From Frigoribacterium sp. CFBP 13712 (GTDB taxonomy: Bacteria; Actinomycetota; Actinomycetes; Actinomycetales; Microbacteriaceae), in contig NZ_JACYVH010000001.1 of NCBI RefSeq assembly GCF_014842255.1, forward strand, positions 399,264-463,263: 64,000 nucleotides of DNA, written 5' to 3'. Below the pieces are notes generated by a model, which was not told the origin of the DNA, did not search any database, and saw nothing but the letters and a program-made list of their open reading frames with translations. Both the position numbers and the translations under genes were made by a program. Below are positions 1-64,000 of this stretch, piece by piece. Every line of letters starts with the position of its first letter. The first letter of the stretch is position 1.

Positions 1-757
1 GGCCTTCACCGCTCCGGTGGTCAACCTCGTCGGCCCTCCGGCGTGGTCGGGCTCGGGCGTCGGCCGTCTCGTCTGGCGCGACGGCCGCTCCGAAGAGCAG
101 CTGCGCCTCGGCGGAGTCCACGCCCAGCCGACCCCGAACGCGATCCACGTCGGAGACGCGGGTGTCATCGTCAAGCAGGGCAACCACCACGTGTCGATCC
201 CCTCGGCCGGCCAGCCGCCGGCCGGTCTCGAGCTCGAGGTGCTGCACCTGCCGTGGCGCTCGTGGCGCCAGTTCGAGCACAAGGTCGAGATCGCGGGTCG
301 CGCGTACCGCGACAACCCGAGACTGAAGCCGAGCCCTCGTCACCACGGCATGCGCGACTACGCACGGCTCCAGCAGGACCGACTCCTGCCGATCTACCTG
401 CTCCGCCAACCTGATCCCGCCGACCTGCTGCCGGGCGCCGACCACGGCCCCTTCCGGTTCGACGACTCCCTCGCCCGATCACTCGAGCTCCTCCCCGCCC
501 CTCGTCACGAGCTGGCTACGGCGCCCGAGAGCCTCATGGAGGCCGAGTTCGTCGCCGAGCAGCGTGAGCTGGCGCAGACGTACATGCTCGTCGAGGCCGA
601 CGGTGCCGCGGTCCTCGAGCTCGCCGAGGAGATGTGGGCCGAAGAGCGCCGTCAGCTCGTCGCCGAGATCGACCGTCGCGATCGCGAGCTCGAGGGATTC
701 CGCAACCGCCGCATCGTCAAGGCCGCCGAGCAGCTGAACCGGCTCCGCCGTCGGTAG
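1..757 (+). CDS. Glycosyltransferase family 2 protein, 3' part only
   Basis: The reading frame is open from the first base, so the true start lies outside the window; a GTG at 17 is only the first internal start codon. The visible part is the C-terminal region of a glycosyltransferase. The stretch HLPWRSWRQFEHKV, then AGRAYRDNP and KPSPRHHGMRDY, is the kind of tail I know from family 2 enzymes that install sugars on surface glycans. The last 80 residues are charged and helical (AEEMWAEERRQLVAEIDRRD) and probably form a coiled coil. The nucleotide-sugar-binding half is not visible, so the donor sugar cannot be inferred. It converges on the next glycosyltransferase, separated by a strong hairpin. 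Confidence 0.7.
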   Translation, partial: AFTAPVVNLVGPPAWSGSGVGRLVWRDGRSEEQLRLGGVHAQPTPNAIHVGDAGVIVKQGNHHVSIPSAGQPPAGLELEVLHLPWRSWRQFEHKVEIAGRAYRDNPRLKPSPRHHGMRDYARLQQDRLLPIYLLRQPDPADLLPGADHGPFRFDDSLARSLELLPAPRHELATAPESLMEAEFVAEQRELAQTYMLVEADGAAVLELAEEMWAEERRQLVAEIDRRDRELEGFRNRRIVKAAEQLNRLRRR

Positions 758-758
758 G

Positions 759-791
759 CCCTGAAGGAGGTGCCGCGCACCTCCTTCAGGG
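759..791. terminator. Bidirectional hairpin between convergent genes
   Basis: A perfect 14-base-pair stem (CCCTGAAGGAGGTG paired with its complement) closes a 5-base loop CCGCG two bases after the stop codon of the upstream gene. There is no T-run, but the position between two convergent genes fits a bidirectional terminator, as is usual in GC-rich actinobacteria. Confidence 0.75.
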
Positions 792-823
792 TCCGCCCGA
801 TGGCCGGGCCGTCGGCGGGACGA

Positions 824-2758
824 TCAGGATCGGTGACGCACGACGTCCGTCATGAGGCGCCGTGCTCGGGCGTCGAAGGAGTGCTCGGCACCGATTCGGC
901 GGGCGTTCGCCTGGATCTCCGAGTCGGGGGCCCATGCCTGATCGTCGCTCAGGAGTCTGCGGAGGTCGTCCGGGCTCGAGTACGCCTGCACGGACGGACC
1001 GAAGACGTCCGTGATGCCGGCGATGTCGTCCGACACGATGCGCGCCCCCGCGCTGGCCGCGTCGAACAGCCGGTTCGAGAAGAAGCCGAAGTCCCGCATG
1101 TCGGCCCAGTGGTCGTTCAGCACGATGCGGGCACCCCGGTAGTGACCCGGCAGGTCGTCGTTCGAGACGAACTCCCCCGCCACCGAGTCGGCGTCGACGA
1201 ACTCCGCCCACCCCTCGCCGTAGAGGGTGAGGTCCGCGCCGGCCTGGAGGGCGTCTCGCACGATGGGGCGGAAGACGAGACGCGTCTTGCCGATGAACAG
1301 GACGTCGGACGCGACGTCGGATGCCTGCGCCCCGGCCGCGAACCGGTTCGGATCCGTGGCCTGCAGCAGCGTCTCGACGGGCAGACCCGTCGATGCGGTC
1401 GTCCTCTCAGCCCAGGCGGCGCCGGCCGAGTACCTCAGATCGAACAGCGACAGCTCGTCTCGTGAGACGAGTTCGGGGTGGCTGATGACCCAGAGGATGT
1501 TCGTCCGGGCCGACGAGGGCGTGGTGACGTCCAGCCCGCGGAGCGTCAGGCTGACGTCGTCCAGGTGCTCGGACCAGGGGCGGCTGTGCGCCTGCCGGTG
1601 ATCGATGACCACCCGCTGGCCCAGACGACGGAGGGCGTTGGCGAGGTCGCGTGCGAAGAAGAGGTCTCCCCAGTCGTCGCCCCGCGCACCGGGGTGGGCC
1701 GCGATCTTGATCGACCAGCGGAGACGCGGGAGACCGTCGACGCCGTCGAAGGCCGGATCGACTCGACCGCCCCCGACGACCGGGCGGGCCGGCCTGACGA
1801 GATGACGGACCGGCACCCGGGCGCCCGCGACGGCATCGAGGGAGAGCCCCGCCTGACCCAGGGCCGACGAGTCCGCGGGGATGTCGCTCCATGCCGCGAC
1901 GAGCTCGGCCGCGGGCGCGTCGAGCCTGCGGGGCGCGGCACCGGACACCCGGTACACACGACCGACGGGCGTCGACGTCACGCCTCGGCCGCCGGACAGC
2001 CCCGCGTCGCGGGTCAGGGCGGTGATCGCGAGGACCTCGTCCGATGTCTCGGGCAGTCGCTCGGGCAGATCGACGAGGTCGGTGACGAAGACCGGCTGCG
2101 CGGCGCCGAAGACCTCGGCCGCCCCCATGATCTCCGCGTCTTCGTAGGGATGCCCCTCGAGGAGGTCCGCGGGGGCCAGCGAGCGATGCGGACGGAACGC
2201 CCCGGCCGACAGGACGACGTCGTCGGTCCCCCGCACGACGGGGGTCGTGACGCCGCCGTCATGCAGCCCGACCAGTCGGACGATGACCGACGAGTCGATC
2301 TCGACGGCCGCGTCGAGCACGAGCACACGCGAGAAGGCGGCCCTGCTCGCACCGGCGGCGAAGGCCGAGGTCCAATCGTCGTGGAGGTCGGCTAGGGAGG
2401 CGCGCGCGGGCGCCGCCGTCGGCAGAGCGGTCGCCGCCGGGAGGCCCGCACCCTGATAGGCCGCGACGATCACCTCGTGCTCCGCGGAGATCTGCGGCAG
2501 GGCGGCGTCGAGCTCGGCGAGGCGGTGGGGCACGAAGGCGCCCTGGTCGTGCCGGACGGTGAGGACCACGGTCACGCCCGGTCGACCGGGCCCTGAGCGA
2601 GTGATGTCACGCACCCGTGTCGCCACCAGCGAGGGGGCCTGAACGGTCGGCGGATCGAGACGCCGTGCCACGGCGGCGAGCACCGATCGGGGGTTCCTGG
2701 CCACCGAGCGGAGGCGGTTCGTGAGGTGACCGAGGCCCGAATCTGGCGTTTCTCTCAT
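824..2758 (-). CDS. Two-domain glycosyltransferase
   Basis: A 644-residue protein. After a short basic N-terminus, residues about 60-250 resemble a family 2 type domain (VTVVLTVRHDQGAF followed by EHEVIVAAYQGAG). Residues about 330-640 form a GT-B type domain, with AHPGARGDDWGDLFFARDLA, the ILWVISHPE strand, LYGEGW, and a C-terminal nucleotide-sugar block FFSNRLFDAASAGARIVSDD typical of the CgeB/DUF3880 group. It probably adds sugars to a cell-surface polymer; donor and acceptor are unknown. No membrane segment is visible. The ATG start is supported by a -10 box six bases upstream, so the mRNA is probably leaderless. Confidence 0.75.
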   Translation of the reverse strand: MRETPDSGLGHLTNRLRSVARNPRSVLAAVARRLDPPTVQAPSLVATRVRDITRSGPGRPGVTVVLTVRHDQGAFVPHRLAELDAALPQISAEHEVIVAAYQGAGLPAATALPTAAPARASLADLHDDWTSAFAAGASRAAFSRVLVLDAAVEIDSSVIVRLVGLHDGGVTTPVVRGTDDVVLSAGAFRPHRSLAPADLLEGHPYEDAEIMGAAEVFGAAQPVFVTDLVDLPERLPETSDEVLAITALTRDAGLSGGRGVTSTPVGRVYRVSGAAPRRLDAPAAELVAAWSDIPADSSALGQAGLSLDAVAGARVPVRHLVRPARPVVGGGRVDPAFDGVDGLPRLRWSIKIAAHPGARGDDWGDLFFARDLANALRRLGQRVVIDHRQAHSRPWSEHLDDVSLTLRGLDVTTPSSARTNILWVISHPELVSRDELSLFDLRYSAGAAWAERTTASTGLPVETLLQATDPNRFAAGAQASDVASDVLFIGKTRLVFRPIVRDALQAGADLTLYGEGWAEFVDADSVAGEFVSNDDLPGHYRGARIVLNDHWADMRDFGFFSNRLFDAASAGARIVSDDIAGITDVFGPSVQAYSSPDDLRRLLSDDQAWAPDSEIQANARRIGAEHSFDARARRLMTDVVRHRS

Positions 2759-2764
2759 TGTTCG

Positions 2765-2770
2765 AGCCTA
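2765..2770 (-). promoter_or_regulatory. -10 box TAGGCT, leaderless start of the 824-2758 gene
   Basis: TAGGCT on the minus strand lies six bases before the ATG, so transcription should begin at or next to the start codon. Confidence 0.55.
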
Positions 2771-2807
2771 CTGGGGCATCCCCCGAGGTCGGCCTGCACC
2801 CTTGCCG

Positions 2808-2813
2808 TAAGAT
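2808..2813 (+). promoter_or_regulatory. -10 box TAAGAT
   Basis: TAAGAT is about 40 bases before the GTG at 2854, leaving a leader of about 33 bases that contains the ribosome binding site GGAAGG. Confidence 0.4.
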
Positions 2814-2853
2814 CGTCGTCGTCGCCGTCGTGGCGGATGGAAGGCAGGACAAG

Positions 2854-3933
2854 GTGCAACCCGAGAACACTCACCGCCCAGCAGCCGAAGCCGGCACCGC
2901 CACCGGACTCGGCACCGACGAGCAGGACGTCGTCGAGCTGGCGGCCGAGATCGCCGAGGTCGCAGGCCGGGCGGGCGACGTCCCCAAGCCCGAACTGGAT
3001 CGCCTCCTCCGCCACACCTGGTGGACACCCACCATGCGCGCGCTCACCGAGGGGACGCTGACCCGCAGCGCGACATCGGGCGAGACGCTCGCCGGCCCGC
3101 TCGCCGCCGTACTGGGCGCGCGTCCCGAGGTCGTCGCCGGCCTCGAGCCGAAGCAGCGACGCATCTACCAGCTCCTGTCGGCCGATCGATCCGACCTCGC
3201 GTCGATGCTCCCCGACGTGCCCGGGGGCACCTACCTCAAGGGCCGGCGGATCGGGGCGGACGACCTCCAGCGAGGCTTCGACCTGGCACAGCAGATCGTC
3301 CGCAGCTCGGCCCCCGAACGACTCGTCACGACCATCTACGAGGCGCACCTGCTGCGTCACCTGATCGCCGTCGTCGATTCGGCGGACGACGCGGAGTTCG
3401 CCGAGCTCGCCGCCATCACGGGTCGCTTCGCGGACCGTCTGCGTCCGTACGTGCTGCACGCCGACTTCTGGCCCTGGGCGGGCTCCCTGACCGCGGCACT
3501 GGCGCACTCGGTCGAGGCGGCCCGGGCGGTGGTGCGCCTCGGCGAGACCGGTCGTTTCTCGCTGGTGCAAGAACGACGGGGCAAGTTCCTCATCGTTCCG
3601 GAGGCCGCGTACGAATCGACCCCGGCCGTCTCGACGGTCTTCCTCAACCGCAGCACGCTGGTCGAGAACGTGGTGCAGTCGTCACCCGGGCAGGCCGACG
3701 GCGTCCCCGTGCCCCGGGCCGTCATCACCCGTCCCGGCAACTACGACGTCTTCGCCCGGCTCGACGTCCCCGGTGTCCTGGACCTCCCGTTGACCCTCGG
3801 CGCGGACAACAGCGAGCAGGCGGCTCGTGTGACGGTCCGCCCGTCGGGCGCCTTCCTGTCGCTGAAGACCAGCCCTCGACGCCGACGGAACCGCTCGGCG
3901 CGACCCAAGACGGGACGCCCCGTCCAGGCGTGA
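2854..3933 (+). CDS. Conserved hypothetical protein in the glycan cluster
   Basis: I do not recognise this 359-residue protein. The frame is open further upstream, but GTG at 2854 is preferred because GGAAGG lies at a fair distance before it and a -10 box lies before that. The protein is acidic and helical in its first 250 residues (LAAEIAEVAGRAGDV, LLRHLIAVVDSADDAEF) and more beta-like later (FLIVPEAAYES, VFLNRSTLVENVVQ). It ends in a strongly basic tail SPRRRRNRSARPKTGRP. There is no signal peptide or membrane segment. It lies divergently from one glycosyltransferase and converges on another, so a role in surface-glycan metabolism is only inferred from context. Confidence 0.7.
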   Translation: MQPENTHRPAAEAGTATGLGTDEQDVVELAAEIAEVAGRAGDVPKPELDRLLRHTWWTPTMRALTEGTLTRSATSGETLAGPLAAVLGARPEVVAGLEPKQRRIYQLLSADRSDLASMLPDVPGGTYLKGRRIGADDLQRGFDLAQQIVRSSAPERLVTTIYEAHLLRHLIAVVDSADDAEFAELAAITGRFADRLRPYVLHADFWPWAGSLTAALAHSVEAARAVVRLGETGRFSLVQERRGKFLIVPEAAYESTPAVSTVFLNRSTLVENVVQSSPGQADGVPVPRAVITRPGNYDVFARLDVPGVLDLPLTLGADNSEQAARVTVRPSGAFLSLKTSPRRRRNRSARPKTGRPVQA

Positions 3934-3957
3934 GCGGCGGTCCGAGACCGAGCCGCC

Positions 3958-5046
3958 TCACGACGACGGTCGACCGCCCAGGCCGACGACCGCCTCCCAC
4001 CATCCGTCGTCGGCCCTGAAGACCCGCTCCTCCTCGACGTGGCTGCGGGACTGATGGGCGTGACGTCGGCGTCCGTGCGGGTCGTCGGACAGAGCATCGG
4101 CGGCCTCGCGCCACTCGTCGGGGTCGTTGCCGACCAGGACCGCTCCGTGCGGGCCCGCCTCGTCGTACGCGGTGCCCTGCGATGCGATGGTGGGGATGCC
4201 GAGCGCCGAGTACTCGAGGAACTTCAGGTCGCTCTTCCCACGGTTGAAACCGTTCGAGACGAGCGGAGCCAGGCCCACGCTCCATCGTGCGGAGGACGCA
4301 CGGAGAAGACGCACGTACTCGGGATACGGCATCGGGGTCGATGCGAGATGCGAGAGCGAGTACCACGAGGCGCTCTCCGGGGTGACGCCCACGACCTCGA
4401 GACGGCGCTGCGCCGACGGCACGCGACGGAGGAGCTCGAGATCGTCGCCGTGCGTGTGACTGCCCGAGTACAGGTACCACGATCCGCGCACGTCGTCCCG
4501 GTCGAGGGCCGTCACCGCCGACTCGCCCCGGGGATGCCCGCCCGGGTCGGCCGGCACCCCGCCGAACCAGAGCTCGGGGTCGAGTGCGTTCCGGACGACG
4601 ACGACGGCTCCCGTGGAGTCCGGCCGCCTCGTGGCGAGCACCGCCGTGCTCGTCAGCGTGATGTCGGCCGCCGTCGAAGCGATGTCGAAGGCCGCCAGTC
4701 GCGCAGGCGCGTAGTCCTGACCGAGGAGGCGCGCTCGGGACTCGTCCGACCAGAAGTCGTCGTCGACGTCATGCACCATCCGGATCCCGCGTCGGGAGAT
4801 CTCGCCGACCGCGGCGGTGGCGAGCACGCTGTCCAGCAGGGCGTCGCGCTGGACGATCACGGCGTCGACCCCGTCGAGGTGCCGCCCCGCCGCCAGCGCC
4901 TCAGGCGTGACGAAGCTGAAGTCCGCCAGGCCGAGACGTCCGGCCCAGCGTGCCCGCAGGACCACACGAACGAACGCCGACCCGGGGTGCCTGCCGTCCG
5001 CGCCGTGGACGACCAGGGCGACCTTCGGTCGCACGATCGACCCCAC
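3958..5046 (-). CDS. Glycosyltransferase, GT-B fold
   Basis: A 362-residue protein with a start like a GT4-family enzyme (VRPKVALVVHGADGRHPGSA). It carries the strand VDAVIVQRDALLD, a DVDDDFW motif and the C-terminal sugar-nucleotide region (PLVSNGFNRGKSDLKFLEYS, then GIPTIASQGTAYDE). The FNRGKSDLKFLEY motif, with its lysine and glutamate, is characteristic of this class. Probably cytosolic, adding a sugar to a lipid-linked or polymer acceptor. GTG at 5046 is the start given here; a second GTG four codons later, directly before RPKVAL, is equally possible. It lies 8 bases downstream of rmlA on the same strand, so it probably uses dTDP-rhamnose or acts on the same polymer. Confidence 0.75.
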   Translation of the reverse strand: MGSIVRPKVALVVHGADGRHPGSAFVRVVLRARWAGRLGLADFSFVTPEALAAGRHLDGVDAVIVQRDALLDSVLATAAVGEISRRGIRMVHDVDDDFWSDESRARLLGQDYAPARLAAFDIASTAADITLTSTAVLATRRPDSTGAVVVVRNALDPELWFGGVPADPGGHPRGESAVTALDRDDVRGSWYLYSGSHTHGDDLELLRRVPSAQRRLEVVGVTPESASWYSLSHLASTPMPYPEYVRLLRASSARWSVGLAPLVSNGFNRGKSDLKFLEYSALGIPTIASQGTAYDEAGPHGAVLVGNDPDEWREAADALSDDPHGRRRHAHQSRSHVEEERVFRADDGWWEAVVGLGGRPSS

Positions 5047-5054
5047 GGCGGTGC

Positions 5055-5915
5055 TCAGCCCAGCAGGTTGCTCAGGTAGACCCCGTAGCCGCTCTTGGCC
5101 AAGGGCGATGCGAGCTCGCGGAGATCGTCGTCGGAGATCCAGCCGTTCCGCCAGGCGATCTCCTCGATGCAGCCGATCTTGTGGCCCTGACGGTCTTCGA
5201 TGACCCGGACGTACTCGGAGGCCTGCATCATCGAGCCGAAGGTGCCGGTGTCGAGCCAGGCGGTGCCGCGATCGAGGACCTGCACCTGGAGGCGCCCCTC
5301 ACGGAGGTAGCGCTCGTTGACCGTGCTGATCTCGAGCTCACCGCGAGCGCTGGGCTCGATGGTCTTCGCGATGGCGACGACGCTGTTGTCGTAGAAGTAC
5401 AGACCGGGGACGGCGTAGTTGCTCTTCGGCGCGACGGGCTTCTCCTCGATGGACGTCGCACGGAACGAGTCGTCGAAGGCGACGACTCCGTATGCGGTCG
5501 GATCGGCCACGTGGTAAGCGAAGATGGTGGCTCCGTCGACCGTGGCGTTCTTCGAGAGGCTCGAGCCGAGACCCACCCCGTGGAAGATGTTGTCGCCGAG
5601 GACGAGGGCGACGCTGTCGTCGCCGATGAACTCCTCACCGATGATGAACGCCTGGGCGAGACCGTCGGGCGACGGCTGCACGGCGTACTCGATGCGCATG
5701 CCGAGGTGCGAACCGTCTCCGAGGAGCGCACGGAACTGATCGTTGTACTCGGGGGTCGTGATCACGAGCACCTCGTTGATGCCCGCCATCATCAGCGTCG
5801 ACAGGGGGTAGTAGACCATCGGCTTGTCGTAGATGGGCATGAGCTGCTTCGAGATGCCCTTGGTGATGGGCCAGAGGCGGGTGCCGGACCCGCCGGCGAG
5901 GATGATGCCCTTCAT
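5055..5915 (-). CDS. rmlA: Glucose-1-phosphate thymidylyltransferase RmlA
   Basis: First enzyme of dTDP-L-rhamnose synthesis: glucose-1-phosphate plus dTTP gives dTDP-glucose. The 286-residue protein begins [20 protein letters not shown], which holds the nucleotide-binding GGSGTRL signature. It continues with [20 protein letters not shown] and the metal-binding VLGDNIFHG, and [20 protein letters not shown] follows. Length is normal for the short RmlA type. The reading frame continues far upstream, but the ATG at 5915 is set by AAGGAGAA a few bases before it and by the 4-base overlap with rmlC. The overlap suggests coupled translation. Confidence 0.96.
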
Positions 5916-6529
5916 GACCGGTTCTCCTTCGAATCGAGGGTGGCGTAGAACTCGCGCATAGCGTCGTAGGTGGGGAGCAGACCCTGCGCGGCGGCCTCGT
6001 CGAGACCAGGAGCGTCGGTGTCCTTCGGCGACAGGAGGGGTTCGCCCGCCTCGTCGGGGAAGACCAGACCGATGCGCTCGTCGAGCGGGTTGATGCCGTG
6101 CTCGCGGGCGGCGTTGAAGGTGTCGGTCACCAGATAGCTGACCGTCGCGTCGTCCGTCAGAGCGACGAAGGCGTGCCCGAGGCCCTCGGCCAGGTAGATG
6201 GCCCGGCGGTCCACGCCGTCGAGGAGGACGGAGTCCCATTCGCCGAAGGTCGGCGATCCGACCCGGATGTCTATGACGAAGTCGAGGACGGCGCCGTGGG
6301 TCGCCGTGACGTACTTGGCCTGACCGACCGGCACATCGGCGAAGTGGATGCCGCGGACCACACCCCGCTTCGAGACCGAGGTGTTGGCCTGCCGGAGGTC
6401 GATGGAGTGCCCGACGGCCTCGGACAACCGGTCGAACCGGTACCACTCGAGGAAGACTCCCCGGTCGTCACCGAACTGCTTCGGTGTGATCTCGTAGCTG
6501 TCTGGGATCTTCAGTTCGCGAATCTGCAC
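5912..6529 (-). CDS. rmlC: dTDP-4-dehydrorhamnose 3,5-epimerase RmlC
   Basis: Epimerises dTDP-4-keto-6-deoxyglucose at C3 and C5, the third step to dTDP-rhamnose. The 205-residue cupin shows the family hallmarks: [11 protein letters not shown] near the start, [19 protein letters not shown] with the catalytic histidine, [28 protein letters not shown] and [13 protein letters not shown]. The GTG start is supported by a -10 box six bases upstream. Its stop overlaps the rmlA start by 4 bases. Confidence 0.95.
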
Positions 6530-6535
6530 CCGGCG

Positions 6536-6541
6536 AGCCTA
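6536..6541 (-). promoter_or_regulatory. -10 box TAGGCT, leaderless start of rmlC
   Basis: TAGGCT lies six bases before the GTG of rmlC on the minus strand. rmlC-rmlA-glycosyltransferase can therefore be transcribed separately from the peptidase genes upstream. Confidence 0.55.
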
Positions 6542-6581
6542 GCAAGGGCCTCCGCCGAGGCGGGGAGGACGAGCCCTCGAC

Positions 6582-6812
6582 TCAGCCGCGCGTCCAGTCG
6601 GCGTTCTTCTTGACCGCGGCCCGCGGGATACCGAGGCCGTTCAGCACTTCGTAGAAGGCCACGGCGTTGAGGTTGCGGGCGGGGATGCCGACGGCGACGA
6701 GGTTGTTCATCTGAGAAGCGGAGGCGATGTGCCGGAGCGAACGGGTGTCGACCACGCAGGTGTACCCCCTGCCCACGCCGGAGAGCGAGTCGGTGCATCG
6801 GAGGAGCAGCAT
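6582..6812 (-). CDS. Small protein homologous to the M15 peptidase C-terminal domain
   Basis: A 76-residue protein starting MLLLRCTDSLSGVGRGY and ending PRAAVKKNADWTRG. I know no function for it. It aligns by eye with the last 80 residues of the peptidase encoded just upstream: MMILRAVE against MLLLRCTD, VVGVRSLRHV against VVDTRSLRHI, AFYEITNGLSIPRKAI against AFYEVLNGLGIPRAAV, and DADYWRP against NADWTRG. It looks like a free-standing duplicate of that domain. AGAAAG precedes the ATG at 6812. No signal peptide is visible, so how it would reach the wall is unclear. It lies 62 bases after the peptidase, probably in one transcript. Confidence 0.65.
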   Translation of the reverse strand: MLLLRCTDSLSGVGRGYTCVVDTRSLRHIASASQMNNLVAVGIPARNLNAVAFYEVLNGLGIPRAAVKKNADWTRG

Positions 6813-6874
6813 GTGGTGATCTTTCTGGGCTCGGGGATTCGGTGCGGAACGGGTCCCCGGGGAGGGGACCGCCG

Positions 6875-7774
6875 TCAGGGGCGCCAGTAGTCGGCGTCGA
6901 CCCGGATGGCCTTGCGGGGTATGGAGAGACCGTTGGTGATCTCGTAGAAGGCCTTGCGCGTGACCTCGAAGTAGGGGACGCCTGCGACGCGCAGGGCGTT
7001 GATCCGGGTGATGACGGGGACGTGCCGGAGGCTCCGGACGCCGACGACGGCGGTGTAGATCGACGCGACCTCGGTGAGCGGCTCGACGGCTCGGAGGATC
7101 ATCATCCCGGCGTCGGCAGGCGTCATCGCACCGCCACCGGTGGTCGCCGCGTAGGTGGCCACGTAGTCGAAGTGCCACGGCTCGGGCTGGGAGAAGGCGT
7201 TGCCCGTGGGCTTCCAGCCGTACGACATCGAGTTGGCGTCCATCCACCGCTTCGCCGCGGACCCGGCCGTCTGAACACCCGCACCGAAGTCGCAGGCGAT
7301 CCCCCAGCCGTGGTTCGACGTGCCGGGGTAGGCCGCCAGGTTGCCCGTTCCGTTCTGGTACTTGTTCCAGTAGTCGGTCTGACGCGCGAAGCTGCGGTAT
7401 CCCTCGGTGATGAGCAGGGATGTGCCGATGGCCTGGGCGAAGGCGAGGCTCATCCTGAGGTACTGCCGGGCGGCGTCGTCGCGGAGGAACCCCGACCCGG
7501 CGACGTCGGAGACGACCCGGGTCAGCGCACCGGCGGGGATCTTGCCGTTCGAGTGCCCGCCCCAGGCCGACAGCGCCGCGAGCGCCTGGGCGTCCGCGAC
7601 GGTCTCGACGGAGCCGGAGGTCTCGCCCAGACTGACCGCCGCCGATGCGCGGTCCGACTCGCCGGCGAGCACGGCCGCCGTGCCGAGGGTCGTCGCGGCC
7701 GCGGCGTAGGCCAGCACCCGTCGGCGCCCGAGAGAGGAAGCAGACCGCGTGGGGTCGTCTGGAGAGCAGACCAT
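6875..7774 (-). CDS. Tat-exported M15 (VanY-type) D,D-/L,D-peptidase
   Basis: A 299-residue cell-wall hydrolase. The N-terminus has a twin-arginine signal (SLGRRRVLAYAAAATTLG) with an Ala-rich cleavage region around residue 45. The peptidase domain covers residues about 70-215: WGGHSNGKIPAGAL, GFLRDDAARQYLRM, ITEGYRSFARQ, the zinc motif TSNHGWGIACDFG, and EPWHFDY with the second zinc histidine and catalytic acid. The last 80 residues are a separate domain that also occurs alone in the next gene. M15 enzymes cleave peptidoglycan stem peptides; here it may trim the wall or have been captured from a phage lysin. GAGAGG precedes the ATG. It is divergent from rmlB. Confidence 0.85.
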   Translation of the reverse strand: MVCSPDDPTRSASSLGRRRVLAYAAAATTLGTAAVLAGESDRASAAVSLGETSGSVETVADAQALAALSAWGGHSNGKIPAGALTRVVSDVAGSGFLRDDAARQYLRMSLAFAQAIGTSLLITEGYRSFARQTDYWNKYQNGTGNLAAYPGTSNHGWGIACDFGAGVQTAGSAAKRWMDANSMSYGWKPTGNAFSQPEPWHFDYVATYAATTGGGAMTPADAGMMILRAVEPLTEVASIYTAVVGVRSLRHVPVITRINALRVAGVPYFEVTRKAFYEITNGLSIPRKAIRVDADYWRP

Positions 7775-7856
7775 TGGTCAAACCTCTCATGCGGGAAGTG
7801 GATCGTCCACCCCCCTATCGGGCATCGGCAGAAAGGGGGACACGAGCGGCCTCCGG

Positions 7857-7862
7857 TAGCAT
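7857..7862 (+). promoter_or_regulatory. -10 box TAGCAT upstream of rmlB
   Basis: TAGCAT precedes the rmlB GTG by 38 bases and would give a leader of about 32 bases containing AAGGA. The 126-base gap to the divergent peptidase gene holds the promoters for both. Confidence 0.4.
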
Positions 7863-7900
7863 CGACCGACACGTCCGCGCCTCAACACCAAGGAATCAGT

Positions 7901-8884
7901 GTGAAAATCCTCGTCACCGGCGGAGCCGGCTTCATCGGCTCCAACTTCGTCCGCCGCACTCTCGAAGACGCCTACCCGGGTCTCGAAGGCGCCGAGGTCG
8001 TCGTCCTCGACGCCCTCACCTACTCGGGCAACGAGGCCAATCTCGCCTCCGTGGCCGACTCGCCCCGGTACTCCTTCGTCAAGGGCGACATCCGCGACGG
8101 CGCACTCCTCGACACGCTCTTCCCCGGGGTGGACGCCGTCGTCCACTTCGCTGCGGAGTCGCACGTCGACCGTTCCGTCCGCGACGCGTCGATCTTCGTC
8201 GAGACGAACGTCCTGGGCACCCAGCAGCTCCTCGACGCCGCCCTGCGCAACGACCTGAAGCGCTTCGTCCACGTCTCGACCGACGAGGTGTACGGCTCGA
8301 TCGCCGAGGGGTCGTGGGCAGAAGACCGCCCGCTCGAGCCCAATTCGCCGTACTCCGCCTCGAAGGCGGGCAGCGACCTCCTGGCCCGCAGCTACCACCG
8401 CACCCACGGCCTCAACGTCTCGATCACGCGCTGCAGCAACAACTACGGCCCGTTCCACTTCCCCGAGAAGGTCATCCCCCTCTTCGTCACGAACCTCATC
8501 GACGACAAGCACGTCCCCCTCTACGGCGAGGGCAACAACATCCGCGACTGGCTGCACGTCGACGACCACACGCGCGGGATCGCCATGGTGCTCGTCGACG
8601 GCCGCGCGGGCGAGATCTACAACATCGGCGGTGGCACCGAGCTCACCAACCGCGAGCTGACCGAGATGCTGCTCGAGTCCACCGGCAAGGACTGGTCCTA
8701 CGTCGACCGCGTCGCGGACCGCCTCGGCCACGACCTCCGGTACTCCGTCGACATCTCCAAGATCCGCGACGAACTCGGCTACGAGCCTCGCGTCCCGTTC
8801 GCCGACGGACTCGCGGAGGTCGTGCAGTGGTACCGCGACAACCGTCAGTGGTGGGAGCCCCTGAAAGAGCGCGCGGCCCTCTGA
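7901..8884 (+). CDS. rmlB: dTDP-glucose 4,6-dehydratase RmlB
   Basis: Second step of dTDP-L-rhamnose synthesis, an NAD-dependent dehydratase of the extended SDR family. The 327-residue protein begins KILVTGGAGFIGSNFVRR (Rossmann GxxGxxG). It has HFAAESHVDRS, the catalytic STDEVYG with the adjacent Asp-Glu pair, and the YxxxK motif in SPYSASKAGSD; RCSNNYGPFHFPEKVIPLF and RDWLHVDDH follow. GTG at 7901 preceded by AAGGA is chosen; the frame continues upstream without a sensible start. rmlD follows with a 1-base overlap (TGATG). Confidence 0.97.
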   Translation: MKILVTGGAGFIGSNFVRRTLEDAYPGLEGAEVVVLDALTYSGNEANLASVADSPRYSFVKGDIRDGALLDTLFPGVDAVVHFAAESHVDRSVRDASIFVETNVLGTQQLLDAALRNDLKRFVHVSTDEVYGSIAEGSWAEDRPLEPNSPYSASKAGSDLLARSYHRTHGLNVSITRCSNNYGPFHFPEKVIPLFVTNLIDDKHVPLYGEGNNIRDWLHVDDHTRGIAMVLVDGRAGEIYNIGGGTELTNRELTEMLLESTGKDWSYVDRVADRLGHDLRYSVDISKIRDELGYEPRVPFADGLAEVVQWYRDNRQWWEPLKERAAL

Positions 8885-9774
8885 TGAGCACTCCGCAGAA
8901 CCTCCGTTACCTCGTCACCGGCGCCCGCGGCATGCTCGGGTCCGACCTCCTCGAGGCTCTCTTCGGCCGCGAGGTGACCGTGCTCGGTCGCGCCGACCTC
9001 GACGTCACGGACCGCGACGCGGTCTTCTCCGCGGTGGCCGGGCACGACGTCGTGATCAACGCCGCGGCCTACACGGCGGTCGATGCGGCGGAGACCGACG
9101 AGGAGGCGGCCCGAGCCGTCAACGGGACCGCAGCCGGTCTGCTCGGCGAGGCCACCGCCTCCTCGGGGGCGAGACTCGTCCAGGTCTCGACCGACTACGT
9201 CTTCGACGGCACCGCCACGGAGCCCTACGCGGAGTCCACTCCCCTGGCTCCGGTCAGTGCCTACGGCCGCACCAAGGCCGAGGGCGAGCGCCTGGCCCGT
9301 GAGGCCAACCCCGACGGCACCTACATCGTCCGGACGGCCTGGCTCTACGGGCAGCACGGTCCGAACTTCGCGAAGACCATGCTCCGTCTGGCATCCACCC
9401 ACGACACGGTGAGCGTCGTCGACGACCAGATCGGTCAGCCGACCTGGACTCTCGACCTCGCCGAGCAGATCGTCCGACTCGTCGACTCCGACGCACCGGC
9501 CGGTGTCTACCACGGCACGAACGGCGGTCGCGCGAGCTGGTTCGACTTCGCCCGTGCGGTCTTCGAGACCGCCGGTCTGGATGCCGACCGCGTGAAGGCG
9601 ACCGACAGCTCGAGCTTCGTCCGCCCCGCCCCCCGCCCGGCGTTCAGCGTCCTCGGCCACGACGCGTGGACCGCTGCCGGCCTCGCTTCGCTGCGTCCGT
9701 GGGACGAAGCACTCCACGACGCCGCCGCGAAGGGGGTCTTCTCGTCCGATGACGACACTCCGAGTGGTCGTTGA
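8884..9774 (+). CDS. rmlD: dTDP-4-dehydrorhamnose reductase RmlD
   Basis: Final NADPH-dependent reduction to dTDP-L-rhamnose. The 296-residue protein has the Rossmann motif YLVTGARGMLGSDLLE, the INAAAYTAVDAAE block typical of RmlD, STDYVFDGT, and the catalytic YGRTKAEGE. GQHGPNFAKTML and DDQIGQPTW complete the signature. ATG overlaps the rmlB stop by one base. Its 3' end overlaps the next glycosyltransferase by 26 bases, so the three genes are one operon. Confidence 0.95.
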   Translation: MSTPQNLRYLVTGARGMLGSDLLEALFGREVTVLGRADLDVTDRDAVFSAVAGHDVVINAAAYTAVDAAETDEEAARAVNGTAAGLLGEATASSGARLVQVSTDYVFDGTATEPYAESTPLAPVSAYGRTKAEGERLAREANPDGTYIVRTAWLYGQHGPNFAKTMLRLASTHDTVSVVDDQIGQPTWTLDLAEQIVRLVDSDAPAGVYHGTNGGRASWFDFARAVFETAGLDADRVKATDSSSFVRPAPRPAFSVLGHDAWTAAGLASLRPWDEALHDAAAKGVFSSDDDTPSGR

Positions 9775-10888
9775 CCAGGTCCTCGCACCCGTTCCCGGCG
9801 GCATCGGCCGCTACACCGTAGAGCTCACGCGCAGTCTCATCGCGAACGCCCCGCGAGGGTGCGACGTCGAAGGCGTCGTGGCGGCCCACCCGCAGGCGGA
9901 GTACGACCGGCTCACCGATCTGATCCCCGGTCTCTCCGGGCTGGCCAAGGCGCCGCTCGGTCGGCGGGAGCTCTCGCTCGCCTGGCAGACCGGACTCGCC
10001 GGGCTCCCCGGGCGGGGCATGGTGCACTCGACGAGCCTGCTCGCACCGCTGTTCCGGCACGACCGTGCGCTCGAGCCCGCGACGCAGACCGTCGCGACCA
10101 TCCACGACACGGTCCCGTGGACCCACCCGCACACGCTCACCCCTCGCGGTGTCCGCTGGCACAAGGCGATGGCCCGGCGCGCGCACCGGTTCGCCGACGC
10201 CGTCGTCGTCCCGACCCATGCGGTGGCCGACGAGCTCTCCGAGCGCTTCGACTTCGGCGATCGCCTCCGCGTAATCGGCGGCGCCGTCAGCCGGGACCTC
10301 ACCGTGCCCGCCGATGCAAACGCCGTCGCCGACGAACTGGGTCTGCCCGAGGCCTACGCCCTCAGCATCGGCACGCTCGAACCACGGAAGGGCATCGAGC
10401 CCCTCATCCAGGCCATGGGACACCCTGACGCCCCCGACATCCCGCTCCTCATCGTGGGGCCGGCCGGTTGGGGCGACGTCAGCATCGCGGACATCGTCGC
10501 CCGCGAGAACCTGCCGGAGGACCGGGTGCGGTCGCTCGGCTTCGTCAGCGACCAGCAGTTGGCCGTGCTGCTGCAGCGCGCGACGGTCTTCGTCTTCCCG
10601 AGCCTCGCCGAGGGCTTCGGCCTGCCGGTGGTCGAAGCCCTGAGCCTGGGCACCCCGACGATCATCTCGGACACTCCGGCCCTCGTCGAGGTCGCGGCCG
10701 ACGCCGCGGCCGTCGTGGCGCGAGACGACCCCGAGCACTACCCCGAGCGCCTCGCTCAGGCCATGTACCAGATCGTCAACGACGTCGAGCTCAGCACGCG
10801 GCTGGGAGTGGTCGGCATCGACCGCTCGCACGCCTTCAGCTGGTCGGACTCGGCGGACAAGGTCTGGCAGCTGCACGCCGACCTCTAG
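9749..10888 (+). CDS. Glycosyltransferase family 4
   Basis: A 379-residue GT-B enzyme beginning LRVVVDQVLAPVPGGIGRYT, whose GGIGRY loop is the acceptor-side hallmark of GT4. IHDTVPWTHPHTLTPRGVRW, VVVPTHAVADEL and SIGTLEPRKGIEPLIQAM follow. The donor-binding EX7E motif is in FPSLAEGFGLPVVEALSLGT. It is encoded directly after rmlD with a 26-base overlap, so a rhamnosyl- or mannosyltransferase is likely; the true donor is not readable from sequence. Confidence 0.85.
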   Translation: MTTLRVVVDQVLAPVPGGIGRYTVELTRSLIANAPRGCDVEGVVAAHPQAEYDRLTDLIPGLSGLAKAPLGRRELSLAWQTGLAGLPGRGMVHSTSLLAPLFRHDRALEPATQTVATIHDTVPWTHPHTLTPRGVRWHKAMARRAHRFADAVVVPTHAVADELSERFDFGDRLRVIGGAVSRDLTVPADANAVADELGLPEAYALSIGTLEPRKGIEPLIQAMGHPDAPDIPLLIVGPAGWGDVSIADIVARENLPEDRVRSLGFVSDQQLAVLLQRATVFVFPSLAEGFGLPVVEALSLGTPTIISDTPALVEVAADAAAVVARDDPEHYPERLAQAMYQIVNDVELSTRLGVVGIDRSHAFSWSDSADKVWQLHADL

Positions 10889-10950
10889 ACCCGTCGATCC
10901 GATCCGTCGGGGCTCGGCCGACGGGGTCGAGTCCGGACGGGCGGAGGCCC

Positions 10951-11018
10951 GTCAGGCCACGAGCGAGCAGCGCGAGGCCCGTCCGCCCGCGAGCGAGCAG
11001 CGCGAGGCCGGTCAGCCC
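10951..11018. repeat. 30-base tandem repeat, about 2.3 copies
   Basis: Two adjacent 30-base units (10951-10980 and 10981-11010) share GAGCGAGCAGCGCGAGGCC and differ at a few places, followed by a third partial start GTCAGCCCGC. The array sits in the gap between two convergent genes and runs over the stop codon of the LCP gene, so part of its C-terminal coding end comes from the repeat. Confidence 0.75.
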
Positions 11019-12355
11019 GCGGCGGACGCGGTCGCGGCGGCGACGTCGGCGCGGATGATCGTGTAGTCGGGGTAGACGTTGTCGTAGGTCGGAGGCACGA
11101 TCTCGAGGTCGCCGATCTTCTGCCCCTTCGTCTTCAGCGCCAGCTCGACGAACGCGCTCAGCGCTCCCCGAGGGATGTCGGTGTCGACGGTCTGCACGCC
11201 CGCGCTCGCGACCGCCTGGAACTTCGCCAGGACGGTCGTCGGCTGGAACTGGGTCAGCAGGGCCTGCTGCACCTCACGCTGTCTGACCATCCGGTGGTAG
11301 TCGTCCGATCCGTGCCGCGCTCGGGCGTACCAGAGGGCGTGGTAGCCGTCGAGGGTCTGTCGGCCGGGCTCGATCCACCCGTCGACGTTGATGGGCTCAC
11401 CGGCCGCGTCGACGCCGCCGTTGATCGGGAGACGACCCTCGGTGTTGTCGACCTCGATGCCGCCGAGAGCGTCGATCAACTGCGCGAAGCCCTCCATGTC
11501 GATCAGCACGTAGTACTGCAGGGTCAGACCGGTGACGCCGGACACGGCGTCGCGCATAGCCTCGACCCCGGCGTTCGAGCCGTTCTGTTCGGCATCGGGA
11601 TAGAGCTCGGGGTGCTCTTCACCGTAGGTGTAGAGGTAGCTGATCAGGCAGTCGTCACCGCAGGAGTACCCGTCCGGGTAGACGCCCCAGAGCGGCGATC
11701 CCTCGGAGAAGGGCGAGTTGTACAGATTGCGGGGGATCCCGATGAGCGTGGCCGCCCCGGTCTCGGCGTCGATGCTCGCGACCGAGATGCTGTCCGGACG
11801 CAGCCCCGTGCGATCGGCCCCCGCATCGCCGCCGAGCAGCAGGATGTTGTACCGGCCGTCGACGGGGTCGGCCGCCTGGGCCTGAGAGGTGAAGAGGTCG
11901 TTGAGCAGCCCGTGCTGCACACCCGAGAGATAGGCGCCCCAGGCGGCCGGGCCGACGGTGACGAAGAGCAGCAGGGCCATCACGCCCGCCAGGAAGCCGC
12001 GCGACGTCGGATTCGTGCGGACGATGCGGAGGAGTCTGAGGGTGTCGAGGGTCAGCACGACCCACAGCACCGCGAAGTAGACCAGGTAGACCTGCACGAT
12101 GGTCAGGGCCACGACGCTCGTCGCCATCTCGATCAGGGGGCGGCGGAAGAACAGCGCCGAGAGCAGCACGACGACCAGCACGGCCCAGAAGACGAGGGTC
12201 GAGGCGAGCCCGATCCGACCCAGTCGCCGGTTGCCGGCCAGGACCTGGGCGGAGCCCGGCACGAGCACGTTCAGCACGACCAGCACCCAGGCCCGCCGGG
12301 TCATGAACGGCTCCGACCCGAGGTCGGGGTTGCGGACCGGCAGAGCCGTGCTCAC
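11012..12355 (-). CDS. LytR-CpsA-Psr (LCP) family glycopolymer ligase
   Basis: Transfers lipid-linked glycopolymers to peptidoglycan at the outer face of the membrane. The 447-residue protein has about four N-terminal membrane segments (from [12 protein letters not shown] to [12 protein letters not shown]), then an LCP domain from about residue 165. That domain reads [20 protein letters not shown] with the conserved Asp and Arg, [28 protein letters not shown], and [17 protein letters not shown] with the pyrophosphate-binding arginines. The multi-span N-terminus is longer than in classical LCP proteins, which have one. It overlaps purE by 4 bases and fits the neighbouring rhamnan or teichoic-type glycan genes. 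Confidence 0.9.
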
Positions 12356-12897
12356 AGCGACCGCTGCAGGGCCGTGTTCTTCTCCTCGACGAGCTCGCCG
12401 AGGCTGGTCGCGTAGTCCGTCAGCCGGGCGGCGAGGCCCGGGTCGGAGACCCCGAGGATGCGCGCGGCGAGGAGGCCGGCGTTGGCCGCCCCGCCGATGG
12501 AGACCGTCGCGACCGGGATGCCGGCCGGCATCTGCACGATCGACAGCAGGGAGTCGAGACCGTCGAGCTTCGCCAGGGCGACGGGCACGCCGACGACGGG
12601 CAGGGTGGTGACCGAGGCGAGCATCCCCGGGAGGTGCGCCGCGCCTCCTGCACCCGCGATGATGACGCCGAGACCGCGCCCGGCGGCCTCGCGCCCGAAC
12701 CGGATCATCTTGTCGGGCGTGCGGTGCGCCGAGACGACCTCGACCTCGTGCGCGATGCCGAACTCGGAGAGGATCTCGGACGCGCTCCGCATCGTCGGCC
12801 AGTCGCTGTCGGACCCCATGACGATCGCGACCCGCGGCGGCGTGCCGGGATCGTTCGCGACGGAGGGGGCGAAGGAGGCGCGGTTCGGGTCGGACAC
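12352..12897 (-). CDS. purE: N5-carboxyaminoimidazole ribonucleotide mutase PurE
   Basis: Rearranges N5-CAIR to CAIR in purine synthesis. The 181-residue protein carries [48 protein letters not shown] and [20 protein letters not shown], which is the full class I PurE signature. GTG at 12897 is preceded at seven bases by TATCCT, a likely leaderless promoter inside the purK end. The first 20 residues are a variable extension encoded partly by a copy of the dispersed GGAGGCGCG motif. Confidence 0.95.
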
Positions 12898-12904
12898 GAG
12901 CTAG

Positions 12905-12910
12905 AGGATA
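12905..12910 (-). promoter_or_regulatory. -10 box TATCCT, leaderless start of purE
   Basis: TATCCT on the minus strand ends seven bases before the purE GTG, in the 16-base gap after purK. Confidence 0.5.
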
Positions 12911-12913
12911 GCG

Positions 12914-14041
12914 TCAGCCCTCGAAGAACGCCGCACCGGCGCGCGCCCGGTAGGTCGCCTCGTCGAGGTCGTCGCCGGTCGCCGTCACGTGCCCGACCTT
13001 CCGACCGGGGCGCGGGTCCTTGCCGTAGTCGTGCACCTTGACCGACGGGTGATCCGCCATGAGCGCGGGGAGCCGCTCGGCCAGGGTGCCCGCCTCGGGC
13101 CCTCCGAGCACGTTCACCATGACGCTCCAGGCGTCATGCGGTCTCGTGTCGCCCAGAGGGAGGTCGAGGACGGCACGGAGGTGCTGCTCGAACTGACTCG
13201 TCGTCGATCCGTCGATCGTCCAGTGCCCCGTGTTGTGCGGGCGCATCGCCAGCTCGTTGATCAGCAGGCGGTCGTCGTCGGTCTCGAACAGCTCGACGGC
13301 CAGCACGCCCGTCACCCCGAGCCGCTCGGCAACCGTGCGCGCGATGGCCTCCGCGGCCTCCGCCAGACGACCCGCGCTCTTCGGCGCCGGCGCGATGACC
13401 TCCGCGCAGACGCCGTCGCTCTGCACGCTCTCGACGAGGGGCCAGGCGACGATCTGACCGCTCGGGCGGCGGGCCACCGACTGAGCGAGCTCGCGGCGGA
13501 AGTCGACCAGCTCCTCCACGAGCAGTGCCTCTCCGTCGGCCAGGTCGGCGAACCAGTCGTCAGCACCGTCGGCCTCGCGGACGACCCGCACGCCCTTGCC
13601 GTCGTAGCCGCCGCGGGCAGTCTTGACGACCGCGCTGCCGCCGTGCTCCGCGAGGAACCGGCCGAGCGCCTCGGCGTCGCGCACGGCCGCCCAGTCGGGC
13701 ACGGGCAGACCCAGCTCGCTGAGCCGACGGCGCATGACGATCTTGTCCTGCGCGACGGCCAGCGCCTCGGGCGACGGGTGGACGTCGACGCCGGCGTCGA
13801 CGAGCGCCCGGAGGACGTCCTGCGGGACGTGCTCGTGGTCGAAGGTCACCGCATCGACGTCGCGGGCGAAGGCGAGGACCGTCTCGACCTCGTGGTAGTC
13901 ACCCACCTGCGTCGCGGCGAGGCGCGCCGAGCTGCCCTCCGTCTCGGCCAGGACGCGGATGTCGAGTCCGAGATGGATGGCCGGGGGGACCATCATGCGG
14001 GCCAGCTGCCCGCCTCCGATCACGCCGATCCGGTAGGCCAT
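12914..14041 (-). CDS. purK: N5-carboxyaminoimidazole ribonucleotide synthase PurK
   Basis: ATP-grasp enzyme that carboxylates AIR to N5-CAIR with bicarbonate. The 375-residue protein starts RIGVIGGGQLARMM, the N-terminal nucleotide fold. It continues TFDHEHVPQDVL, the ATP-binding VVKTARGGYDGKGVRVV, LLVEELVDFRRELAQ, the metal-binding LLINELAMRPHNTGHWTIDG and SQFEQHLRAVLDLPLG. It is paired with purE, the usual actinobacterial arrangement, and divergent from the GtrA gene. Confidence 0.95.
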   Translation of the reverse strand: MAYRIGVIGGGQLARMMVPPAIHLGLDIRVLAETEGSSARLAATQVGDYHEVETVLAFARDVDAVTFDHEHVPQDVLRALVDAGVDVHPSPEALAVAQDKIVMRRRLSELGLPVPDWAAVRDAEALGRFLAEHGGSAVVKTARGGYDGKGVRVVREADGADDWFADLADGEALLVEELVDFRRELAQSVARRPSGQIVAWPLVESVQSDGVCAEVIAPAPKSAGRLAEAAEAIARTVAERLGVTGVLAVELFETDDDRLLINELAMRPHNTGHWTIDGSTTSQFEQHLRAVLDLPLGDTRPHDAWSVMVNVLGGPEAGTLAERLPALMADHPSVKVHDYGKDPRPGRKVGHVTATGDDLDEATYRARAGAAFFEG

Positions 14042-14105
14042 GGTGTCTCCTCGATGCGGGCGTCCGTCCCGGACCCGGCGCGGGGCCGGTCCGAGAGGGG
14101 CGCGG

Positions 14106-14111
14106 TAGAAT
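14106..14111 (+). promoter_or_regulatory. -10 box TAGAAT upstream of the GtrA gene
   Basis: A close match to the TANNNT consensus, 52 bases before the preferred ATG, in the divergent gap with purK. Confidence 0.45.
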
Positions 14112-14163
14112 CTTCCGGGCTCGTCGAGCCCTCCCCATCTTGGCCGATACCCCGAGGAGGCGC

Positions 14164-14625
14164 ATGCGCCGGCTCGCCCTGCAGCTCGTCCGCTACGGCA
14201 CCGTCGGCGCCCTCGGGGTCGTCGTCGACCTGGGTCTGTTCAACGTCTTCCGGGCGACGGTCTTCGACCCGGAGCGCATCGCGGCCGGGCCGCTCCTCGC
14301 CAAGGTCGCCTCGGGAGTCATCGCGATCGTCGTCGTCTGGCTGGGCAACCGGTACTGGACGTTCCGCACGACGCGACGCAGCCGCGCCCTCCGCGAGGCC
14401 GTGGAGTTCTTCGGCGTGGCGCTCGGAGGCCTCCTGATCGGGCTGGCCTGCCTCGGGGTGTCCCACTACGTGCTGGGATTCCGATCGGCAGCGGCCGACA
14501 ACGTCTCGAGCAACGTCGTCGGCCTCGCCCTGGGCTCGGTCTTCCGGTTCACGCTCTACAAGCTCTGGGTGTTCCACCCCGCGCGGACCGGGATCGAGGC
14601 TCAGGGGCGGCCGAGTCCCCTGTAG
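14164..14625 (+). CDS. GtrA-family membrane protein
   Basis: A 153-residue protein with four predicted membrane helices (YGTVGALGVVVDLGLFNVF; LLAKVASGVIAIVVVWLG; EAVEFFGVALGGLLIGLACL; VVGLALGSVFRFTLYKLWVF). It has the GtrA hallmarks NRYWTF and YKLWVF. Members are thought to help move lipid-linked sugars such as decaprenyl-phosphate-arabinose or undecaprenyl-phosphate-glucose across the membrane. ATG at 14164 with GAGGAGG before it is preferred; a TTG at 14140 in the same frame would add eight residues. Its end overlaps the convergent ugd gene by 25 bases. Confidence 0.85.
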   Translation: MRRLALQLVRYGTVGALGVVVDLGLFNVFRATVFDPERIAAGPLLAKVASGVIAIVVVWLGNRYWTFRTTRRSRALREAVEFFGVALGGLLIGLACLGVSHYVLGFRSAAADNVSSNVVGLALGSVFRFTLYKLWVFHPARTGIEAQGRPSPL

Positions 14626-15905
14626 TCGAAGCCGGCCGCACGCCAGGCGACGGAGTCGAGCGTGTTGCGGCCGTCGACGACGCGAGCGTGCGACACGAGT
14701 CCGGCGACGACGGCCGGGTCGAGCTCACGGAACTCGGTCCACTCGGTGAGGACGAGGACGACGTCGGCGTCGCGGAGCGCCGACTCGACGTCCGTCGCGT
14801 ACTCGAGCTCGGGCGCCACGCGACCGGCCGTGGCGTTCGCCTCGGGATCGAACGCGGTGACGATCGCGCCGCTCGCCCGGAGGCGGCGCGCCACGTCGAG
14901 CGCGGGCGAATCGCGGACGTCGTCGCTGTTCGGCTTGAAGGCCAGTCCCAGCACCGCGACGCGCGCCCCGGCGAGGTCGCCGACGAGCTCGCCGGCGAGC
15001 GCGACGACGCGATCGCGACGACGGAGGTTGATGGCGTCGACGTCGGCCAGGAAGGCGAGCGAGTCGAGACCGAGCTCGTCGGCTCGGGCCTGGAACGCCC
15101 GGATGTCCTTCGGGAGGCAGCCACCGCCGAAGCCGATGCCGGCGTTGAGGAACTTGCGACCGATGCGCGCGTCGTAGCCGATGGCGTCGGCGAGCTGGGT
15201 GACGTCGGCGCCGGTCGCCTCGGCGACCTCGGCCATGGCGTTGATGAACGAGATCTTCGTGGCGAGGAACGCGTTGGCCGAGACCTTGACGAGCTCGGCC
15301 GTGGCGTAGTCGGTGACCAGACGCGGCGTCTCGGCCGCGAGCGCGGTCGCGTAGACGGCGTCGAGCTGGGCGGCGGCCCGCTCGCCGGTCTCGCCTCGTG
15401 CGACGCCGTAGACGAAGCGATCGGGGGTGAGGGTGTCTTTGACGGCGAAGCCCTCGCGGAGGAACTCGGGGTTCCAGGCCAGATCGGCCCCCGAGGAGGC
15501 GCGCACCAGCTCGGAGAGGCGACTCGCCGTCCCGACCGGGACGGTCGACTTGCCCACGACGAGGTCGCCGTCGGACAGGTACGGGAGGAGCCCCTCGACG
15601 GCCGCGTCGACGTAGGTGAGGTCGGCCGCGTGGCTGCCCTTCGTCTGCGGTGTGCCGACGGCGACGAAGTGGACCTCGGCGCCAGCGGCGTCGGCGAGAT
15701 CCGTCGAGAATCGGAGCCGACCCGAGTCGAGCGCCCGGCCGAGGACCTCGGGGAGGCCCGGCTCGAAGAAGGGGGCGCGCCCCGCCGACAGCTCGGCGAC
15801 CTTGCGCTCGTCGACGTCGATGCCGACGACCTCGTGCCCGAGCTCGGCCATGCAGGCCGCGTGCACGGCGCCGAGGTAGCCGCAACCGATCACAGAAATA
15901 CGCAT
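14601..15905 (-). CDS. ugd: UDP-glucose 6-dehydrogenase
   Basis: Oxidises UDP-glucose twice to UDP-glucuronate, a precursor for acidic surface polysaccharide. The 434-residue protein has an N-terminal NAD fold (ISVIGCGYLGAVHAACMAEL) and VAVGTPQ. KSTVPVGTA and AWNPEFLREGFAVKD follow, then the active-site cysteine in GIGFGGGCLPKD and the C-terminal UDP-binding LGLAFKPNSDDVRDSPAL. Full length. In the comparable M. tuberculosis locus this gene is absent between the GtrA and PH-domain genes, so it appears to be an insertion. Confidence 0.95.
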   Translation of the reverse strand: MRISVIGCGYLGAVHAACMAELGHEVVGIDVDERKVAELSAGRAPFFEPGLPEVLGRALDSGRLRFSTDLADAAGAEVHFVAVGTPQTKGSHAADLTYVDAAVEGLLPYLSDGDLVVGKSTVPVGTASRLSELVRASSGADLAWNPEFLREGFAVKDTLTPDRFVYGVARGETGERAAAQLDAVYATALAAETPRLVTDYATAELVKVSANAFLATKISFINAMAEVAEATGADVTQLADAIGYDARIGRKFLNAGIGFGGGCLPKDIRAFQARADELGLDSLAFLADVDAINLRRRDRVVALAGELVGDLAGARVAVLGLAFKPNSDDVRDSPALDVARRLRASGAIVTAFDPEANATAGRVAPELEYATDVESALRDADVVLVLTEWTEFRELDPAVVAGLVSHARVVDGRNTLDSVAWRAAGFDYRGLGRP

Positions 15906-15941
15906 GGAGACACCTTTTGTCGTTCGAGGGTCGGAACGGGT

Positions 15942-16493
15942 CTAGTCGCCGTTCCAGAGGGGCGCCCCGTCCACCGGGGCCGATTGGTCGTGCTGCCGCC
16001 GCTGTGCGACGAAGTTCGTGTTCGATTCCATCATGTCGTGAAGAGTGGACTGCACGAGGTCGGCCCCCGGCACGTCCCACAGCACGACGGGCCGATCGAG
16101 ACCGCTGTTGATCAGGACATCGCCGCTGCGGAACAGACTCTGCACGCCGTTCTTCCTGACCGTCAAATCGTAGCCGCGGCTGTGGAGGAGCTCCTGGCGG
16201 GTCCGGACGAGCAGTCCCCGCCGCAGGATGATCCGACGCGTCGTGATGACGTAGTGCCGACCGAGCCACACCAGCAGGGGGACGAGCCAGACCAGCACGA
16301 TGAGCACCCCGGCGGCGGCGAAGACCAGCGTGTTCTGCCAGTCGGCGTCGAAGCGCCCGCCGAGGTACCCCGTCGCGGCGCACACCGCGACGAGCGCGAC
16401 CGACGGCCAGAACATGACGCGGGAGTGCGGCCGGAGGCGCGCGACGACGGCCTCGGGGGCCTGCTGGTCGGCGGTGCTCATGGGGTCATTCAT
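15942..16493 (-). CDS. PH-domain (YdbS-like) membrane protein
   Basis: A 183-residue protein with two adjacent hydrophobic helices (VMFWPSVALVAVCAATGYLG and TLVFAAAGVLIVLVWLVPLL). A bacterial PH-like domain follows: HYVITTRRIILRRGLLVRTRQELL, then RSGDVLINSG. Function is unknown; the same type of gene sits next to birA in M. tuberculosis. ATG at 16493 overlaps the birA stop by eight bases (ATGAATGA), implying coupled translation; an ATG four codons on (MSTADQQ) is an alternative. Confidence 0.75.
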   Translation of the reverse strand: MNDPMSTADQQAPEAVVARLRPHSRVMFWPSVALVAVCAATGYLGGRFDADWQNTLVFAAAGVLIVLVWLVPLLVWLGRHYVITTRRIILRRGLLVRTRQELLHSRGYDLTVRKNGVQSLFRSGDVLINSGLDRPVVLWDVPGADLVQSTLHDMMESNTNFVAQRRQHDQSAPVDGAPLWNGD

Positions 16494-17265
16494 AGCGCAG
16501 ATGGGTGACGTCGCCGCTGGACACCGCCGCATCGGCCCCTGTGCGGGGTCGGACCACCAGGCGTCCGGTCGGGTCGATCGCGACGGCGACGCCGTGCAGA
16601 TCCGTCCCGTCGGGCAGCTCGACGCGGACGTCGCGCCGCAGGGTCGAGCAGTCCGTCGAGGCGCGGGCGTGGAGTCCGGACGCCATCGCGTCGCCCCCGT
16701 GCTCGACGAGGGTGCCGAAGAGACCGAGGGTCTCGTCGAGGAACGCGGCCAGCACCCGATCGGCGAGGTCGGAGGCGGCGCCGTCGACCCCGTGCAGCGA
16801 CAGAGAGGTGGAGGTCGGAGTCGGCAGGCGTTCCGCCGGCACGGTGAGGTTGACGCCCACGCCGATCACGACTGCGCCGTCCGGTCGGGCCTCGGCCAGC
16901 ACACCGCAGATCTTCCGGCCGTCCACCTGCACGTCGTTGGGCCACTTGAGACCGACCTCGCCCCGACCGGGCGCCACCAGGGAGGCGAGGGAGGCGCGCA
17001 TCGCCACCCCGGCCAGCAACGGCAGCCAGCCGAGGGACGACCCGTCGAGCCCCTTCGCGTCGAGCAGCACGCTCGCCGCGAGGGTCTCGTCGGGCGGTGC
17101 CGACCACGAGCGGTCGAGTCGCCCACGGCCCGCGGTCTGACGCAGGGTGGCCACCACGCCGCCGTGACGGGAGTCCGTTCGGGCGACCAGGTCGGCGTTG
17201 GTGGAACCCGTCGTCCCGACATGCTCGAAGAACGGGCTCCGTGCCGAGCTGAGTGGGAAGGTCAT
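16486..17265 (-). CDS. birA: Biotin-[acetyl-CoA-carboxylase] ligase BirA
   Basis: Attaches biotin to the carrier domain of the acyl-CoA carboxylase encoded nearby. The 259-residue protein is a catalytic domain without an N-terminal DNA-binding domain, so it is not expected to act as a repressor. Visible motifs are TTGSTNADLVAR, the biotinyl-AMP-binding QTAGRGRLDRSWSAP, LKWPNDVQVDGRKICGVLAE and VIGVGVNL. It is divergent from accD with both starts apparently leaderless. Confidence 0.94.
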   Translation of the reverse strand: MTFPLSSARSPFFEHVGTTGSTNADLVARTDSRHGGVVATLRQTAGRGRLDRSWSAPPDETLAASVLLDAKGLDGSSLGWLPLLAGVAMRASLASLVAPGRGEVGLKWPNDVQVDGRKICGVLAEARPDGAVVIGVGVNLTVPAERLPTPTSTSLSLHGVDGAASDLADRVLAAFLDETLGLFGTLVEHGGDAMASGLHARASTDCSTLRRDVRVELPDGTDLHGVAVAIDPTGRLVVRPRTGADAAVSSGDVTHLRYE

Positions 17266-17271
17266 CGCGTC

Positions 17272-17277
17272 AGCCTA
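17272..17277 (-). promoter_or_regulatory. -10 box TAGGCT, leaderless start of birA
   Basis: TAGGCT on the minus strand, six bases before the birA ATG. Confidence 0.55.
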
Positions 17278-17367
17278 GGCCGGACGGCCCCGGGTGTTCA
17301 CGGAACCCACCACGGACGATGCTCCCCACGCGTGGAAACCTCCAACGGTGTCGGACGACGTGGTCAG

Positions 17368-17373
17368 TAGAGT
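17368..17373 (+). promoter_or_regulatory. -10 box TAGAGT, leaderless start of accD
   Basis: TAGAGT ends seven bases before the GTG at 17381, which supports that start over the earlier in-frame codons. Confidence 0.55.
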
Positions 17374-17380
17374 GAGGCGG

Positions 17381-19006
17381 GTGACCTCCGACACGACGCC
17401 CTCCCCCGAGACCACCGCCGGCACCGAGCCCGACCTGCACACCACCGCGGGCAAGCTGGCCGACCTCCGGGCGAGGTACCACGAGGCCGTGACGGCCAGC
17501 GGCGAGGCGGCCGTCGCCAAGCAGCACGCCAAGGGCAAGAAGACCGCTCGCGAGCGCATCGACCAGCTGCTCGACCCCGGCTCCTTCGTCGAGCTCGACG
17601 AGTTCGTCCGCCACCGCACGCACGCCTTCGGCATGGAGGCGAAGCGCCCCTACGGTGACGCCGTGGTGACCGGCACCGGCACGATCCACGGTCGTCAGGT
17701 GGCCGTCTACAGCCAGGACTTCACCATCTTCGGCGGGTCCCTCGGCGAGGTCGCCGGCGAGAAGATCATCAAGGTGATGGAGCTCGCTCTGAAGACCGGC
17801 GTCCCGATCCTCGGCATCCTCGACTCGGGCGGCGCCCGCATCCAGGAGGGGGTCGTCGCCCTCGGCAAGTACGGCGAGATCTTCCGTCTGAACACGGCCG
17901 CGTCGGGTGTCATCCCGCAGATCTCGCTGATCATGGGCCCGGCCGCCGGAGGCGCGGTGTACTCCCCCGCGTTGACCGACTTCGTCATCATGGTCGACAA
18001 GACGAGCCACATGTTCGTCACCGGCCCCGACGTCATCAAGACGGTCACCGGAGAGGACGTCGGCTTCGAGGAGCTCGGCGGCGCGCTGACGCACAACAAG
18101 ATCAGCGGGGTGTCGCACTACCTCGCCAGCGACGAGGACGACGCGCTCGACTACGCGCGCTCGCTGCTGTCGTACCTGCCCGACAACAACCTGTCCGAAC
18201 CGCAGGTCTTCGACCGGGCCGTCGAACTCGAGACCACCGACCACGACCGTGCGCTCGACACGATCATCCCCGACAGCCCGAACCAGCCCTACGACGTGAT
18301 GACCGTCATCGAGCACGTCGTCGACGACGGCGAGTTCCTCGAGGTCCAGCCGCTGTTCGCGCCGAACATCGTGATCGGCTTCGGCCGCGTCGAGGGTCGC
18401 TCGGTCGGCATCATCGCGAACCAGCCCTCGGCGATGGCCGGCACCCTCAACATCGAGGCCGGCGAGAAGGCCAGCCGCTTCGTGCGGTTCTGCGACGCCT
18501 TCGGCATCCCCATCCTCACGCTGGTCGACGTCCCCGGCTACCTGCCGGGCACCGATCAGGAGTGGACCGGCGTGATCCGCCGCGGGGCGAAGCTGCTCTA
18601 CGCCTACGCCGAGGCGACGGTGCCCCTGGTGACCGTGATCACCCGCAAGGCGTACGGCGGGGCCTACATCGTGATGGGTTCGAAGCAGCTGGGCGCCGAC
18701 ATCAACCTCGCCTGGCCGACGGCCGAGATCGCCGTGATGGGCGGCCAGGGCGCCGTGAACATCCTCTACCGCAACGAGATCAAGGCCGCGGAGGCCGCGG
18801 GCGAGGACGTCGCGGCCGTGCGCAGCCGCCTGGCGAAGGAGTACACCTACAACGTCGCGAGTCCGTTCCTCGCAGCCGAGCGCGGCGAGCTCGACGGGGT
18901 CATCGAGCCGTCCGCCACCCGCGTCGCCGTCATCAAGGCCCTGCGGGCCCTCCGCACGAAGCGGGCCGCACAGCCCGCGAAGAAGCACGGGAACATCCCC
19001 CTGTGA
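17381..19006 (+). CDS. accD: Acyl-CoA carboxylase beta subunit (carboxyltransferase)
   Basis: Carboxyltransferase subunit that moves CO2 from biotin to acetyl- or propionyl-CoA, giving malonyl- or methylmalonyl-CoA for fatty acids. The 541-residue protein has both crotonase-like halves: [18 protein letters not shown] and [15 protein letters not shown] in the first, then [31 protein letters not shown] and [11 protein letters not shown] in the second. The first 30 residues are a disordered extension ([17 protein letters not shown]). The epsilon subunit starts inside its stop codon. Confidence 0.95.
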
Positions 19007-19287
19007 GCGGACGGCACGCCGCGCTCCCGGTCGACGGAGACCCGCGGGAGGTCCTCGCCGATCCCGCGCCCGCCCTGCCCGTCATGCTGACCATCGTCTC
19101 GGGGCGTCCCACCGACGACGAGCTCGCGGCCATCACGGCCGTCCTGGCGGCCGGCGAGGCCGCGGCGGCCGCGGAGCAGGCCACCCTCCTCGTGCCGCAG
19201 CCCGAATCGGCGTGGACGCGGTCGAGACGTCGCCCCCGAGGGCCGTTGACCGTCGGACCGGGCCACTGGCGCTCGTTCTCGGGCTGA
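19003..19287 (+). CDS. accE: Acyl-CoA carboxylase epsilon subunit
   Basis: A 94-residue protein whose second half ([20 protein letters not shown], then SAWTRSRR and [10 protein letters not shown]) is the small epsilon subunit found only in actinobacterial carboxylases, where it stabilises the alpha-beta complex. GTG at 19003 overlaps the accD stop (GTGA). The first 27 residues are not part of the usual domain; translation could instead begin at the ATG before LTIVSGRP. A copy of the dispersed 14-base motif lies just after the stop. Confidence 0.85.
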
Positions 19288-19293
19288 TCGACC

Positions 19294-19307
19294 CGACCCG
19301 CGCCTCC
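19294..19307 (-). repeat. Dispersed motif GGAGGCGCGGGTCG (copy 1)
   Basis: Exact copy on the minus strand in the gap after accE. The extended form GCGCCGAGGAGGCGC in this copy can fold into a small 5-base-pair hairpin. Confidence 0.8.
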
Positions 19308-19426
19308 TCGGCGCCGTTGTCCCCCGCGCGATCGTGCGGCTCCGGTCGACAACCCGGCACATCGGCACCGTTCCGGCCACCCGAACAGGGGTAGACGAGG
19401 TTATCGTCCCCTGGTTGTCCCCCTAA

Positions 19427-19522
19427 ATGTCGACTTTGCACTCGGTGCGACGACGGGCATCATTGTTCTTGCTAGGTGTAACTCTTCGAGTCGCACCACC
19501 GTTTGAGAATCAACTAGGGTAA
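19427..19522 (+). CDS. Possible 31-residue peptide within the small-RNA region
   Basis: ATG at 19427 opens a frame reading MSTLHSVRRRASLFLLGV and ending TLRVAPPFENQLG at TAA 19522. It has a basic head and a short hydrophobic stretch. No ribosome binding site precedes it and no correctly placed -10 box makes it leaderless, so translation is doubtful. The stop lies in the loop of the first hairpin, an arrangement compatible with a leader peptide but without a downstream gene to regulate. Confidence 0.25.
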   Translation: MSTLHSVRRRASLFLLGVTLRVAPPFENQLG

Positions 19523-19587
19523 GCGGGTTCTCAATCGGGGGCGGGTCAGGGCGGCATTCGGGTTGCCGCCCTGATCCGAAATCTTCC

Positions 19588-19622
19588 AGAAGGGCCGGAC
19601 ATCGTCCGGCCCTTCTTCTTTT
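19588..19622 (+). terminator. Rho-independent terminator of the small-RNA region
   Basis: A 13-base-pair stem AGAAGGGCCGGAC with loop ATC is followed by TTCTTTTC. It is one of only two terminators with a clear T-run in the window. Confidence 0.85.
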
Positions 19623-19629
19623 CGGGCGT

Positions 19630-20682
19630 TCAGGCCGAGAGGGTCCTCGGGATCTGCAGCCAGAGCTGGACCTCGTCGTCGTCGCCCTCGTCGTCGTCCG
19701 ACGTGCTCGAGAAGCCGCGCCCCAGGGCGCTCGAACTCGGATCCGGCGATCCGAGCCCGACCACGGTCACGGCGTGGTCGCCCCCGCCCGGCACCGTCCT
19801 GATGACGATGCGATCGGCGACCGAACCGTGCAGCGCATCGGCCAGAGTCCGATGGATGCGCGCCAGATCCGCACCGTCGACGTCATCGAGGCCGCCCTCG
19901 TCGAGCAGGCTCACGACCGCCCCGCGCCGACGAGCCGCCATCACCTCGCGCCGCACGTCGTCGTCGAGCAGACGTCGACCGCGGATCTCGTCTCGGATGG
20001 CGCCCTCGAGGTTCAAGCACTCGCGCCGCTGCTCGGCGCTCAGATCGCCGTCCTGAGACACGATGGCGAGCAGCATCGGACGGGCCGTCCGTCCGGTCTG
20101 CAGCAGACGGTACTGACGCTCGTTGACATGGGCCTCTTGCGCCGCCTGCCAGTCGGCCGCCTCGTGCTCGGCGAGGATGAACTCGCGCGTCTCGCGACTC
20201 GCCCTCGTCAACGACGACGACATGGCGGTGGCGAACGCGACCCAGGTCACGCTGCCGATCACGCCGAGATCGGCGAGGGTGTCGGCTCCGCTCCAGGCAG
20301 CACCGTGCAGCGCCATGAAGCCCACCCCGAGCCAGGCGAACGCCTGCCGGCGACGCGTGGCGACGATGACCATCAAGGTGCCGATCGCGGCCACGTACCA
20401 GGTGGCGTAGCCGTTCCTCCCCGCCGAGTCGAGCTGCGACGTGATCTGCAACGGGATGACGATGCTGACCGCCAGCGCGAAGGCCGCGATCCAGACGGGC
20501 ATCGCCGGCCCCCTGCCCGGCCAGAGCGCCGCGACGGTCGCCGCCGCGTACGCGACCATGCAGGCCACGACGGGCCAGGGATCGTCGAAGCGGTCGAGCG
20601 AGACCGAGGCCAGCACGAGGTGGTAGCAGGAGAAGACGGCGGCGAGCAGCACGATGAGCCACCGCGGCACGGAGACCCTCAC
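19630..20682 (-). CDS. Membrane protein partner of the two-component system
   Basis: A 350-residue protein with five or six N-terminal membrane helices (from WLIVLLAAVFSCYHLVLASV to VIGSVTWVAFATAMSS). A helical linker (REFILAEHEAADWQAAQEAH) and a C-terminal cytosolic domain follow. That domain has a strand TVVGLGSPDPSSS and an acidic tail DDDEGDDDE. It resembles a sensor kinase in layout but shows no histidine box and no ATP-binding N, G1 or G2 boxes. GTG at 20682 overlaps the kinase stop (GTGA), so the two are co-translated. It may be a degenerate kinase or a sensory subunit; I cannot tell which. Confidence 0.6.
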   Translation of the reverse strand: MRVSVPRWLIVLLAAVFSCYHLVLASVSLDRFDDPWPVVACMVAYAAATVAALWPGRGPAMPVWIAAFALAVSIVIPLQITSQLDSAGRNGYATWYVAAIGTLMVIVATRRRQAFAWLGVGFMALHGAAWSGADTLADLGVIGSVTWVAFATAMSSSLTRASRETREFILAEHEAADWQAAQEAHVNERQYRLLQTGRTARPMLLAIVSQDGDLSAEQRRECLNLEGAIRDEIRGRRLLDDDVRREVMAARRRGAVVSLLDEGGLDDVDGADLARIHRTLADALHGSVADRIVIRTVPGGGDHAVTVVGLGSPDPSSSALGRGFSSTSDDDEGDDDEVQLWLQIPRTLSA

Positions 20683-21935
20683 GAGAGCCGCCCCGGCATC
20701 GGCGGGGTGATGTCGCCGCTCGGCCACAGCAGACGGACGACCGTGCCGTCGCCCGGCCGCGAGTCGATGCAGGCACGTCCGCCGGCGTTCCGCAGGCGCT
20801 CGACGATGGAGACCCGGACGCCGAGGCGCTCCCCGGGGACGACGGCGGGATCGAAGCCGTGCCCGGTGTCGCCGACCTCGATGAGCGCCCCGCCGTCCGG
20901 ACCCGCGTCGATGCCGACCCATCGTCGGACCTCGACCCCGTGGCCGGCGTGCTGCGAGCTGTTGACGAGGGCCTGCACGGCGGCGCTGTACAGGGCTTCG
21001 GCCGCCGCGGACGGGATGCTGCACTCCTCGAGGTCGCCGGCCTTGAGATCGACCGACACCCCCATCTCGGAGCTCACGACGGCGAGCCGCTCACGCAGGG
21101 ACTCGAGGGTCGTCGTCGATTCGTCGAACGGCGTCGCGGCCGCAGCGGAGGCGAGGTGCGCCACGGCGTTCCGAGCCATGTTGGTCGCCAGGACGCGCTC
21201 GTCGGGCGAGTAGGCCCGCGCGGCCTGGATGAACGTCGTGAGGACGCTGTCGTGCACGATCGCGTCCACCTGCACCCGCTCGAGCTCCGTGGCGTGCTCG
21301 CGGATGGCGTTCGAGTAGCGCGCGACGGCGAGAGCCTGCGCCGCATCGACGTTGGCGGCCGCCTGCCGCAGGATCACGACCAGGATGAGCACGGCGCCAC
21401 CGAGCAGCACGGCGTAGATCGAGTCGAGGGCGGCGTGCGCCAGCGACACCGCGCCTCCTGAGGGGGTCAGACGGATGAGCCCGTAGACCAGCGGGGCGAC
21501 GAACAGGTACCCGACCGCGATCCACGCCGTGAACGCGTACGCGGCCGCAGCCGTCGCGACGGTGCAGAGGTACCAGAGCCACGGCACCGACGTCTGCACC
21601 GCGCTGGGGTCGTTCACCGCCAGCGGCCAGGTGATCAGCGCGATCAGATAGGAGATGGCGACGAAGGCCGCAGCGGTCTCGGCACCGCGGACGACGATGC
21701 TCGCGACGGCGACGGCGACGAACCCGCCGAAGATCGAGATGCCGATGAACCACGCCCACGCCTCTTGCATGGACCCGATCTGGTCGACCATCGACGGGAT
21801 GGTCTGCACGCCGAAGACGATGCCGCCGGCCCCGACGACCCTGCCCACGACCTTCTCGAGGAGCGCCCGACTGATCGGGTTCCGTGACGGACGCGGTGGC
21901 GCCGTCGGCCCCACGGAGGCCTGGTCAGCGACCAT
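20679..21935 (-). CDS. Sensor histidine kinase, NarL/LiaS-like class
   Basis: A 418-residue membrane kinase with about six N-terminal helices (IVFGVQTIPSM through AVLLGGAVLILVVIL). A dimerisation helix carries the likely phospho-acceptor histidine in DAIVHDSVLTTF. A C-terminal ATPase domain follows, with N box LVNSSQHAGHG, G1 GDTGHGFDP and G2 GERLGVRVSIVERL. ATG at 21935 overlaps the response-regulator stop by 11 bases. No extracellular sensor domain is evident, so the signal is probably sensed in the membrane or by the co-encoded partner protein. Confidence 0.85.
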   Translation of the reverse strand: MVADQASVGPTAPPRPSRNPISRALLEKVVGRVVGAGGIVFGVQTIPSMVDQIGSMQEAWAWFIGISIFGGFVAVAVASIVVRGAETAAAFVAISYLIALITWPLAVNDPSAVQTSVPWLWYLCTVATAAAAYAFTAWIAVGYLFVAPLVYGLIRLTPSGGAVSLAHAALDSIYAVLLGGAVLILVVILRQAAANVDAAQALAVARYSNAIREHATELERVQVDAIVHDSVLTTFIQAARAYSPDERVLATNMARNAVAHLASAAAATPFDESTTTLESLRERLAVVSSEMGVSVDLKAGDLEECSIPSAAAEALYSAAVQALVNSSQHAGHGVEVRRWVGIDAGPDGGALIEVGDTGHGFDPAVVPGERLGVRVSIVERLRNAGGRACIDSRPGDGTVVRLLWPSGDITPPMPGRLS

Positions 21936-22629
21936 CCCCGCCGTCCGCGTCGAGCCCGGGGAGGATTCCGTCCTCGACGGCACGGCGCAGGAGGTCGACC
22001 TTGGTCGGAGCGGGACGACCCACCTCGACGTACTTGACGCGGATGCGGTCGAGGTACTCGCGCGCGGTCGAGTACCCGATGCCGAGCTGCTGCGCGGCGA
22101 GCTTGAGCGGCAGCCCCGAGGCGTAGAGGTGCAGGATCTCGCGCTCGCGCCGTCCGAGCTGCGCCTTGGCGAAGTCGCGGTCGGCGTCGATCGCGCTCGC
22201 CCACTCGAGGTTGTTCAGCACGTCGCCGCGGGCCACCGTCGCGACCGCGGCCATGACCGTCTTCGTGGCGGACGACTTCGGGATCACGCCGGCCGCGCCG
22301 GCGGCGAGCGCCTCGCGGACGGACGCGACGCGGTCGGCGATGCTGTGCACCAGGACGGCCGAGCCGGTCGCCTGGACGCGCTTGACGTTCTCCGTCACGG
22401 TCGAGCCGTCGCCGAGCGACAGATCGAGCACGACGACGTCGACCTCACGGCCCGAGAGGTTCTCGACGAGCTCCTGCACGCCGGCGGCCGTCAGCACGAC
22501 CTCGAAGCCCTCGTTCTGGCACGCCGCCTGGATGCCCAACCGCACCGACTCGTGATCGTCGACGATCGCGACGCGCACGGGCGCGGTCGTCGGGGCGGGC
22601 TTGTTCGGATCAGTCGATGTCTCAGACAC
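21925..22629 (-). CDS. LuxR-family response regulator
   Basis: A 234-residue DNA-binding response regulator. The receiver domain (residues about 17-135) has the acidic pair in VAIVDDHES, the phospho-acceptor aspartate in VVVLDLSLGDGS, and the lysine in GVIPKSSATKT. The C-terminal HTH reads LGRREREILHLYASGLPLK, then AAQQLGIGYSTAREYLDRIR. GTG at 22629 preceded by GAAGGA sets the start. First gene of the regulator-kinase-partner operon. Confidence 0.9.
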   Translation of the reverse strand: MSETSTDPNKPAPTTAPVRVAIVDDHESVRLGIQAACQNEGFEVVLTAAGVQELVENLSGREVDVVVLDLSLGDGSTVTENVKRVQATGSAVLVHSIADRVASVREALAAGAAGVIPKSSATKTVMAAVATVARGDVLNNLEWASAIDADRDFAKAQLGRREREILHLYASGLPLKLAAQQLGIGYSTAREYLDRIRVKYVEVGRPAPTKVDLLRRAVEDGILPGLDADGGDGR

Positions 22630-22689
22630 GGTGTTCCTTCGCTCGGCGTGCGTCCGGGCCCCTGGAAACCCCGGGCGTGCACGGGCCCC

Positions 22690-22695
22690 ATCGTA
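22690..22695 (-). promoter_or_regulatory. Possible -10 box TACGAT for the two-component operon
   Basis: TACGAT on the minus strand, about 60 bases before the GTG of the response regulator. Confidence 0.3.
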
Positions 22696-22709
22696 TCGGC
22701 ATATCGGTC

Positions 22710-22737
22710 GGGGCTCGGGGTCCGGGGCTCGGGGTCC
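22710..22737. repeat. 14-base tandem duplication
   Basis: GGGGCTCGGGGTCC occurs twice head to tail between the response-regulator promoter and the end of the RNA methyltransferase gene. Confidence 0.7.
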
Positions 22738-22748
22738 GCGTCGACGGG

Positions 22749-23990
22749 TCAGGCCCGGACGAGCCGCGCGACCGTCTCGACGTGGTGGGTGTTGGGGAAG
22801 AGGTCGTACGCGGCGAGCGCGTCGACGTCGTACCCGAGGTCGCGGAACAGGGCGATGTCGCGGGCCAGGGCGACCGGGTCGCACGCGACGTACACGATCT
22901 GGGCCGGTGCGAGCCCGGCGATCTCCGTGACGACGTCTCGACCGGCGCCCGACCGCGGCGGGTCGAGCACCACGGTCGAGGCGGCGTAGCGACCACGGTC
23001 GAGGGATCCCGCCTGGGCGGCGGTCTGGCGGATCCAGCGCTCGACCCGCCCGGTCACCGCCGAGGCGCCGAGCCAGTCGGCGAGGTTCTCGGACGCGTGC
23101 TCGGTGGCGCGTTCGTCGCTCTCCACGCTGGTGATGCGGGTCCCCGCGCCGAAGGCGTCGCCGACGGCCGCGGCGAGCAGGCCGACGCCGCCGTAGAGGT
23201 CGAGGTTCGCGGCCTTCGGGTCGAACAGGTCGGGTCGGATCGACTGCTGGACGGCCTCCGTCAGCGTCGTGGCGGCCTCGCGGTGCACCTGCCAGAAGCC
23301 CCGGTCGTCGAGTCGGAACTCGCGGTCGCCGACCGTCTCGTAGATCGTGGTGCGCGACTGGTCGCCGATGACGAGACGGGCGCCGCCGACGCTCGGGGCC
23401 AGCACGTCGATGTGGGCCTCACCCGGGAAGACGTCGCCGAGCGGCGCCGCCTCGACGAGCTCGGGAGTCGCGAGCGGGAGGTCGTCGACCTGCACGACCG
23501 TGTGCGACCGTGCCGCGTACGGCCCCGTGCGTCCGTCGGCGTCGACGTGCAGTCGCACGCGCGTGCGCCAGCCGGTGCCGCCGCGCTCGTCGTCACCCGG
23601 CAGGGCCGCGACCTCGACGTCGGACCGCTCGGCGTCGAGACCGCCGGTGCGGGTCAGCGCATCGCGGAGAACCTGCCTCTTGAGCTCGCGCTGATGGGCC
23701 AGGTCGATGTGTCCGAACTCGGCGCCGCCGGCCCGCGCCGAGGGGTCGACCTCGACCGCGGCGGCCGACCAGACGTGAGGCCTGCGGTGCTCGCTCGCCT
23801 CGACGACCGACACGGTCTCGGCACGCCAGAACGACTTCTTGCGGTCTTCCGTGATGCGCGCCACGACCCGCTCGCCCGGCAGCGTGTCCGAGACGAAGAC
23901 GACGCGGCCGTCCAGTCGCGCCACCGAGATCCCCCCGTGTGCGATGCCCGTCACGTCCAGTTCGACCTCTCGGCCCTGCATGTCTCCCAT
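22749..23990 (-). CDS. TrmA/RlmD-type 23S rRNA or tRNA uridine-C5 methyltransferase
   Basis: A 413-residue RNA methyltransferase. Residues 1-60 are a TRAM RNA-binding domain (VELDVTGIAHGGISVARLDG, then GERVVARIT). The SAM-binding domain shows LDLYGGVGLLAAAV, VVLDPPRSGAGRDVV and the catalytic cysteine in YVACDPVALARD. The N-terminal iron-sulfur cysteines of E. coli RlmD are missing (EFGHIDLAHQRELKRQ where CGGCxLQH is expected), as I would expect in actinobacterial members. The substrate nucleotide is not deducible. Its ATG is only 26 bases from that of maf, divergently. Confidence 0.88.
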   Translation of the reverse strand: MGDMQGREVELDVTGIAHGGISVARLDGRVVFVSDTLPGERVVARITEDRKKSFWRAETVSVVEASEHRRPHVWSAAAVEVDPSARAGGAEFGHIDLAHQRELKRQVLRDALTRTGGLDAERSDVEVAALPGDDERGGTGWRTRVRLHVDADGRTGPYAARSHTVVQVDDLPLATPELVEAAPLGDVFPGEAHIDVLAPSVGGARLVIGDQSRTTIYETVGDREFRLDDRGFWQVHREAATTLTEAVQQSIRPDLFDPKAANLDLYGGVGLLAAAVGDAFGAGTRITSVESDERATEHASENLADWLGASAVTGRVERWIRQTAAQAGSLDRGRYAASTVVLDPPRSGAGRDVVTEIAGLAPAQIVYVACDPVALARDIALFRDLGYDVDALAAYDLFPNTHHVETVARLVRA

Positions 23991-23996
23991 ACGACG

Positions 23997-24002
23997 AGTC
24001 TG
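23997..24002 (-). promoter_or_regulatory. -10-like box CAGACT before the RNA methyltransferase
   Basis: CAGACT is six bases before the ATG on the minus strand. The first base deviates from TANNNT. It abuts the -10-like box of maf on the other strand. Confidence 0.35.
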
Positions 24003-24003
24003 A

Positions 24004-24009
24004 CAGGCT
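24004..24009 (+). promoter_or_regulatory. -10-like box CAGGCT before maf
   Basis: CAGGCT ends seven bases before the maf ATG at 24017, the same spacing as the other leaderless genes here. Confidence 0.35.
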
Positions 24010-24016
24010 GGTCGAC

Positions 24017-24706
24017 ATGACCGTTCCCCTCTTCCTGGCGAGCACCTCCCCGGCCCGTCTGTCGCTGCTCCGGTCGGCTGGCGTCGAACCCGTCCTGATC
24101 AGCCCCGGGGTCGACGAGGAGGCGGCGGTCGCCGTCGCCGAAGCGGCCGCGGGTCGGGCGCTGACCGCGGCCGAGACGGTGGCGCTGCTGGCGAGGGCGA
24201 AGGCCGAGGCGGTGCTCGACACCCGGCGCGACGGCCTCCCCCTCGACGGGCTCGTCCTCGGCGGCGACTCCGCCTTCGAGTTCGACGGCGAGGTGCACGG
24301 CAAGCCCCACGAGCCCGAGATCGCCCTCGAGCGCTGGCGGCGGATGGCCGAGATCGGTCACGGCACCCTCTGGTCGGGTCACTGGCTGATCGACCATCGG
24401 GGCGGGGCGCCCCGTCGGAGCCGCGAGCACCCCGAAGGAGGCGCGGGTCGGGTCGCGAGCGCGACGCTCACCTTCGCCGACGATCTCGACCCCGACGAGC
24501 TCGCCGCCTACGTCGCCACGGGCGAGCCCCTCGAGGTGGCCGGGGCCTTCACCATCGACGGGCGAGCGGCCGCCTTCATCACCCGCATCGACGGGACGCC
24601 GAGTGCCGTCGTCGGCCTGTCGCTGCCGGAGCTCCGAGCCATGGTGCGCGGGTTCGGCGTGCCGTGGCACGAGCTCTGGAACTCGTCGACCGCAGGTCTC
24701 TTGTAG
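24017..24706 (+). CDS. maf: Maf-type nucleotide pyrophosphatase
   Basis: Hydrolyses non-canonical or modified nucleoside triphosphates to monophosphates. The 229-residue protein begins FLASTSPARLSLLRSAGVEP, the family motif. It continues GGDSAFEFDGEVHGKP with the catalytic acid, HWLIDHRGG, the TLTF strand and GAFTIDGRAAAFI, then GLSLPEL. A 20-residue insertion (RRSREHPEGGAGRVASA) contains an exact copy of the dispersed 14-base motif. The gene neighbours the carboxylase genes as in mycobacteria. Confidence 0.9.
   Translation: MTVPLFLASTSPARLSLLRSAGVEPVLISPGVDEEAAVAVAEAAAGRALTAAETVALLARAKAEAVLDTRRDGLPLDGLVLGGDSAFEFDGEVHGKPHEPEIALERWRRMAEIGHGTLWSGHWLIDHRGGAPRRSREHPEGGAGRVASATLTFADDLDPDELAAYVATGEPLEVAGAFTIDGRAAAFITRIDGTPSAVVGLSLPELRAMVRGFGVPWHELWNSSTAGLL
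24437..24450 (+). repeat. Dispersed motif GGAGGCGCGGGTCG (copy 2, inside maf)
   Basis: Exact copy within coding sequence, encoding GGAGRV in a variable loop of Maf. Confidence 0.8.
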
Positions 24707-24716
24707 GACTCGTCAC

Positions 24717-24736
24717 GCGCCTCCGGCGCCTTTTTG
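24717..24736 (+). terminator. Rho-independent terminator after maf
   Basis: GCGCC-TCC-GGCGC hairpin followed by CTTTTTG, 10 bases after the maf stop. It separates maf from accA. Confidence 0.8.
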
Positions 24737-24771
24737 TGCACGTCAGCCAAAGACCGGTGAGAGGTGCCCAA

Positions 24772-24777
24772 TAGGCT
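24772..24777 (+). promoter_or_regulatory. -10 box TAGGCT, leaderless start of accA
   Basis: TAGGCT ends eight bases before the accA ATG. Confidence 0.5.
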
Positions 24778-24785
24778 GAGGGACT

Positions 24786-26543
24786 ATGCCGCGTATCAGC
24801 AAGGTCCTCATCGCCAACCGTGGAGAGATCGCCGTCCGGGTGATCCGGGCCGCGCGTGACAGCGGCATCGGCTCCGTCGCCGTCTACGCCGACCAGGATC
24901 GCGACGCCCAGCACGCCCGCCTCGCCGACGAGGCCTACGCGCTCGACGGCTCGACGAGCGCCGAGACCTACCTCGTCATCGAGAAGATCCTCTCGGTGGC
25001 CCGTCGTTCGGGCGCCGACGCCGTGCACCCCGGCTACGGCTTCCTGGCAGAGAACGCCGACTTCGCCCGCGCCGTCCAGGCGGCCGGCCTCGTCTGGATC
25101 GGGCCGTCGCCCGAGGCCATCGAGCAGCTCGGCGACAAGGTCTCCGCGAGGCACATCGCCGAGCGCGTGGGCGCACCCCTCGCCCCCGGCACGCTCAACC
25201 CCGTCTCGGGTGCCGACGAGGTGCTCGCGTTCGTCGACCAGCACGGACTCCCCGTCGCCATCAAGGCGGCCTTCGGCGGCGGCGGTCGCGGCCTCAAGGT
25301 CGCCCGGACCCGCGACGAGGTCCCCGAGATGTTCGACTCGGCGACCCGCGAGGCCGTCGCGGCGTTCGGCCGGGGCGAGTGCTTCGTCGAGAAGTACCTC
25401 GACCAGCCGCGACACGTCGAGACCCAGTGCCTCGCCGACGAGCACGGCAACGTCGTCGTCGTCTCGACGCGCGACTGCTCGCTGCAGCGTCGGCACCAGA
25501 AGCTCGTCGAGGAGGCCCCCGCGCCGTTCCTGACGGACGAGCAGACCGCCGCGCTGTACGAGTCCTCGAAGGCCATCCTCCGCGAGGTGGGCTACGTCGG
25601 CGCCGGCACCTGCGAGTTCCTCATCGGCAAGGACGGCACGGTGTCGTTCCTCGAGGTGAACACGCGCCTGCAGGTCGAGCACCCCGTCTCCGAGGAGGTC
25701 ACCGGCATCGACCTCGTCCGCGAGCAGTTCCGTCTGGCCGAGGGCGGCGTGCTCGACTACGACGACCCCATCGCCCGCGGGCACTCGTTCGAGTTCCGGG
25801 TGAACGGCGAGGACGCCGGTCGCGGCTTCATGCCCGCCCCCGGCCCGGTCCACGTCTTCAAGGCCCCGGGCGGGCCGGGCGTGCGCGTCGACAGCGGCGT
25901 TCAGGCCGGCGACGAGATCAGCGGCTCGTTCGACTCGCTGCTCGCCAAGCTGATCGTCACCGGCCCCACGCGTGAGGTCGCGCTCGAGCGTTCGCGCCGG
26001 GCCCTGGCCGAGTTCGAGGTCGCCGGGCTCCCCACCGTCCTCCCGTTCCACCGTGCCATCGTCGACGACCCGGCCTTCGCGCCGGCCGACGGCGCCCCGT
26101 TCTCGATCTACACCCGCTGGATCGAGACCGAGTTCGACAACACCATCCCCGCCTGGAGCGGCGAGGCCGAGGCCCCCCGACCCGACGACGAGCGCACGAC
26201 CGTCGTCGTCGAGGTGGGTGGCAAGCGGGTCGAGGTCTCGCTGCCGGCCGGTCTCGGTGCCCGCACCGCGCCTCCTTCGGTCGCCCCGAAGCGCCGCGGG
26301 GCCTCCCGCTCGGGTGTCGTGACGGCGACCGGCTCGTCCGTCACGTCGCCGATGCAGGCCACCGTCGTGAAGCTCGCCGTGACCGAGGGTCAGCAGGTCG
26401 TCAAGGGCGACCTCGTGCTCGTGCTCGAGGCCATGAAGATGGAGCAGCCCGTCGCCGCACACCGCGACGGCGTCGTCTCGGGCATCGACGCCACGGTCGG
26501 CCAGACCGTCTCGTCGGGTCACGTGCTGCTCAGCATCGACTGA
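24786..26543 (+). CDS. accA: Acyl-CoA carboxylase alpha subunit (biotin carboxylase plus carrier)
   Basis: Carboxylates biotin with ATP and bicarbonate and carries it to AccD. The 585-residue protein has a biotin carboxylase part: [33 protein letters not shown], the ATP-grasp loop [30 protein letters not shown] linker follows, then a biotinyl domain with the biotinylated lysine in EAMKMEQPV near residue 550. The biotin is presumably attached by the BirA encoded at 16.5 kb. The linker ([16 protein letters not shown]) contains a near copy of the dispersed motif on the opposite strand. Confidence 0.96.
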
Positions 26544-26551
26544 TCGCCCCC

Positions 26552-26606
26552 GGCGCCCTCCTCCCCCCGATCCGGTGCAGCCCATCCCGACTCGGGGAGG
26601 AGCGCC
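26552..26606 (+). terminator. Imperfect hairpin after accA
   Basis: A GC-rich arm starting GGCGCCCTCCTCCCC nine bases after the accA stop pairs imperfectly with CGGGGAGGAGCGCC downstream. No T-run. It may terminate the carboxylase transcript before the purine nucleoside phosphorylase promoter. Confidence 0.4.
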
Positions 26607-26608
26607 GA

Positions 26609-26622
26609 GGAGGCGCGGGTCG
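26609..26622 (+). repeat. Dispersed motif GGAGGCGCGGGTCG (copy 3)
   Basis: Exact copy in the gap between accA and the nucleoside phosphorylase, in the extended form GCGCCGAGGAGGCGC that can form a small hairpin. Confidence 0.8.
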
Positions 26623-26647
26623 AGCAGGTCGGGACGGCCGCAGACTC

Positions 26648-26653
26648 TAGAGT
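26648..26653 (+). promoter_or_regulatory. -10 box TAGAGT, leaderless start of the nucleoside phosphorylase
   Basis: TAGAGT ends seven bases before ATG 26661; this supports that start over the upstream in-frame GTG at 26652. Confidence 0.55.
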
Positions 26654-26660
26654 GGTGGGC

Positions 26661-27494
26661 ATGTCCGAGACCACCATGCACCCGCTCGACGACCGCGCCG
26701 CAGACCCCTTCGAGGTCGCCCGCACCGCCGCCGCCGAGATCGCCGACAAGACCGGCGTCGCCCACCACGACATCGCCCTGACCCTGGGCAGCGGCTGGGC
26801 CAAGGCCGCCGACCTGATCGGCGAGACCGTCGCCGAGGTCCCCGCCACCGAGATCACCGGCTTCAGCGCGTCCGCGGTCGTGGGTCACACGGGTTCGATC
26901 CGCAGCATCCTGCTGCCGTCGGGCAAGCACGCTCTCGTGATCGGCGCCCGCACGCACTACTACGAGAACCACGGCGTCCGCCGGGTGGTGCACAGCGTCC
27001 GCACCGCCGCAGCGACGGGGGCCACCACGATGATCCTCACGAACGGCGCCGGCGGCATCCGCGAGACCTGGAAGCCCGGCACTCCCGTCCTGATCAGCGA
27101 TCACATCAACCTCACGGCCGACTCGCCCCTCGAGGGCGCGACGTTCATCGATCTGACCGATCTCTACTCGAAGCGGCTGCGCGACGTCGCCCGGTCGATC
27201 GACCCCACGCTCGACGAGGGCGTGTACACGCAGTTCCGCGGGCCGCACTACGAGACCCCCGCAGAGGTGCAGATGGCCAAGGCCATCGGCGGTCACATCG
27301 TCGGCATGTCGACGGCGCTCGAGGCGATCGCGGCCCGTCAGGCCGGCATGGAGATCCTCGGCATGTCGCTCATCACCAACCTCGCGGCGGGCATCCAGAC
27401 CACGCCGCTCAGCCATCAGGAGGTGCTCGAGGCCGGCCGCGAGGCCGAGCCCGTGATCAGCGACCTCCTCGCCCGCATCGTGGCCGCGCTGTGA
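26661..27494 (+). CDS. deoD: Purine nucleoside phosphorylase
   Basis: Phosphorolysis of purine nucleosides to base and (deoxy)ribose-1-phosphate. The 277-residue protein is of the trimeric PNP class: LTLGSGWAKAADLIGE, VGHTGSIRSILLPSGKHALV, GARTHYYENHGV, TNGAGGIRE, GVYTQFRGPHYETPAEVQMA, VGMSTALEAIAARQAGMEIL and SLITNLAAGI. Its stop overlaps the mutase start by 4 bases. deoD is used by analogy with the M. tuberculosis name; the trimeric type is also called punA. Confidence 0.95.
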   Translation: MSETTMHPLDDRAADPFEVARTAAAEIADKTGVAHHDIALTLGSGWAKAADLIGETVAEVPATEITGFSASAVVGHTGSIRSILLPSGKHALVIGARTHYYENHGVRRVVHSVRTAAATGATTMILTNGAGGIRETWKPGTPVLISDHINLTADSPLEGATFIDLTDLYSKRLRDVARSIDPTLDEGVYTQFRGPHYETPAEVQMAKAIGGHIVGMSTALEAIAARQAGMEILGMSLITNLAAGIQTTPLSHQEVLEAGREAEPVISDLLARIVAAL

Positions 27495-29176
27495 GCCGTA
27501 CCGCGCAGACCGGCGGCGACGCACTGCTCGCCCTCGCCGTCGCCTGGCGCGACCAGGACCCCGACGTCGAGACCCGCGACGAGCTCGACGCCCTGATCAC
27601 GCGGGCCCGCGACGGCGACGCCGACGCGGCCGACGACCTCGGCGACCGCTTCACCGGGCGCCTCCAGTTCGGCACGGCCGGGCTGCGCGGGGCCCTCGGG
27701 GCCGGTCCGCAGCGCATGAACCGCGTGCTCGTCGCCCAGGCCGCCGCCGGTTTCGCGGCGTTCCTGACCGGGCGCGAGAGCGAGCCGTCGATCGTCATCG
27801 GCTACGACGGGCGCAAGAACTCCGACGTGTTCGCCCGCGACACCGCCGAGATCATGGCCGCGGCGGGCGTCCGCGCCACGATCCTCCCGCGGGCGCTCCC
27901 CACCCCCGTGCTCGCCTTCGCCGTCCGTCAGCTCGACGTCAGCGCCGGCGTGATGGTCACGGCGAGTCACAACCCGCCGCAGGACAACGGCTACAAGGTC
28001 TACCTCGGCGGCGTCGACGACGGATCGCAGATCGTGTCGCCCGTCGACGGCGAGATCGCCGCCCGCATCGACGAGGCCGCGCGATCGTCGGTCGCCGACA
28101 TCGCCCGATCCGACGACTACAGCGCGGCGGGTGACGACCTCGTCATGGAGTACGTCCGACGGACTGCCGCCGTCGCCGGCACCTCGTCGACGGGCCGCCA
28201 GCCGAGGGTGGTCTACACGGCCCTGCACGGCGTCGGATGGGAGGTCGCGCGCCGGGTGTTCGCGACCGCCGGGTTCGCCGAGCCGATCCCCGTCAGCGAG
28301 CAGAGCGCCCCCGACGCGGCGTTCCCCACGGTCGCGTTCCCCAACCCGGAGGAGCCCGGCGCGATGGACCTCTCCTTCGCCACGGCCGACCGGGTCGGCG
28401 CCGACCTGATCATCGCGAACGACCCCGACGCCGACCGTCTCGCCGTCGCCGTGCCGTCCGAGGGCGGCTGGCGTCGACTGAGCGGCAACGAGGTCGGAGC
28501 GATCCTCGGCTGGCGAGCTGCGGAACGCGCGCGGCGCGCCGACGCCGACGGCACGCTCGCGGCGAGCATCGTCTCGTCGCCGGCGCTCCGCGAGATCGCC
28601 CGGGTCTACGACCTCGACTACGTCGACACCCTCACCGGCTTCAAGTGGGTGTCGCGGGTCGGCGGGCTCCTCTACGGCTACGAGGAGGCGCTCGGCTACC
28701 TCGTCGACCCCGAGGTCGTGCGCGACAAGGACGGCATCTCGGCAGCCGTCGACCTGCTCGCCCTCGCCACCGAGCTGCACACGGCGGGCTCCAGCCTGGC
28801 CGAGCACCTCGTCGCGTTCGACGAGCGGTTCGGGGCCTACGCCTCGGCGCAGGTCTCCCTCCGCGTCGACGACCTCGCGACGATCGGCGCCCTCACGTCG
28901 CGCCTCCGGCAGTCACCGCCGTCGACGATCGGCTCACGACGCGTCGACCGCGTCGACGACTTCCGCGACGGGTTCGGCGCGTTCCCCGCCGGCGACATCC
29001 TGCGGTACTGGCTGACCGACGGCTCGAGGGTCATCGTGCGCCCGAGCGGCACCGAGCCGAAGCTCAAGGTCTACATCGACGCCTCGAGCACCGACGGCGA
29101 TGCGATCTCCCGACGCGCAGCCGCCGAGGCTGCGGTCGCCGACCTGGAGGCGGGGATGCGCGCGCTCCTGGCCTGA
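27491..29176 (+). CDS. Phosphohexomutase / phosphopentomutase family protein
   Basis: A 561-residue alpha-D-phosphohexomutase. It shows the phosphoserine loop TASHNPPQDNGYKVY, the metal loop NDPDADRLAVAVP, the sugar-binding TGFKWV and GYEEALGYLV, and the phosphate site RPSGTEPKLKVYIDA. Coupling to purine nucleoside phosphorylase (GTGA overlap) suggests it isomerises ribose-1-phosphate to ribose-5-phosphate or glucose-1-phosphate to -6-phosphate. The M. tuberculosis counterpart next to deoD is called pmmB. Confidence 0.92.
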   Translation: MSRTAQTGGDALLALAVAWRDQDPDVETRDELDALITRARDGDADAADDLGDRFTGRLQFGTAGLRGALGAGPQRMNRVLVAQAAAGFAAFLTGRESEPSIVIGYDGRKNSDVFARDTAEIMAAAGVRATILPRALPTPVLAFAVRQLDVSAGVMVTASHNPPQDNGYKVYLGGVDDGSQIVSPVDGEIAARIDEAARSSVADIARSDDYSAAGDDLVMEYVRRTAAVAGTSSTGRQPRVVYTALHGVGWEVARRVFATAGFAEPIPVSEQSAPDAAFPTVAFPNPEEPGAMDLSFATADRVGADLIIANDPDADRLAVAVPSEGGWRRLSGNEVGAILGWRAAERARRADADGTLAASIVSSPALREIARVYDLDYVDTLTGFKWVSRVGGLLYGYEEALGYLVDPEVVRDKDGISAAVDLLALATELHTAGSSLAEHLVAFDERFGAYASAQVSLRVDDLATIGALTSRLRQSPPSTIGSRRVDRVDDFRDGFGAFPAGDILRYWLTDGSRVIVRPSGTEPKLKVYIDASSTDGDAISRRAAAEAAVADLEAGMRALLA

Positions 29177-29202
29177 GGGTCAGGGGCGCGCAGCCCCGTC
29201 GC

Positions 29203-29475
29203 TCAGCCGAGCGACTTCTGCAGCTTCTCGGTGAGCTCCTGCTGGTCGAAGTGGTTCTGGATGACGATCACGTCGGCGAACGTGCTGCCGATCGCCTCCA
29301 CGAACTCGGCCGAGGTCAGGATGACCTGCGCGTCGTCGGCGACCGTCGAGATGGAGCCGATGTCGGCGGCCACCACGTCGGCCTCGATGTCGAGACGGGC
29401 GAGCACGCGCTCGGCGTTGACCTTGAGGATTCCGCTGCTGCCGATGCCGGCCCCGCAGATGGTGACGATCTTCAT
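29203..29475 (-). CDS. PTS IIB subunit, ascorbate/lactose-type fold
   Basis: A 90-residue phosphocarrier. MKIVTICGAGIGSSGILKVN has the phospho-cysteine loop CGAGIGSSG of SgaB/UlaB-type IIB proteins. It accepts phosphate from IIA and passes it to sugar during IIC-mediated uptake. No IIC gene is in the window. It is separated from the convergent mutase by 26 bases with only a weak hairpin. Confidence 0.85.
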   Translation of the reverse strand: MKIVTICGAGIGSSGILKVNAERVLARLDIEADVVAADIGSISTVADDAQVILTSAEFVEAIGSTFADVIVIQNHFDQQELTEKLQKSLG

Positions 29476-29518
29476 GACATGGCTTCCGTCTCGGTGCAGC
29501 GGGGGTAGGGGCCGGCGC

Positions 29519-29965
29519 TCAGGCCGGGACGCCCATCAGGCGTCTGATCTCGTCCGCGGTCGTGGCCGCGGCCAGAGCGGGGATCACCGTCTCGTCGTTG
29601 AAGACGTTCGCGAGATCGGCGACGGACTCGAGGTGAGCGCCGACGGTCGGCAGAGCGAGACCCAGCACGACCGAGACGGGGTCGTTGTGCGGATGCCCGA
29701 AGGGCACCGGCTCGGCGAGGGTGACGACGGCGAGGCCGTCGCGGACGACGCTGTCACCCGGTCGCGCGTGGGCCAGGGCGAGCCCCGGAGCGATGACGAC
29801 GTACGGGCCGTGCTCGTCGATCATCCGCTCCATCTCGTCGCCGTAACCCTCGAGGGCCGCGCCCGAGGCGACGAGCGCCGCTCCGGCGACGTGGACGGCC
29901 TCACGCCAGTCGTCGACCCGGGTCGCGATGACGATGGCGCTGTCGGGCAGCGGTGGGAGCGCCAC
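29519..29965 (-). CDS. PTS IIA subunit, fructose/mannitol/ascorbate type
   Basis: A 148-residue IIA domain. The active histidine is in APGLALAHARPGDSV, and PVPFGHPHNDPVSVVLGLA is the second conserved block. GTG at 29965 begins two bases after the add stop, so it is in the add transcript. Together with IIB it lacks a visible IIC permease; it may serve a permease elsewhere or a regulatory role within nucleoside metabolism. Confidence 0.85.
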   Translation of the reverse strand: MALPPLPDSAIVIATRVDDWREAVHVAGAALVASGAALEGYGDEMERMIDEHGPYVVIAPGLALAHARPGDSVVRDGLAVVTLAEPVPFGHPHNDPVSVVLGLALPTVGAHLESVADLANVFNDETVIPALAAATTADEIRRLMGVPA

Positions 29966-29966
29966 G

Positions 29967-31091
29967 TCAGACCGCCTCGAAGCCGCGCACGATGCGGTCG
30001 GCGAGGTCGTCGCGGTCCTCCAACGGCAGGAACGACGCCGCGGCGGCGTTCAGCTGGAACGCCTGCAGGTCGGACAGCGAATAGTCGAACGCCTGCGTCA
30101 GCAGGGCGAGCTCGCGACTGAGGCTCGTGCCGCTCATGAGGCGGTTGTCGGTGTTGACCGTCACCCGGTAGCCCAGCTGGTAGAGCAGATCGAACGGGTG
30201 GTCGTCGAGGTCGGCGCCCCAGGCCGAGATCGCCCCGGTCTGGAGGTTCGACTGCGGCGACAGCTCGAGCGCGATCTCGCGGTCGCGGACCCACGCCGCG
30301 ATCGGCCCCAGCTCGACGGTCGTCTGGTCGCCGCGGTTGCGGACGACCCGGATGTCCTCTGCGAGGCGGACCCCGTGACCGAGACGCAGCGCCCGGCCGT
30401 CGAGGAGGGCCCCGCGGATGCTGTCGAGGCCGTCGGCCTCGCCGGCGTGCACGGTGACGGGGAAGAACTCACGGGCCAGGAGGTCGAACGCGGCTCGATG
30501 CGCCCCGGCCGGGTGCCCCTCTTCGGGCCCGGCGATGTCGAAGCCGACGACCCCCGTCTCGCGGTGACGGACCGCCAGCGTGGCGATCTCGAGCGAGCGG
30601 TCGCCGTGCCGCAGGGCGGTCAGGATCTGACCGACCGACAGCTCGTGCCCGCCGTCGGCGAGTTCGTCGACCGCATCGTCGATCCCCGACTGGACGGCGG
30701 CGACGGCGTCGTCGAGGGAGAGACCACCGCGGAGGTGCTGCTCGGGCGCCCAGCGGATCTCGGCGTGGACGACGCCGTCGGCCCCGAGGTCGAGCACGAA
30801 CTCGCGGGCCACGCGCTCGAGCGCGGCGGCGGTCTGCATGACCCCGACGGTCACGTCGAACGTGGCGAGGTAGTCGGGCAGGTTGCCGGCCGACGCCGAC
30901 TCGACGAACCAGCGTCCGAGAGCCTGCGCCCCGCCCTGCACCGGCAGATCGAGACCCGCCTCGGCGGCCAGCTCGACGACGGTCTCGGGGCGGAGGCCGC
31001 CGTCGAGGTGGTCGTGCAACGACACCTTCGGCAACGAGGCGAGCCTCGGCCCCCCGTCGGGCATGCGGTAGTCCTTGTCCGGTGCGCTCAT
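29967..31091 (-). CDS. add: Adenosine deaminase
   Basis: Deaminates adenosine and deoxyadenosine to inosine forms. The 374-residue TIM-barrel protein has the zinc motif KVSLHDHLDGGLRP, the substrate glutamate region FPVTVHAGEADG, GHGVRLAEDI, and the metal/catalytic strand RVTVNTDNRLMSGTSLSREL. ATG at 31091 is set by a -10 box seven bases upstream; an upstream TTG is less likely. Confidence 0.95.
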   Translation of the reverse strand: MSAPDKDYRMPDGGPRLASLPKVSLHDHLDGGLRPETVVELAAEAGLDLPVQGGAQALGRWFVESASAGNLPDYLATFDVTVGVMQTAAALERVAREFVLDLGADGVVHAEIRWAPEQHLRGGLSLDDAVAAVQSGIDDAVDELADGGHELSVGQILTALRHGDRSLEIATLAVRHRETGVVGFDIAGPEEGHPAGAHRAAFDLLAREFFPVTVHAGEADGLDSIRGALLDGRALRLGHGVRLAEDIRVVRNRGDQTTVELGPIAAWVRDREIALELSPQSNLQTGAISAWGADLDDHPFDLLYQLGYRVTVNTDNRLMSGTSLSRELALLTQAFDYSLSDLQAFQLNAAAASFLPLEDRDDLADRIVRGFEAV

Positions 31092-31098
31092 ACGGCTC

Positions 31099-31104
31099 AA
31101 TCTA
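31099..31104 (-). promoter_or_regulatory. -10 box TAGATT, leaderless start of add
   Basis: TAGATT on the minus strand, seven bases before the add ATG. Confidence 0.55.
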
Positions 31105-31139
31105 CTCGCGCCCGCGACCGCGGATCTGGACGCCGCCTG

Positions 31140-32432
<1,293 letters not shown>

Positions 32433-32472
32433 GATTCTCCTTCGGTGCTGGCGGCTCCCCGGATCCGGTGGC

Positions 32473-32526
32473 GCGCCTCCGGAATGATGTCAGAACGACG
32501 GGAGGAGCAGGGCACCGAGGAGGCGC
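32473..32526. repeat. Inverted pair GCGCCTCC ... GGAGGCGC
   Basis: GCGCCTCC at 32473-32480 is complementary to GGAGGCGC at 32519-32526 within the deoA-cdd gap. It could form an 8-base-pair stem with a 38-base loop between the two genes. Confidence 0.4.
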
Positions 32527-32532
32527 GGGTCG
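32519..32532 (+). repeat. Dispersed motif GGAGGCGCGGGTCG (copy 4)
   Basis: Exact copy in the deoA-cdd gap. It is preceded by GGGAGGAGC, as is copy 3, giving an extended similarity between the two gaps. Confidence 0.8.
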
Positions 32533-32547
32533 CCCCGCGCGGTCTGG

Positions 32548-32967
32548 TTACGGTCGCGAGTCCCTGAACTCGTCGAGCTGGCGGGGCCCGAACGCGTCGG
32601 GGATGACCTCGTCGATGGTCTTGAAGCCCGAGACGGTGTCGAGCACCATCGAGGCGTCGGAGTGCTCGTAGAGCAGCTGACGGCATCTGCCGCACGGCAT
32701 GAGCACGTCGCCGTTCCCGTCGACGCAGGCGAAGGCCACGAGGCGCCCGCCGCCCGACATGATCAGATCGCTGACCAGCGAGCACTCGGCGCAGAGCGTG
32801 ATGCCGTACGAGGCGTTCTCGACGTTGCACCCCGACACGAGTCGCCCGTCGGTGGTCAGCGCGGCCGCACCCACCGGGAACTTCGAGTACGGGACGTACG
32901 CCTTGGCCATCGCCGAACGGGCGGCGTCGCGGAGCGCGGCCCAGTCGGTGCTCTCGACGACGCTCAC
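32548..32967 (-). CDS. cdd: Cytidine deaminase
   Basis: Deaminates cytidine and deoxycytidine. The 139-residue protein is the small tetrameric type: VPYSKFPVGAAALT, GCNVENASYGITLCAE with the catalytic glutamate and first zinc cysteine, and the second zinc motif PCGRCRQLL. GTG at 32967 overlaps the upstream permease stop (GTGA), so it is translated with the nucleoside ABC transporter. Confidence 0.95.
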   Translation of the reverse strand: MSVVESTDWAALRDAARSAMAKAYVPYSKFPVGAAALTTDGRLVSGCNVENASYGITLCAECSLVSDLIMSGGGRLVAFACVDGNGDVLMPCGRCRQLLYEHSDASMVLDTVSGFKTIDEVIPDAFGPRQLDEFRDSRP

Positions 32968-34253
32968 GACTTGATGTAGGGCTTGCCGGACGCCGCCGGA
33001 CCCCTGGACTGCCCCACGAGACCGGCGACGGCGAAGATGGTCACGATGTACGGCAGCATCAGCATGAACTCGCTCGGGACCGGCGAGCCGATGGCGCCGA
33101 GCACGTTCTGCAGATTGCTCGCGAAGCCGAAGAGGAGGGCGGCGAGAGTGGCCCGGATCGGATCCCAGCGACCGAAGATGACCGCGGCCAGCGCGATGAA
33201 GCCGGCGCCCGCCGTCATCTCCTTCTGGAAGTTGCCCAGCGAGCCGAGCGTGAAGTACGCGCCGCCGAGCCCCGCGATGGCCCCTGCCAGCGAGACGTTC
33301 CAGAACCGCGTCGCGTTGACCTTGATGCCGACGGTGTCGGCGGCCTGCGGGTGCTCGCCGACCGAGCGGAGGCGGAGACCCCAGCGGGTGCGGAACAGAC
33401 CGTAGAACACCAGCGCGATGGCGATGTACATCAGGTACACGATGATCGTCTGGCGGAAGAACACCGGCCCGACGATCGGGATCTGGCTGAGCACCGGGAT
33501 GTCCAGCTGCGGGAACCGCACGCCGCGGCTCAGCGACTCGGAGCGCGCCAGCACCTGCGAGTACAGGAAGCTGGTCAGACCCGTCACCAGGACGTTCAGC
33601 ACGACGCCGACGATGACCTGATCGACGATGTAGCGGATGCTGAAGACGGCCAGCACCATCGAGACGAGCACGCCGGCGACCATGGCGCCGACGAGACCGA
33701 CGTACGCCGATCCGGTCGCCGAGGCGACGAGGGCCGACACGAAGGCGCCGGCCAGCAGCTGGCCCTCGATGGCGACGTTCACGACGCCCACCCGCTCGGA
33801 GATGACTCCGCCGAGGGCTCCGAAGATGAGCGGGGTGCTGAGCGCCAGTGCGCCGAGCAGCAGGCCGGGCACGGGGATCGTCGCGCCGGCGCTCGTCCAG
33901 GTGAGGAAGGCGACCAGGAAGAGCACGCCGAAGACGGCGACCAGCCAGATCGGCACGCGCTGCGCCCGGACGACCAGGGCGACCGACGCCGCCGTGAGGA
34001 GCGCGAGCACGATCGAGAGCACGAGACCCGTGGCGGCCGAGGGCAGAACCGCGTCGGGCAGGGCGAAGAAGTCGCGCGCCGTGGCGAGTCGGAAAGTGCT
34101 CGAACCGTCGCGTCCGAAGCCGACGAAGAGGACGAAGGCGATCACCGTGAAGATGGCGAACGCGATGGGGGCCTTGTAGCTGCGGCTCACCGCACGGGCC
34201 AGATCGGGCGACGCGGCGGCGGGTGCCGCGGTGTCGGGACTGAGGGTGCTCAC
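32964..34253 (-). CDS. Nucleoside ABC transporter permease (second subunit)
   Basis: A 429-residue inner-membrane permease of the BPD_transp_2 family. It has roughly ten helices and the conserved stretch GGVISERVGVVNVAIEGQLL, which marks purine-nucleoside/BMP-type importers, plus LRSVGEHPQAADTVGIKV before the coupling region. The first 30 residues are a disordered Ala/Pro-rich head. It works with the permease, ATPase and BMP lipoprotein encoded upstream. Confidence 0.9.
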   Translation of the reverse strand: MSTLSPDTAAPAAASPDLARAVSRSYKAPIAFAIFTVIAFVLFVGFGRDGSSTFRLATARDFFALPDAVLPSAATGLVLSIVLALLTAASVALVVRAQRVPIWLVAVFGVLFLVAFLTWTSAGATIPVPGLLLGALALSTPLIFGALGGVISERVGVVNVAIEGQLLAGAFVSALVASATGSAYVGLVGAMVAGVLVSMVLAVFSIRYIVDQVIVGVVLNVLVTGLTSFLYSQVLARSESLSRGVRFPQLDIPVLSQIPIVGPVFFRQTIIVYLMYIAIALVFYGLFRTRWGLRLRSVGEHPQAADTVGIKVNATRFWNVSLAGAIAGLGGAYFTLGSLGNFQKEMTAGAGFIALAAVIFGRWDPIRATLAALLFGFASNLQNVLGAIGSPVPSEFMLMLPYIVTIFAVAGLVGQSRGPAASGKPYIKS

Positions 34254-35539
34254 TTGGTGACCACCGCCTCCTTGGTCGAGGCCTTGCGCACGGGACGGGC
34301 GCCCGGGGCCGGCAGACGGAAGATGCTGCGGACGAGCGGCGGGGCCGCCACGAACAGCACGATGAGGGACTGCACGACGAGCACGATGTCGATCGGCACG
34401 CCGTTGGCCGCCTGCATCGAGTAGCCGCCCGCTTTGAGGGCGCCGAACAGGATGCCGGCCGCGAAGACGCCCCAGGGGCGCGAACGACCGAGGAGCGCGA
34501 CGGTGATGGCGTCGAAGCCGATCCCGGCGTCGATGCCCGACGTGAAGCCCGAGGTGAGCGTGCCGAGCACCTGCGTCGACCCGGCGACACCGGCCAGCGC
34601 ACCCGAGATGAGCATCGCGTAGAGGTAGATGTTCTTGACGTTCATGCCGGCGGTGCGGGCCGCGTGCGGGTTCTCGCCCACCGCCCGGAACCGGAAGCCG
34701 AGCGTCGACCGGTTGATCAGCCACCAGACGGCGGCGGTGATCGCGATCACCAGGATGAAGCCCCAGTTCAGCCCGTAGCTCGGACCGAACAGATCGGGCA
34801 GGATCGCCGTCTCGAGGGTCGCGGGCGACTTCGGGTTGTTGCTGCCGGGGGCCTGGAGCAGACCCTGCGTGCGGAGCATGAACGCCAGCAGGTAGAAGGC
34901 GATGTAGTTCAGCATGATCGTCAGGATCACCTCGTGGGCGCCGGTGCGGGCCTTGAGGAGACCGACGATGCCGCCCCACAGCGCACCGGCGGCGATGCCC
35001 GCCGCCAGGGCCAGGGGCAGGTGCAGAGCGAGCGGGAGGTGGAACGAGAAGCCCACCCAGCCGGCCGCGGCGGACGCCATCAGCATCTGACCGCGGGCGC
35101 CGATGTTGAACAGCCCGACCCGGAACGCGACGGCGACCCCGAGCCCGGCGGCGATCAGGGGCACGGCGTAGTTCAGGGTCTCGGTCAGCGGCCGGATCCC
35201 GTTGGCGAAGCCGTCGACCCGGAAGTTGTACACCGCACCCTGGAACAGCGACGAGTACGACCCGCCGACCGCCGACCCGAAGGCCTGGAGGAAGTCCGTC
35301 GGGCGCGAGAAGAAGTAGCCCATCGTGCTCTGGACGTCCTGATCGGTGAAGCCGATCAGGAGACCCGAGACGATCAGGGCGAGCACGACGGCGAGCACCG
35401 AGATCGCGGCGTTGCCGGTCGTGAGCTCCCTCAGGAGGCGCGACCCGCGCGAGTCGCCGCCCTCGGCGCCGGCACCGGGCGTGGCGCCAGGCGTGCTCGG
35501 GGGCGTCGTGCCCGACGTCGTGGTGGTGGCGTCGCTCAC
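34250..35539 (-). CDS. Nucleoside ABC transporter permease (first subunit)
   Basis: A 429-residue permease of the same family. A 35-residue disordered Thr/Pro/Gly-rich head is followed by the first helix AISVLAVVLALIVSGLLIGF. It has LGVAVAFRVGLFNIGARGQM and FRAVGENPHAARTAGMNVK (coupling helix) and ends in a basic tail. GTG at 35539 overlaps the ATPase stop (GTGA), and its own stop overlaps the next permease in the same way. Confidence 0.9.
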   Translation of the reverse strand: MSDATTTTSGTTPPSTPGATPGAGAEGGDSRGSRLLRELTTGNAAISVLAVVLALIVSGLLIGFTDQDVQSTMGYFFSRPTDFLQAFGSAVGGSYSSLFQGAVYNFRVDGFANGIRPLTETLNYAVPLIAAGLGVAVAFRVGLFNIGARGQMLMASAAAGWVGFSFHLPLALHLPLALAAGIAAGALWGGIVGLLKARTGAHEVILTIMLNYIAFYLLAFMLRTQGLLQAPGSNNPKSPATLETAILPDLFGPSYGLNWGFILVIAITAAVWWLINRSTLGFRFRAVGENPHAARTAGMNVKNIYLYAMLISGALAGVAGSTQVLGTLTSGFTSGIDAGIGFDAITVALLGRSRPWGVFAAGILFGALKAGGYSMQAANGVPIDIVLVVQSLIVLFVAAPPLVRSIFRLPAPGARPVRKASTKEAVVTK

Positions 35540-37056
35540 GCTGCCTGCTCCGTTCCGTGCGGCATCTCGCCGGCCATCATGAGCCCCAGCACCTCGCGGG
35601 GCGTGTTCGCCGGCACGATGCCGACGATCGTTCCGCGGTACATCACCGCGATGCGGTCGGCCAGAGCGGCGACCTCGTCGAGCTCGGTCGAGACGACGAT
35701 CACGGGGACGCCGCGATCGCGCGTCTCGACGATGCGCTTGTGGACGAACTCGATCGAACCGACGTCGATCCCCCGGGTGGGCTGCGCGGCGACGAACAGT
35801 CGCAGATCGCGGCTGAGCTCGCGTGCCAGGACGACCTTCTGCTGGTTGCCGCCCGAGAGGCGACCCGCGGGAGTCGCGATGCCCTGGGTGCGGATGTCGA
35901 ACTCGCGCACCTTCTCGACCGCGAAGGCGGCGAGCTGCGCGAGCTTCAGCGAGCCGCGCTTCACGAACGGACCGGACTGCGAGCGGTCGAGCATGAGGTT
36001 CTCGGCGACGGTGAACTCGCCGACGAGTCCGTCCTGGTTGCGATCCTCCGGGACGAAGCCGACGCCGGCGTCGAGCACCTGGCGGACGCTGCGCCCCGTG
36101 ATGTCGTTGCCGTCGAGCGACACGCGGCCCTCGACACGGGGCTGCAGACCGAGGATGGCCTCGGTCAGCTCGGTCTGGCCGTTGCCCTGCACGCCGGCGA
36201 TCGCGAGGATCTCGCCGCGGCGGACCTCGAACGAGACGTCGTCGACGACGACCTGCCCGATGGGGTCGACGACACGGAGGTTCTCGACCACGAGAGCCGC
36301 GTCGCCGGGCTCGGCCGGGGACTTCTGCACGGTCAGCTCGACGGCGCGACCGACCATGAGCGAGGCCAGCTCGGCGTTCGAGGCGCTCGGTTCGGCCTCG
36401 CCGACGACCTGGCCGAGACGGATGACCGTGATGCGGGTCGCGACCTCGCGGACCTCGCGCAGCTTGTGGGTGATGAAGACGATGGCCGTGCCCGCGTCGC
36501 GCAGCTGACGCATGATGACCATGAGCTCGTCGGTCTCCTGCGGGGTGAGCACTGCGGTCGGCTCGTCGAAGACGAGCACCTTGGCGTCGCGCGACAGGGC
36601 CTTGATGATCTCGACCCGCTGCTGCACGCCGACGGGCAGCTCCTCGACGAGGGCGTCGGGGTCGACGTCGAAGCCGAAGCGGCTGCTGATCTCGCGGACC
36701 TTCGCCCGGGCGGCTGCCAGGTCGAGCAGACCGCCGGCCTTCGTCTGCTCGTGGCCGAGCATGACGTTCTCGGCCACGGTGAACACGGGGACGAGCATGA
36801 AGTGCTGGTGGACCATGCCGATGCCCGCGGCCATCGCGTCGCCGGGGCCTGCGAAGTCCTGGACGACGTCGTCCAGGAGGATGTCGCCCTCGTCGGCCTG
36901 GTACAGGCCGTAGAGGACGTTCATCAGAGTCGACTTGCCGGCGCCGTTCTCGCCGAGCAGGCAGTGGATCTCACCCGGCTCGACCGTCAGGCTGATGTGG
37001 TCGTTGGCGGTGAGTGCGCCGAAGCGCTTCGTGATGCCCCGCAGTTCGAGCTTCAT
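35536..37056 (-). CDS. Nucleoside ABC transporter ATP-binding protein (double domain)
   Basis: A 506-residue protein with two nucleotide-binding domains as in sugar and nucleoside importers. The first has Walker A LLGENGAGKSTLMNVLYGLY, MVHQHFMLVPVFTVAENVML, and Walker B LVFDEPTAVLTPQE. The second has AGVQGNGQTELTEAILGLQP in the Walker A position (no Lys-Ser/Thr, as usual for this half), the signature LSGGNQQKVVLAREL, and AAQPTRGIDVGSIEFVH. ATG at 37056 has a -10 box six bases upstream as well as the stem-loop after the BMP gene. Confidence 0.93.
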   Translation of the reverse strand: MKLELRGITKRFGALTANDHISLTVEPGEIHCLLGENGAGKSTLMNVLYGLYQADEGDILLDDVVQDFAGPGDAMAAGIGMVHQHFMLVPVFTVAENVMLGHEQTKAGGLLDLAAARAKVREISSRFGFDVDPDALVEELPVGVQQRVEIIKALSRDAKVLVFDEPTAVLTPQETDELMVIMRQLRDAGTAIVFITHKLREVREVATRITVIRLGQVVGEAEPSASNAELASLMVGRAVELTVQKSPAEPGDAALVVENLRVVDPIGQVVVDDVSFEVRRGEILAIAGVQGNGQTELTEAILGLQPRVEGRVSLDGNDITGRSVRQVLDAGVGFVPEDRNQDGLVGEFTVAENLMLDRSQSGPFVKRGSLKLAQLAAFAVEKVREFDIRTQGIATPAGRLSGGNQQKVVLARELSRDLRLFVAAQPTRGIDVGSIEFVHKRIVETRDRGVPVIVVSTELDEVAALADRIAVMYRGTIVGIVPANTPREVLGLMMAGEMPHGTEQAA

Positions 37057-37062
37057 CTCAGG

Positions 37063-37068
37063 TGTCTA
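37063..37068 (-). promoter_or_regulatory. -10-like box TAGACA before the nucleoside ATPase
   Basis: TAGACA on the minus strand, six bases before the ATG. This would give the ATPase-permease-cdd genes their own leaderless transcript in addition to read-through from the BMP gene. Confidence 0.4.
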
Positions 37069-37134
37069 CCTCGGGTCGGGTGATGGGTAGGGCGCCGGTG
37101 CACGTCGGGTCGGCGTGCGGCCGGAGGCGTTGCG

Positions 37135-37173
37135 AGGGCCGGGAGCGACGGGGTGACCGTCGCTCCCGGCCCT
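37135..37173 (-). terminator. 17-bp intercistronic stem-loop after the BMP gene
   Basis: A perfect 17-base-pair stem AGGGCCGGGAGCGACGG with a 5-base loop lies 39 bases after the BMP lipoprotein stop. It precedes the ATPase gene and has no T-run. It probably reduces read-through or protects the upstream mRNA, giving more binding protein than transporter. Confidence 0.75.
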
Positions 37174-37211
37174 GGGTCAGTCGATGCTAATCGATGACGG
37201 GTGGTGCGTCG

Positions 37212-38300
37212 TTACTCGGTGAGGGCGGAAGGCGACTCGACCTCGATCGAACCGTCGATGATGCCGGCCTCGATGTCGTCCAGCTCGTCCTGCAGGCCGG
37301 AGTCGACCTGGTCCTCGTAGTCGTGGAACGGCGCGATGCCGACGCCGTCGTTCTCGAGCGTGCCGACGTAGGGCTCGTTCGTGAAGTCGCCGGAGGCGGC
37401 CTGGCTGGTGACGTCGTCGGTCGCCTGCTTGATGCCCTTGAGCACGGAGGTCAGGAACAGGTCGCTGTTGGCGCTGTCCGTCTCGTAGGTGTCGCTGTCG
37501 GCGCCGATCAGCACGATCTCGTCGCCCGAATCGCGGATCGCCTCGGCGGCGCTCTGGTAGATCGGTCCGCCGACGGGCAGGATCACATCGGCGCCCTGCT
37601 CGATCAGCGTCTGGGCGCTCTGCTTCGCGACCGTGCCGGCCTCGAACCCGCCCGTGAAGGTGCCGGTCTGGCTCGCGACGTCCCAGCCGACCGTCTTGAC
37701 GTCGGCGTCCTTCTGCTCGTTGTAGTACTCGACGCCGTCCGCGAAGCCGTCCATGAAGATGGTGACGGTCGGGAACTGCATGCCGCCGAAGGTGCCGACG
37801 GTGCCGGTCTTCGTGAAGCTGGCCGCCGCGTAGCCCGCGAGGAACGCCGCCTCCGAGGTGTTGAAGGTGATGGGACGGACGTTCTCGGCGTCGTTCGCCG
37901 CGTCGTCGATCGTCGCGTAGTCGATGTCGGGGTTCGCCGCCGCCGCCGTGCCGGTCGCGTCGGAGAGCGCGAAGCCGACCGTGACGATCAGGTTGCAGCC
38001 CTGCGAGGCGAGGTTGGTGAGGTTGGCGTCGTAGACGGTCTCGTCGGCGGACTCGACGGTCTTCGGGGTCGCACCGATCTCCTCCGCGGCTTCGGTCAGG
38101 CCCTCGAAGCCGAGCTGGTTGAACGACTTGTCGTCGAACCCGCCGGCGTCGGACACCATGCAGGGGACGAAGTCGCTCGAGGCGCCGTTCGACGAGCCGC
38201 CCTCGGACTCTTCGGGAGCCGAGGCACAGCCGGCCAGGATCGCCGCGGTGCCGAACAGGGCGATACCGCTGAGCACGGCCTTGCGCGCAGTTGTAGTCAA
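37212..38300 (-). CDS. BMP-family nucleoside-binding lipoprotein
   Basis: Extracellular substrate-binding protein of the nucleoside ABC importer. The 362-residue protein has a lipoprotein signal ending in the lipobox AAILAGCAS, then a Ser/Gly/Glu-rich linker. The BMP domain follows: VSDAGGFDDKSFNQLGFEGL, the IVTVGFALSDATG strand and VGTFGGMQFPTVTIFMDGF, then VILPVGGPIYQSA. TTG at 38300 is preferred because GGAGG lies just upstream; a second TTG four codons earlier has none. It is the first gene of the importer operon. Confidence 0.93.
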   Translation of the reverse strand: MTTTARKAVLSGIALFGTAAILAGCASAPEESEGGSSNGASSDFVPCMVSDAGGFDDKSFNQLGFEGLTEAAEEIGATPKTVESADETVYDANLTNLASQGCNLIVTVGFALSDATGTAAAANPDIDYATIDDAANDAENVRPITFNTSEAAFLAGYAAASFTKTGTVGTFGGMQFPTVTIFMDGFADGVEYYNEQKDADVKTVGWDVASQTGTFTGGFEAGTVAKQSAQTLIEQGADVILPVGGPIYQSAAEAIRDSGDEIVLIGADSDTYETDSANSDLFLTSVLKGIKQATDDVTSQAASGDFTNEPYVGTLENDGVGIAPFHDYEDQVDSGLQDELDDIEAGIIDGSIEVESPSALTE

Positions 38301-38318
38301 GTTGTCCTCCAAGATGCA

Positions 38319-38338
38319 GCCCGGCAGCTGAGCCGGGC
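38319..38338 (-). other. Leader hairpin upstream of the BMP gene
   Basis: GCCCGGC and GCCGGGC form a 7-base-pair stem around TCAGCT in the leader, about 20 bases before the start. A -10-like TAACCT lies at 38353-38358 on the same strand. It may stabilise the mRNA. Confidence 0.35.
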
Positions 38339-38427
38339 ACGTATGGCTGTCAGGTTACTCATTGCGACGAGCGCTCACGGCCGTCCCGGTGGAGTGATGC
38401 CGTCCCGTTACACAAGCGGGACCGGCG

Positions 38428-38449
38428 CGAAACGAAGACGAAACGAAGC
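38428..38449. repeat. 11-base tandem duplication between manC and BMP genes
   Basis: CGAAACGAAGA and CGAAACGAAGC are adjacent. Next to them, GTCCCG...CGGGAC (38402-38422) could form a weak terminator for manC. Confidence 0.5.
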
Positions 38450-38463
38450 GACGCCGCGATGGG

Positions 38464-39582
38464 TCAGAGGACGTCGCTGCGACCGCTGAGCTTCAGGGCG
38501 TCGACGACGGACTTGACCCGCTGGGCGTTGGCCGTCGTCGTGACGAGCAGGGCGTCGGGGGTGTCGACGACGATGATGTCGTTCACGCCGATCAGCGAGA
38601 TCAGCCGATCGCTGCCGGCGACGACGATGCCGCTCGACGCGTCGGCGAGCACCCGGGCGTTCTCGCCCAGGATCGCCAGGTCGCTCTTGCGCCCGCCGGA
38701 GTGCAGCTTGGCGATCGAGGCGAAGTCGCCCACGTCGTCCCAGTCGAAGTCGCCGGGCACGACCGCCAGCCGCCCGGCCGCCGCGGCGGGCTCGGCCACC
38801 GTGTAGTCGATCGCGATCTTCTCGAGGGCGGGCCAGACGGCGTCGACGACGGCGCCGCGCCGCGGGGTGTCCCAGGCCTCGGCGAGCTCTTCGATGCCGG
38901 CGAGCAGAGCGGGATCCGTCTGACCGAGCTGCTCGAGGAGGCGGTCGGCGCGTGCGATGAACATGCCCCCGTTCCAGAGGTAGTCGCCCCCGGCGACGTA
39001 CGCCTCGGCGGTCTCGAGGTCGGGCTTCTCGACGAACGACTCGACCATGCGCGCGGACGGCGCGCCCTCGACGGCGAGCGGCCCGCCGACGTGGATGTAG
39101 CCGAAGCCGATGGCCGGCTCGGTCGGCGTGATGCCGATCGTGGCGATGTACCCGTCGTCGGCGACGACGATGGCCTCGCGGACGGCGCGCGCGAAGCCGC
39201 GGGTGTCGGCGATCACGTGATCGGCGGCGAACGAGCCGACGATCACGTCGGGCTCGCGGCGTCGGAGGATGGCGGCCGCGAGTCCGATGGCGGCCGTGCT
39301 GTCTTTCGGCTCGCTCTCGAGCACGACGTTGTGGTCTTCGAGGTCGGGCAGCTGGCGCTCGACCGCGGCGCGGTGCGCCCGGCCGGTGACGACCATGATG
39401 CGCTGCTCGCCGTTGAGCGGCGCGAGGCGGTCCCAGGTGCCGCGCAGCAGGGTCGAGCCGCTGCCGGTGAGGTCGTGCAGGAACTTCGGCGCGTCGGCGC
39501 GGCTCAGGGGCCAGAGCCGTGAGCCGATCCCGCCGGCCGGAATGATGCTGTAGAACCGGTCGAGGCTGCTCTGGGTCGTCAT
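38464..39582 (-). CDS. manC: Mannose-1-phosphate guanylyltransferase
   Basis: Makes GDP-mannose from mannose-1-phosphate and GTP. The 372-residue protein has the nucleotidyltransferase start IIPAGGIGSRLWPLSRADAP, ESEPKDSTAAIGLAAAIL, SFAADHVI, FVEKPDLETAEAYV and WNGGMFIARAD. The short form lacks a fused isomerase domain. A -10 box six bases before the ATG indicates a leaderless mRNA. It supplies mannosyl donor for the divergent glycosyltransferase or for lipoglycans. Confidence 0.93.
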   Translation of the reverse strand: MTTQSSLDRFYSIIPAGGIGSRLWPLSRADAPKFLHDLTGSGSTLLRGTWDRLAPLNGEQRIMVVTGRAHRAAVERQLPDLEDHNVVLESEPKDSTAAIGLAAAILRRREPDVIVGSFAADHVIADTRGFARAVREAIVVADDGYIATIGITPTEPAIGFGYIHVGGPLAVEGAPSARMVESFVEKPDLETAEAYVAGGDYLWNGGMFIARADRLLEQLGQTDPALLAGIEELAEAWDTPRRGAVVDAVWPALEKIAIDYTVAEPAAAAGRLAVVPGDFDWDDVGDFASIAKLHSGGRKSDLAILGENARVLADASSGIVVAGSDRLISLIGVNDIIVVDTPDALLVTTTANAQRVKSVVDALKLSGRSDVL

Positions 39583-39588
39583 CCCCCC

Positions 39589-39594
39589 ACCCTA
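39589..39594 (-). promoter_or_regulatory. -10 box TAGGGT, leaderless start of manC
   Basis: TAGGGT on the minus strand followed by six G residues and then the ATG. Confidence 0.5.
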
Positions 39595-39760
39595 CTGAGG
39601 GCACCGCGCCGGGCCGCGCCGTCGGCCGCCGGTGGACGACGCGGCCACCCGTCCGCTCACCCGGGCGTTCACGCAGCCGCCATCCGTCGGCCACGGCGTC
39701 GAGACGAGGACGACACGTCGCGGCGTCAGCCTGGGCTCACCGCGAGCCGAGGAGCACCGT

Positions 39761-40945
39761 TTGAGAGTCGTCGTCGTGACCGAGAGCTTCCTCCCGACCG
39801 TGAACGGGGTCACGACCAGCGTGCTCCGCGTGCTCGACCATCTCGCCGCCCGGGGTCACGAGGCCCTGATCATCGCCCCCGCCGGTCGCGGGCACGACTC
39901 GTACGCCGGGTTCCCCGTCCACCGGGTGCCGTCGGTGGCCTACCGGCAGTTCCCGGTGGGGCTGCCCAACCCCCTCGTCGCCGGCGCCATCGCGGCCTTC
40001 GCACCCGACGTGGTGCACGCTGCGTCGCCGTTCCTCCTCGGGGCCCAGGCCATCTCCGCGGCAGCGCGTCTCGGCGTCCCCAGCGTCGCCGTCTTCCAGA
40101 CCGACGTGGCGCGGTACGCCTCGACCTCCGGGCTCGGGGCGACCGCCGCCTCCTTGGCCTGGCGTCTCGTCCGACGGATCCACGAGCAGGCGACGCTGAC
40201 CCTCGTGCCGTCGACCGCCTCCCGGCGAGACCTCGAGGCCGTGGGCGTCCGCCGCCTGGCGACCTGGGGACGAGGCGTCGACTCGGTCCGGTACCACCCC
40301 AACAACCGGCACTCGCCCGAGGCCGCGGCGTTCCGGGCCGGGCTGGCCCGCCCCGACGAGGTCGTCGTCGGCTACGTCGGGCGCCTCGCGGCCGAGAAGG
40401 AGCTCGACCGGCTCGCCGCCCTGCGCGGCGTCGACGGAATGCGTCTGGCCGTCATCGGCGGAGGCCCGAGCCTCCCCGGGCTGCGCCGTCGCCTCCGCCA
40501 CCTCGACCCGGTCTTCACGGGACCGCTGCACGGCTCCGAGCTCGCCACGGCCTACGCCGCGCTCGACGTCTTCGTGCACACGGGCACGACCGAGACCTTC
40601 GGTCAGACGGTGCAGGAGGCGCACGCCAGCGGACTGCCGGTCGTCGCACCGGCCGCGGGCGGGCCCCTCGACCTGGTGCGGCACGGTGTGGACGGCTACC
40701 TCGTCGACCCCCGACACGACCACTCGCTCCGCCGAGCCGTGCGCCGCCTCGTCGAGGAGCCCGAGCTGCGCGCCCGATTCGGCGAGGCGGGGAGGCGCGC
40801 TGTCGTCGGCCGCACCTGGGAGCGCCTCGGCGACGAGCTGCTGGAGCACTACGCCGACGCCCGCCGATCGGTGCACACGCCCCTGCCCGCGGCCCTCCGA
40901 CGCGCCGCTCCCGACCGTGATCGCGGTGTCTCGACATCGAACTAG
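39761..40945 (+). CDS. GDP-mannose-dependent mannosyltransferase-like glycosyltransferase (GT4)
   Basis: A 394-residue GT-B enzyme beginning RVVVVTESFLPTVNGVTTSV, the start typical of MgtA/PimB-like alpha-mannosyltransferases. It continues PVHRVPSVAYRQFPVGLPNP, HAASPFLLGAQA, TWGRGVDSVRYHPN, VGYVGRLAAEKELDRL, and the donor motif HTGTTETFGQTVQEAHASG. TTG at 39761 with GGAG six bases upstream is preferred although the frame is open earlier. Divergent to manC, it probably uses GDP-mannose. Confidence 0.85.
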   Translation: MRVVVVTESFLPTVNGVTTSVLRVLDHLAARGHEALIIAPAGRGHDSYAGFPVHRVPSVAYRQFPVGLPNPLVAGAIAAFAPDVVHAASPFLLGAQAISAAARLGVPSVAVFQTDVARYASTSGLGATAASLAWRLVRRIHEQATLTLVPSTASRRDLEAVGVRRLATWGRGVDSVRYHPNNRHSPEAAAFRAGLARPDEVVVGYVGRLAAEKELDRLAALRGVDGMRLAVIGGGPSLPGLRRRLRHLDPVFTGPLHGSELATAYAALDVFVHTGTTETFGQTVQEAHASGLPVVAPAAGGPLDLVRHGVDGYLVDPRHDHSLRRAVRRLVEEPELRARFGEAGRRAVVGRTWERLGDELLEHYADARRSVHTPLPAALRRAAPDRDRGVSTSN

Positions 40946-40984
40946 TTAGGCGGGCCTTGGCGGCGCCGCGACGGGCCTCGAACA

Positions 40985-40990
40985 TAGACT
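40985..40990 (+). promoter_or_regulatory. -10 box TAGACT of the sdh operon
   Basis: TAGACT lies 88 bases before the sdhC ATG, giving a leader of about 80 bases. Confidence 0.45.
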
Positions 40991-40996
40991 GAGGGC

Positions 40997-41007
40997 GTTC
41001 TGAGAAC
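40997..41007. promoter_or_regulatory. Palindrome GTTCT-G-AGAAC at the sdh transcription start
   Basis: A perfect 5-base inverted repeat around one base lies 7 bases after the -10 box, where a repressor could block initiation. I cannot name the regulator. A second stem (GGCTGTC/GACAGCC, 41023-41046) follows in the leader. Confidence 0.35.
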
Positions 41008-41078
41008 ACACACGGCGGACACGGCTGTCCTCTCCCGATGACAGCCCGACCCGCCCCAGTCCGCGAGGAGGGCCGCTC

Positions 41079-41531
41079 ATGGCCGAGCAGTCGACGGAGA
41101 CCCTGCCCCCACCGGCAGGCCGACGGGGAGCACCCGAGATCGGCGCGCCACGCGGCAAGAACCGGCTGGCGGGCACGCTCTACCGTGGTCGCGAGGGCAT
41201 GTGGTCGTGGGTCCTTCACCGCATCACCGGTGTCAGCATCTACTTCTTCCTGCTGGTGCACATCCTCGACACGGCCCTCGTGCGGATCAGCCCCGAGGCG
41301 TACAACGCCGTCATCGGCACGTACAAGAACCCGATCATGGGGCTCGGCGAGACGGCGCTCGTGGCGGCGATCCTGTTCCACGCGCTCAACGGCCTCCGCA
41401 TCATCCTCATCGACTTCTGGGGACCCGGCACCAAGCACCAGCGACTCCTCTTCTGGATCGTCATCGGCGTGGCCGTCGTCCTCTTCGCGGGCTTCGCCCC
41501 CCGCCACCTCATGAACGTCTTCTCGGAGTAG
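41079..41531 (+). CDS. sdhC: Succinate dehydrogenase cytochrome b subunit SdhC
   Basis: Membrane anchor and heme-binding subunit of complex II. The 150-residue protein has an N-terminal cytosolic stretch and three helices. WVLHRITGVSIYFFLLVHIL carries the signature HRxTG and a candidate heme-ligand histidine, and FHALNGLRIILID starts the second conserved block. GAGGAGGG lies before the ATG. sdhD follows after 4 bases. Confidence 0.94.
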   Translation: MAEQSTETLPPPAGRRGAPEIGAPRGKNRLAGTLYRGREGMWSWVLHRITGVSIYFFLLVHILDTALVRISPEAYNAVIGTYKNPIMGLGETALVAAILFHALNGLRIILIDFWGPGTKHQRLLFWIVIGVAVVLFAGFAPRHLMNVFSE

Positions 41532-41535
41532 CACG

Positions 41536-41979
41536 ATGACCACCGAAACCATCGAGGCCCCCCGCTCGGCCCGACCCGCCTCGCGCAGCAGCAACCTCGA
41601 GAAGTGGGGCTGGATCTACATGCGGGCGAGCGGCGTCGTCCTCGTCGTCCTCATCTTCGGCCACCTCTTCATCAACCTGCTGGCGGCGGAGGGCGGCATC
41701 AAGGCCATCGACTTCGCCTTCGTCGCCGGCAAGTGGGCGTCGCCGTTCTGGCAGGTCTACGACACCCTCCTGCTCTGGCTGGCCCTGATCCACGGCTCGA
41801 ACGGCATGCGGACGATCGTCAACGACTACGTGTCGAAACCCGCCGTCCGCAAGGTGCTGCTCGGCGCCTTGCTCGTCTCGGCCGTGGTGCTGCTGACCCT
41901 CGGCACCCTCGTCATCTACACGTTCGATCCGTGCCCGGCCGGCGCCCCCGCCGACCTGCTGCCCTCGATCTGCTCGTAG
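41536..41979 (+). CDS. sdhD: Succinate dehydrogenase membrane anchor SdhD
   Basis: Second membrane anchor of complex II, 147 residues. It has three helices: GVVLVVLIFGHLFINLLAAE with a heme-ligand candidate His, then LLLWLALIHGSNGMRTIVND, then VLLGALLVSAVVLLTLGTLV. The C-terminus CPAGAPADLLPSICS is rich in Cys and Pro. It lies between sdhC and sdhA in the usual order. Confidence 0.92.
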   Translation: MTTETIEAPRSARPASRSSNLEKWGWIYMRASGVVLVVLIFGHLFINLLAAEGGIKAIDFAFVAGKWASPFWQVYDTLLLWLALIHGSNGMRTIVNDYVSKPAVRKVLLGALLVSAVVLLTLGTLVIYTFDPCPAGAPADLLPSICS

Positions 41980-41989
41980 GCGACCGGCC

Positions 41990-42003
41990 CGACCCGCGCC
42001 TCC
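41990..42003 (-). repeat. Dispersed motif GGAGGCGCGGGTCG (copy 5)
   Basis: Exact copy on the minus strand in the 63-base gap between sdhD and sdhA. Confidence 0.8.
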
Positions 42004-42042
42004 TCAGCCCCACGCCCGCACCACATACCGACGGAAAGCACC

Positions 42043-43851
42043 GTGACCACACCTTCTCCCGCTCCTGAGAGCACCGTCGTCGACGGCATCCACTACCACC
42101 AGCACGACATCGTCATCGTCGGAGCAGGAGGCGCGGGGATGCGAGCGGCCATCGAGGCGGGTCCGAACGCCAGCACCGCCGTCATCTCGAAGCTCTACCC
42201 GACGCGGTCGCACACGGGCGCCGCTCAGGGCGGAATGGCCGCGGCCCTCGCCAACGTCGAGGACGACAACTGGGAGTGGCACACCTTCGACACCGTCAAG
42301 GGCGGCGACTACCTCGTCGACCAGGACGCCGCGGAGATCCTGGCGAAGGAGGCCATCGACGCCGTCCTCGACCTCGAGAACATGGGTCTGCCCTTCAACC
42401 GGACCCCCGAGGGCAAGATCGACCAGCGTCGTTTCGGCGGCCACACGGCCGAGCACGGCAAGAATCCCGTCCGTCGGGCCTGCTACGCCGCCGACCGCAC
42501 GGGTCACATGATCCTCCAGACGCTGTACCAGAACTGCGTCAAGCACGGCATCAACTTCTTCAACGAGTTCTACGTGCTCGACCTGATCATGGGCGAGATC
42601 GACGGCGAGGAGCGCCCCGCCGGCGTCATCGCCTACGAGCTGGCGACGGGTGACCTGCACGTGTTCCAGGGCAAGGCCGTCATCTTCGCGACCGGCGGCT
42701 TCGGCAAGATCTACAAGACGACGTCGAACGCCCACACTCTCACCGGCGACGGCGTCGGCATCATCTGGCGCAAGGGCCTCCCCCTGGAGGACATGGAGTT
42801 CTTCCAGTTCCACCCGACCGGTCTCGCCGGGCTCGGCATCCTGCTCAGCGAGGCGGCCCGAGGCGAGGGCGCCATCCTCCGCAACAGCGAGGGCGAGCGC
42901 TTCATGGAGCGCTACGCACCGACGATCAAAGACCTCGCACCGCGCGACATCGTCGCCCGGTGCATGGCCACCGAGATCCGCGAAGGACGCGGCGGCGGCC
43001 CGCACAAGGACTACGTCTACCTCGACATCACCCACCTCGACCCCGCGGTGATCGATGCGAAGCTGCCCGACATCACCGAGTTCGCCCGCACCTACCTCGG
43101 TGTCGAGCCGTACACCGAGCCCGTGCCCGTGCTGCCCACGGCGCACTACGCGATGGGCGGCATCCCCACCAACGTCAAGGCGGAGGTGCTGCGCGACAAC
43201 ACCACCGTCGTGCCCGGTCTCTACGCCGCGGGCGAATGCGCCTGCGTCAGCGTCCACGGCTCGAACCGACTCGGCACCAACTCCCTGCTCGACATCAACG
43301 TCTTCGGCAAGCGCGCCGGGAACAACGCCGTCGAGTTCGTGAAGGACGCGCCGTTCGTGCCGCTCCCCGACGACCCGGCGGGCTTCGTCCGCGGGCTCGT
43401 CGCCGACGTCCGCGCCGCGACCGGCACCGAGCGCATCGCCACGCTGCGGAAAGAGCTGCAAGACAGCATGGACCGCAACGCCCAGGTGTTCCGCACCGAA
43501 GAGACCCTCGACGAGGTGACCCACGTCATCGCCGATCTGCGTGAGCGGTTCAAGAACATCAGCGTGCAAGACAAGGGCAAGCGGTTCAACACGGACCTGC
43601 TCGAGGCGATCGAGCTCGGGTTCCTGCTCGACCTCGCCGAGGTCGTCGTCTACTCGGCCCGGTCGCGACAGGAGAGCCGCGGCGGGCACTTCCGAGAGGA
43701 CTACCCGACGCGCGACGACGAGAACTGGCTCGTGCACACCATGGCCTATCTGACGGGCGACCCCCACTCGTCGCTCGCCGGCGACCACATCCGCCTCGAC
43801 ACGAAGCCCGTCGTGATCACGAACTACCAGCCGATGGAACGGAAGTACTGA
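42043..43851 (+). CDS. sdhA: Succinate dehydrogenase flavoprotein SdhA
   Basis: Oxidises succinate to fumarate at a covalently bound FAD. The 602-residue protein has the FAD fold [18 protein letters not shown], the flavin-linked histidine in [17 protein letters not shown], the active-site [20 protein letters not shown], the catalytic arginine region [21 protein letters not shown] and [20 protein letters not shown]. Full length. GTG at 42043 lies 63 bases after sdhD. The GAGGAGM codons contain a near copy of the dispersed motif. Confidence 0.97.
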
Positions 43852-43852
43852 C

Positions 43853-44608
43853 ATGAGCACCGCAGTCCTCGAGAACTCCCCCGCAGGGGCCGACGCGATC
43901 CCGACGTTCACCGCCACGCTCATCATCCGACGCTTCGACCCCGAGGTCGACTCCGAGCCGCGCTGGCAGGACTTCGACGTCGAGGTGCTGCCGACCGACC
44001 GGGTGCTCGACGCCCTGCACCAGATCAAGTGGGAGCAGGACGGCTCGCTGACCTTCCGCCGATCGTGCGCCCACGGCATCTGCGGCTCGGACGCCATGCG
44101 GATCAACGGCCGCAACCGTCTCGCCTGCAAGACCCTGATCAAAGACCTCGACGTGACGCAGCCGATCTACGTCGAGGCCATCAAGGGCCTGCCCCTCGAG
44201 AAGGACCTCGTCGTCGACATGGAGCCGTTCTTCCAGTCGTACCGCGAGATCCAGCCGTTCCTGATGGCCTCGTCGAAGCCCGAGAAGGAGCGCATCCAGA
44301 GCGCCACCCAGCGTGCGCGGTTCGACGACACCACCAAGTGCATCCTCTGCGCCGCCTGCACGTCGAGCTGCCCCGTCTTCTGGACGGACGGGCAGTACTT
44401 CGGCCCGGCCGCGATCGTGAACGCGCACCGGTTCATCTTCGACTCCCGCGACGAGGGCGCTCAGGTCCGCCTCGACATCCTCAACGACAAGGAGGGCGTG
44501 TGGCGGTGCCGCACGACCTTCAACTGCACCGAGGCGTGCCCCCGCGGCATCCAGGTGACCCAGGCCATCGCCGAGGTCAAGCAGGCCGTGCTGCGAGGTC
44601 GCGCCTAG
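43853..44608 (+). CDS. sdhB: Succinate dehydrogenase iron-sulfur protein SdhB
   Basis: Electron transfer subunit with three iron-sulfur clusters. The 251-residue protein has the 2Fe-2S site SCAHGICGSDAMRINGRN ending in LAC (Asp in the third position, as in E. coli SdhB), the 4Fe-4S site CILCAACTSSCP and the 3Fe-4S/4Fe-4S site CTEACPRGI. It starts 2 bases after sdhA and ends the operon before a strong hairpin. Confidence 0.96.
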   Translation: MSTAVLENSPAGADAIPTFTATLIIRRFDPEVDSEPRWQDFDVEVLPTDRVLDALHQIKWEQDGSLTFRRSCAHGICGSDAMRINGRNRLACKTLIKDLDVTQPIYVEAIKGLPLEKDLVVDMEPFFQSYREIQPFLMASSKPEKERIQSATQRARFDDTTKCILCAACTSSCPVFWTDGQYFGPAAIVNAHRFIFDSRDEGAQVRLDILNDKEGVWRCRTTFNCTEACPRGIQVTQAIAEVKQAVLRGRA

Positions 44609-44627
44609 TCGCGGAAGACACGCGGAA

Positions 44628-44661
44628 GAGAGGCGCCGGGCTGTCGAGCCCGGCGCCTCTC
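44628..44661. terminator. Bidirectional hairpin after sdhB
   Basis: A perfect 15-base-pair stem GAGAGGCGCCGGGCT with loop GTCG, 20 bases after sdhB and before the convergent 44711 gene. No T-run. Confidence 0.8.
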
Positions 44662-44710
44662 GTGCATCCGAGAAGCGCCGTCGGTCGGCGGGCGCACGGT
44701 GCGGGGCCGT

Positions 44711-45067
44711 TCAGTCGTCTTCGACGATGCAGACGGCGTCCAGAGCGAGAGCCAGCCGGAGCGCGACCGACACACCGGCTTCGCCGTCCTCACCGAGCGG
44801 CGCGATGGCATCGACCCAGAACACCGGGAGGCGCACCTCCGGCGGATCGGTCAGCAGGCGCTCGATCTCACCCGACGTGTTCAGCTCCTGGGCGCCGTAG
44901 ACGGTCAGCAGAGCGCGGCCTCCGCGGGCGAAGACCTGATGGGCGGTCGCGCCGTCGATGGGGCGGACCCCGTACGACTCGTCGACCGCGTGCGCGGCGC
45001 TCGCGAGATCGAGCCCGTCGGGAGCCTGAGGACTCAGGATGGTGATCTCACGAGGCACTGTCGTCAC
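44711..45067 (-). CDS. Hypothetical protein, partner of the DUF6177-like gene
   Basis: A 118-residue acidic protein: VPREITILSPQAPDGLDLAS, HAVDESYGVRPIDGATAHQV, LLTVYGAQELNTSGEIERLL, then VFWVDAIAPLGEDGEAGVS and a hydrophobic tail. I do not recognise the family. GTG at 45067 is preferred because GGAGG precedes it; a GTG three codons later is possible. It overlaps the end of the upstream gene by 20 bases, so the pair is co-translated and probably works together. Confidence 0.65.
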   Translation of the reverse strand: MTTVPREITILSPQAPDGLDLASAAHAVDESYGVRPIDGATAHQVFARGGRALLTVYGAQELNTSGEIERLLTDPPEVRLPVFWVDAIAPLGEDGEAGVSVALRLALALDAVCIVEDD

Positions 45068-46199
45068 GCCCCTCCTCCATGTCGCCAGCTTCGGAACCGC
45101 TCGCGTCGCCCTGCACCCTGCTCTCGTCGAGGAAGTCGAACTCGTCGAGGTCCTCCTCCCACGCCTGCAGGAGGGGCGGCGAGACCAGGGTGGCGAGACG
45201 CTCCGGCCCCACGGCCTCGAGGGTCTGATGCAGTGCGTCCCACCCGGGCGTGCTGGCGTCACCGAGCGGCACCACGAAGGCCGGCAGGCTCGGGCGGCCT
45301 ACGACCCGGACCGTCTCGCCGGTCGGCAACGCGGTCAGGTCGAGCCCGAGACGCTTGACGGACGGCGCTCCGATGAGCAGTGCGACCGGGTTGGGCGGCG
45401 GGTAGGTGACGGCGCAGACGCAGCGATCCACCTCGCCCTCCCGTGCGACCACGAGGGCGAAGGTCGGCAGGCTGTCCCGGGCGATGTCGGCGAGGGCGCC
45501 GGTCAGCCGGTCGATGCCCGCGTCGAGGGATTCTCCGTCGGCGGGGTGGACGACGTCGACCGTGATCGACATCGTCTCCTCCGTCCCGTGCTCGGTGACC
45601 CGGGCGGTGACGGTGGCCGACAGATGCGGGCCCTCGACGAGCATGCGGAGGGGCTCCGGCGCGGCATGGCGGGCGTGCTGGGTGAGAGCCCATCGATCCC
45701 AGGCGGACAGCATGGGCTCGGTGACGCCCCACGAGACGGGGAGCGAACCGGACACAGCCTGCGAGATGGTCTCGAGCGCGCCTCCCAGGCTCATGTCGTG
45801 GGCGGGGAGGTGGAGGACGGTGAGATCGATCGTCAGCTGCACCCTCGTGTCGACGGCCGGACCGATCTCGGGGAACTCCACCTTCTCGACGCCGAGCTCC
45901 TCCACGGGGATGCCGGCGTCGTCGACGGCGTCGTACGGACGACCGGTCAGGCCGTCCCGCAGATCTCCTCGGTCGTCGTGGACGACCCAGGCGGCACCCG
46001 CCTCGACGAGGGCCGACCGGAGACCGACCGTCAGACGGGAGCGCTCGCTCGATACGAGCACGACCCGCCGTCGGTGCCTGCGACGCCGGAGCAGATCGGC
46101 CATGGGAGGGCTGAGGCGGAGGACCCGGCCCCGACCGTCGACTCGGACGACGCGCGCCGTGACGGCGTCGACGAGCGGATGTCGAATAGGGGTGCCCAC
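45048..46199 (-). CDS. DUF6177-like protein, possible type VII secretion accessory
   Basis: A 383-residue protein starting GTPIRHPLVDAVTARVVRVD, then RVVLVSSERSRLTVGLRSAL, WVVHDDRGDLRDGLTGRPYD and SWGVTEPMLSAWDRWALTQH. The pattern (HPLVDA head, two-domain repeat, WG-EP-WD-LT block) resembles DUF6177 proteins that I associate with actinobacterial type VII secretion loci; this rests on memory, not a search. It has no membrane segment and an acidic C-terminus (EDLDEFDFLDE). No EccC, EsxA or WXG gene is in the window. The GTG start has a -10-like box six bases upstream. Confidence 0.55.
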   Translation of the reverse strand: MGTPIRHPLVDAVTARVVRVDGRGRVLRLSPPMADLLRRRRHRRRVVLVSSERSRLTVGLRSALVEAGAAWVVHDDRGDLRDGLTGRPYDAVDDAGIPVEELGVEKVEFPEIGPAVDTRVQLTIDLTVLHLPAHDMSLGGALETISQAVSGSLPVSWGVTEPMLSAWDRWALTQHARHAAPEPLRMLVEGPHLSATVTARVTEHGTEETMSITVDVVHPADGESLDAGIDRLTGALADIARDSLPTFALVVAREGEVDRCVCAVTYPPPNPVALLIGAPSVKRLGLDLTALPTGETVRVVGRPSLPAFVVPLGDASTPGWDALHQTLEAVGPERLATLVSPPLLQAWEEDLDEFDFLDESRVQGDASGSEAGDMEEGRDDSAS

Positions 46200-46205
46200 C
46201 CATCC

Positions 46206-46211
46206 AGTGTG
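46206..46211 (-). promoter_or_regulatory. -10-like box CACACT before the DUF6177-like gene
   Basis: CACACT on the minus strand, six bases before the GTG; the first base deviates from TANNNT. Confidence 0.35.
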
Positions 46212-46318
46212 CTCCGCGGGCGCCGGTCGGGTCCGTTCGGACCCGGACTCGCAGGCGGCGTCCATGCAGCGGACGGGAAGTCCCCCGTGCGAGGGGCCTC
46301 GCGGCGACGGTGGGCACC

Positions 46319-46324
46319 TAAGCT
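46319..46324 (+). promoter_or_regulatory. -10 box TAAGCT before the YezG-like gene
   Basis: TAAGCT lies 76 bases before the ATG at 46401. Confidence 0.35.
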
Positions 46325-46400
46325 GGTGAGAGCTCCTCACGGGACGTCGTCGACTCCCGCGTCGGCGCCGACCACGACCCCGAACGAGAGGCCGCGACCC

Positions 46401-46853
46401 ATGGACGTCACCCGCCAGCAGCAGTTGCAGAACGACATCGCCGCGACATTCGCCGAGTCGCTCGCCGGTCACGACTGGGCGGAGGCGACGTTGTTCCTGC
46501 TCGAGGTCGGCTCGACGTCGCGCGTGTGGGTCGACGCGCTCGACGCCGCCGGCGGCGCGAAGCAGGGCCTGAGCATCCCCGACGTCGCCGCCGCGGGCTC
46601 GCGCCTCCGCGAGGTGATGGCCGACCCCGAGAAGGGCGCATGGTTCTCCTTCGCCCTGACGCTGACCAGCGACGGGTCGTTCACGGCGCGCTTCACCCTC
46701 GACCGTCGCGTCTACGACAACCCGGCGTCCCCGTTCGAGCCGGGTCCGGCCGGCGAGGTGCCGACCGACGCCGACTACGCGGCCGACCTCGAGCGCTTCC
46801 CCCGGAGCGCGAAGTACCGCCCGACGTGGGCACCCGCCGTCGCAGGCAGCTGA
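46401..46853 (+). CDS. YezG-like immunity-family protein
   Basis: A 150-residue acidic protein. The central GAWFSFALTLTSDGSFTARF, the FTLDRRVYDNP strand, and the end DYAADLERFPRSAKYRPTWAP resemble the YezG/DUF600 family, whose members neutralise toxins of the LXG/polymorphic class. The match is by pattern only. No toxin gene lies next to it; the nearest candidates for a secretion context are the divergent DUF6177-like pair. A weak ribosome site (GAGAGG) precedes the ATG. Confidence 0.5.
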   Translation: MDVTRQQQLQNDIAATFAESLAGHDWAEATLFLLEVGSTSRVWVDALDAAGGAKQGLSIPDVAAAGSRLREVMADPEKGAWFSFALTLTSDGSFTARFTLDRRVYDNPASPFEPGPAGEVPTDADYAADLERFPRSAKYRPTWAPAVAGS

Positions 46854-46908
46854 GCGGACGACCTCGGCACGCGGCCGGTGAGTTCGCGGCGGGGCGGTGC
46901 GCAGTCCG

Positions 46909-46980
46909 TCGGACGGCAACCGGACGAGCCGTGAGCCGATCGGGTCGGACGGCAGCCGGACGGGCCGTGAGCCGATCGGA
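46909..46980. repeat. 36-base tandem duplication
   Basis: Two adjacent 36-base units (46909-46944 and 46945-46980) sharing CGGACGGCA-CCGGACG and GCCGTGAGCCGATCGG, with three mismatches. They lie in the gap between the YezG-like gene and the convergent PTS enzyme I gene. Confidence 0.8.
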
Positions 46981-47004
46981 CCCCGGCCCGACCGGCCCGA
47001 TCGA

Positions 47005-48660
47005 CTACAGGCCTGCGGCGACCGCCTCGGCGGCCTCGCGCGCTCCCGGCGCCGTCGTCGCATCGATCGCAGCCGCCGCAAGGGCGCTCGCCTGCTCGAT
47101 CGTGTACTTCGACAGCTCGAGGCGGACGTCGGCCAGGGCGGCCGGGGTCATCGACAGCGTCGTGGCCCCCAGTCCGACGAGCACGACGGCGAGCAGCGGG
47201 TCGGCCGCCGCCTCGCCGCAGATGCCCACGGGCTTGCCCGCGGTCGCCCCGGCGTCGCCGAGAGCCCGGACCAGGCGGAGCACGGCGGGGTGCCACGGGT
47301 CCTGATACGACGCGACCGAGCCGAGCATGCGGTCGGCTGCGAGCGTGTACTGCGTCAGGTCGTTGGTCCCGATGCTGACGAAGTCGGCGGTGCGGAGCAC
47401 CTGGTCGGCCAGCACCGCGAGCGAGGGCACCTCGGCCATGACCCCGACGGTCTTGAGTCCGAGCTCGCGACCGAGGGAGACGAAGTACTCGGTCTCCTCG
47501 GCGTCGCTCACCATCGGCGCCATGACCCAGAGGTCGGCCGTCGTGGCCGCCTGGGCCTCGGCGAGCGCGGTGAGCTGATCGCGGAGGATCTGCTCCTTCA
47601 CGCGGAGGGCGCGGAGCCCCCGGAGCCCGAGGGCGGGGTTCTCCTCGTGGGCGTCGTTCAAGAAGCTCAGCGGCTTGTCGGCACCGGCGTCGAGCGCGCG
47701 GACGACGACCTTCTTGCCGGGGAACGCCTCGAGCAGCGCCGTGTAGCTGGCGGTCTGGCTCTCGACGGTCGGGGCGGTGGACGACCCGAGGAAGAGGAAC
47801 TCGGTGCGGAACAGGCCGACGCCCTCGGCCCCGAGCTCGACGGCGCCGGCGGCCTCGTCGGGCGAGCCGAGGTTGGCCAGCAGGGGCACGGCGTGGCCGT
47901 CGGCGAGGGCGCCGTCCGTCAGCGGGGCGGCTGCCGCGGCGCGGCGGTCGGCGATGCGCTGCTCCGCCGCGGCGATCTCGTCGGCTGCGGGGTCGACGGT
48001 CACGACGCCCGTGGCCGCGTCGGCGACCACCACGGTGCCGTCGACGAGGTCGAGGGCTCCGGTGACGCCGACGATGGCGGGGATCGACTTCGAGCGGGCC
48101 AGGATGGCCGTGTGCGAGGTCGGTCCGCCGTCGCGGGTGATCAGTGCGAGCACCTTGTCGAGGTCGAGGAGGGCGGTGTCGGCGGGCGCGAGGTCGGGCG
48201 CGACGAGCACGAAGGGGGTGTCGCTCTCGGGGACGCCGGGCGCCGCGACTCCGCGGAGGGATGCGATGACGCGCTGGGCGACGTCGCCGAGGTCGGTGGC
48301 GCGCTCGGCCATGTAGCCGCCCATGCCGACGAGCATCTCCTGGAAGGCCGCGAAGGCCTCGAATACGGCCCGTTCGCCCGTCGCGCCGTCGGCGATGCGC
48401 TGCTGGACGTCGTCGGAGAGCGTGGGGTCTTCGGCCATGAGCGCCTGGGCGTCGAGGACGTCCTTCGCCTCGCCGCCGGCCTTCTCTCCCCGTGCCGACA
48501 GATCGGCGGCGACCGAGCGGAGCGCCCGGGTGACGTCGGCGAACTCGGCGTCCGCCTCGGCGGTCCGCTTGTCGCTGCTCGGCTCGGGCAGCGGATCCGG
48601 CATCCGGAGGATCGGGCCGACGGCCACTCCGCGTCCGACGCCAACGCCCTGTAGTGCCAC
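47005..48660 (-). CDS. ptsI: PTS enzyme I
   Basis: Phosphoenolpyruvate-protein phosphotransferase that charges HPr. The 551-residue protein has the phospho-histidine in DGGPTSHTAILAR (His about residue 183) and the PEP-binding barrel with GVGLFRTEFLFLGS, VVRALDAGADKPLSFL, ENPALGLRGLR, SIGTNDLTQYTLAADR and VGICGEAAADPL. GTG at 48660 is preceded by AGAGG. No HPr gene is adjacent; the IIA and IIB genes at 29 kb would depend on it. Confidence 0.95.
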   Translation of the reverse strand: MALQGVGVGRGVAVGPILRMPDPLPEPSSDKRTAEADAEFADVTRALRSVAADLSARGEKAGGEAKDVLDAQALMAEDPTLSDDVQQRIADGATGERAVFEAFAAFQEMLVGMGGYMAERATDLGDVAQRVIASLRGVAAPGVPESDTPFVLVAPDLAPADTALLDLDKVLALITRDGGPTSHTAILARSKSIPAIVGVTGALDLVDGTVVVADAATGVVTVDPAADEIAAAEQRIADRRAAAAAPLTDGALADGHAVPLLANLGSPDEAAGAVELGAEGVGLFRTEFLFLGSSTAPTVESQTASYTALLEAFPGKKVVVRALDAGADKPLSFLNDAHEENPALGLRGLRALRVKEQILRDQLTALAEAQAATTADLWVMAPMVSDAEETEYFVSLGRELGLKTVGVMAEVPSLAVLADQVLRTADFVSIGTNDLTQYTLAADRMLGSVASYQDPWHPAVLRLVRALGDAGATAGKPVGICGEAAADPLLAVVLVGLGATTLSMTPAALADVRLELSKYTIEQASALAAAAIDATTAPGAREAAEAVAAGL

Positions 48661-48787
48661 TGTGAGACCTCTTCGTTTCGGTGAGTTCGGATGCCGGGCA
48701 CGGGCGGTGACCCTGTGCCGCGCGGTCGCGTGCCATCGTACGCGAGGCGCACGGGTGCGTGGTCCGGACGCGAGCGTCGCGCACCCC

Positions 48788-48793
48788 TACCCT
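48788..48793 (+). promoter_or_regulatory. -10 box TACCCT, leaderless start of the YihY gene
   Basis: TACCCT ends six bases before ATG 48800 and decides this start in a frame that is open for a long way upstream. Confidence 0.5.
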
Positions 48794-48799
48794 GGTGCG

Positions 48800-49903
48800 A
48801 TGCGACGACGACCGGACGACGAGCGGTCGATCGACGACCCCGTGGCCGGAGACGACGCCGACGCCCGGTCGAGGGTCGGCCGCGTCACGACGGCGCGGCC
48901 CGTGCGGGTGGTCGGCCGCTACGTCGGAGCGAAGGGCCCGCTGCTCGCCGCCGGTCTCACGTACCAGGCCCTCTTCGCCCTGTTCGCGGGCCTCTGGGTG
49001 GGCTTCTCCGTCGCGGGCTTCGTCGTCTCGGGCGACGAGGCCCTCCGCGACCAGCTGGTCGTCTTCATCCGCTCGGCCGTCCCCGGCCTGATCCAGGACG
49101 ACTCGGGGGCGGGCGTGGTCGACCCCGACGCCCTCCTCGACGCCACCGTCTTCGGCTGGACCGGCGCGATCGCGTTCGTGGGTCTGCTCTTCTCCGCCAT
49201 CACCCTCTTCGGCGGGATGCGCGACTCCGTCCGCACGATCTTCCGTGCGCCGTCGCCGGCCACCCCGTTCCTCCGGCTGGTGCTGCGCGACCTGGCCCTC
49301 GCCCTCGCCTTCGGCGCCGCCGTGGTCGTCTCGGCCACGGTCTCGCTGCTCAGCACCACGGCGGTGCGCTGGGCCCTGCACCTGCTCGATCTGTCGACCA
49401 CGTCGGCCGCGTCCGTCCTGCTGCTCCGTGTCACGGCGCTCCTGCTCGTCTTCGTCTTCGACGCTCTCGTGCTCGCCGCGCTGTTCCGGGTGCTGGCGGG
49501 TCTGCACATCCCCGGCCCGCGCCTCCTCGTGGGGTCCGCCCTCGGCGCCGCGGGCTTCGTCGGTCTGACGGTCGTCGGCGGGACCCTGCTCCGCGCGACG
49601 GGCGCCAACCCCCTCCTGGCGTCGTTCGCGGCGGTCATCGGTCTGCTGATCGTCATCGATCTGCTCTGCCAGGTGCTGCTGCTCGCCGCGGCCTGGATCG
49701 CGGTCGGCATGGACGACATCGGGGTGCTCGCCGACCCGCACCAGGAGGCCGAGCGCCTGCGCCTGCTCGAGGAGGAGCGGCTGGCCCAGGAGGCGCGGGT
49801 CGCCACCCGCTCCCGGCGTGCCGTCGCGGCCGTGCGGGGCCTCGTCTCCCGCCTGCCCCGTCCCTCCCGACCGCGCGGCGACGGCGACGGTGGCCGCCGG
49901 TAG
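48800..49903 (+). CDS. YihY/BrkB-family membrane protein
   Basis: A 367-residue integral membrane protein with about six helices: LTYQALFALFAGLWVGFSVA, TGAIAFVGLLFSAITLFGGM, LALAFGAAVVVSATVSLL and further ones ending near VAVGMDDIGV. The basic, disordered tail contains QEARVATRSRR, encoded by an exact copy of the dispersed motif. The family was once annotated as RNase BN, but that activity belongs to another gene; the function is unknown. It lies 10 bases before exonuclease III. Confidence 0.85.
   Translation: MRRRPDDERSIDDPVAGDDADARSRVGRVTTARPVRVVGRYVGAKGPLLAAGLTYQALFALFAGLWVGFSVAGFVVSGDEALRDQLVVFIRSAVPGLIQDDSGAGVVDPDALLDATVFGWTGAIAFVGLLFSAITLFGGMRDSVRTIFRAPSPATPFLRLVLRDLALALAFGAAVVVSATVSLLSTTAVRWALHLLDLSTTSAASVLLLRVTALLLVFVFDALVLAALFRVLAGLHIPGPRLLVGSALGAAGFVGLTVVGGTLLRATGANPLLASFAAVIGLLIVIDLLCQVLLLAAAWIAVGMDDIGVLADPHQEAERLRLLEEERLAQEARVATRSRRAVAAVRGLVSRLPRPSRPRGDGDGGRR
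49789..49802 (+). repeat. Dispersed motif GGAGGCGCGGGTCG (copy 6, inside the YihY gene)
   Basis: Exact copy within coding sequence, encoding EARV in the disordered C-terminal tail. Confidence 0.8.
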
Positions 49904-49906
49904 TGT
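49901..49906 (+). promoter_or_regulatory. -10 box TAGTGT, leaderless start of exonuclease III
   Basis: TAGTGT overlaps the YihY stop and ends seven bases before ATG 49914. Confidence 0.5.
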
Positions 49907-49913
49907 TCTGCGC

Positions 49914-50759
49914 ATGGGAACACGTCTCCGCCTCGCCTCCGTCAACGTCAACGGCATCCGGGCCGCGTACCGCAGAGGCATGGGCGACTGGCTCGCCGAG
50001 CGCGACGTCGACATCCTCACGCTCCAAGAGGTGCGCGCCTCGACCGACGACCTCGAGGGCCTGCTCGGCCCCGAGTGGAACGTCGTCCACCACCCCGCGA
50101 CGGCGAAGGGCCGCGCGGGTGTGGCCATCGCCTCCCGCGGGGCGGCCTCCGTGCACCGCGTCGAGCTCGGCGACGACGACTTCGACAGCGCCGGGCGGTG
50201 GATCGAGGCCGATTACGACGTCGCCGGCACGATCGTCACGGTCGTCAGCACCTACGTGCACTCGGGCGAGGTCGACACCCCCAAGCAGGACGAGAAGTGG
50301 AGATTCCTCGACGCGATGACCGCCCGGCTGCCGCAGCTGGCGGCGCACAACGGGCTCGCGGTCGTGACGGGCGACCTGAACGTCGGTCATCGCGAGCTCG
50401 ACATCAAGAACTGGAAGGGCAACGTCAAGCGGGCCGGCTTCCTCCCGCGCGAGCGCTCGTACTTCGACCGGTTCCTCGGCGAGGCCGGGACCGAGATCGA
50501 GACGGTGGACGGCACCGGCGGCAGCGGACTCGGCTGGGTCGACGTCGGGCGCCGGCTCGCGGGCGAGGTCGAGGGGCCGTACTCGTGGTGGTCGTGGCGC
50601 GGCCAGGCCTTCGACAACGACACCGGTTGGCGCATCGACTACCACCTGGCGACGCCCGCTCTCGCGGCCAAGGCCGAGAACCACACCATCGATCGAGCGC
50701 CGTCGTACGCCGAGCGCTGGTCCGACCACGCACCCGTCGTCGTCGACTACGACATCTGA
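49914..50759 (+). CDS. xth: Exodeoxyribonuclease III / AP endonuclease
   Basis: Cuts abasic DNA and degrades 3' ends during base-excision repair. The 281-residue protein has LASVNVNGIRAAYRRG, the metal-binding glutamate in LTLQEVRAS, GDLNVGHRELDIKNWKGN, WRIDYHLATP and the catalytic WSDHAPVVVDYD. Full length. It is followed closely by trpS. Confidence 0.94.
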   Translation: MGTRLRLASVNVNGIRAAYRRGMGDWLAERDVDILTLQEVRASTDDLEGLLGPEWNVVHHPATAKGRAGVAIASRGAASVHRVELGDDDFDSAGRWIEADYDVAGTIVTVVSTYVHSGEVDTPKQDEKWRFLDAMTARLPQLAAHNGLAVVTGDLNVGHRELDIKNWKGNVKRAGFLPRERSYFDRFLGEAGTEIETVDGTGGSGLGWVDVGRRLAGEVEGPYSWWSWRGQAFDNDTGWRIDYHLATPALAAKAENHTIDRAPSYAERWSDHAPVVVDYDI

Positions 50760-51851
<1,092 letters not shown>

Positions 51852-51853
51852 TC

Positions 51854-52498
51854 GTGCAGCCCTTCGTCCTCGAGTCCGACGCCGTGCGTCTGGCGGTGCC
51901 CGAGCGGGCGGACGTCGCCGCCATCGTCGACGCGTGCCGCGACCCCGAGCTGCAGAGGTTCACGACCGTCCCCGTGCCCTACGACGAGTCCGACGCCGAG
52001 TTCTTCCTCCGACGGATCGTCGATCACGGCTGGTCGACCGGGCGCGAGTTCACCTGGGGGCTCCGGTCTCCCGGGTCGTCGCTGCTCGTCGGCATGATCA
52101 GCCTGCGCTTCGCGGACGACGACATCGGCTTCTGGACGTCACCCGCCCATCGGGGTCGAGGTCTCATGACGGCCGCGGTCGCTCTCGTGGCCGACTGGGC
52201 GTTCGCTCACGGCGGGGTCGACGAGCTCTACTGGGAGGGGTTCGTCGACAACGACGGCAGCGCCGGCGTAGCCCGATCGACGGGGTTCCGGTACACCGGC
52301 GACGCCCCGGGTCTGCATCCGGCACGCGACGGCTCCCATCCGCTCTGCCGGACGGCTCGACTCCGTTCGAGCGACGACCGGTCGGTGAAGCCCGGGTGGC
52401 CCGTCGGCGTCTCCCCCTCGGAATACTCGCGCGACCCTGCGGTTGACATCCGTGGCCTCGACGAACCGATCGGCGAGACCGAACCGGAGAGACCATGA
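51854..52498 (+). CDS. GNAT-family N-acetyltransferase (RimJ/RimL-like)
   Basis: A 214-residue acetyltransferase of the GNAT_3 type that modifies protein N-termini or small amines. It has LESDAVRLAVPERADVAAIV, the VGMISLRFADDDIGFWTSP strands, the acetyl-CoA loop HRGRGLMTAAVALVADWAF, and YWEGFVDNDGSAGVARSTGF. About 35 extra residues at the end are probably disordered. GTG at 51854 lies 2 bases after trpS, and the stop overlaps ribD (ATGA). The substrate cannot be read from sequence. Confidence 0.85.
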   Translation: MQPFVLESDAVRLAVPERADVAAIVDACRDPELQRFTTVPVPYDESDAEFFLRRIVDHGWSTGREFTWGLRSPGSSLLVGMISLRFADDDIGFWTSPAHRGRGLMTAAVALVADWAFAHGGVDELYWEGFVDNDGSAGVARSTGFRYTGDAPGLHPARDGSHPLCRTARLRSSDDRSVKPGWPVGVSPSEYSRDPAVDIRGLDEPIGETEPERP

Positions 52499-53528
52499 CC
52501 ACCCCCTCGAGCGCGTACGACGCCGCCATGCGGCGAGCGCTCGAGCTGGCTCTCCGTGGCACGTCCCTCGGCCCCAACCCCCAGGTCGGGTGCGTCCTCC
52601 TCCGCCCCGACCTGACGGTGGCGGCCGAGGGATGGCACCGCGGCGCCGGGACACCGCACGCCGAGGTCGACGCGCTCTCGAGGCTCGCGCCGGGCGAGTC
52701 CGCCGTCGGCCTCACGGCCGTCGTCAGTCTCGAGCCCTGCGATCACACCGGCCGGACGGGCCCCTGCAGCGAGGCCCTGATCGGCGCCGGGGTGTCGAGG
52801 GTCGTCTACGCCGTCTCCGATCCCGGCGAGTCGTCCTCGGGTGGTGCCGAGCGCCTCCGGCGGGCCGGGGTCGAGGTCGTGGCGGGCGTCCTCCGCGACG
52901 ACGCCGAGGAGACCATCCGCCCCTGGCTCGTGGCGACCCGTGCGGGTCGCCCGTTCGTCACCCTCAAGTGGGCCTCCAGTCTCGACGGACGCGCCGCCGC
53001 GGCCGACGGCACCAGCCGGTGGATCACGGGCACGGCCGCCCGACAGCACGTGCACGAGCAGCGGGCCGCGCACGACGCCATCCTCGTCGGCACCGGCACC
53101 GTCCTGGCCGACGACCCCGGGCTCACCGCGCGCGGCGACGGCGGCGAGCTGCTCGCCGACCAGCCGCTGCCCGTCGTGGTCGGCCACCGGCCCGTCCCGG
53201 CCGACGCCGAACTCCGGAGACACCCGAGGGCTCTCGTCGAGACCGGCAGCCGAGACCTCGAGGCCGTGCTCGCCGACCTCTACGGGCGCGGCGTCCGCAG
53301 CGTGTTCGTCGAGGGCGGCCCGACCGTCGCCAGCGAGTTCGTGCGACGAGGCCTCGTCGACGACTACCTCGTCTACCTCGCCCCGACGCTCCTCGGCGGA
53401 CCGCGCACGGCCCTCGGCGATCTCGGTGTGGCGAGCATCGACGGTCAGGTCCGTCTCGTGACGACCCGCGTGACCCCCCTCGGCGACGACGTCCTGATCG
53501 TCGCCCGTGCCCAGCCCCGGAGAACACC

Positions 53529-53532
<4 letters not shown>
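52495..53532 (+). CDS. ribD: Riboflavin deaminase/reductase RibD
   Basis: Bifunctional second and third steps of riboflavin synthesis. The 345-residue protein has an N-terminal deaminase with the zinc sites TPHAEVDAL and PCDHTGRTGPC, and a C-terminal reductase (VTLKWASSLDGRAAAADGTS, then ITGTAARQHVHEQRAAHDA and FVEGGPTVASEFVRRG). ATG overlaps the GNAT stop and the stop overlaps ribA. No FMN riboswitch is visible upstream. Confidence 0.95.
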
Positions 53533-54170
<638 letters not shown>

Positions 54171-54189
54171 GCACCACTCACGAAGGCGC

Positions 54190-54195
54190 TAAACT
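54190..54195 (+). promoter_or_regulatory. -10 box TAAACT upstream of the MFS gene
   Basis: TAAACT lies 160 bases before the preferred MFS ATG. The 184-base gap after ribA holds nothing else recognisable. Confidence 0.35.
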
Positions 54196-54354
54196 GAACG
54201 ACGGCTGTCACGAGCGGCCACACCCCACCGGCGTCGTGCGCCCCTGCTGATCCCCGGCCGACGCACGTCCACGACCGAGCCGTTGAGTGCCCCACCCGGC
54301 CCCGCTCCGCCGTCGTCGCCGGCATCGTCCTCCCCGCCGCTCCGGAGTCCCCCC

Positions 54355-55701
54355 ATGTCGTCATCAGCCGTCGCCTCGTCGACGCAGCCCGCACCTCCTG
54401 CCAACAAGCGCTCGCGCGTCATCATCGCGAGCCTCGTCGGCACGTCCATCGAGTTCTACGACTTCTACGTCTACGCGACGGCCGCCGTCCTCGTCTTCCC
54501 GACCGTCTTCTTCGCGAACGACGACCCCGCCGTCGCGCGCCTCGCCTCGTTCGCCGTCTTCGGCGTCGCCTTCATCGCCCGACCCGTCGGCTCGATCGTG
54601 TTCGGCCACTTCGGCGACCGCATCGGCCGCAAGGGCACCCTCGTCGCCTCCCTCCTCACGATGGGCATCGCGACGGTGCTGATCGGCTGCATCCCCGCCG
54701 GCACGACGCCCGGCTGGGCCGTCGCGGGCCCCGCGTGCCTCGTCGTGCTGCGCTTCTGCCAGGGTCTCGGCCTCGGCGGCGAGTGGAGCGGCGCGGCGCT
54801 GCTGGCGACCGAGAACGCCCCGAAGAACCGACGGGCGATCTACGGCACGTTCCCCCAGCTGGGCGCGCCGATCGGCTTCATCATCGCCAACCTGCTGTTC
54901 GTGCTGCTGAACACCACCCTGACCGAAGAGCAGTTCATGGCCTGGGGCTGGCGGCTGCCGTTCCTGGCGAGCGCCCTGCTGGTGATCATCGGGCTCTACG
55001 TCCGCTTCAAGCTGATCGAGACCCCGGCGTTCCAGAAGGTCGTCGACTCGGGTTCGGTCGCGAAGCTGCCCCTGGCCCGCGTCTTCACGACGAGCTGGCG
55101 CCCGCTGATCCTCGGCACGTTCATCATGCTGGCCACGTACACGCTGTTCTACCTGATGACGACCTTCACCCTGACCTTCGGCACGGCCGATGCCGCCGGC
55201 GACCCGGCGGGTCTCGGCATCCCCCGCACGCAGTTCCTGTGGATGCTCATCCTCGGGGTCGTCTTCTTCGGCGTCTTCACCCTCGTCTCCGGGCCGCTCG
55301 CCGAGAGGTACGGACGACGGGCGATGCTCATCTGCGTCACGGCCGGCATCCTGGTGTTCGGGTTCCTGTTCGCCCCGCTGTTCGCCGGCGGCGTGCTCGG
55401 CGCGCAGGCACTGCTGATCATCGGCTTCGTGCTGATGGGGCTCACCTTCGGCCCCATGGGCGCGGTGCTGCCCGAGCTGTTCCCGACCAGCGTCCGGTAC
55501 ACCGGCTCGGCGATCAGCTACAACGTCGCGAGCATCCTCGGCGCGGCCGTGGCCCCGTTCATCGCCGTGTGGCTCTGGACGGCTGCAGGCGGCAGCACCT
55601 GGCTCGTCGGGCTCTACCTCTCGTCGATGGCCGCTCTGACGCTCGTCGCGTTGATCCTCAGCCGCGAGACCCGCGACGTCGACTACGAGGCCGTCGACTG
55701 A
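54355..55701 (+). CDS. MFS transporter, metabolite:H+ symporter (MHS) family
   Basis: A 448-residue 12-helix transporter. The first helix region SLVGTSIEFYDFYVYATAAV is the MHS hallmark. The loop GHFGDRIGRKGTLV is MFS motif A, and RFCQGLGLGGEWSGAALL and FPTSVRYTGSAISYN are further family blocks. Likely substrates of such proteins are organic acids, betaines or shikimate; which one is unknown. ATG at 54355 with CGGAG upstream is preferred over earlier in-frame starts. Confidence 0.9.
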   Translation: MSSSAVASSTQPAPPANKRSRVIIASLVGTSIEFYDFYVYATAAVLVFPTVFFANDDPAVARLASFAVFGVAFIARPVGSIVFGHFGDRIGRKGTLVASLLTMGIATVLIGCIPAGTTPGWAVAGPACLVVLRFCQGLGLGGEWSGAALLATENAPKNRRAIYGTFPQLGAPIGFIIANLLFVLLNTTLTEEQFMAWGWRLPFLASALLVIIGLYVRFKLIETPAFQKVVDSGSVAKLPLARVFTTSWRPLILGTFIMLATYTLFYLMTTFTLTFGTADAAGDPAGLGIPRTQFLWMLILGVVFFGVFTLVSGPLAERYGRRAMLICVTAGILVFGFLFAPLFAGGVLGAQALLIIGFVLMGLTFGPMGAVLPELFPTSVRYTGSAISYNVASILGAAVAPFIAVWLWTAAGGSTWLVGLYLSSMAALTLVALILSRETRDVDYEAVD

Positions 55702-55803
55702 CAGGTGCCGGGGCCGCCGACGAAGTACGGTCGTCTCAGGCGGTCCGTCGGCCGCCCCGGTCACCCGCCGCGCGCCGCGCGGCCTCCAGGCACGAGAGGC
55801 ACC

Positions 55804-57693
55804 ATGAGCTCCGACACGAGCGCGCGCACCCCGACGACCCCTGCCGAGGAGGCGCGGGTCGACCCCCCGAGGGCGCGCCGCGGTCTCGGACGCCGTCGCC
55901 CTCCCGAGGGGCCCCGTGCCACGTTCCGTCAGCTGCTGCCGTACCTCTTCGAGCACAAGAAGGTCATGACGGTGATCATCGTGCTCAGCGTGCTGGGCGC
56001 CGCGGCCTCGCTCGGTCAGCCGCTGCTCGTACAACGGGTGATCGCCGTCGTCGAGCAGGGCGGGGCCCTGGGCTCGCTCGTCTGGGCCCTCGTGGGCCTC
56101 GTGGTCGTGGCCGGTCTGCTGAGCGGGTTCCAGCACTACCTGCTGCAGCGCACCGGCGAGGGCGTCGTGCTCTCCAGCCGGCGCCGCCTCGTCGGGCGCA
56201 TGCTGCGACTGCCGGTCAGCGAGTTCGACTCCCGCCGCACGGGCGACCTCGTCTCGCGGGTCGGTTCGGACACCACGCTGCTGCGCGCCGTCCTGACGCA
56301 GGGCCTCGTCGAGGCGATCGGCGGCAGCCTCACCTTCATCGGCGCCCTGGTCGGCATGTTCCTGATCGACCCCGTGCTGCTCGGACTCACCGTGCTGGTC
56401 GTCGCCGTCTCGGTGCTCGTCGTCGTGCTGCTCTCGGGGCGCATCCGGGTCGCGAGCCGACAGGCGCAGGAGAAGGTCGGAGACCTCACGGCGGCCGTCG
56501 AACGGGCCATCAGCTCGGTCCGCACCATCCGGGCGTCGGGGGCCACCGAGCGCGAGGTCGCCGCGGTCGAGCTCGACGCCGTCGGGGCCTACGAGCGGGG
56601 GCTGCAGGTCGCCCGGATCTCGGCGCTCGTCGTGCCCATCTCGTCGATCGCGCTGCAGGCCTCGTTCCTGGTCGTGCTCGGAGTCGGGGGCTTCCGTGTC
56701 GCCAGCGGCGCCATCGAGATCGCGTCGCTGGTGTCGTTCGTGCTCTTCCTCTTCCTGATGATCATGCCGCTCGGCCAGGCGCTCGGCGCCGTCCTCAGCG
56801 TGAACCAGGCGCTGGGCGCCCTCGGTCGCATCCAGGAGATCCTCGACCTCCCGTCGGAGGACCACGATGACCGCCGCACGGCCGCCGACCTCGCCGGTGT
56901 CGCCCGCGTCGAGACCACCGACGCCGTGACCTTCGACGACGTGCACTTCCGCTACCCCGCGGCACCGGACGCAGCGGCCGGCGGGGTCGACGGCGTCGTG
57001 CCGGACGACGACCTCACTGTGCTCCGCGGGGTCAGCTTCTCCGTCCCCGCCGGCGGGCGCACCGCTCTGGTCGGGCCGTCGGGCGCGGGCAAGAGCACCA
57101 TGCTGGCGCTCATCGAGCGCTTCTACGACCCGACGGCGGGAGTCGTTCGGATCGACGGGGTCGACCTGCGCGCCCTCGACCGCGACGAGCTGCGCTCGCG
57201 CATCGGGTACGTCGAACAGGACGCCCCCGTGCTCGCCGGCACCATCCGCGACAACCTGACCCTCGGCTCGCCGGGCGCCACCGACGACGACTGCCGACGG
57301 GTGCTCGAGGCCGTGAACCTCACCGCGGTGCTCGATCGCGGCGACGAGGGCCTCGACGCGCAGGTCGGCGAAGACGGCGTCATGCTCTCGGGCGGCGAGC
57401 GCCAGCGTCTCGCGATCGCCCGCACCCTGCTCTCCGCCCCGCCCATCCTCCTGCTCGACGAGTCGACGTCGAGCCTCGACGGCGTCAACGAGCAGCGTCT
57501 GCGTGGCGCGATCGACGCCGTGGCGGAGGACCGCACGCTGATCGTCATCGCCCACCGACTGTCGACCGTCGTCGACAGCGACCAGATCGTCGTCGTCGAC
57601 GGCGGGCGGGTCGTCGGGGTCGGCACGCACTCCGAGCTGGTGGTCAGCACGCCGCTCTACCGCGACCTCGCGAAGCACCAGCTGCTCGTCTAG
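55804..57693 (+). CDS. ABC exporter, fused membrane and ATPase domains
   Basis: A 629-residue half-transporter. After a 50-residue charged head come six membrane helices (from VMTVIIVLSVLGAAASLG to VSFVLFLFLMIMPL), then an ATPase domain. The ATPase has Walker A ALVGPSGAGKSTMLALIERF, signature MLSGGERQRLAIARTLL, Walker B ILLLDESTSSLD and the H-loop IVIAHRLSTV. It resembles multidrug or lipid exporters; the substrate is unknown. The head contains AEEARVDPP encoded by an exact copy of the dispersed motif. It converges on the oxidoreductase gene. Confidence 0.9.
   Translation: MSSDTSARTPTTPAEEARVDPPRARRGLGRRRPPEGPRATFRQLLPYLFEHKKVMTVIIVLSVLGAAASLGQPLLVQRVIAVVEQGGALGSLVWALVGLVVVAGLLSGFQHYLLQRTGEGVVLSSRRRLVGRMLRLPVSEFDSRRTGDLVSRVGSDTTLLRAVLTQGLVEAIGGSLTFIGALVGMFLIDPVLLGLTVLVVAVSVLVVVLLSGRIRVASRQAQEKVGDLTAAVERAISSVRTIRASGATEREVAAVELDAVGAYERGLQVARISALVVPISSIALQASFLVVLGVGGFRVASGAIEIASLVSFVLFLFLMIMPLGQALGAVLSVNQALGALGRIQEILDLPSEDHDDRRTAADLAGVARVETTDAVTFDDVHFRYPAAPDAAAGGVDGVVPDDDLTVLRGVSFSVPAGGRTALVGPSGAGKSTMLALIERFYDPTAGVVRIDGVDLRALDRDELRSRIGYVEQDAPVLAGTIRDNLTLGSPGATDDDCRRVLEAVNLTAVLDRGDEGLDAQVGEDGVMLSGGERQRLAIARTLLSAPPILLLDESTSSLDGVNEQRLRGAIDAVAEDRTLIVIAHRLSTVVDSDQIVVVDGGRVVGVGTHSELVVSTPLYRDLAKHQLLV
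55848..55861 (+). repeat. Dispersed motif GGAGGCGCGGGTCG (copy 7, inside the ABC exporter gene)
   Basis: Exact copy within coding sequence, encoding EARV in the disordered N-terminal head. Confidence 0.8.
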
Positions 57694-57732
57694 CGGCGAG
57701 CCGGGGCCGCTGGGGCCGCTGGGGCTCGAGGG

Positions 57733-58761
57733 TCAGCGGGTGCCGCGCCGTGCCTCCTCGATGACCTCGAGCGCTGCGACCGCGTCTCGCGGGTCGACGG
57801 GCACCTCGGCCTCGCCCCGCAGCGCTGCGGCGAGGCGGCCGTAGAACAGCGGGTAGCGGCCCCGCTCGGTGGGCACCACCCGGGCGTCGTCTCCGATGCC
57901 GATCGTGCCGTGCCGTGCCGGGTCGACGAGTCCGTAGGCGTCGTCCGCGGGCGACAGACCGTCCGCGAGCTGCGCCTCCTGCGGGTCGAGACCCGAGACG
58001 ACGTAGGCGCCCTCCGATCCGAGCACCCGGAGGCGCGGGCCGGGCTGCGCGGCGACGTGACTCATCCAGAGACGCGAACGGACGCCGCTCTCGTGGCGCA
58101 GCGACAGCAGGACGTCGTCGTCGGCCGTCGCGGTGGGCCGACGCGTCGCGATCTCGGCGTGCACGTCGGAGACCGGGCCGAAGAGCCGCAGCGCCTGGTC
58201 GACGAGATGCGGGCCGAGGTCGAAGAGGATGCCGCCGCCGTCGGCGACCGTGGCGGAGGACTTCCAGCCCGCGCGGTTCGCGGTCTTCCACGGCTCGAAG
58301 CGGGACTCGAAGGTGTGCACGTCGCCGAGCGCCCCGTCGGCGATCAGCCGCGACGCCGTCAGGTAGTCGCCGTCCCATCGGCGGTTCTGGTAGACGGTGA
58401 GCAGTCGGTCGGAGCTCTCGGCCTGCGCGATCAGCGCGCGAGCCTCGGCGGCGGAGGTCGCCACCGGCTTGTCGACCACGACGGCCGACCCGGCACGGAG
58501 CGCCTCGGCGGCCACGTCGGCGTGCGTCGCGTTCGGGGTCGCGACGACGACGAGGTCGAGCCCCATGCCCGCGAGGTCCGCGCTGGAGGCCACGACCGCT
58601 GCGGCGGGGTGCCGATGCGCAGCGTCGGCCGCGCGATCGGCGTCTCGCGTGACGACGGCCGCCACGTCGTAGTCGGGGTCGGCGGCGAGGAGGGCGCCGT
58701 GGAACACCCGCCCGGCGAGCCCGAAACCGACGATGCCGACCCGGATCGGCGCCCCGCTCAC
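57733..58761 (-). CDS. Gfo/Idh/MocA-family oxidoreductase
   Basis: A 342-residue NAD(P)-dependent oxidoreductase. The N-terminal Rossmann fold reads RVGIVGFGLAGRVFHGALLA, then VVVATPNATHADVAAEAL, VDKPVATSAAEARALI, and the YQNRRWDGDYLTASRLI block. The C-terminal domain has GGGILFDLGPHLVDQALRLF. The family acts on sugars, inositols or bile pigments. GTG at 58761 overlaps the nicotinamidase stop (GTGA), suggesting co-expression but not a shared pathway. Confidence 0.85.
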   Translation of the reverse strand: MSGAPIRVGIVGFGLAGRVFHGALLAADPDYDVAAVVTRDADRAADAAHRHPAAAVVASSADLAGMGLDLVVVATPNATHADVAAEALRAGSAVVVDKPVATSAAEARALIAQAESSDRLLTVYQNRRWDGDYLTASRLIADGALGDVHTFESRFEPWKTANRAGWKSSATVADGGGILFDLGPHLVDQALRLFGPVSDVHAEIATRRPTATADDDVLLSLRHESGVRSRLWMSHVAAQPGPRLRVLGSEGAYVVSGLDPQEAQLADGLSPADDAYGLVDPARHGTIGIGDDARVVPTERGRYPLFYGRLAAALRGEAEVPVDPRDAVAALEVIEEARRGTR

Positions 58762-59351
58762 GACTCGACCCCGAGATCGGAGCGGGTGACGAGCGTCGCG
58801 CCCGCCTCCGACATCTCGGCCAGTGCGGCTTCGCTCGAGACGGGGGCGACACCGGCGACGAGATCGGTCACGACCCGGACGGCGAGCCCGGCGGCCACGG
58901 CGTCGAGCACCGACGCCCGCACGCAGTGGTCGGTGGCCAGCCCGACGACGTCGAGCGAGTCGACGCCCCGAGCCCGGAGCACCTCGGCGGCGCTCTCGCC
59001 GTCGGCCGTCACGCCCTCGAACGCCGAATACGACGGGCTGCCCGTGCCCTTCGTGAGATGCACGTCGATCGACGACGCGTCGAGCGCCGGATGGTAGTCG
59101 GCGCCGGTCGTGCCGCGGACGCAGTGCACCGGCCACGAGTCGACGTAGTCGGGCTGCTCGGAGAAGTGCCCGCCGTTGTCGCTCTCGGCCTCGTGCCAGT
59201 CGCGGCTGGCCAGCACGAGGGCGTAGTCGCCTGCCGCGAGCGCCAGGTGCTCGGCGACCCCCTCGGCGACGCGGGTGCCGCCTGCCACGCCGAGCGCGCC
59301 TCCTTCGGTGAAGTCGTTCTGGACGTCGATGACGAGGAGTGCTCTGACCAT
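58758..59351 (-). CDS. pncA: Nicotinamidase
   Basis: Converts nicotinamide to nicotinate for NAD salvage. The 197-residue protein has the catalytic Asp in ALLVIDVQNDFTEGGAL, metal ligands in ASRDWHEAESDNGGHF, WPVHCVRGT, the catalytic Lys in HLTKGTGSPSYSAFEG, and the nucleophilic Cys in VVGLATDHCVRASVLDA. AGGAG precedes the ATG. It follows the dac gene by 4 bases. Confidence 0.93.
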   Translation of the reverse strand: MVRALLVIDVQNDFTEGGALGVAGGTRVAEGVAEHLALAAGDYALVLASRDWHEAESDNGGHFSEQPDYVDSWPVHCVRGTTGADYHPALDASSIDVHLTKGTGSPSYSAFEGVTADGESAAEVLRARGVDSLDVVGLATDHCVRASVLDAVAAGLAVRVVTDLVAGVAPVSSEAALAEMSEAGATLVTRSDLGVES

Positions 59352-59355
59352 GCGC

Positions 59356-60864
59356 TCATTCTCCTGACAGATCGGCGCCGCAGCGGTACACGGCCGCCGT
59401 CAGCGTGTCGAGTGCGGCGCGGGCGTCGTCGCGCACGTCGCCGATCGCGTAGAACGCGAAGGCGAGTCGGGTGCCGTCGGCGGAGTCGATGCTGCCCGCC
59501 AGCGTGTAGGCCGTGTCGATCCAGCCCGTCTTCGCGTGCACGGAGCCGGCCGCGACCGCGTTGTCGCCGGTGAAGCGACTCGCGAGGGTGCCCGTGCGCC
59601 CCGAGATCGGCAGCGAGTCGTAGACGACGCCGAGGCCGTCGCGGCGGTCGGCCACGGCGATCATCAGCCTCGCCACGACCGTCGAGGGGACCGCGTCGTT
59701 CTCGCTCAGCCCCGATCCGTCGATGATCGTCGTGGTCGAGGTGTCGAGCCCGTACGTCGACGACAGCACCGAACGGTAGAGGGGCGTCAGCGAGGCGGAC
59801 GACCCGTCGGCGCCCGACGCCCGCGACGAGGTCCGTGCGAGCATCTCGGCGAGCGTGTTGTCGGAGGTGGGCAGCAGCTGCGAGATCAGGGTGGAGACGG
59901 GCTGCGACGCGACCTCGCCCAGCACGGTGGCGCTGCTCGAGGCGCCCTGCGACATCGCCGCGGTGTCGGCCCCCGCGACCCCCGCGGAGACCAGCGCGGC
60001 CCGGAAGGCGTCGCCGGCGCGAGCGACGGGGTCGGTGCTGCGCGGGCTGGTCTGCGCGGCGGGGTCGGCCCGGTCGCCGTCGACCATCAGCGCCGTCACC
60101 TCGGAGTGGTAGCCGATGGTCTGCTCGGAGCGCTTCCAGGAGGGGTCCCACTCGTCGGCCTGACTCCAGTAGGTGGCGTCGAGAGTGATCCGCGAGACGG
60201 GGGCGTCGCCCAGCCGGGTCTTCACCTGCGCGGCGAGGTCGGCGAGCGTCGGCGCCCCGGCGTACACGCTGCCGCCGGAGGGGACGGCGCTGAGCGTGGC
60301 GTCGCCACCGCCGACGAGGGCGATCGCGCCGCTGCCGACGTCGCCCGTCACCCTGGTGGTCAGACGATGGTCGGGCCCGAGCACCGCGAGGGCGACCGCG
60401 CTCGTCAGGGTCTTGAGGACGCTGCCCGTGCGGGCGGGCGTCGATCCGTCTCGGTCGAACAGCACCTCGCCGGTCGCGGCGTCGACGACGGTGCCCTCGA
60501 ACTGCGCGAGGCGGGGGTCGGCGGCCGCGGCGGCGACCGAGCAGGAGCGCACCGGGGCCGCCGTCGGAGTCGCGGTCGGCGTCGGGGTCGTCGGGGCCAC
60601 GTCGGGTGCCGCCGTCGGGGTGTCGTCCGCGGTGGGCTCAGGTGTCGCACGGGGCGAGTCGGTCGGCGACGAGGTCGAGACGGTCGGCTCGCCCGGCGTC
60701 GTGATGGCCCCGGCCGCGACCGCTCCCCCCGCCAGCAGGGCGATCGCGGTCACGACCGCGGTCACGCGCACCCCTCGGGGGTGCTCGTCGAGGAGGCGCG
60801 CGAGGGTTCTCCGCGGACCGCCGCGTCGGTCACGCGGACGTTCTCGGGGTGCGTGGTCGTCCAT
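59356..60864 (-). CDS. dacB: D-alanyl-D-alanine carboxypeptidase/endopeptidase (PBP4, S13)
   Basis: Trims peptidoglycan outside the cell. The 502-residue protein has a cytosolic basic head, one signal-anchor helix (RVTAVVTAIALLAGGAVAAG) and a 60-residue Thr/Pro-rich wall-spanning linker. The S13 domain follows with the catalytic SxxK in TGSVLKTLTSAVAL, the SDN motif in LPTSDNTLAEML and the KTG box in SVHAKTGWIDTAYT. The start is supported by a -10 box seven bases upstream. Confidence 0.93.
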   Translation of the reverse strand: MDDHAPRERPRDRRGGPRRTLARLLDEHPRGVRVTAVVTAIALLAGGAVAAGAITTPGEPTVSTSSPTDSPRATPEPTADDTPTAAPDVAPTTPTPTATPTAAPVRSCSVAAAAADPRLAQFEGTVVDAATGEVLFDRDGSTPARTGSVLKTLTSAVALAVLGPDHRLTTRVTGDVGSGAIALVGGGDATLSAVPSGGSVYAGAPTLADLAAQVKTRLGDAPVSRITLDATYWSQADEWDPSWKRSEQTIGYHSEVTALMVDGDRADPAAQTSPRSTDPVARAGDAFRAALVSAGVAGADTAAMSQGASSSATVLGEVASQPVSTLISQLLPTSDNTLAEMLARTSSRASGADGSSASLTPLYRSVLSSTYGLDTSTTTIIDGSGLSENDAVPSTVVARLMIAVADRRDGLGVVYDSLPISGRTGTLASRFTGDNAVAAGSVHAKTGWIDTAYTLAGSIDSADGTRLAFAFYAIGDVRDDARAALDTLTAAVYRCGADLSGE

Positions 60865-60871
60865 CGCAGCC

Positions 60872-60877
60872 AGTGTA
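60872..60877 (-). promoter_or_regulatory. -10 box TACACT, leaderless start of dacB
   Basis: TACACT on the minus strand, seven bases before the dacB ATG. Confidence 0.5.
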
Positions 60878-60910
60878 CGAAACCGTCGCCGCGCCTCCTA
60901 CCCGTGCCTG

Positions 60911-61891
60911 TTACTCGCCGGGATAGCGGACCCCGATCTGCTTCCGCATCTCGTCCATGGTGCGCATGACGTCGACGATGCCCTCGGCCGTGAGCAGGGG
61001 GCTCTCGGTCTCGCCCGCCGAGACGACGCGCTCGAGTTCGATGGCCTGGTGGTGCATGCCGCGGAGGGACCCCTCGTCGGAGTCGAAGCGCTCGATGACG
61101 GCGTCGTCGCTGTCGTACACGGTGAAGCCGACGGGGGTGTACCAGGTCGCGTCGATCTCGACGCGACCGGCCGTGCCGTGCACGACGGCGACGTTGTGCC
61201 CCGTCGAGTCGAGCGCCGAGTACAGCTGCGCCGAAGCGCCGCTCGCATAGCCGAGGGTCACCGAATGGCGGGCGTCGACGCCCTGGTCGCTGAGGACCCC
61301 GACGGTCGCGATGTCGGTCGGGGCGCCGAGCAGATCGTGGGCGAACGACACCGGGTAGACGCCGAGGTCGAGCAGCGCGCCGCCGCCGAGCGCCGGGTCG
61401 TTGAGGCGGTGGCGCGGGTCGGTCGGCAGGGACTGCAGGTGCACGGCCGTCAGGAGGCGCACCTCGCCGATGGTGCCGGATCGCACGATCGCCCGCAGTC
61501 GCGCGCTCTGCGGGAGGTAGCGGGTCCACATCGCCTCCATCGCGACCACGCCGGCGGCGGACGCGGCGTCGAGGACCGTCTGCGCCTCGGCGGCGTTGAC
61601 GGTGAAGGCCTTCTCGACGAGCACGTGCTTGCCGGCGGCGATCGCGAGCAGGGCCTGCTCGGCGTGGAAGACGTGCGGAGTCGCGACGTAGACGGCGTCG
61701 ACGGTCGGGTCGGCCACGAGGTCTTCGTAGCTGCCGTGCGCGTGGTCGATGCCGAACCGGCCGGCGAACTCGTCCGCCTTGGCCTGGTCGCGCGAACCGA
61801 CGGCCGAGACGGCCAGGCCGGCCCCCAGCAGGTCGGAGGTGAAGGCCTGGGCGATGCCGCCCGCGCCGAGTATTCCCCATCGAATCGTCAT
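60911..61891 (-). CDS. Gfo/Idh/MocA-family oxidoreductase
   Basis: A 326-residue oxidoreductase distinct from the one at 57.7 kb. It has the Rossmann start IRWGILGAGGIAQAFTSDLL, then AVYVATPHVFHAEQALLAI and VEKAFTVNAAEAQTVL. The glucose-fructose or trans-dihydrodiol dehydrogenase-like block AMEAMWTRYLPQSARLRAI follows, then DPALGGGALLDLGVYPV. The substrate is unknown. The ATG overlaps the ImmA stop by 4 bases, but a -10-like box (TAGACA, 61898-61903) lies six bases upstream, so it can also be transcribed alone. Confidence 0.88.
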   Translation of the reverse strand: MTIRWGILGAGGIAQAFTSDLLGAGLAVSAVGSRDQAKADEFAGRFGIDHAHGSYEDLVADPTVDAVYVATPHVFHAEQALLAIAAGKHVLVEKAFTVNAAEAQTVLDAASAAGVVAMEAMWTRYLPQSARLRAIVRSGTIGEVRLLTAVHLQSLPTDPRHRLNDPALGGGALLDLGVYPVSFAHDLLGAPTDIATVGVLSDQGVDARHSVTLGYASGASAQLYSALDSTGHNVAVVHGTAGRVEIDATWYTPVGFTVYDSDDAVIERFDSDEGSLRGMHHQAIELERVVSAGETESPLLTAEGIVDVMRTMDEMRKQIGVRYPGE

Positions 61892-62301
61892 GACACCTGT
61901 CTACCAGCCGCCCGGTCGGACTCCGACACCCTCAGCTGCGCGATGCGCGCCTCCAGCAGGTCGGCCGTGACGGCCAGCTCGACCGCCCAACGCCCCGGGT
62001 CGGACGACCACCTCATCAGATCGAGCAGCTCGTCCTCGTCGATGAGTCGGAGGGAGGCGACCCTGTCGGCATTGCGCTCCATCCGCAGGTCGATGAGCGG
62101 GACGCCCGTCTCGTACTCGTCTCGCTCGGCGTGGACGAGCTCGTGCGCGAGGACGGACCGCTCGAGCGCGCCTCGCATCCGGGGCTTGATGAGGATGGCG
62201 CCGAGCTGGGGTACGTACCTGCCGAAGTCCGCTCGAAGCGGGTACTCGATGATCGGGACCCCCAGATCCGCCGCGTGCTCCCGCGGTACGTACTGAGTCA
62301 C
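61888..62301 (-). CDS. ImmA/IrrE-family metallopeptidase
   Basis: A 137-residue protein with the zinc motif HELVH in SVLAHELVHAERDEYE, plus a third metal-region acid in MERNADRVASLRLI. Members cleave a partner XRE-type repressor, as in ICEBs1 of Bacillus (ImmA/ImmR) and Deinococcus IrrE. The repressor gene overlaps its start (GTGA). Probable role: inactivating the upstream HTH protein upon a signal such as DNA damage. The similarity to the family is confined to the core; the protein is short. Confidence 0.85.
   Translation of the reverse strand: MTQYVPREHAADLGVPIIEYPLRADFGRYVPQLGAILIKPRMRGALERSVLAHELVHAERDEYETGVPLIDLRMERNADRVASLRLIDEDELLDLMRWSSDPGRWAVELAVTADLLEARIAQLRVSESDRAAGRQVS
61898..61903 (-). 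promoter_or_regulatory. -10-like box TAGACA before the oxidoreductase
   Basis: TAGACA on the minus strand, six bases before the ATG of the 60911-61891 gene and inside the end of the ImmA gene. Confidence 0.35.
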
Positions 62302-62771
62302 GGTGTGTGGTCGTCCTCCTCGACTTCGTGGGCGTCGCTCTTGGCCGCACTCGGCAGCGACTCGATGTCATCTTGACTGGAGCCACTGACAACGGCCCAC
62401 GCAGGGTGATCGACCGGGGGCGCGGAGGTCGCGGAGGCGTCCGCCGCCGAGCTGACCCTGCGGAGCATCTCGCGGGCGATCTCGAGATCGGTGAAGTCCG
62501 TGATCTGCAGGGCTCGCGGAACGCTCAGCGTGCCCTCGATGTCGCCTGGCCGGAGGTAGCCGGCGGCGACGAGGGCCAGGAAGGGGCTGACCCCGTAGGC
62601 CCGTGCCACTCCGATGACCTGTTCCGCCTTGGGCTGCACCTCGCCCGAGACCCATCGACTCACGGTGGCCGTCGAGACGCCCGCGACACGGGCGATCTCG
62701 GATTGGTTGGGTACTCCGGCTTCGGGGCCGGCGATCGCAGTGAGGAAGGCCGACCAGGTCTGGGTGATCAC
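62298..62771 (-). CDS. XRE-family repressor partnered with ImmA
   Basis: A 157-residue DNA-binding protein. The HTH is at residues about 25-65: NQSEIARVAGVSTATVSRWV followed by SGEVQPKAEQVIGVARAYGV. The C-terminal part is acidic and disordered (SQDDIESLPSAAKSDAHEVE) and may be the cleavage region for ImmA. GTG at 62771 has a -10 box six bases upstream. It is divergent from the small HTH gene with a 145-base gap, a typical repressor-Cro layout. Confidence 0.85.
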   Translation of the reverse strand: MITQTWSAFLTAIAGPEAGVPNQSEIARVAGVSTATVSRWVSGEVQPKAEQVIGVARAYGVSPFLALVAAGYLRPGDIEGTLSVPRALQITDFTDLEIAREMLRRVSSAADASATSAPPVDHPAWAVVSGSSQDDIESLPSAAKSDAHEVEEDDHTP

Positions 62772-62777
62772 GAGGAG

Positions 62778-62806
62778 ACGCTACAGGTCTCGCTGCATAC
62801 GTGCAA
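62778..62806 (-). promoter_or_regulatory. Promoter of the XRE-ImmA operon
   Basis: -10 TAGCGT (62778-62783) six bases before the GTG, and -35 TTGCAC (62801-62806) with a 17-base spacer on the minus strand. Confidence 0.6.
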
Positions 62807-62808
62807 CA
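62799..62808. promoter_or_regulatory. Candidate operator 1
   Basis: ACGTGCAACA covers the -35 box of the XRE promoter. The core TGCAACA recurs at the opposing promoter and once more inside the divergent gene. Confidence 0.35.
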
Positions 62809-62879
62809 CATTTCCATATACGGAGCAGCAGTCCTGTGGGCATCCTGTCGCGACACGCCGCGTTCCGCCCACGGGACGC

Positions 62880-62891
62880 TGTTGCACACGT
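62880..62891. promoter_or_regulatory. Candidate operator 2
   Basis: TGTTGCACACGT is the reverse orientation of the operator 1 pattern (ACGTG--TGCAACA) and covers the -35 box of the divergent HTH gene. A third related site, CACATGCAACA, lies at 62933-62943 in the start of that gene. Confidence 0.35.
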
Positions 62892-62909
62892 GGAGATGCG
62901 CCGTAGTGT
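62882..62909 (+). promoter_or_regulatory. Promoter of the small HTH gene
   Basis: -35 TTGCAC (62882-62887), 16-base spacer, -10 TAGTGT (62904-62909), then seven bases to the ATG; leaderless. Confidence 0.6.
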
Positions 62910-62916
62910 TCCTCGT

Positions 62917-63222
62917 ATGAACAAACCATCCGCACATGCAACACCGACCAGGGTCGACCGTCTGGTTCTGGACGTCGTCGCTCTGCACGAGCTGCGAAGG
63001 ACTCACCAGATCGAGTCCGACGCCGAGCTGGCCCGGATGATCGGCGTCGACCGGACGACCCTCGCCCGGGTCGCAGCAGGCGGTCCGCCGTCCAACGGCT
63101 TCATGGCCCGGACCAAGCTGCTCTTCCCCTCGGCACCGCTCGACCGGCTCTTCGTCGTCGAACGACTGCTCGCCACCCGCCATCAGGTCGGGTCGGCACC
63201 ACTCGGACTCCGCCACCGCTGA
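62917..63222 (+). CDS. Small helix-turn-helix protein, Cro-like position
   Basis: A 101-residue protein with an HTH at residues about 38-58: ESDAELARMIGVDRTTLARV. A short C-terminal helical part follows (LDRLFVVERLLATRHQ). It lies divergently from the XRE-ImmA pair with a mirrored promoter, the place that Cro or an activator occupies in temperate phages and integrative elements. No integrase, excisionase or structural phage genes are visible on this side. Confidence 0.7.
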   Translation: MNKPSAHATPTRVDRLVLDVVALHELRRTHQIESDAELARMIGVDRTTLARVAAGGPPSNGFMARTKLLFPSAPLDRLFVVERLLATRHQVGSAPLGLRHR

Positions 63223-63275
63223 GTCCCGTGCACGCTCGCCACGACAACCGAGCACCTGCTTCCCCACACGGGGAG

Positions 63276-63297
63276 CGGCTCAGCGACCGCTGAGCCG
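63276..63297. other. Hairpin between the HTH gene and the lysin gene
   Basis: CGGCTCAG pairs with CTGAGCCG around CGACCG. It could end the HTH transcript (no T-run) or lie in the leader of the lysin gene. Confidence 0.45.
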
Positions 63298-63323
63298 AAG
63301 AAAGAGAAGAAACGGAGATTCAC

Positions 63324-64000
63324 ATTCCTGAATGGGGAGGCCACACGAATGGCCAGATACCCGCCTCGGCACTCGTACCCGTGCCGGCGACCCTCACCGG
63401 TTCCGGCTATCTGCGAAGCGACGCCGCCAGGCAGTACACCGCACTGAACAGTGCATTCCAGGCTCAGTTCGGGGCAGACCTCGTCATCACCGAGGGCTAC
63501 CGGAGCTACGAGCGTCAGAAGTACCTCTACGACGGCTGGCTCAACGGTCAGCCGGGCTTCAACTACGCAGCAGAACCCGGAACGTCGAATCACGGGTGGG
63601 CGACCGCCTGCGACTTCGGCGCCGGCGTAGCCAGTTACGGCACACCTCAGAAGGCCTGGATGGACGCCAACGCGCCCACCTTCGGCTGGTCACCGACCGG
63701 CAACGGCTTCCCCTCCCGGGAGCCGTGGCACTTCGACTACATCCGGGCCTACGAGCCCATCACCGCACCTCCGACAGATACGAAAGAAGAAGACATGGAC
63801 AAGCTCTACATCATCACTCAGGGAACCACGAGCCGCTGGGCTCCCGGCAGCAAGTTCCTCATCTCGAACGGACGCAGCCGGCTCGTGTCGACCGCCGATC
63901 TGGCCCTCGTCGGCCTGGCGCTCTCGGACGGCATCGAGGTCACGACATCGGAGATGGGTCGCGTGCTCGCGCTGCACAGCATCCCCGATTCGGGCAGCGT
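63324..64000 (+). CDS. M15 peptidase / lysin-type protein, 3' end outside the window
   Basis: The frame runs open to the window end. Conserved sequence begins at PEWGGHTNGQIPASALVPV, matching WGGHSNGKIPAGAL of the 6875-7774 peptidase. It continues GYLRSDAARQYTALNSAF, ITEGYRSYERQ, the zinc motif TSNHGWATACDFG and EPWHFDY. A C-terminal domain starting MDKLYIITQGTTSRWAPG follows and is cut by the window. No ATG, GTG or TTG lies between the upstream stop (63291) and the conserved N-terminus. ATT at 63324, six bases after GGAG, is the best start; the first conventional start, GTG 63381, would remove 19 conserved residues. No signal peptide, so it would need a holin or another release route. Confidence 0.7.
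   Translation, partial: MPEWGGHTNGQIPASALVPVPATLTGSGYLRSDAARQYTALNSAFQAQFGADLVITEGYRSYERQKYLYDGWLNGQPGFNYAAEPGTSNHGWATACDFGAGVASYGTPQKAWMDANAPTFGWSPTGNGFPSREPWHFDYIRAYEPITAPPTDTKEEDMDKLYIITQGTTSRWAPGSKFLISNGRSRLVSTADLALVGLALSDGIEVTTSEMGRVLALHSIPDSGS

Follow-up and report, generated by a model that had tools for sequence, protein, structure and literature searches.

To our knowledge, sequence tags by which bacteria recognise their own DNA during uptake have so far been known from only two bacterial families, the Neisseriaceae and the Pasteurellaceae. For the USS of the Pasteurellaceae, which has many copies in genes and occurs in two dialects, an origin by substitution has been argued from ungapped alignments (available sections of PMC1626085); its Hin- and Apl-type dialects have a common inner core, and dialects are also described for the DUS of the Neisseriaceae (excerpts of PMC12616744). 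Inverted USS pairs serve as terminators in H. influenzae (PMC5217627, in part), and the DUS is conserved above its flanks and placed in permissive positions (PMC2397512, in part). Among actinobacteria, Tad pili are required for transformation of Micrococcus luteus according to a paper whose main text does not contain the term "uptake sequence" (PMC4322843), and for mycobacteria no uptake sequence is reported according to PMC10526031.

Here we describe a short, highly repeated motif in a 64,000-nucleotide stretch of the genome of Frigoribacterium sp. CFBP 13712 (the window), and we lean, if only slightly, towards reading it as the trace that a self-recognition sequence of the DNA-uptake type has left in the genome of a Gram-positive bacterium. 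To the further claim that this would be the first such self-recognition outside the Neisseriaceae and Pasteurellaceae, arisen independently in a one-membraned actinobacterium, using a Tad-pilus/ComEA route and having at least two genus dialects, we give an even chance. If true, it would add a third, independent case, located in Gram-positives, which would mean that self-recognition has evolved repeatedly and is workable without an outer membrane. Searches of the open-licence literature found neither the motif sequence nor any uptake or transformation experiment in Frigoribacterium, and the main text of the Frigoribacterium adelgis genome paper (PMC12823222) makes no mention of competence, uptake, transformation, tad or pilus.

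A sequence-only reading of the window had listed seven exact copies of a 14-base motif, four in gaps between genes and three within genes, together with twelve further named core sites. All seven were recovered in the places and on the strands it gave, and each of the twelve core sites was present, 0 to 4 bases off. The gap copies lie at 19294..19307 (minus strand, between convergent genes and 6 bp beyond the stop of the acyl-CoA carboxylase epsilon subunit), 26609..26622 (plus strand, between a biotin carboxylase gene, named from its translation, and a phosphorylase-family gene), 32519..32532 (plus strand, 15 bp beyond the stop of the following minus-strand gene) and 41990..42003 (minus strand, 10 bp beyond the stop of the upstream gene). 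The in-gene copies, all on the plus strand and in genes that match the Maf-like, BrkB and ABC transporter families, are found at 24437..24450 (Maf-like gene, 24017-24706, where GGA GGC GCG GGT CG reads Gly-Gly-Ala-Gly-Arg), 49789..49802 (BrkB-family gene, 48755-49903, in the frame QEARV) and 55848..55861 (ABC transporter gene, 55804-57693, close to its called start). One-mismatch copies occur at 12874..12887 (GGAGGCGCGGTTCG, plus), 49513..49526 (GGAGGCGCGGGCCG, minus), 58029..58042 (GGAGGCGCGGGCCG, plus) and 61408..61421 (GGTGGCGCGGGTCG, plus), and a partial copy, GGAGGCGCGG, at 17948..17957 (plus) stands in a coding frame using the rare Gly codon GGA, which accounts for 6% of the sampled Gly codons.

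The motif is strongly over-represented. The window contains the 9-mer GGAGGCGCG 31 times, and with up to two mismatches the 14-mer has 25 matches there, compared with an average of 8.6 in 100 dinucleotide shuffles, none of which reached 25. The whole Frigoribacterium genome (3.156 Mb) contains 442 exact 14-mers, balanced between the strands (207/235), and no copy of the reversed pattern; with up to one mismatch the numbers are 890 and 19, a density of about one copy per 3.5 kb. Within a 463 kb sample (15% of the genome) there are 54 exact copies, as opposed to 0 or 1 in Markov simulations of orders 3, 4 and 5 (three per order, codon usage unpreserved). Chance and base composition as the source of the motif are ruled out by the shuffles, the reversed control and the Markov models, and the count is, as had been claimed, beyond chance; the refuting condition set by the sequence-only reading, a genome-wide count within Markov expectation, did not come true in the part of it covered by these simulations. 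The 14-mer itself is real, but the unit is longer than had been proposed: a consensus from the 54 copies gives approximately (G)CCGAGGAGGCGCGGGTCG, about 18-19 bases, outside which the flanks are random. An iterated weight matrix drifted to coding periodicity and was excluded from the counts.

Because this consensus fits neither the USS core (AAGTGCGGT/ACAAGCGGT) nor the DUS inner core CTG, as defined in the available part of PMC12616744, the motif is only like USS and DUS and a member of neither sequence family. With the USS it shares the many in-gene copies, ungapped alignments, two dialects and inverted hairpin pairs; it differs in its sequence, its length of 18-19 bases, its G+C-richness, its random rather than AT-rich flanks, its Gram-positive host and its density (about one copy per 3.5 kb with up to one mismatch). 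Like the DUS, whose reader is the minor pilin ComP, it has dialects and is conserved above its flanks, but the sequence is a different one, the window's genome lacks a strong T2SSE match and a bias towards core over accessory DNA is not clear. We know of no ComP-type reader for the Frigoribacterium motif.

Comparison with the relative G204 revealed that 20 of 27 in-gene 14-mers are intact there, as are 8 of the 26 gap copies that could be aligned, against backgrounds of 10% and 7% for G+C-rich 14-mers and of 20% and 19% for all 14-mers; for the core, 51/73 copies in genes and 23/51 in gaps are intact, against 24% and 18%. Conservation is thus well above that of the flanks in genes and less so in gaps, where copies turn over fast (18/26 not intact in G204). 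All 27 exact in-gene copies align with G204 without gaps, and at ten in-gene sites compared over 16 species none of the 160 aligned cells is gapped, as opposed to 48 of 112 cells at gap sites. Among the 16 blocks GGAGGCGCGG occurs 87 times, 57 in genes (10 sites) and 30 in gaps or gene edges (7 sites), some of which are expected as chance matches since these 10-mers are shorter than the motif. Within the window, the copies at 49789..49802 and 55848..55861 are exact in G204, and that at 24437..24450 carries one substitution in its G204 orthologue and is ungapped across 16 species. The partial copy at 17948..17957 is exact in 14 of 16 species and altered by substitutions in the other two (G206 and G167). 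At the gap site 32519..32532, ten of the 16 species have an exact 10-base core despite diverged flanks, their 14-mer being exact or one to three letters different, and the other six have a gap. Since the in-gene copies align ungapped in relatives, they evidently arose by substitution, a conclusion confined to them because the gap alignments are full of indels.

The same alignments bear on the suggestion of the sequence-only reading that a mini-repeat is spreading. REP elements with a RAYT transposase are short and numerous, lie in many cases in gaps and form some inverted pairs, and the present motif is likewise short, numerous, often in gaps and partly in inverted pairs. A mobile repeat of the REP or MITE kind, spreading by insertion, would account for the many near-identical copies, some of them as inverted pairs, and for the frequency with which gap copies stand opposite alignment gaps in relatives. 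However, the ungapped cells largely argue an insertion origin of the in-gene copies out of court, genes hold half of the exact copies, the flanks past 18-19 bases are random, and the REP-type transposase (PF01797) was found in none of 16 genomes, whereas 5 of the 14 reference genomes searched as a control did have it. We regard such a repeat as hardly credible. Uptake sequences are expected to be scarce in recently gained DNA, but copies of the motif are not clearly rarer in DNA absent from the sister species: the core was found 2 times in our genome (4.8 expected) and 6 times in G204 (8.2 expected), and the 14-mer 1 time (2.0 expected) and 3 times (3.2 expected), respectively.

About half of the exact copies are located in gaps, which make up 10% of the DNA, and gap copies of the core crowd towards gene 3' ends, 46% lying within 20 bp (background 15%) and 71% within 40 bp (29%), and only 4 lie in divergent gaps, where 13 would be expected. 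This placement fits the uptake reading, and the crowding within 40 bp would also be expected of a 3'-end element, that is, a transcription terminator or RNA-processing signal, as would the strong folding of six close inverted core pairs into hairpins (6 gene ends, mean -47.7 kcal/mol). Yet G+C-matched gene ends with a single copy fold no better than others (-30.7 for 33 ends vs -33.8 for 125, p 0.13), 73 of 130 core copies are intragenic, 33 of them in the orientation of the gene and 40 in the opposite one, and the orientation in tandem gaps is mixed in our genome (23 opposite, 12 same) and in G204 (12 and 12), so that a role as 3'-end element is in our view quite unlikely. Nor did the hairpin GCGCC-GAGGA-GGCGC, earlier taken as part of an extended motif, hold up: of the 118 CGAGGAGGCGC sites in the sample just 2 have it, and the two bases that would extend its stem are present in only 2 of 41 GCCGAGGAGGCGCGG sites. 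A cause at the protein level, through the peptides EARV and GGAGR, was rejected because one exact copy in two lies in a gap and the 27 that are within genes span four frame and orientation classes.

A short, G+C-rich, over-represented and genus-specific word could also be a Chi-type recombination hotspot or a KOPS-type polar segregation signal, for which a strand bias with replication, proposed earlier as a check, would be expected. G110, the single complete genome analysed, showed none. With the origin set at the contig start, 46 of its 93 copies match a half split (permutation p 0.51), and the largest run, a test that needs no origin, is not above permutations. Together with the strong gap enrichment, which such signals would not lead one to expect, this makes a Chi or KOPS function very unlikely. 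The idea of a chromosome-organising signal is not supported in its polar form, the copies on G110 being evenly spread and showing no switch of strand, while a site for a non-polar chromosome protein is possible.

Genes of the competence machinery are present. ComEC was identified in all 16 Frigoribacterium genomes. In that of the window a ComEA gene adjoins ComEC, and about 8-10 kb outside the window there are TadA-like, TadB/C-like and Flp-like genes. The presence of ComEC counts as weak evidence, because many motif-free genomes have it too (10 of 14 control genomes). The gene content resembles that of the competent actinobacterium Micrococcus luteus with its ComEA, ComEC and tad genes (PMC4322843), the likeness here being one of gene presence alone. 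A strong T2SSE match (E about 1e-139) is absent from the window's genome and present in five compared genomes. Judging by its strength, this match is presumably of the PilB kind, and since the window's genome has the most copies and yet lacks it, that pilus is probably not the reader of the motif.

Conservation, substitution origin, two dialects and competence genes support what the sequence-only reading had called "actively maintained" and "DNA-uptake-like", and over-representation, occurrence on both strands with no polarity and genus specificity are shown as well; we infer that it is uptake that may maintain the motif. A surface receptor for DNA, probably a part of the Tad/Flp pilus or ComEA, would favour DNA with (G)CCGAGGAGGCGCGGGTCG, so that DNA of the same genus would enter via ComEC and recombine at a higher rate than DNA from other sources. 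Because better-matching fragments would be taken up and pasted in more often, point mutations that bring a sequence closer to the motif might build up at tolerant positions: close to the 3' ends of genes, at synonymous codon positions and in gene regions that are permissive. The same bias could repair existing copies. If the receptor of a related genus had a shifted preference, this would account for the second dialect and its shared inner core. The motif lends itself to asking if a bias in uptake is enough by itself to write such a word into a genome, and it might provide a practical handle for the transformation of these actinobacteria.

The distribution of the motif is narrow. The 15-mer has 64 to 362 copies in all 16 Frigoribacterium genomes examined, the window's genome having the most, and among 199 genomes of the family the motif is near chance outside Frigoribacterium, save in one genus, g32. 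In an order-wide scan of 396 genomes with a 17-mer, the window's genome had 239 copies and 17 others had a single one; the draw contained no other Frigoribacterium and no g32 genome. In g32 the inner core is the same and the 5' flank differs (GCCTGGAGGCGCGG), so that the two lineages have dialects, CCGAGGAGGCGCGG and GCCTGGAGGCGCGG, with a common inner core. The latter form occurs 223 and 270 times in two g32 genomes vs 0, 0, 1 and 0 times in four of Frigoribacterium, and its words top the list of over-represented words in 400 kb of G105. Carriage in g32 is patchy: in G163 the two forms number 9 and 2, and no strong word was found in 200 kb of it. In 100 kb each of G049, G109, G026 and G028, which represent 4 of the 85 genera drawn in the family survey, no 11- or 12-base word exceeded a z of 15, compared with 24 to 28 in 100 kb of our genome.

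These patterns also bear on a binding site for an abundant, non-polar chromosome or nucleoid protein of both genera, kept by selection for packing, segregation or DNA repair, which we consider possible though rather improbable. It would agree with the conserved sites, the lack of strand bias, the even spread over the G110 chromosome (decile chi-square p 0.69) and a copy spacing slightly more even than random in our own sample (KS p 0.03). However, chromosome proteins are usually common to several genera and the motif is near chance in the other genera sampled, its copies do not cluster in one part of the G110 chromosome, and a change of dialect over hundreds of sites would require co-evolution of the protein. 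As a separate observation, 50 phage-contig stretches of a viral collection contain one 16-mer apiece.

The seven exact 14-mers reported by the sequence-only reading were each located at their places in the window, and the additional partial sites it had named were present as well. The whole assembly of this genome (3.156 Mb in 40 contigs) holds 442 exact copies (207 forward, 235 reverse) versus none of the reversed control, i.e., the 14-mer read backwards, and 890 versus 19 when up to one mismatch is allowed. A sample of 463 kb, which runs from the start of contig 1 through the window end and makes up 15% of the genome, contains 54 exact copies versus 0 or 1 in Markov simulations of order 3–5, and the excess over chance that had been claimed is thus borne out. 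Motif words top the list of over-represented words in this sample at every length from 8 to 12; for the 11-base core AGGAGGCGCGG, 130 copies were counted versus 5.3 expected under a fifth-order model. From the 54 exact copies we derived the extended consensus (G)CCGAGGAGGCGCGGGTCG, with 5′ flank shares of 65% G at −5, 78% C at −4, 69% C at −3, 59% G at −2 and 80% A at −1, outside of which the flanking bases are near-random. The four bases 3′ of the 130 cores are variable (GTCG in 43, CGCA in 8, TGCG in 6, GTCA in 6).

A purpose-written script called 403 genes on the sample, 90% of which is coding. The 54 exact copies are split evenly between genes and gaps, 27 each, which departs from the 10% gap share at a binomial p of about 1e-13. 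Among core copies in gaps with a neighbouring 3′ end, 46% are found within 20 bp of that end (background 15%), 10% are equally close to a 5′ end (background 17%), and divergent gaps hold 4 core copies versus 13 expected. This 3′-end preference is also seen in the sister species (G204) and, for its own dialect, in G105 of genus g32 (same family), except that in G105 the first 10 bp from the 3′ end show no excess (0.06 vs. 0.08). Six close inverted core pairs were identified in the sample, and RNA folding is strong at the six gene ends with such pairs, while ends with a single core copy did not fold better than the remaining ends. The 27 in-gene copies fall into four frame and orientation classes, reading Thr-Arg-Ala-Ser (12) or Asp-Pro-Arg-Leu (6) on the opposite strand and Glu-Ala-Arg-Val (7) or Gly-Gly-Ala-Gly-Arg (2) on the same strand, the last of which requires the rare glycine codon GGA (6% of Gly codons).

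In an alignment of 20 kb surrounding the biotin carboxylase gene in this genome and 15 relatives, none of the 160 cells for ten in-gene sites of the 10-base core is gapped (57 exact, 103 substituted). Seven sites in gaps or at gene edges are gapped in 48 of 112 cells, which neither shows nor excludes insertion, since gapped cells are expected in fast-evolving gaps. At window position 32519 the core is exact in 10 of the 16 species while the flanks have diverged, and is absent together with the surrounding stretch from the other six. No REP transposase was found in the 16 Frigoribacterium genomes. In the comparison with G204 (84% identity across the aligned sample), an intact 14-mer is retained at 20 of 27 in-gene copies and at 8 of the 26 gap copies that align, versus 10 and 7% (genes and gaps) of G+C-rich and 20 and 19% of all background 14-mers; the 11-base core is intact at 51 of 73 and 23 of 51 sites, versus 24 and 18% of nearby shifted windows. 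The motif is therefore strongly conserved within genes and moderately so in gaps.

The 15-mer is present in all 16 Frigoribacterium genomes examined, with 64 copies in the one-contig genome G110 to 362 in the window's own genome, and control matches number at most one in each. Among 199 family genomes, the 14-mer occurs 183, 93 and 157 times in three further Frigoribacterium, 51, 56 and 9 times in genus g32, and 0 to 6 times in the remainder. The 17-mer was found in 18 of 396 genomes of the order, a set in which the window's genome is the sole Frigoribacterium and g32 is absent, with one copy in each of the other 17. Among the matches listed for the 18-mer across named genomes, 59 of 80 stretches belong to Frigoribacterium and the other 21 are single matches in unrelated bacteria.

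Genus g32 carries a form of its own. The top 12-base words in 400 kb of G105 are CTGGAGGCGCGG and GCCTGGAGGCGC (50 and 44 copies versus 0.6 and 0.5 expected), and the 14-mer GCCTGGAGGCGCGG has 223 copies in G031 (115/108 by strand) and 270 in G105 (141/129) versus 0, 0, 1 and 0 in four Frigoribacterium genomes, with 0 to 2 in the rest of the 199 and 2 in G163, also of g32, where 200 kb yielded no strong word. These counts indicate that the inner core GGAGGCGCGG is common to both genera and that the 5′ flank has been switched. The median identity between sample proteins of the window's genome and G105 is 76% (48 proteins, counterparts above 55% identity only), and the two genera are therefore not close sisters at species level. 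G110 retains the Frigoribacterium core with a weaker excess (48 versus 4.5 expected in 200 kb); CGAGGGCGGGTC is likewise over-represented there (L357-L366; 19 copies versus 1.1 expected in 200 kb) and is perhaps a variant motif of this low-copy species.

In its abundance, occurrence on both strands and copies in genes and gaps, in its 3′-end preference with inverted pairs as hairpins, and in the substitution origin of in-gene copies, conservation and lineage dialects with a common core, the motif resembles the uptake sequences known from Pasteurellaceae and Neisseriaceae (PMC1626085, PMC2397512, PMC5217627, PMC12616744). We lean slightly towards regarding the motif as a putative DNA-uptake-type sequence. 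This leaning is kept slight because a site for a non-polar chromosome protein could produce several of the same features and is opposed only by the confinement of the motif to two genera and by its dialects. A further expectation for an uptake sequence is depletion in recently gained DNA; in DNA that is missing from the other species of the pair, the core showed no clear shortage (2 copies versus 4.8 expected in the window's genome, 6 versus 8.2 in G204). With respect to polarity, the single contig of G110 revealed no strand switch among its 93 exact copies: 46 of 93 match a half split that takes the contig start as origin, and in an origin-free test the largest cumulative run is 16, where permutations average 15.8 (p 0.51). 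Copies are evenly distributed across chromosome tenths (p 0.69), all of these tests referring to this one genome.

Turning to genes that would serve a DNA-uptake-type sequence, ComEC (PF03772) is encoded in all 16 Frigoribacterium genomes, in the window's genome as an open frame of 830 aa directly after a 236 aa ComEA-like protein with SLBB and helix-hairpin-helix domains. A tad cluster at about 470990-473450 of the same contig (G000:C1; L382:8-2463), about 8–10 kb past the window end, comprises an ATPase of TadA type (T2SSE) and a TadB/C-like protein of the T2SSF family, together with a short Flp-like pilin, which we take to be such from its TAEYA stretch; the adjoining gene is presumably an acetyl-CoA synthetase. 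A strong T2SSE match (E about 1e-139) is absent from this genome and present in G203, G110 and the g32 genomes G031, G105 and G163.

Other repeats were met as well. Outside the window, the same genome has a second family in which a likely hairpin is flanked by GTCGGCAACTCCT on one side and the inverse of this word on the other, at a spacing of about 70 bp (e.g., L031:13150-13250, L032:12410-12720 and L032:19660-19910); an Rfam search of the window, L031, L032 and L035 yielded nothing that matches this family. Its word AGGAGTTGCCGA has 15 copies in the 463 kb sample, all in gaps and often several units per gap, and 18 in 500 kb of G204, with none in samples of G110, G105, G163 and four family members of other genera (G049, G109, G026, G028). 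G026 (L339-L343) has a palindromic repeat with CGGGCGCAACCC and CGGGTTGCGCCC at 10 copies each in 100 kb versus 0.1 expected, and 100 kb samples of G049 (L329-L333) and G109 (L334-L338) show GCGGATGCGT with 17 copies versus 2.2 expected and CTAGCTAGCTAG with 10 versus 0.1.
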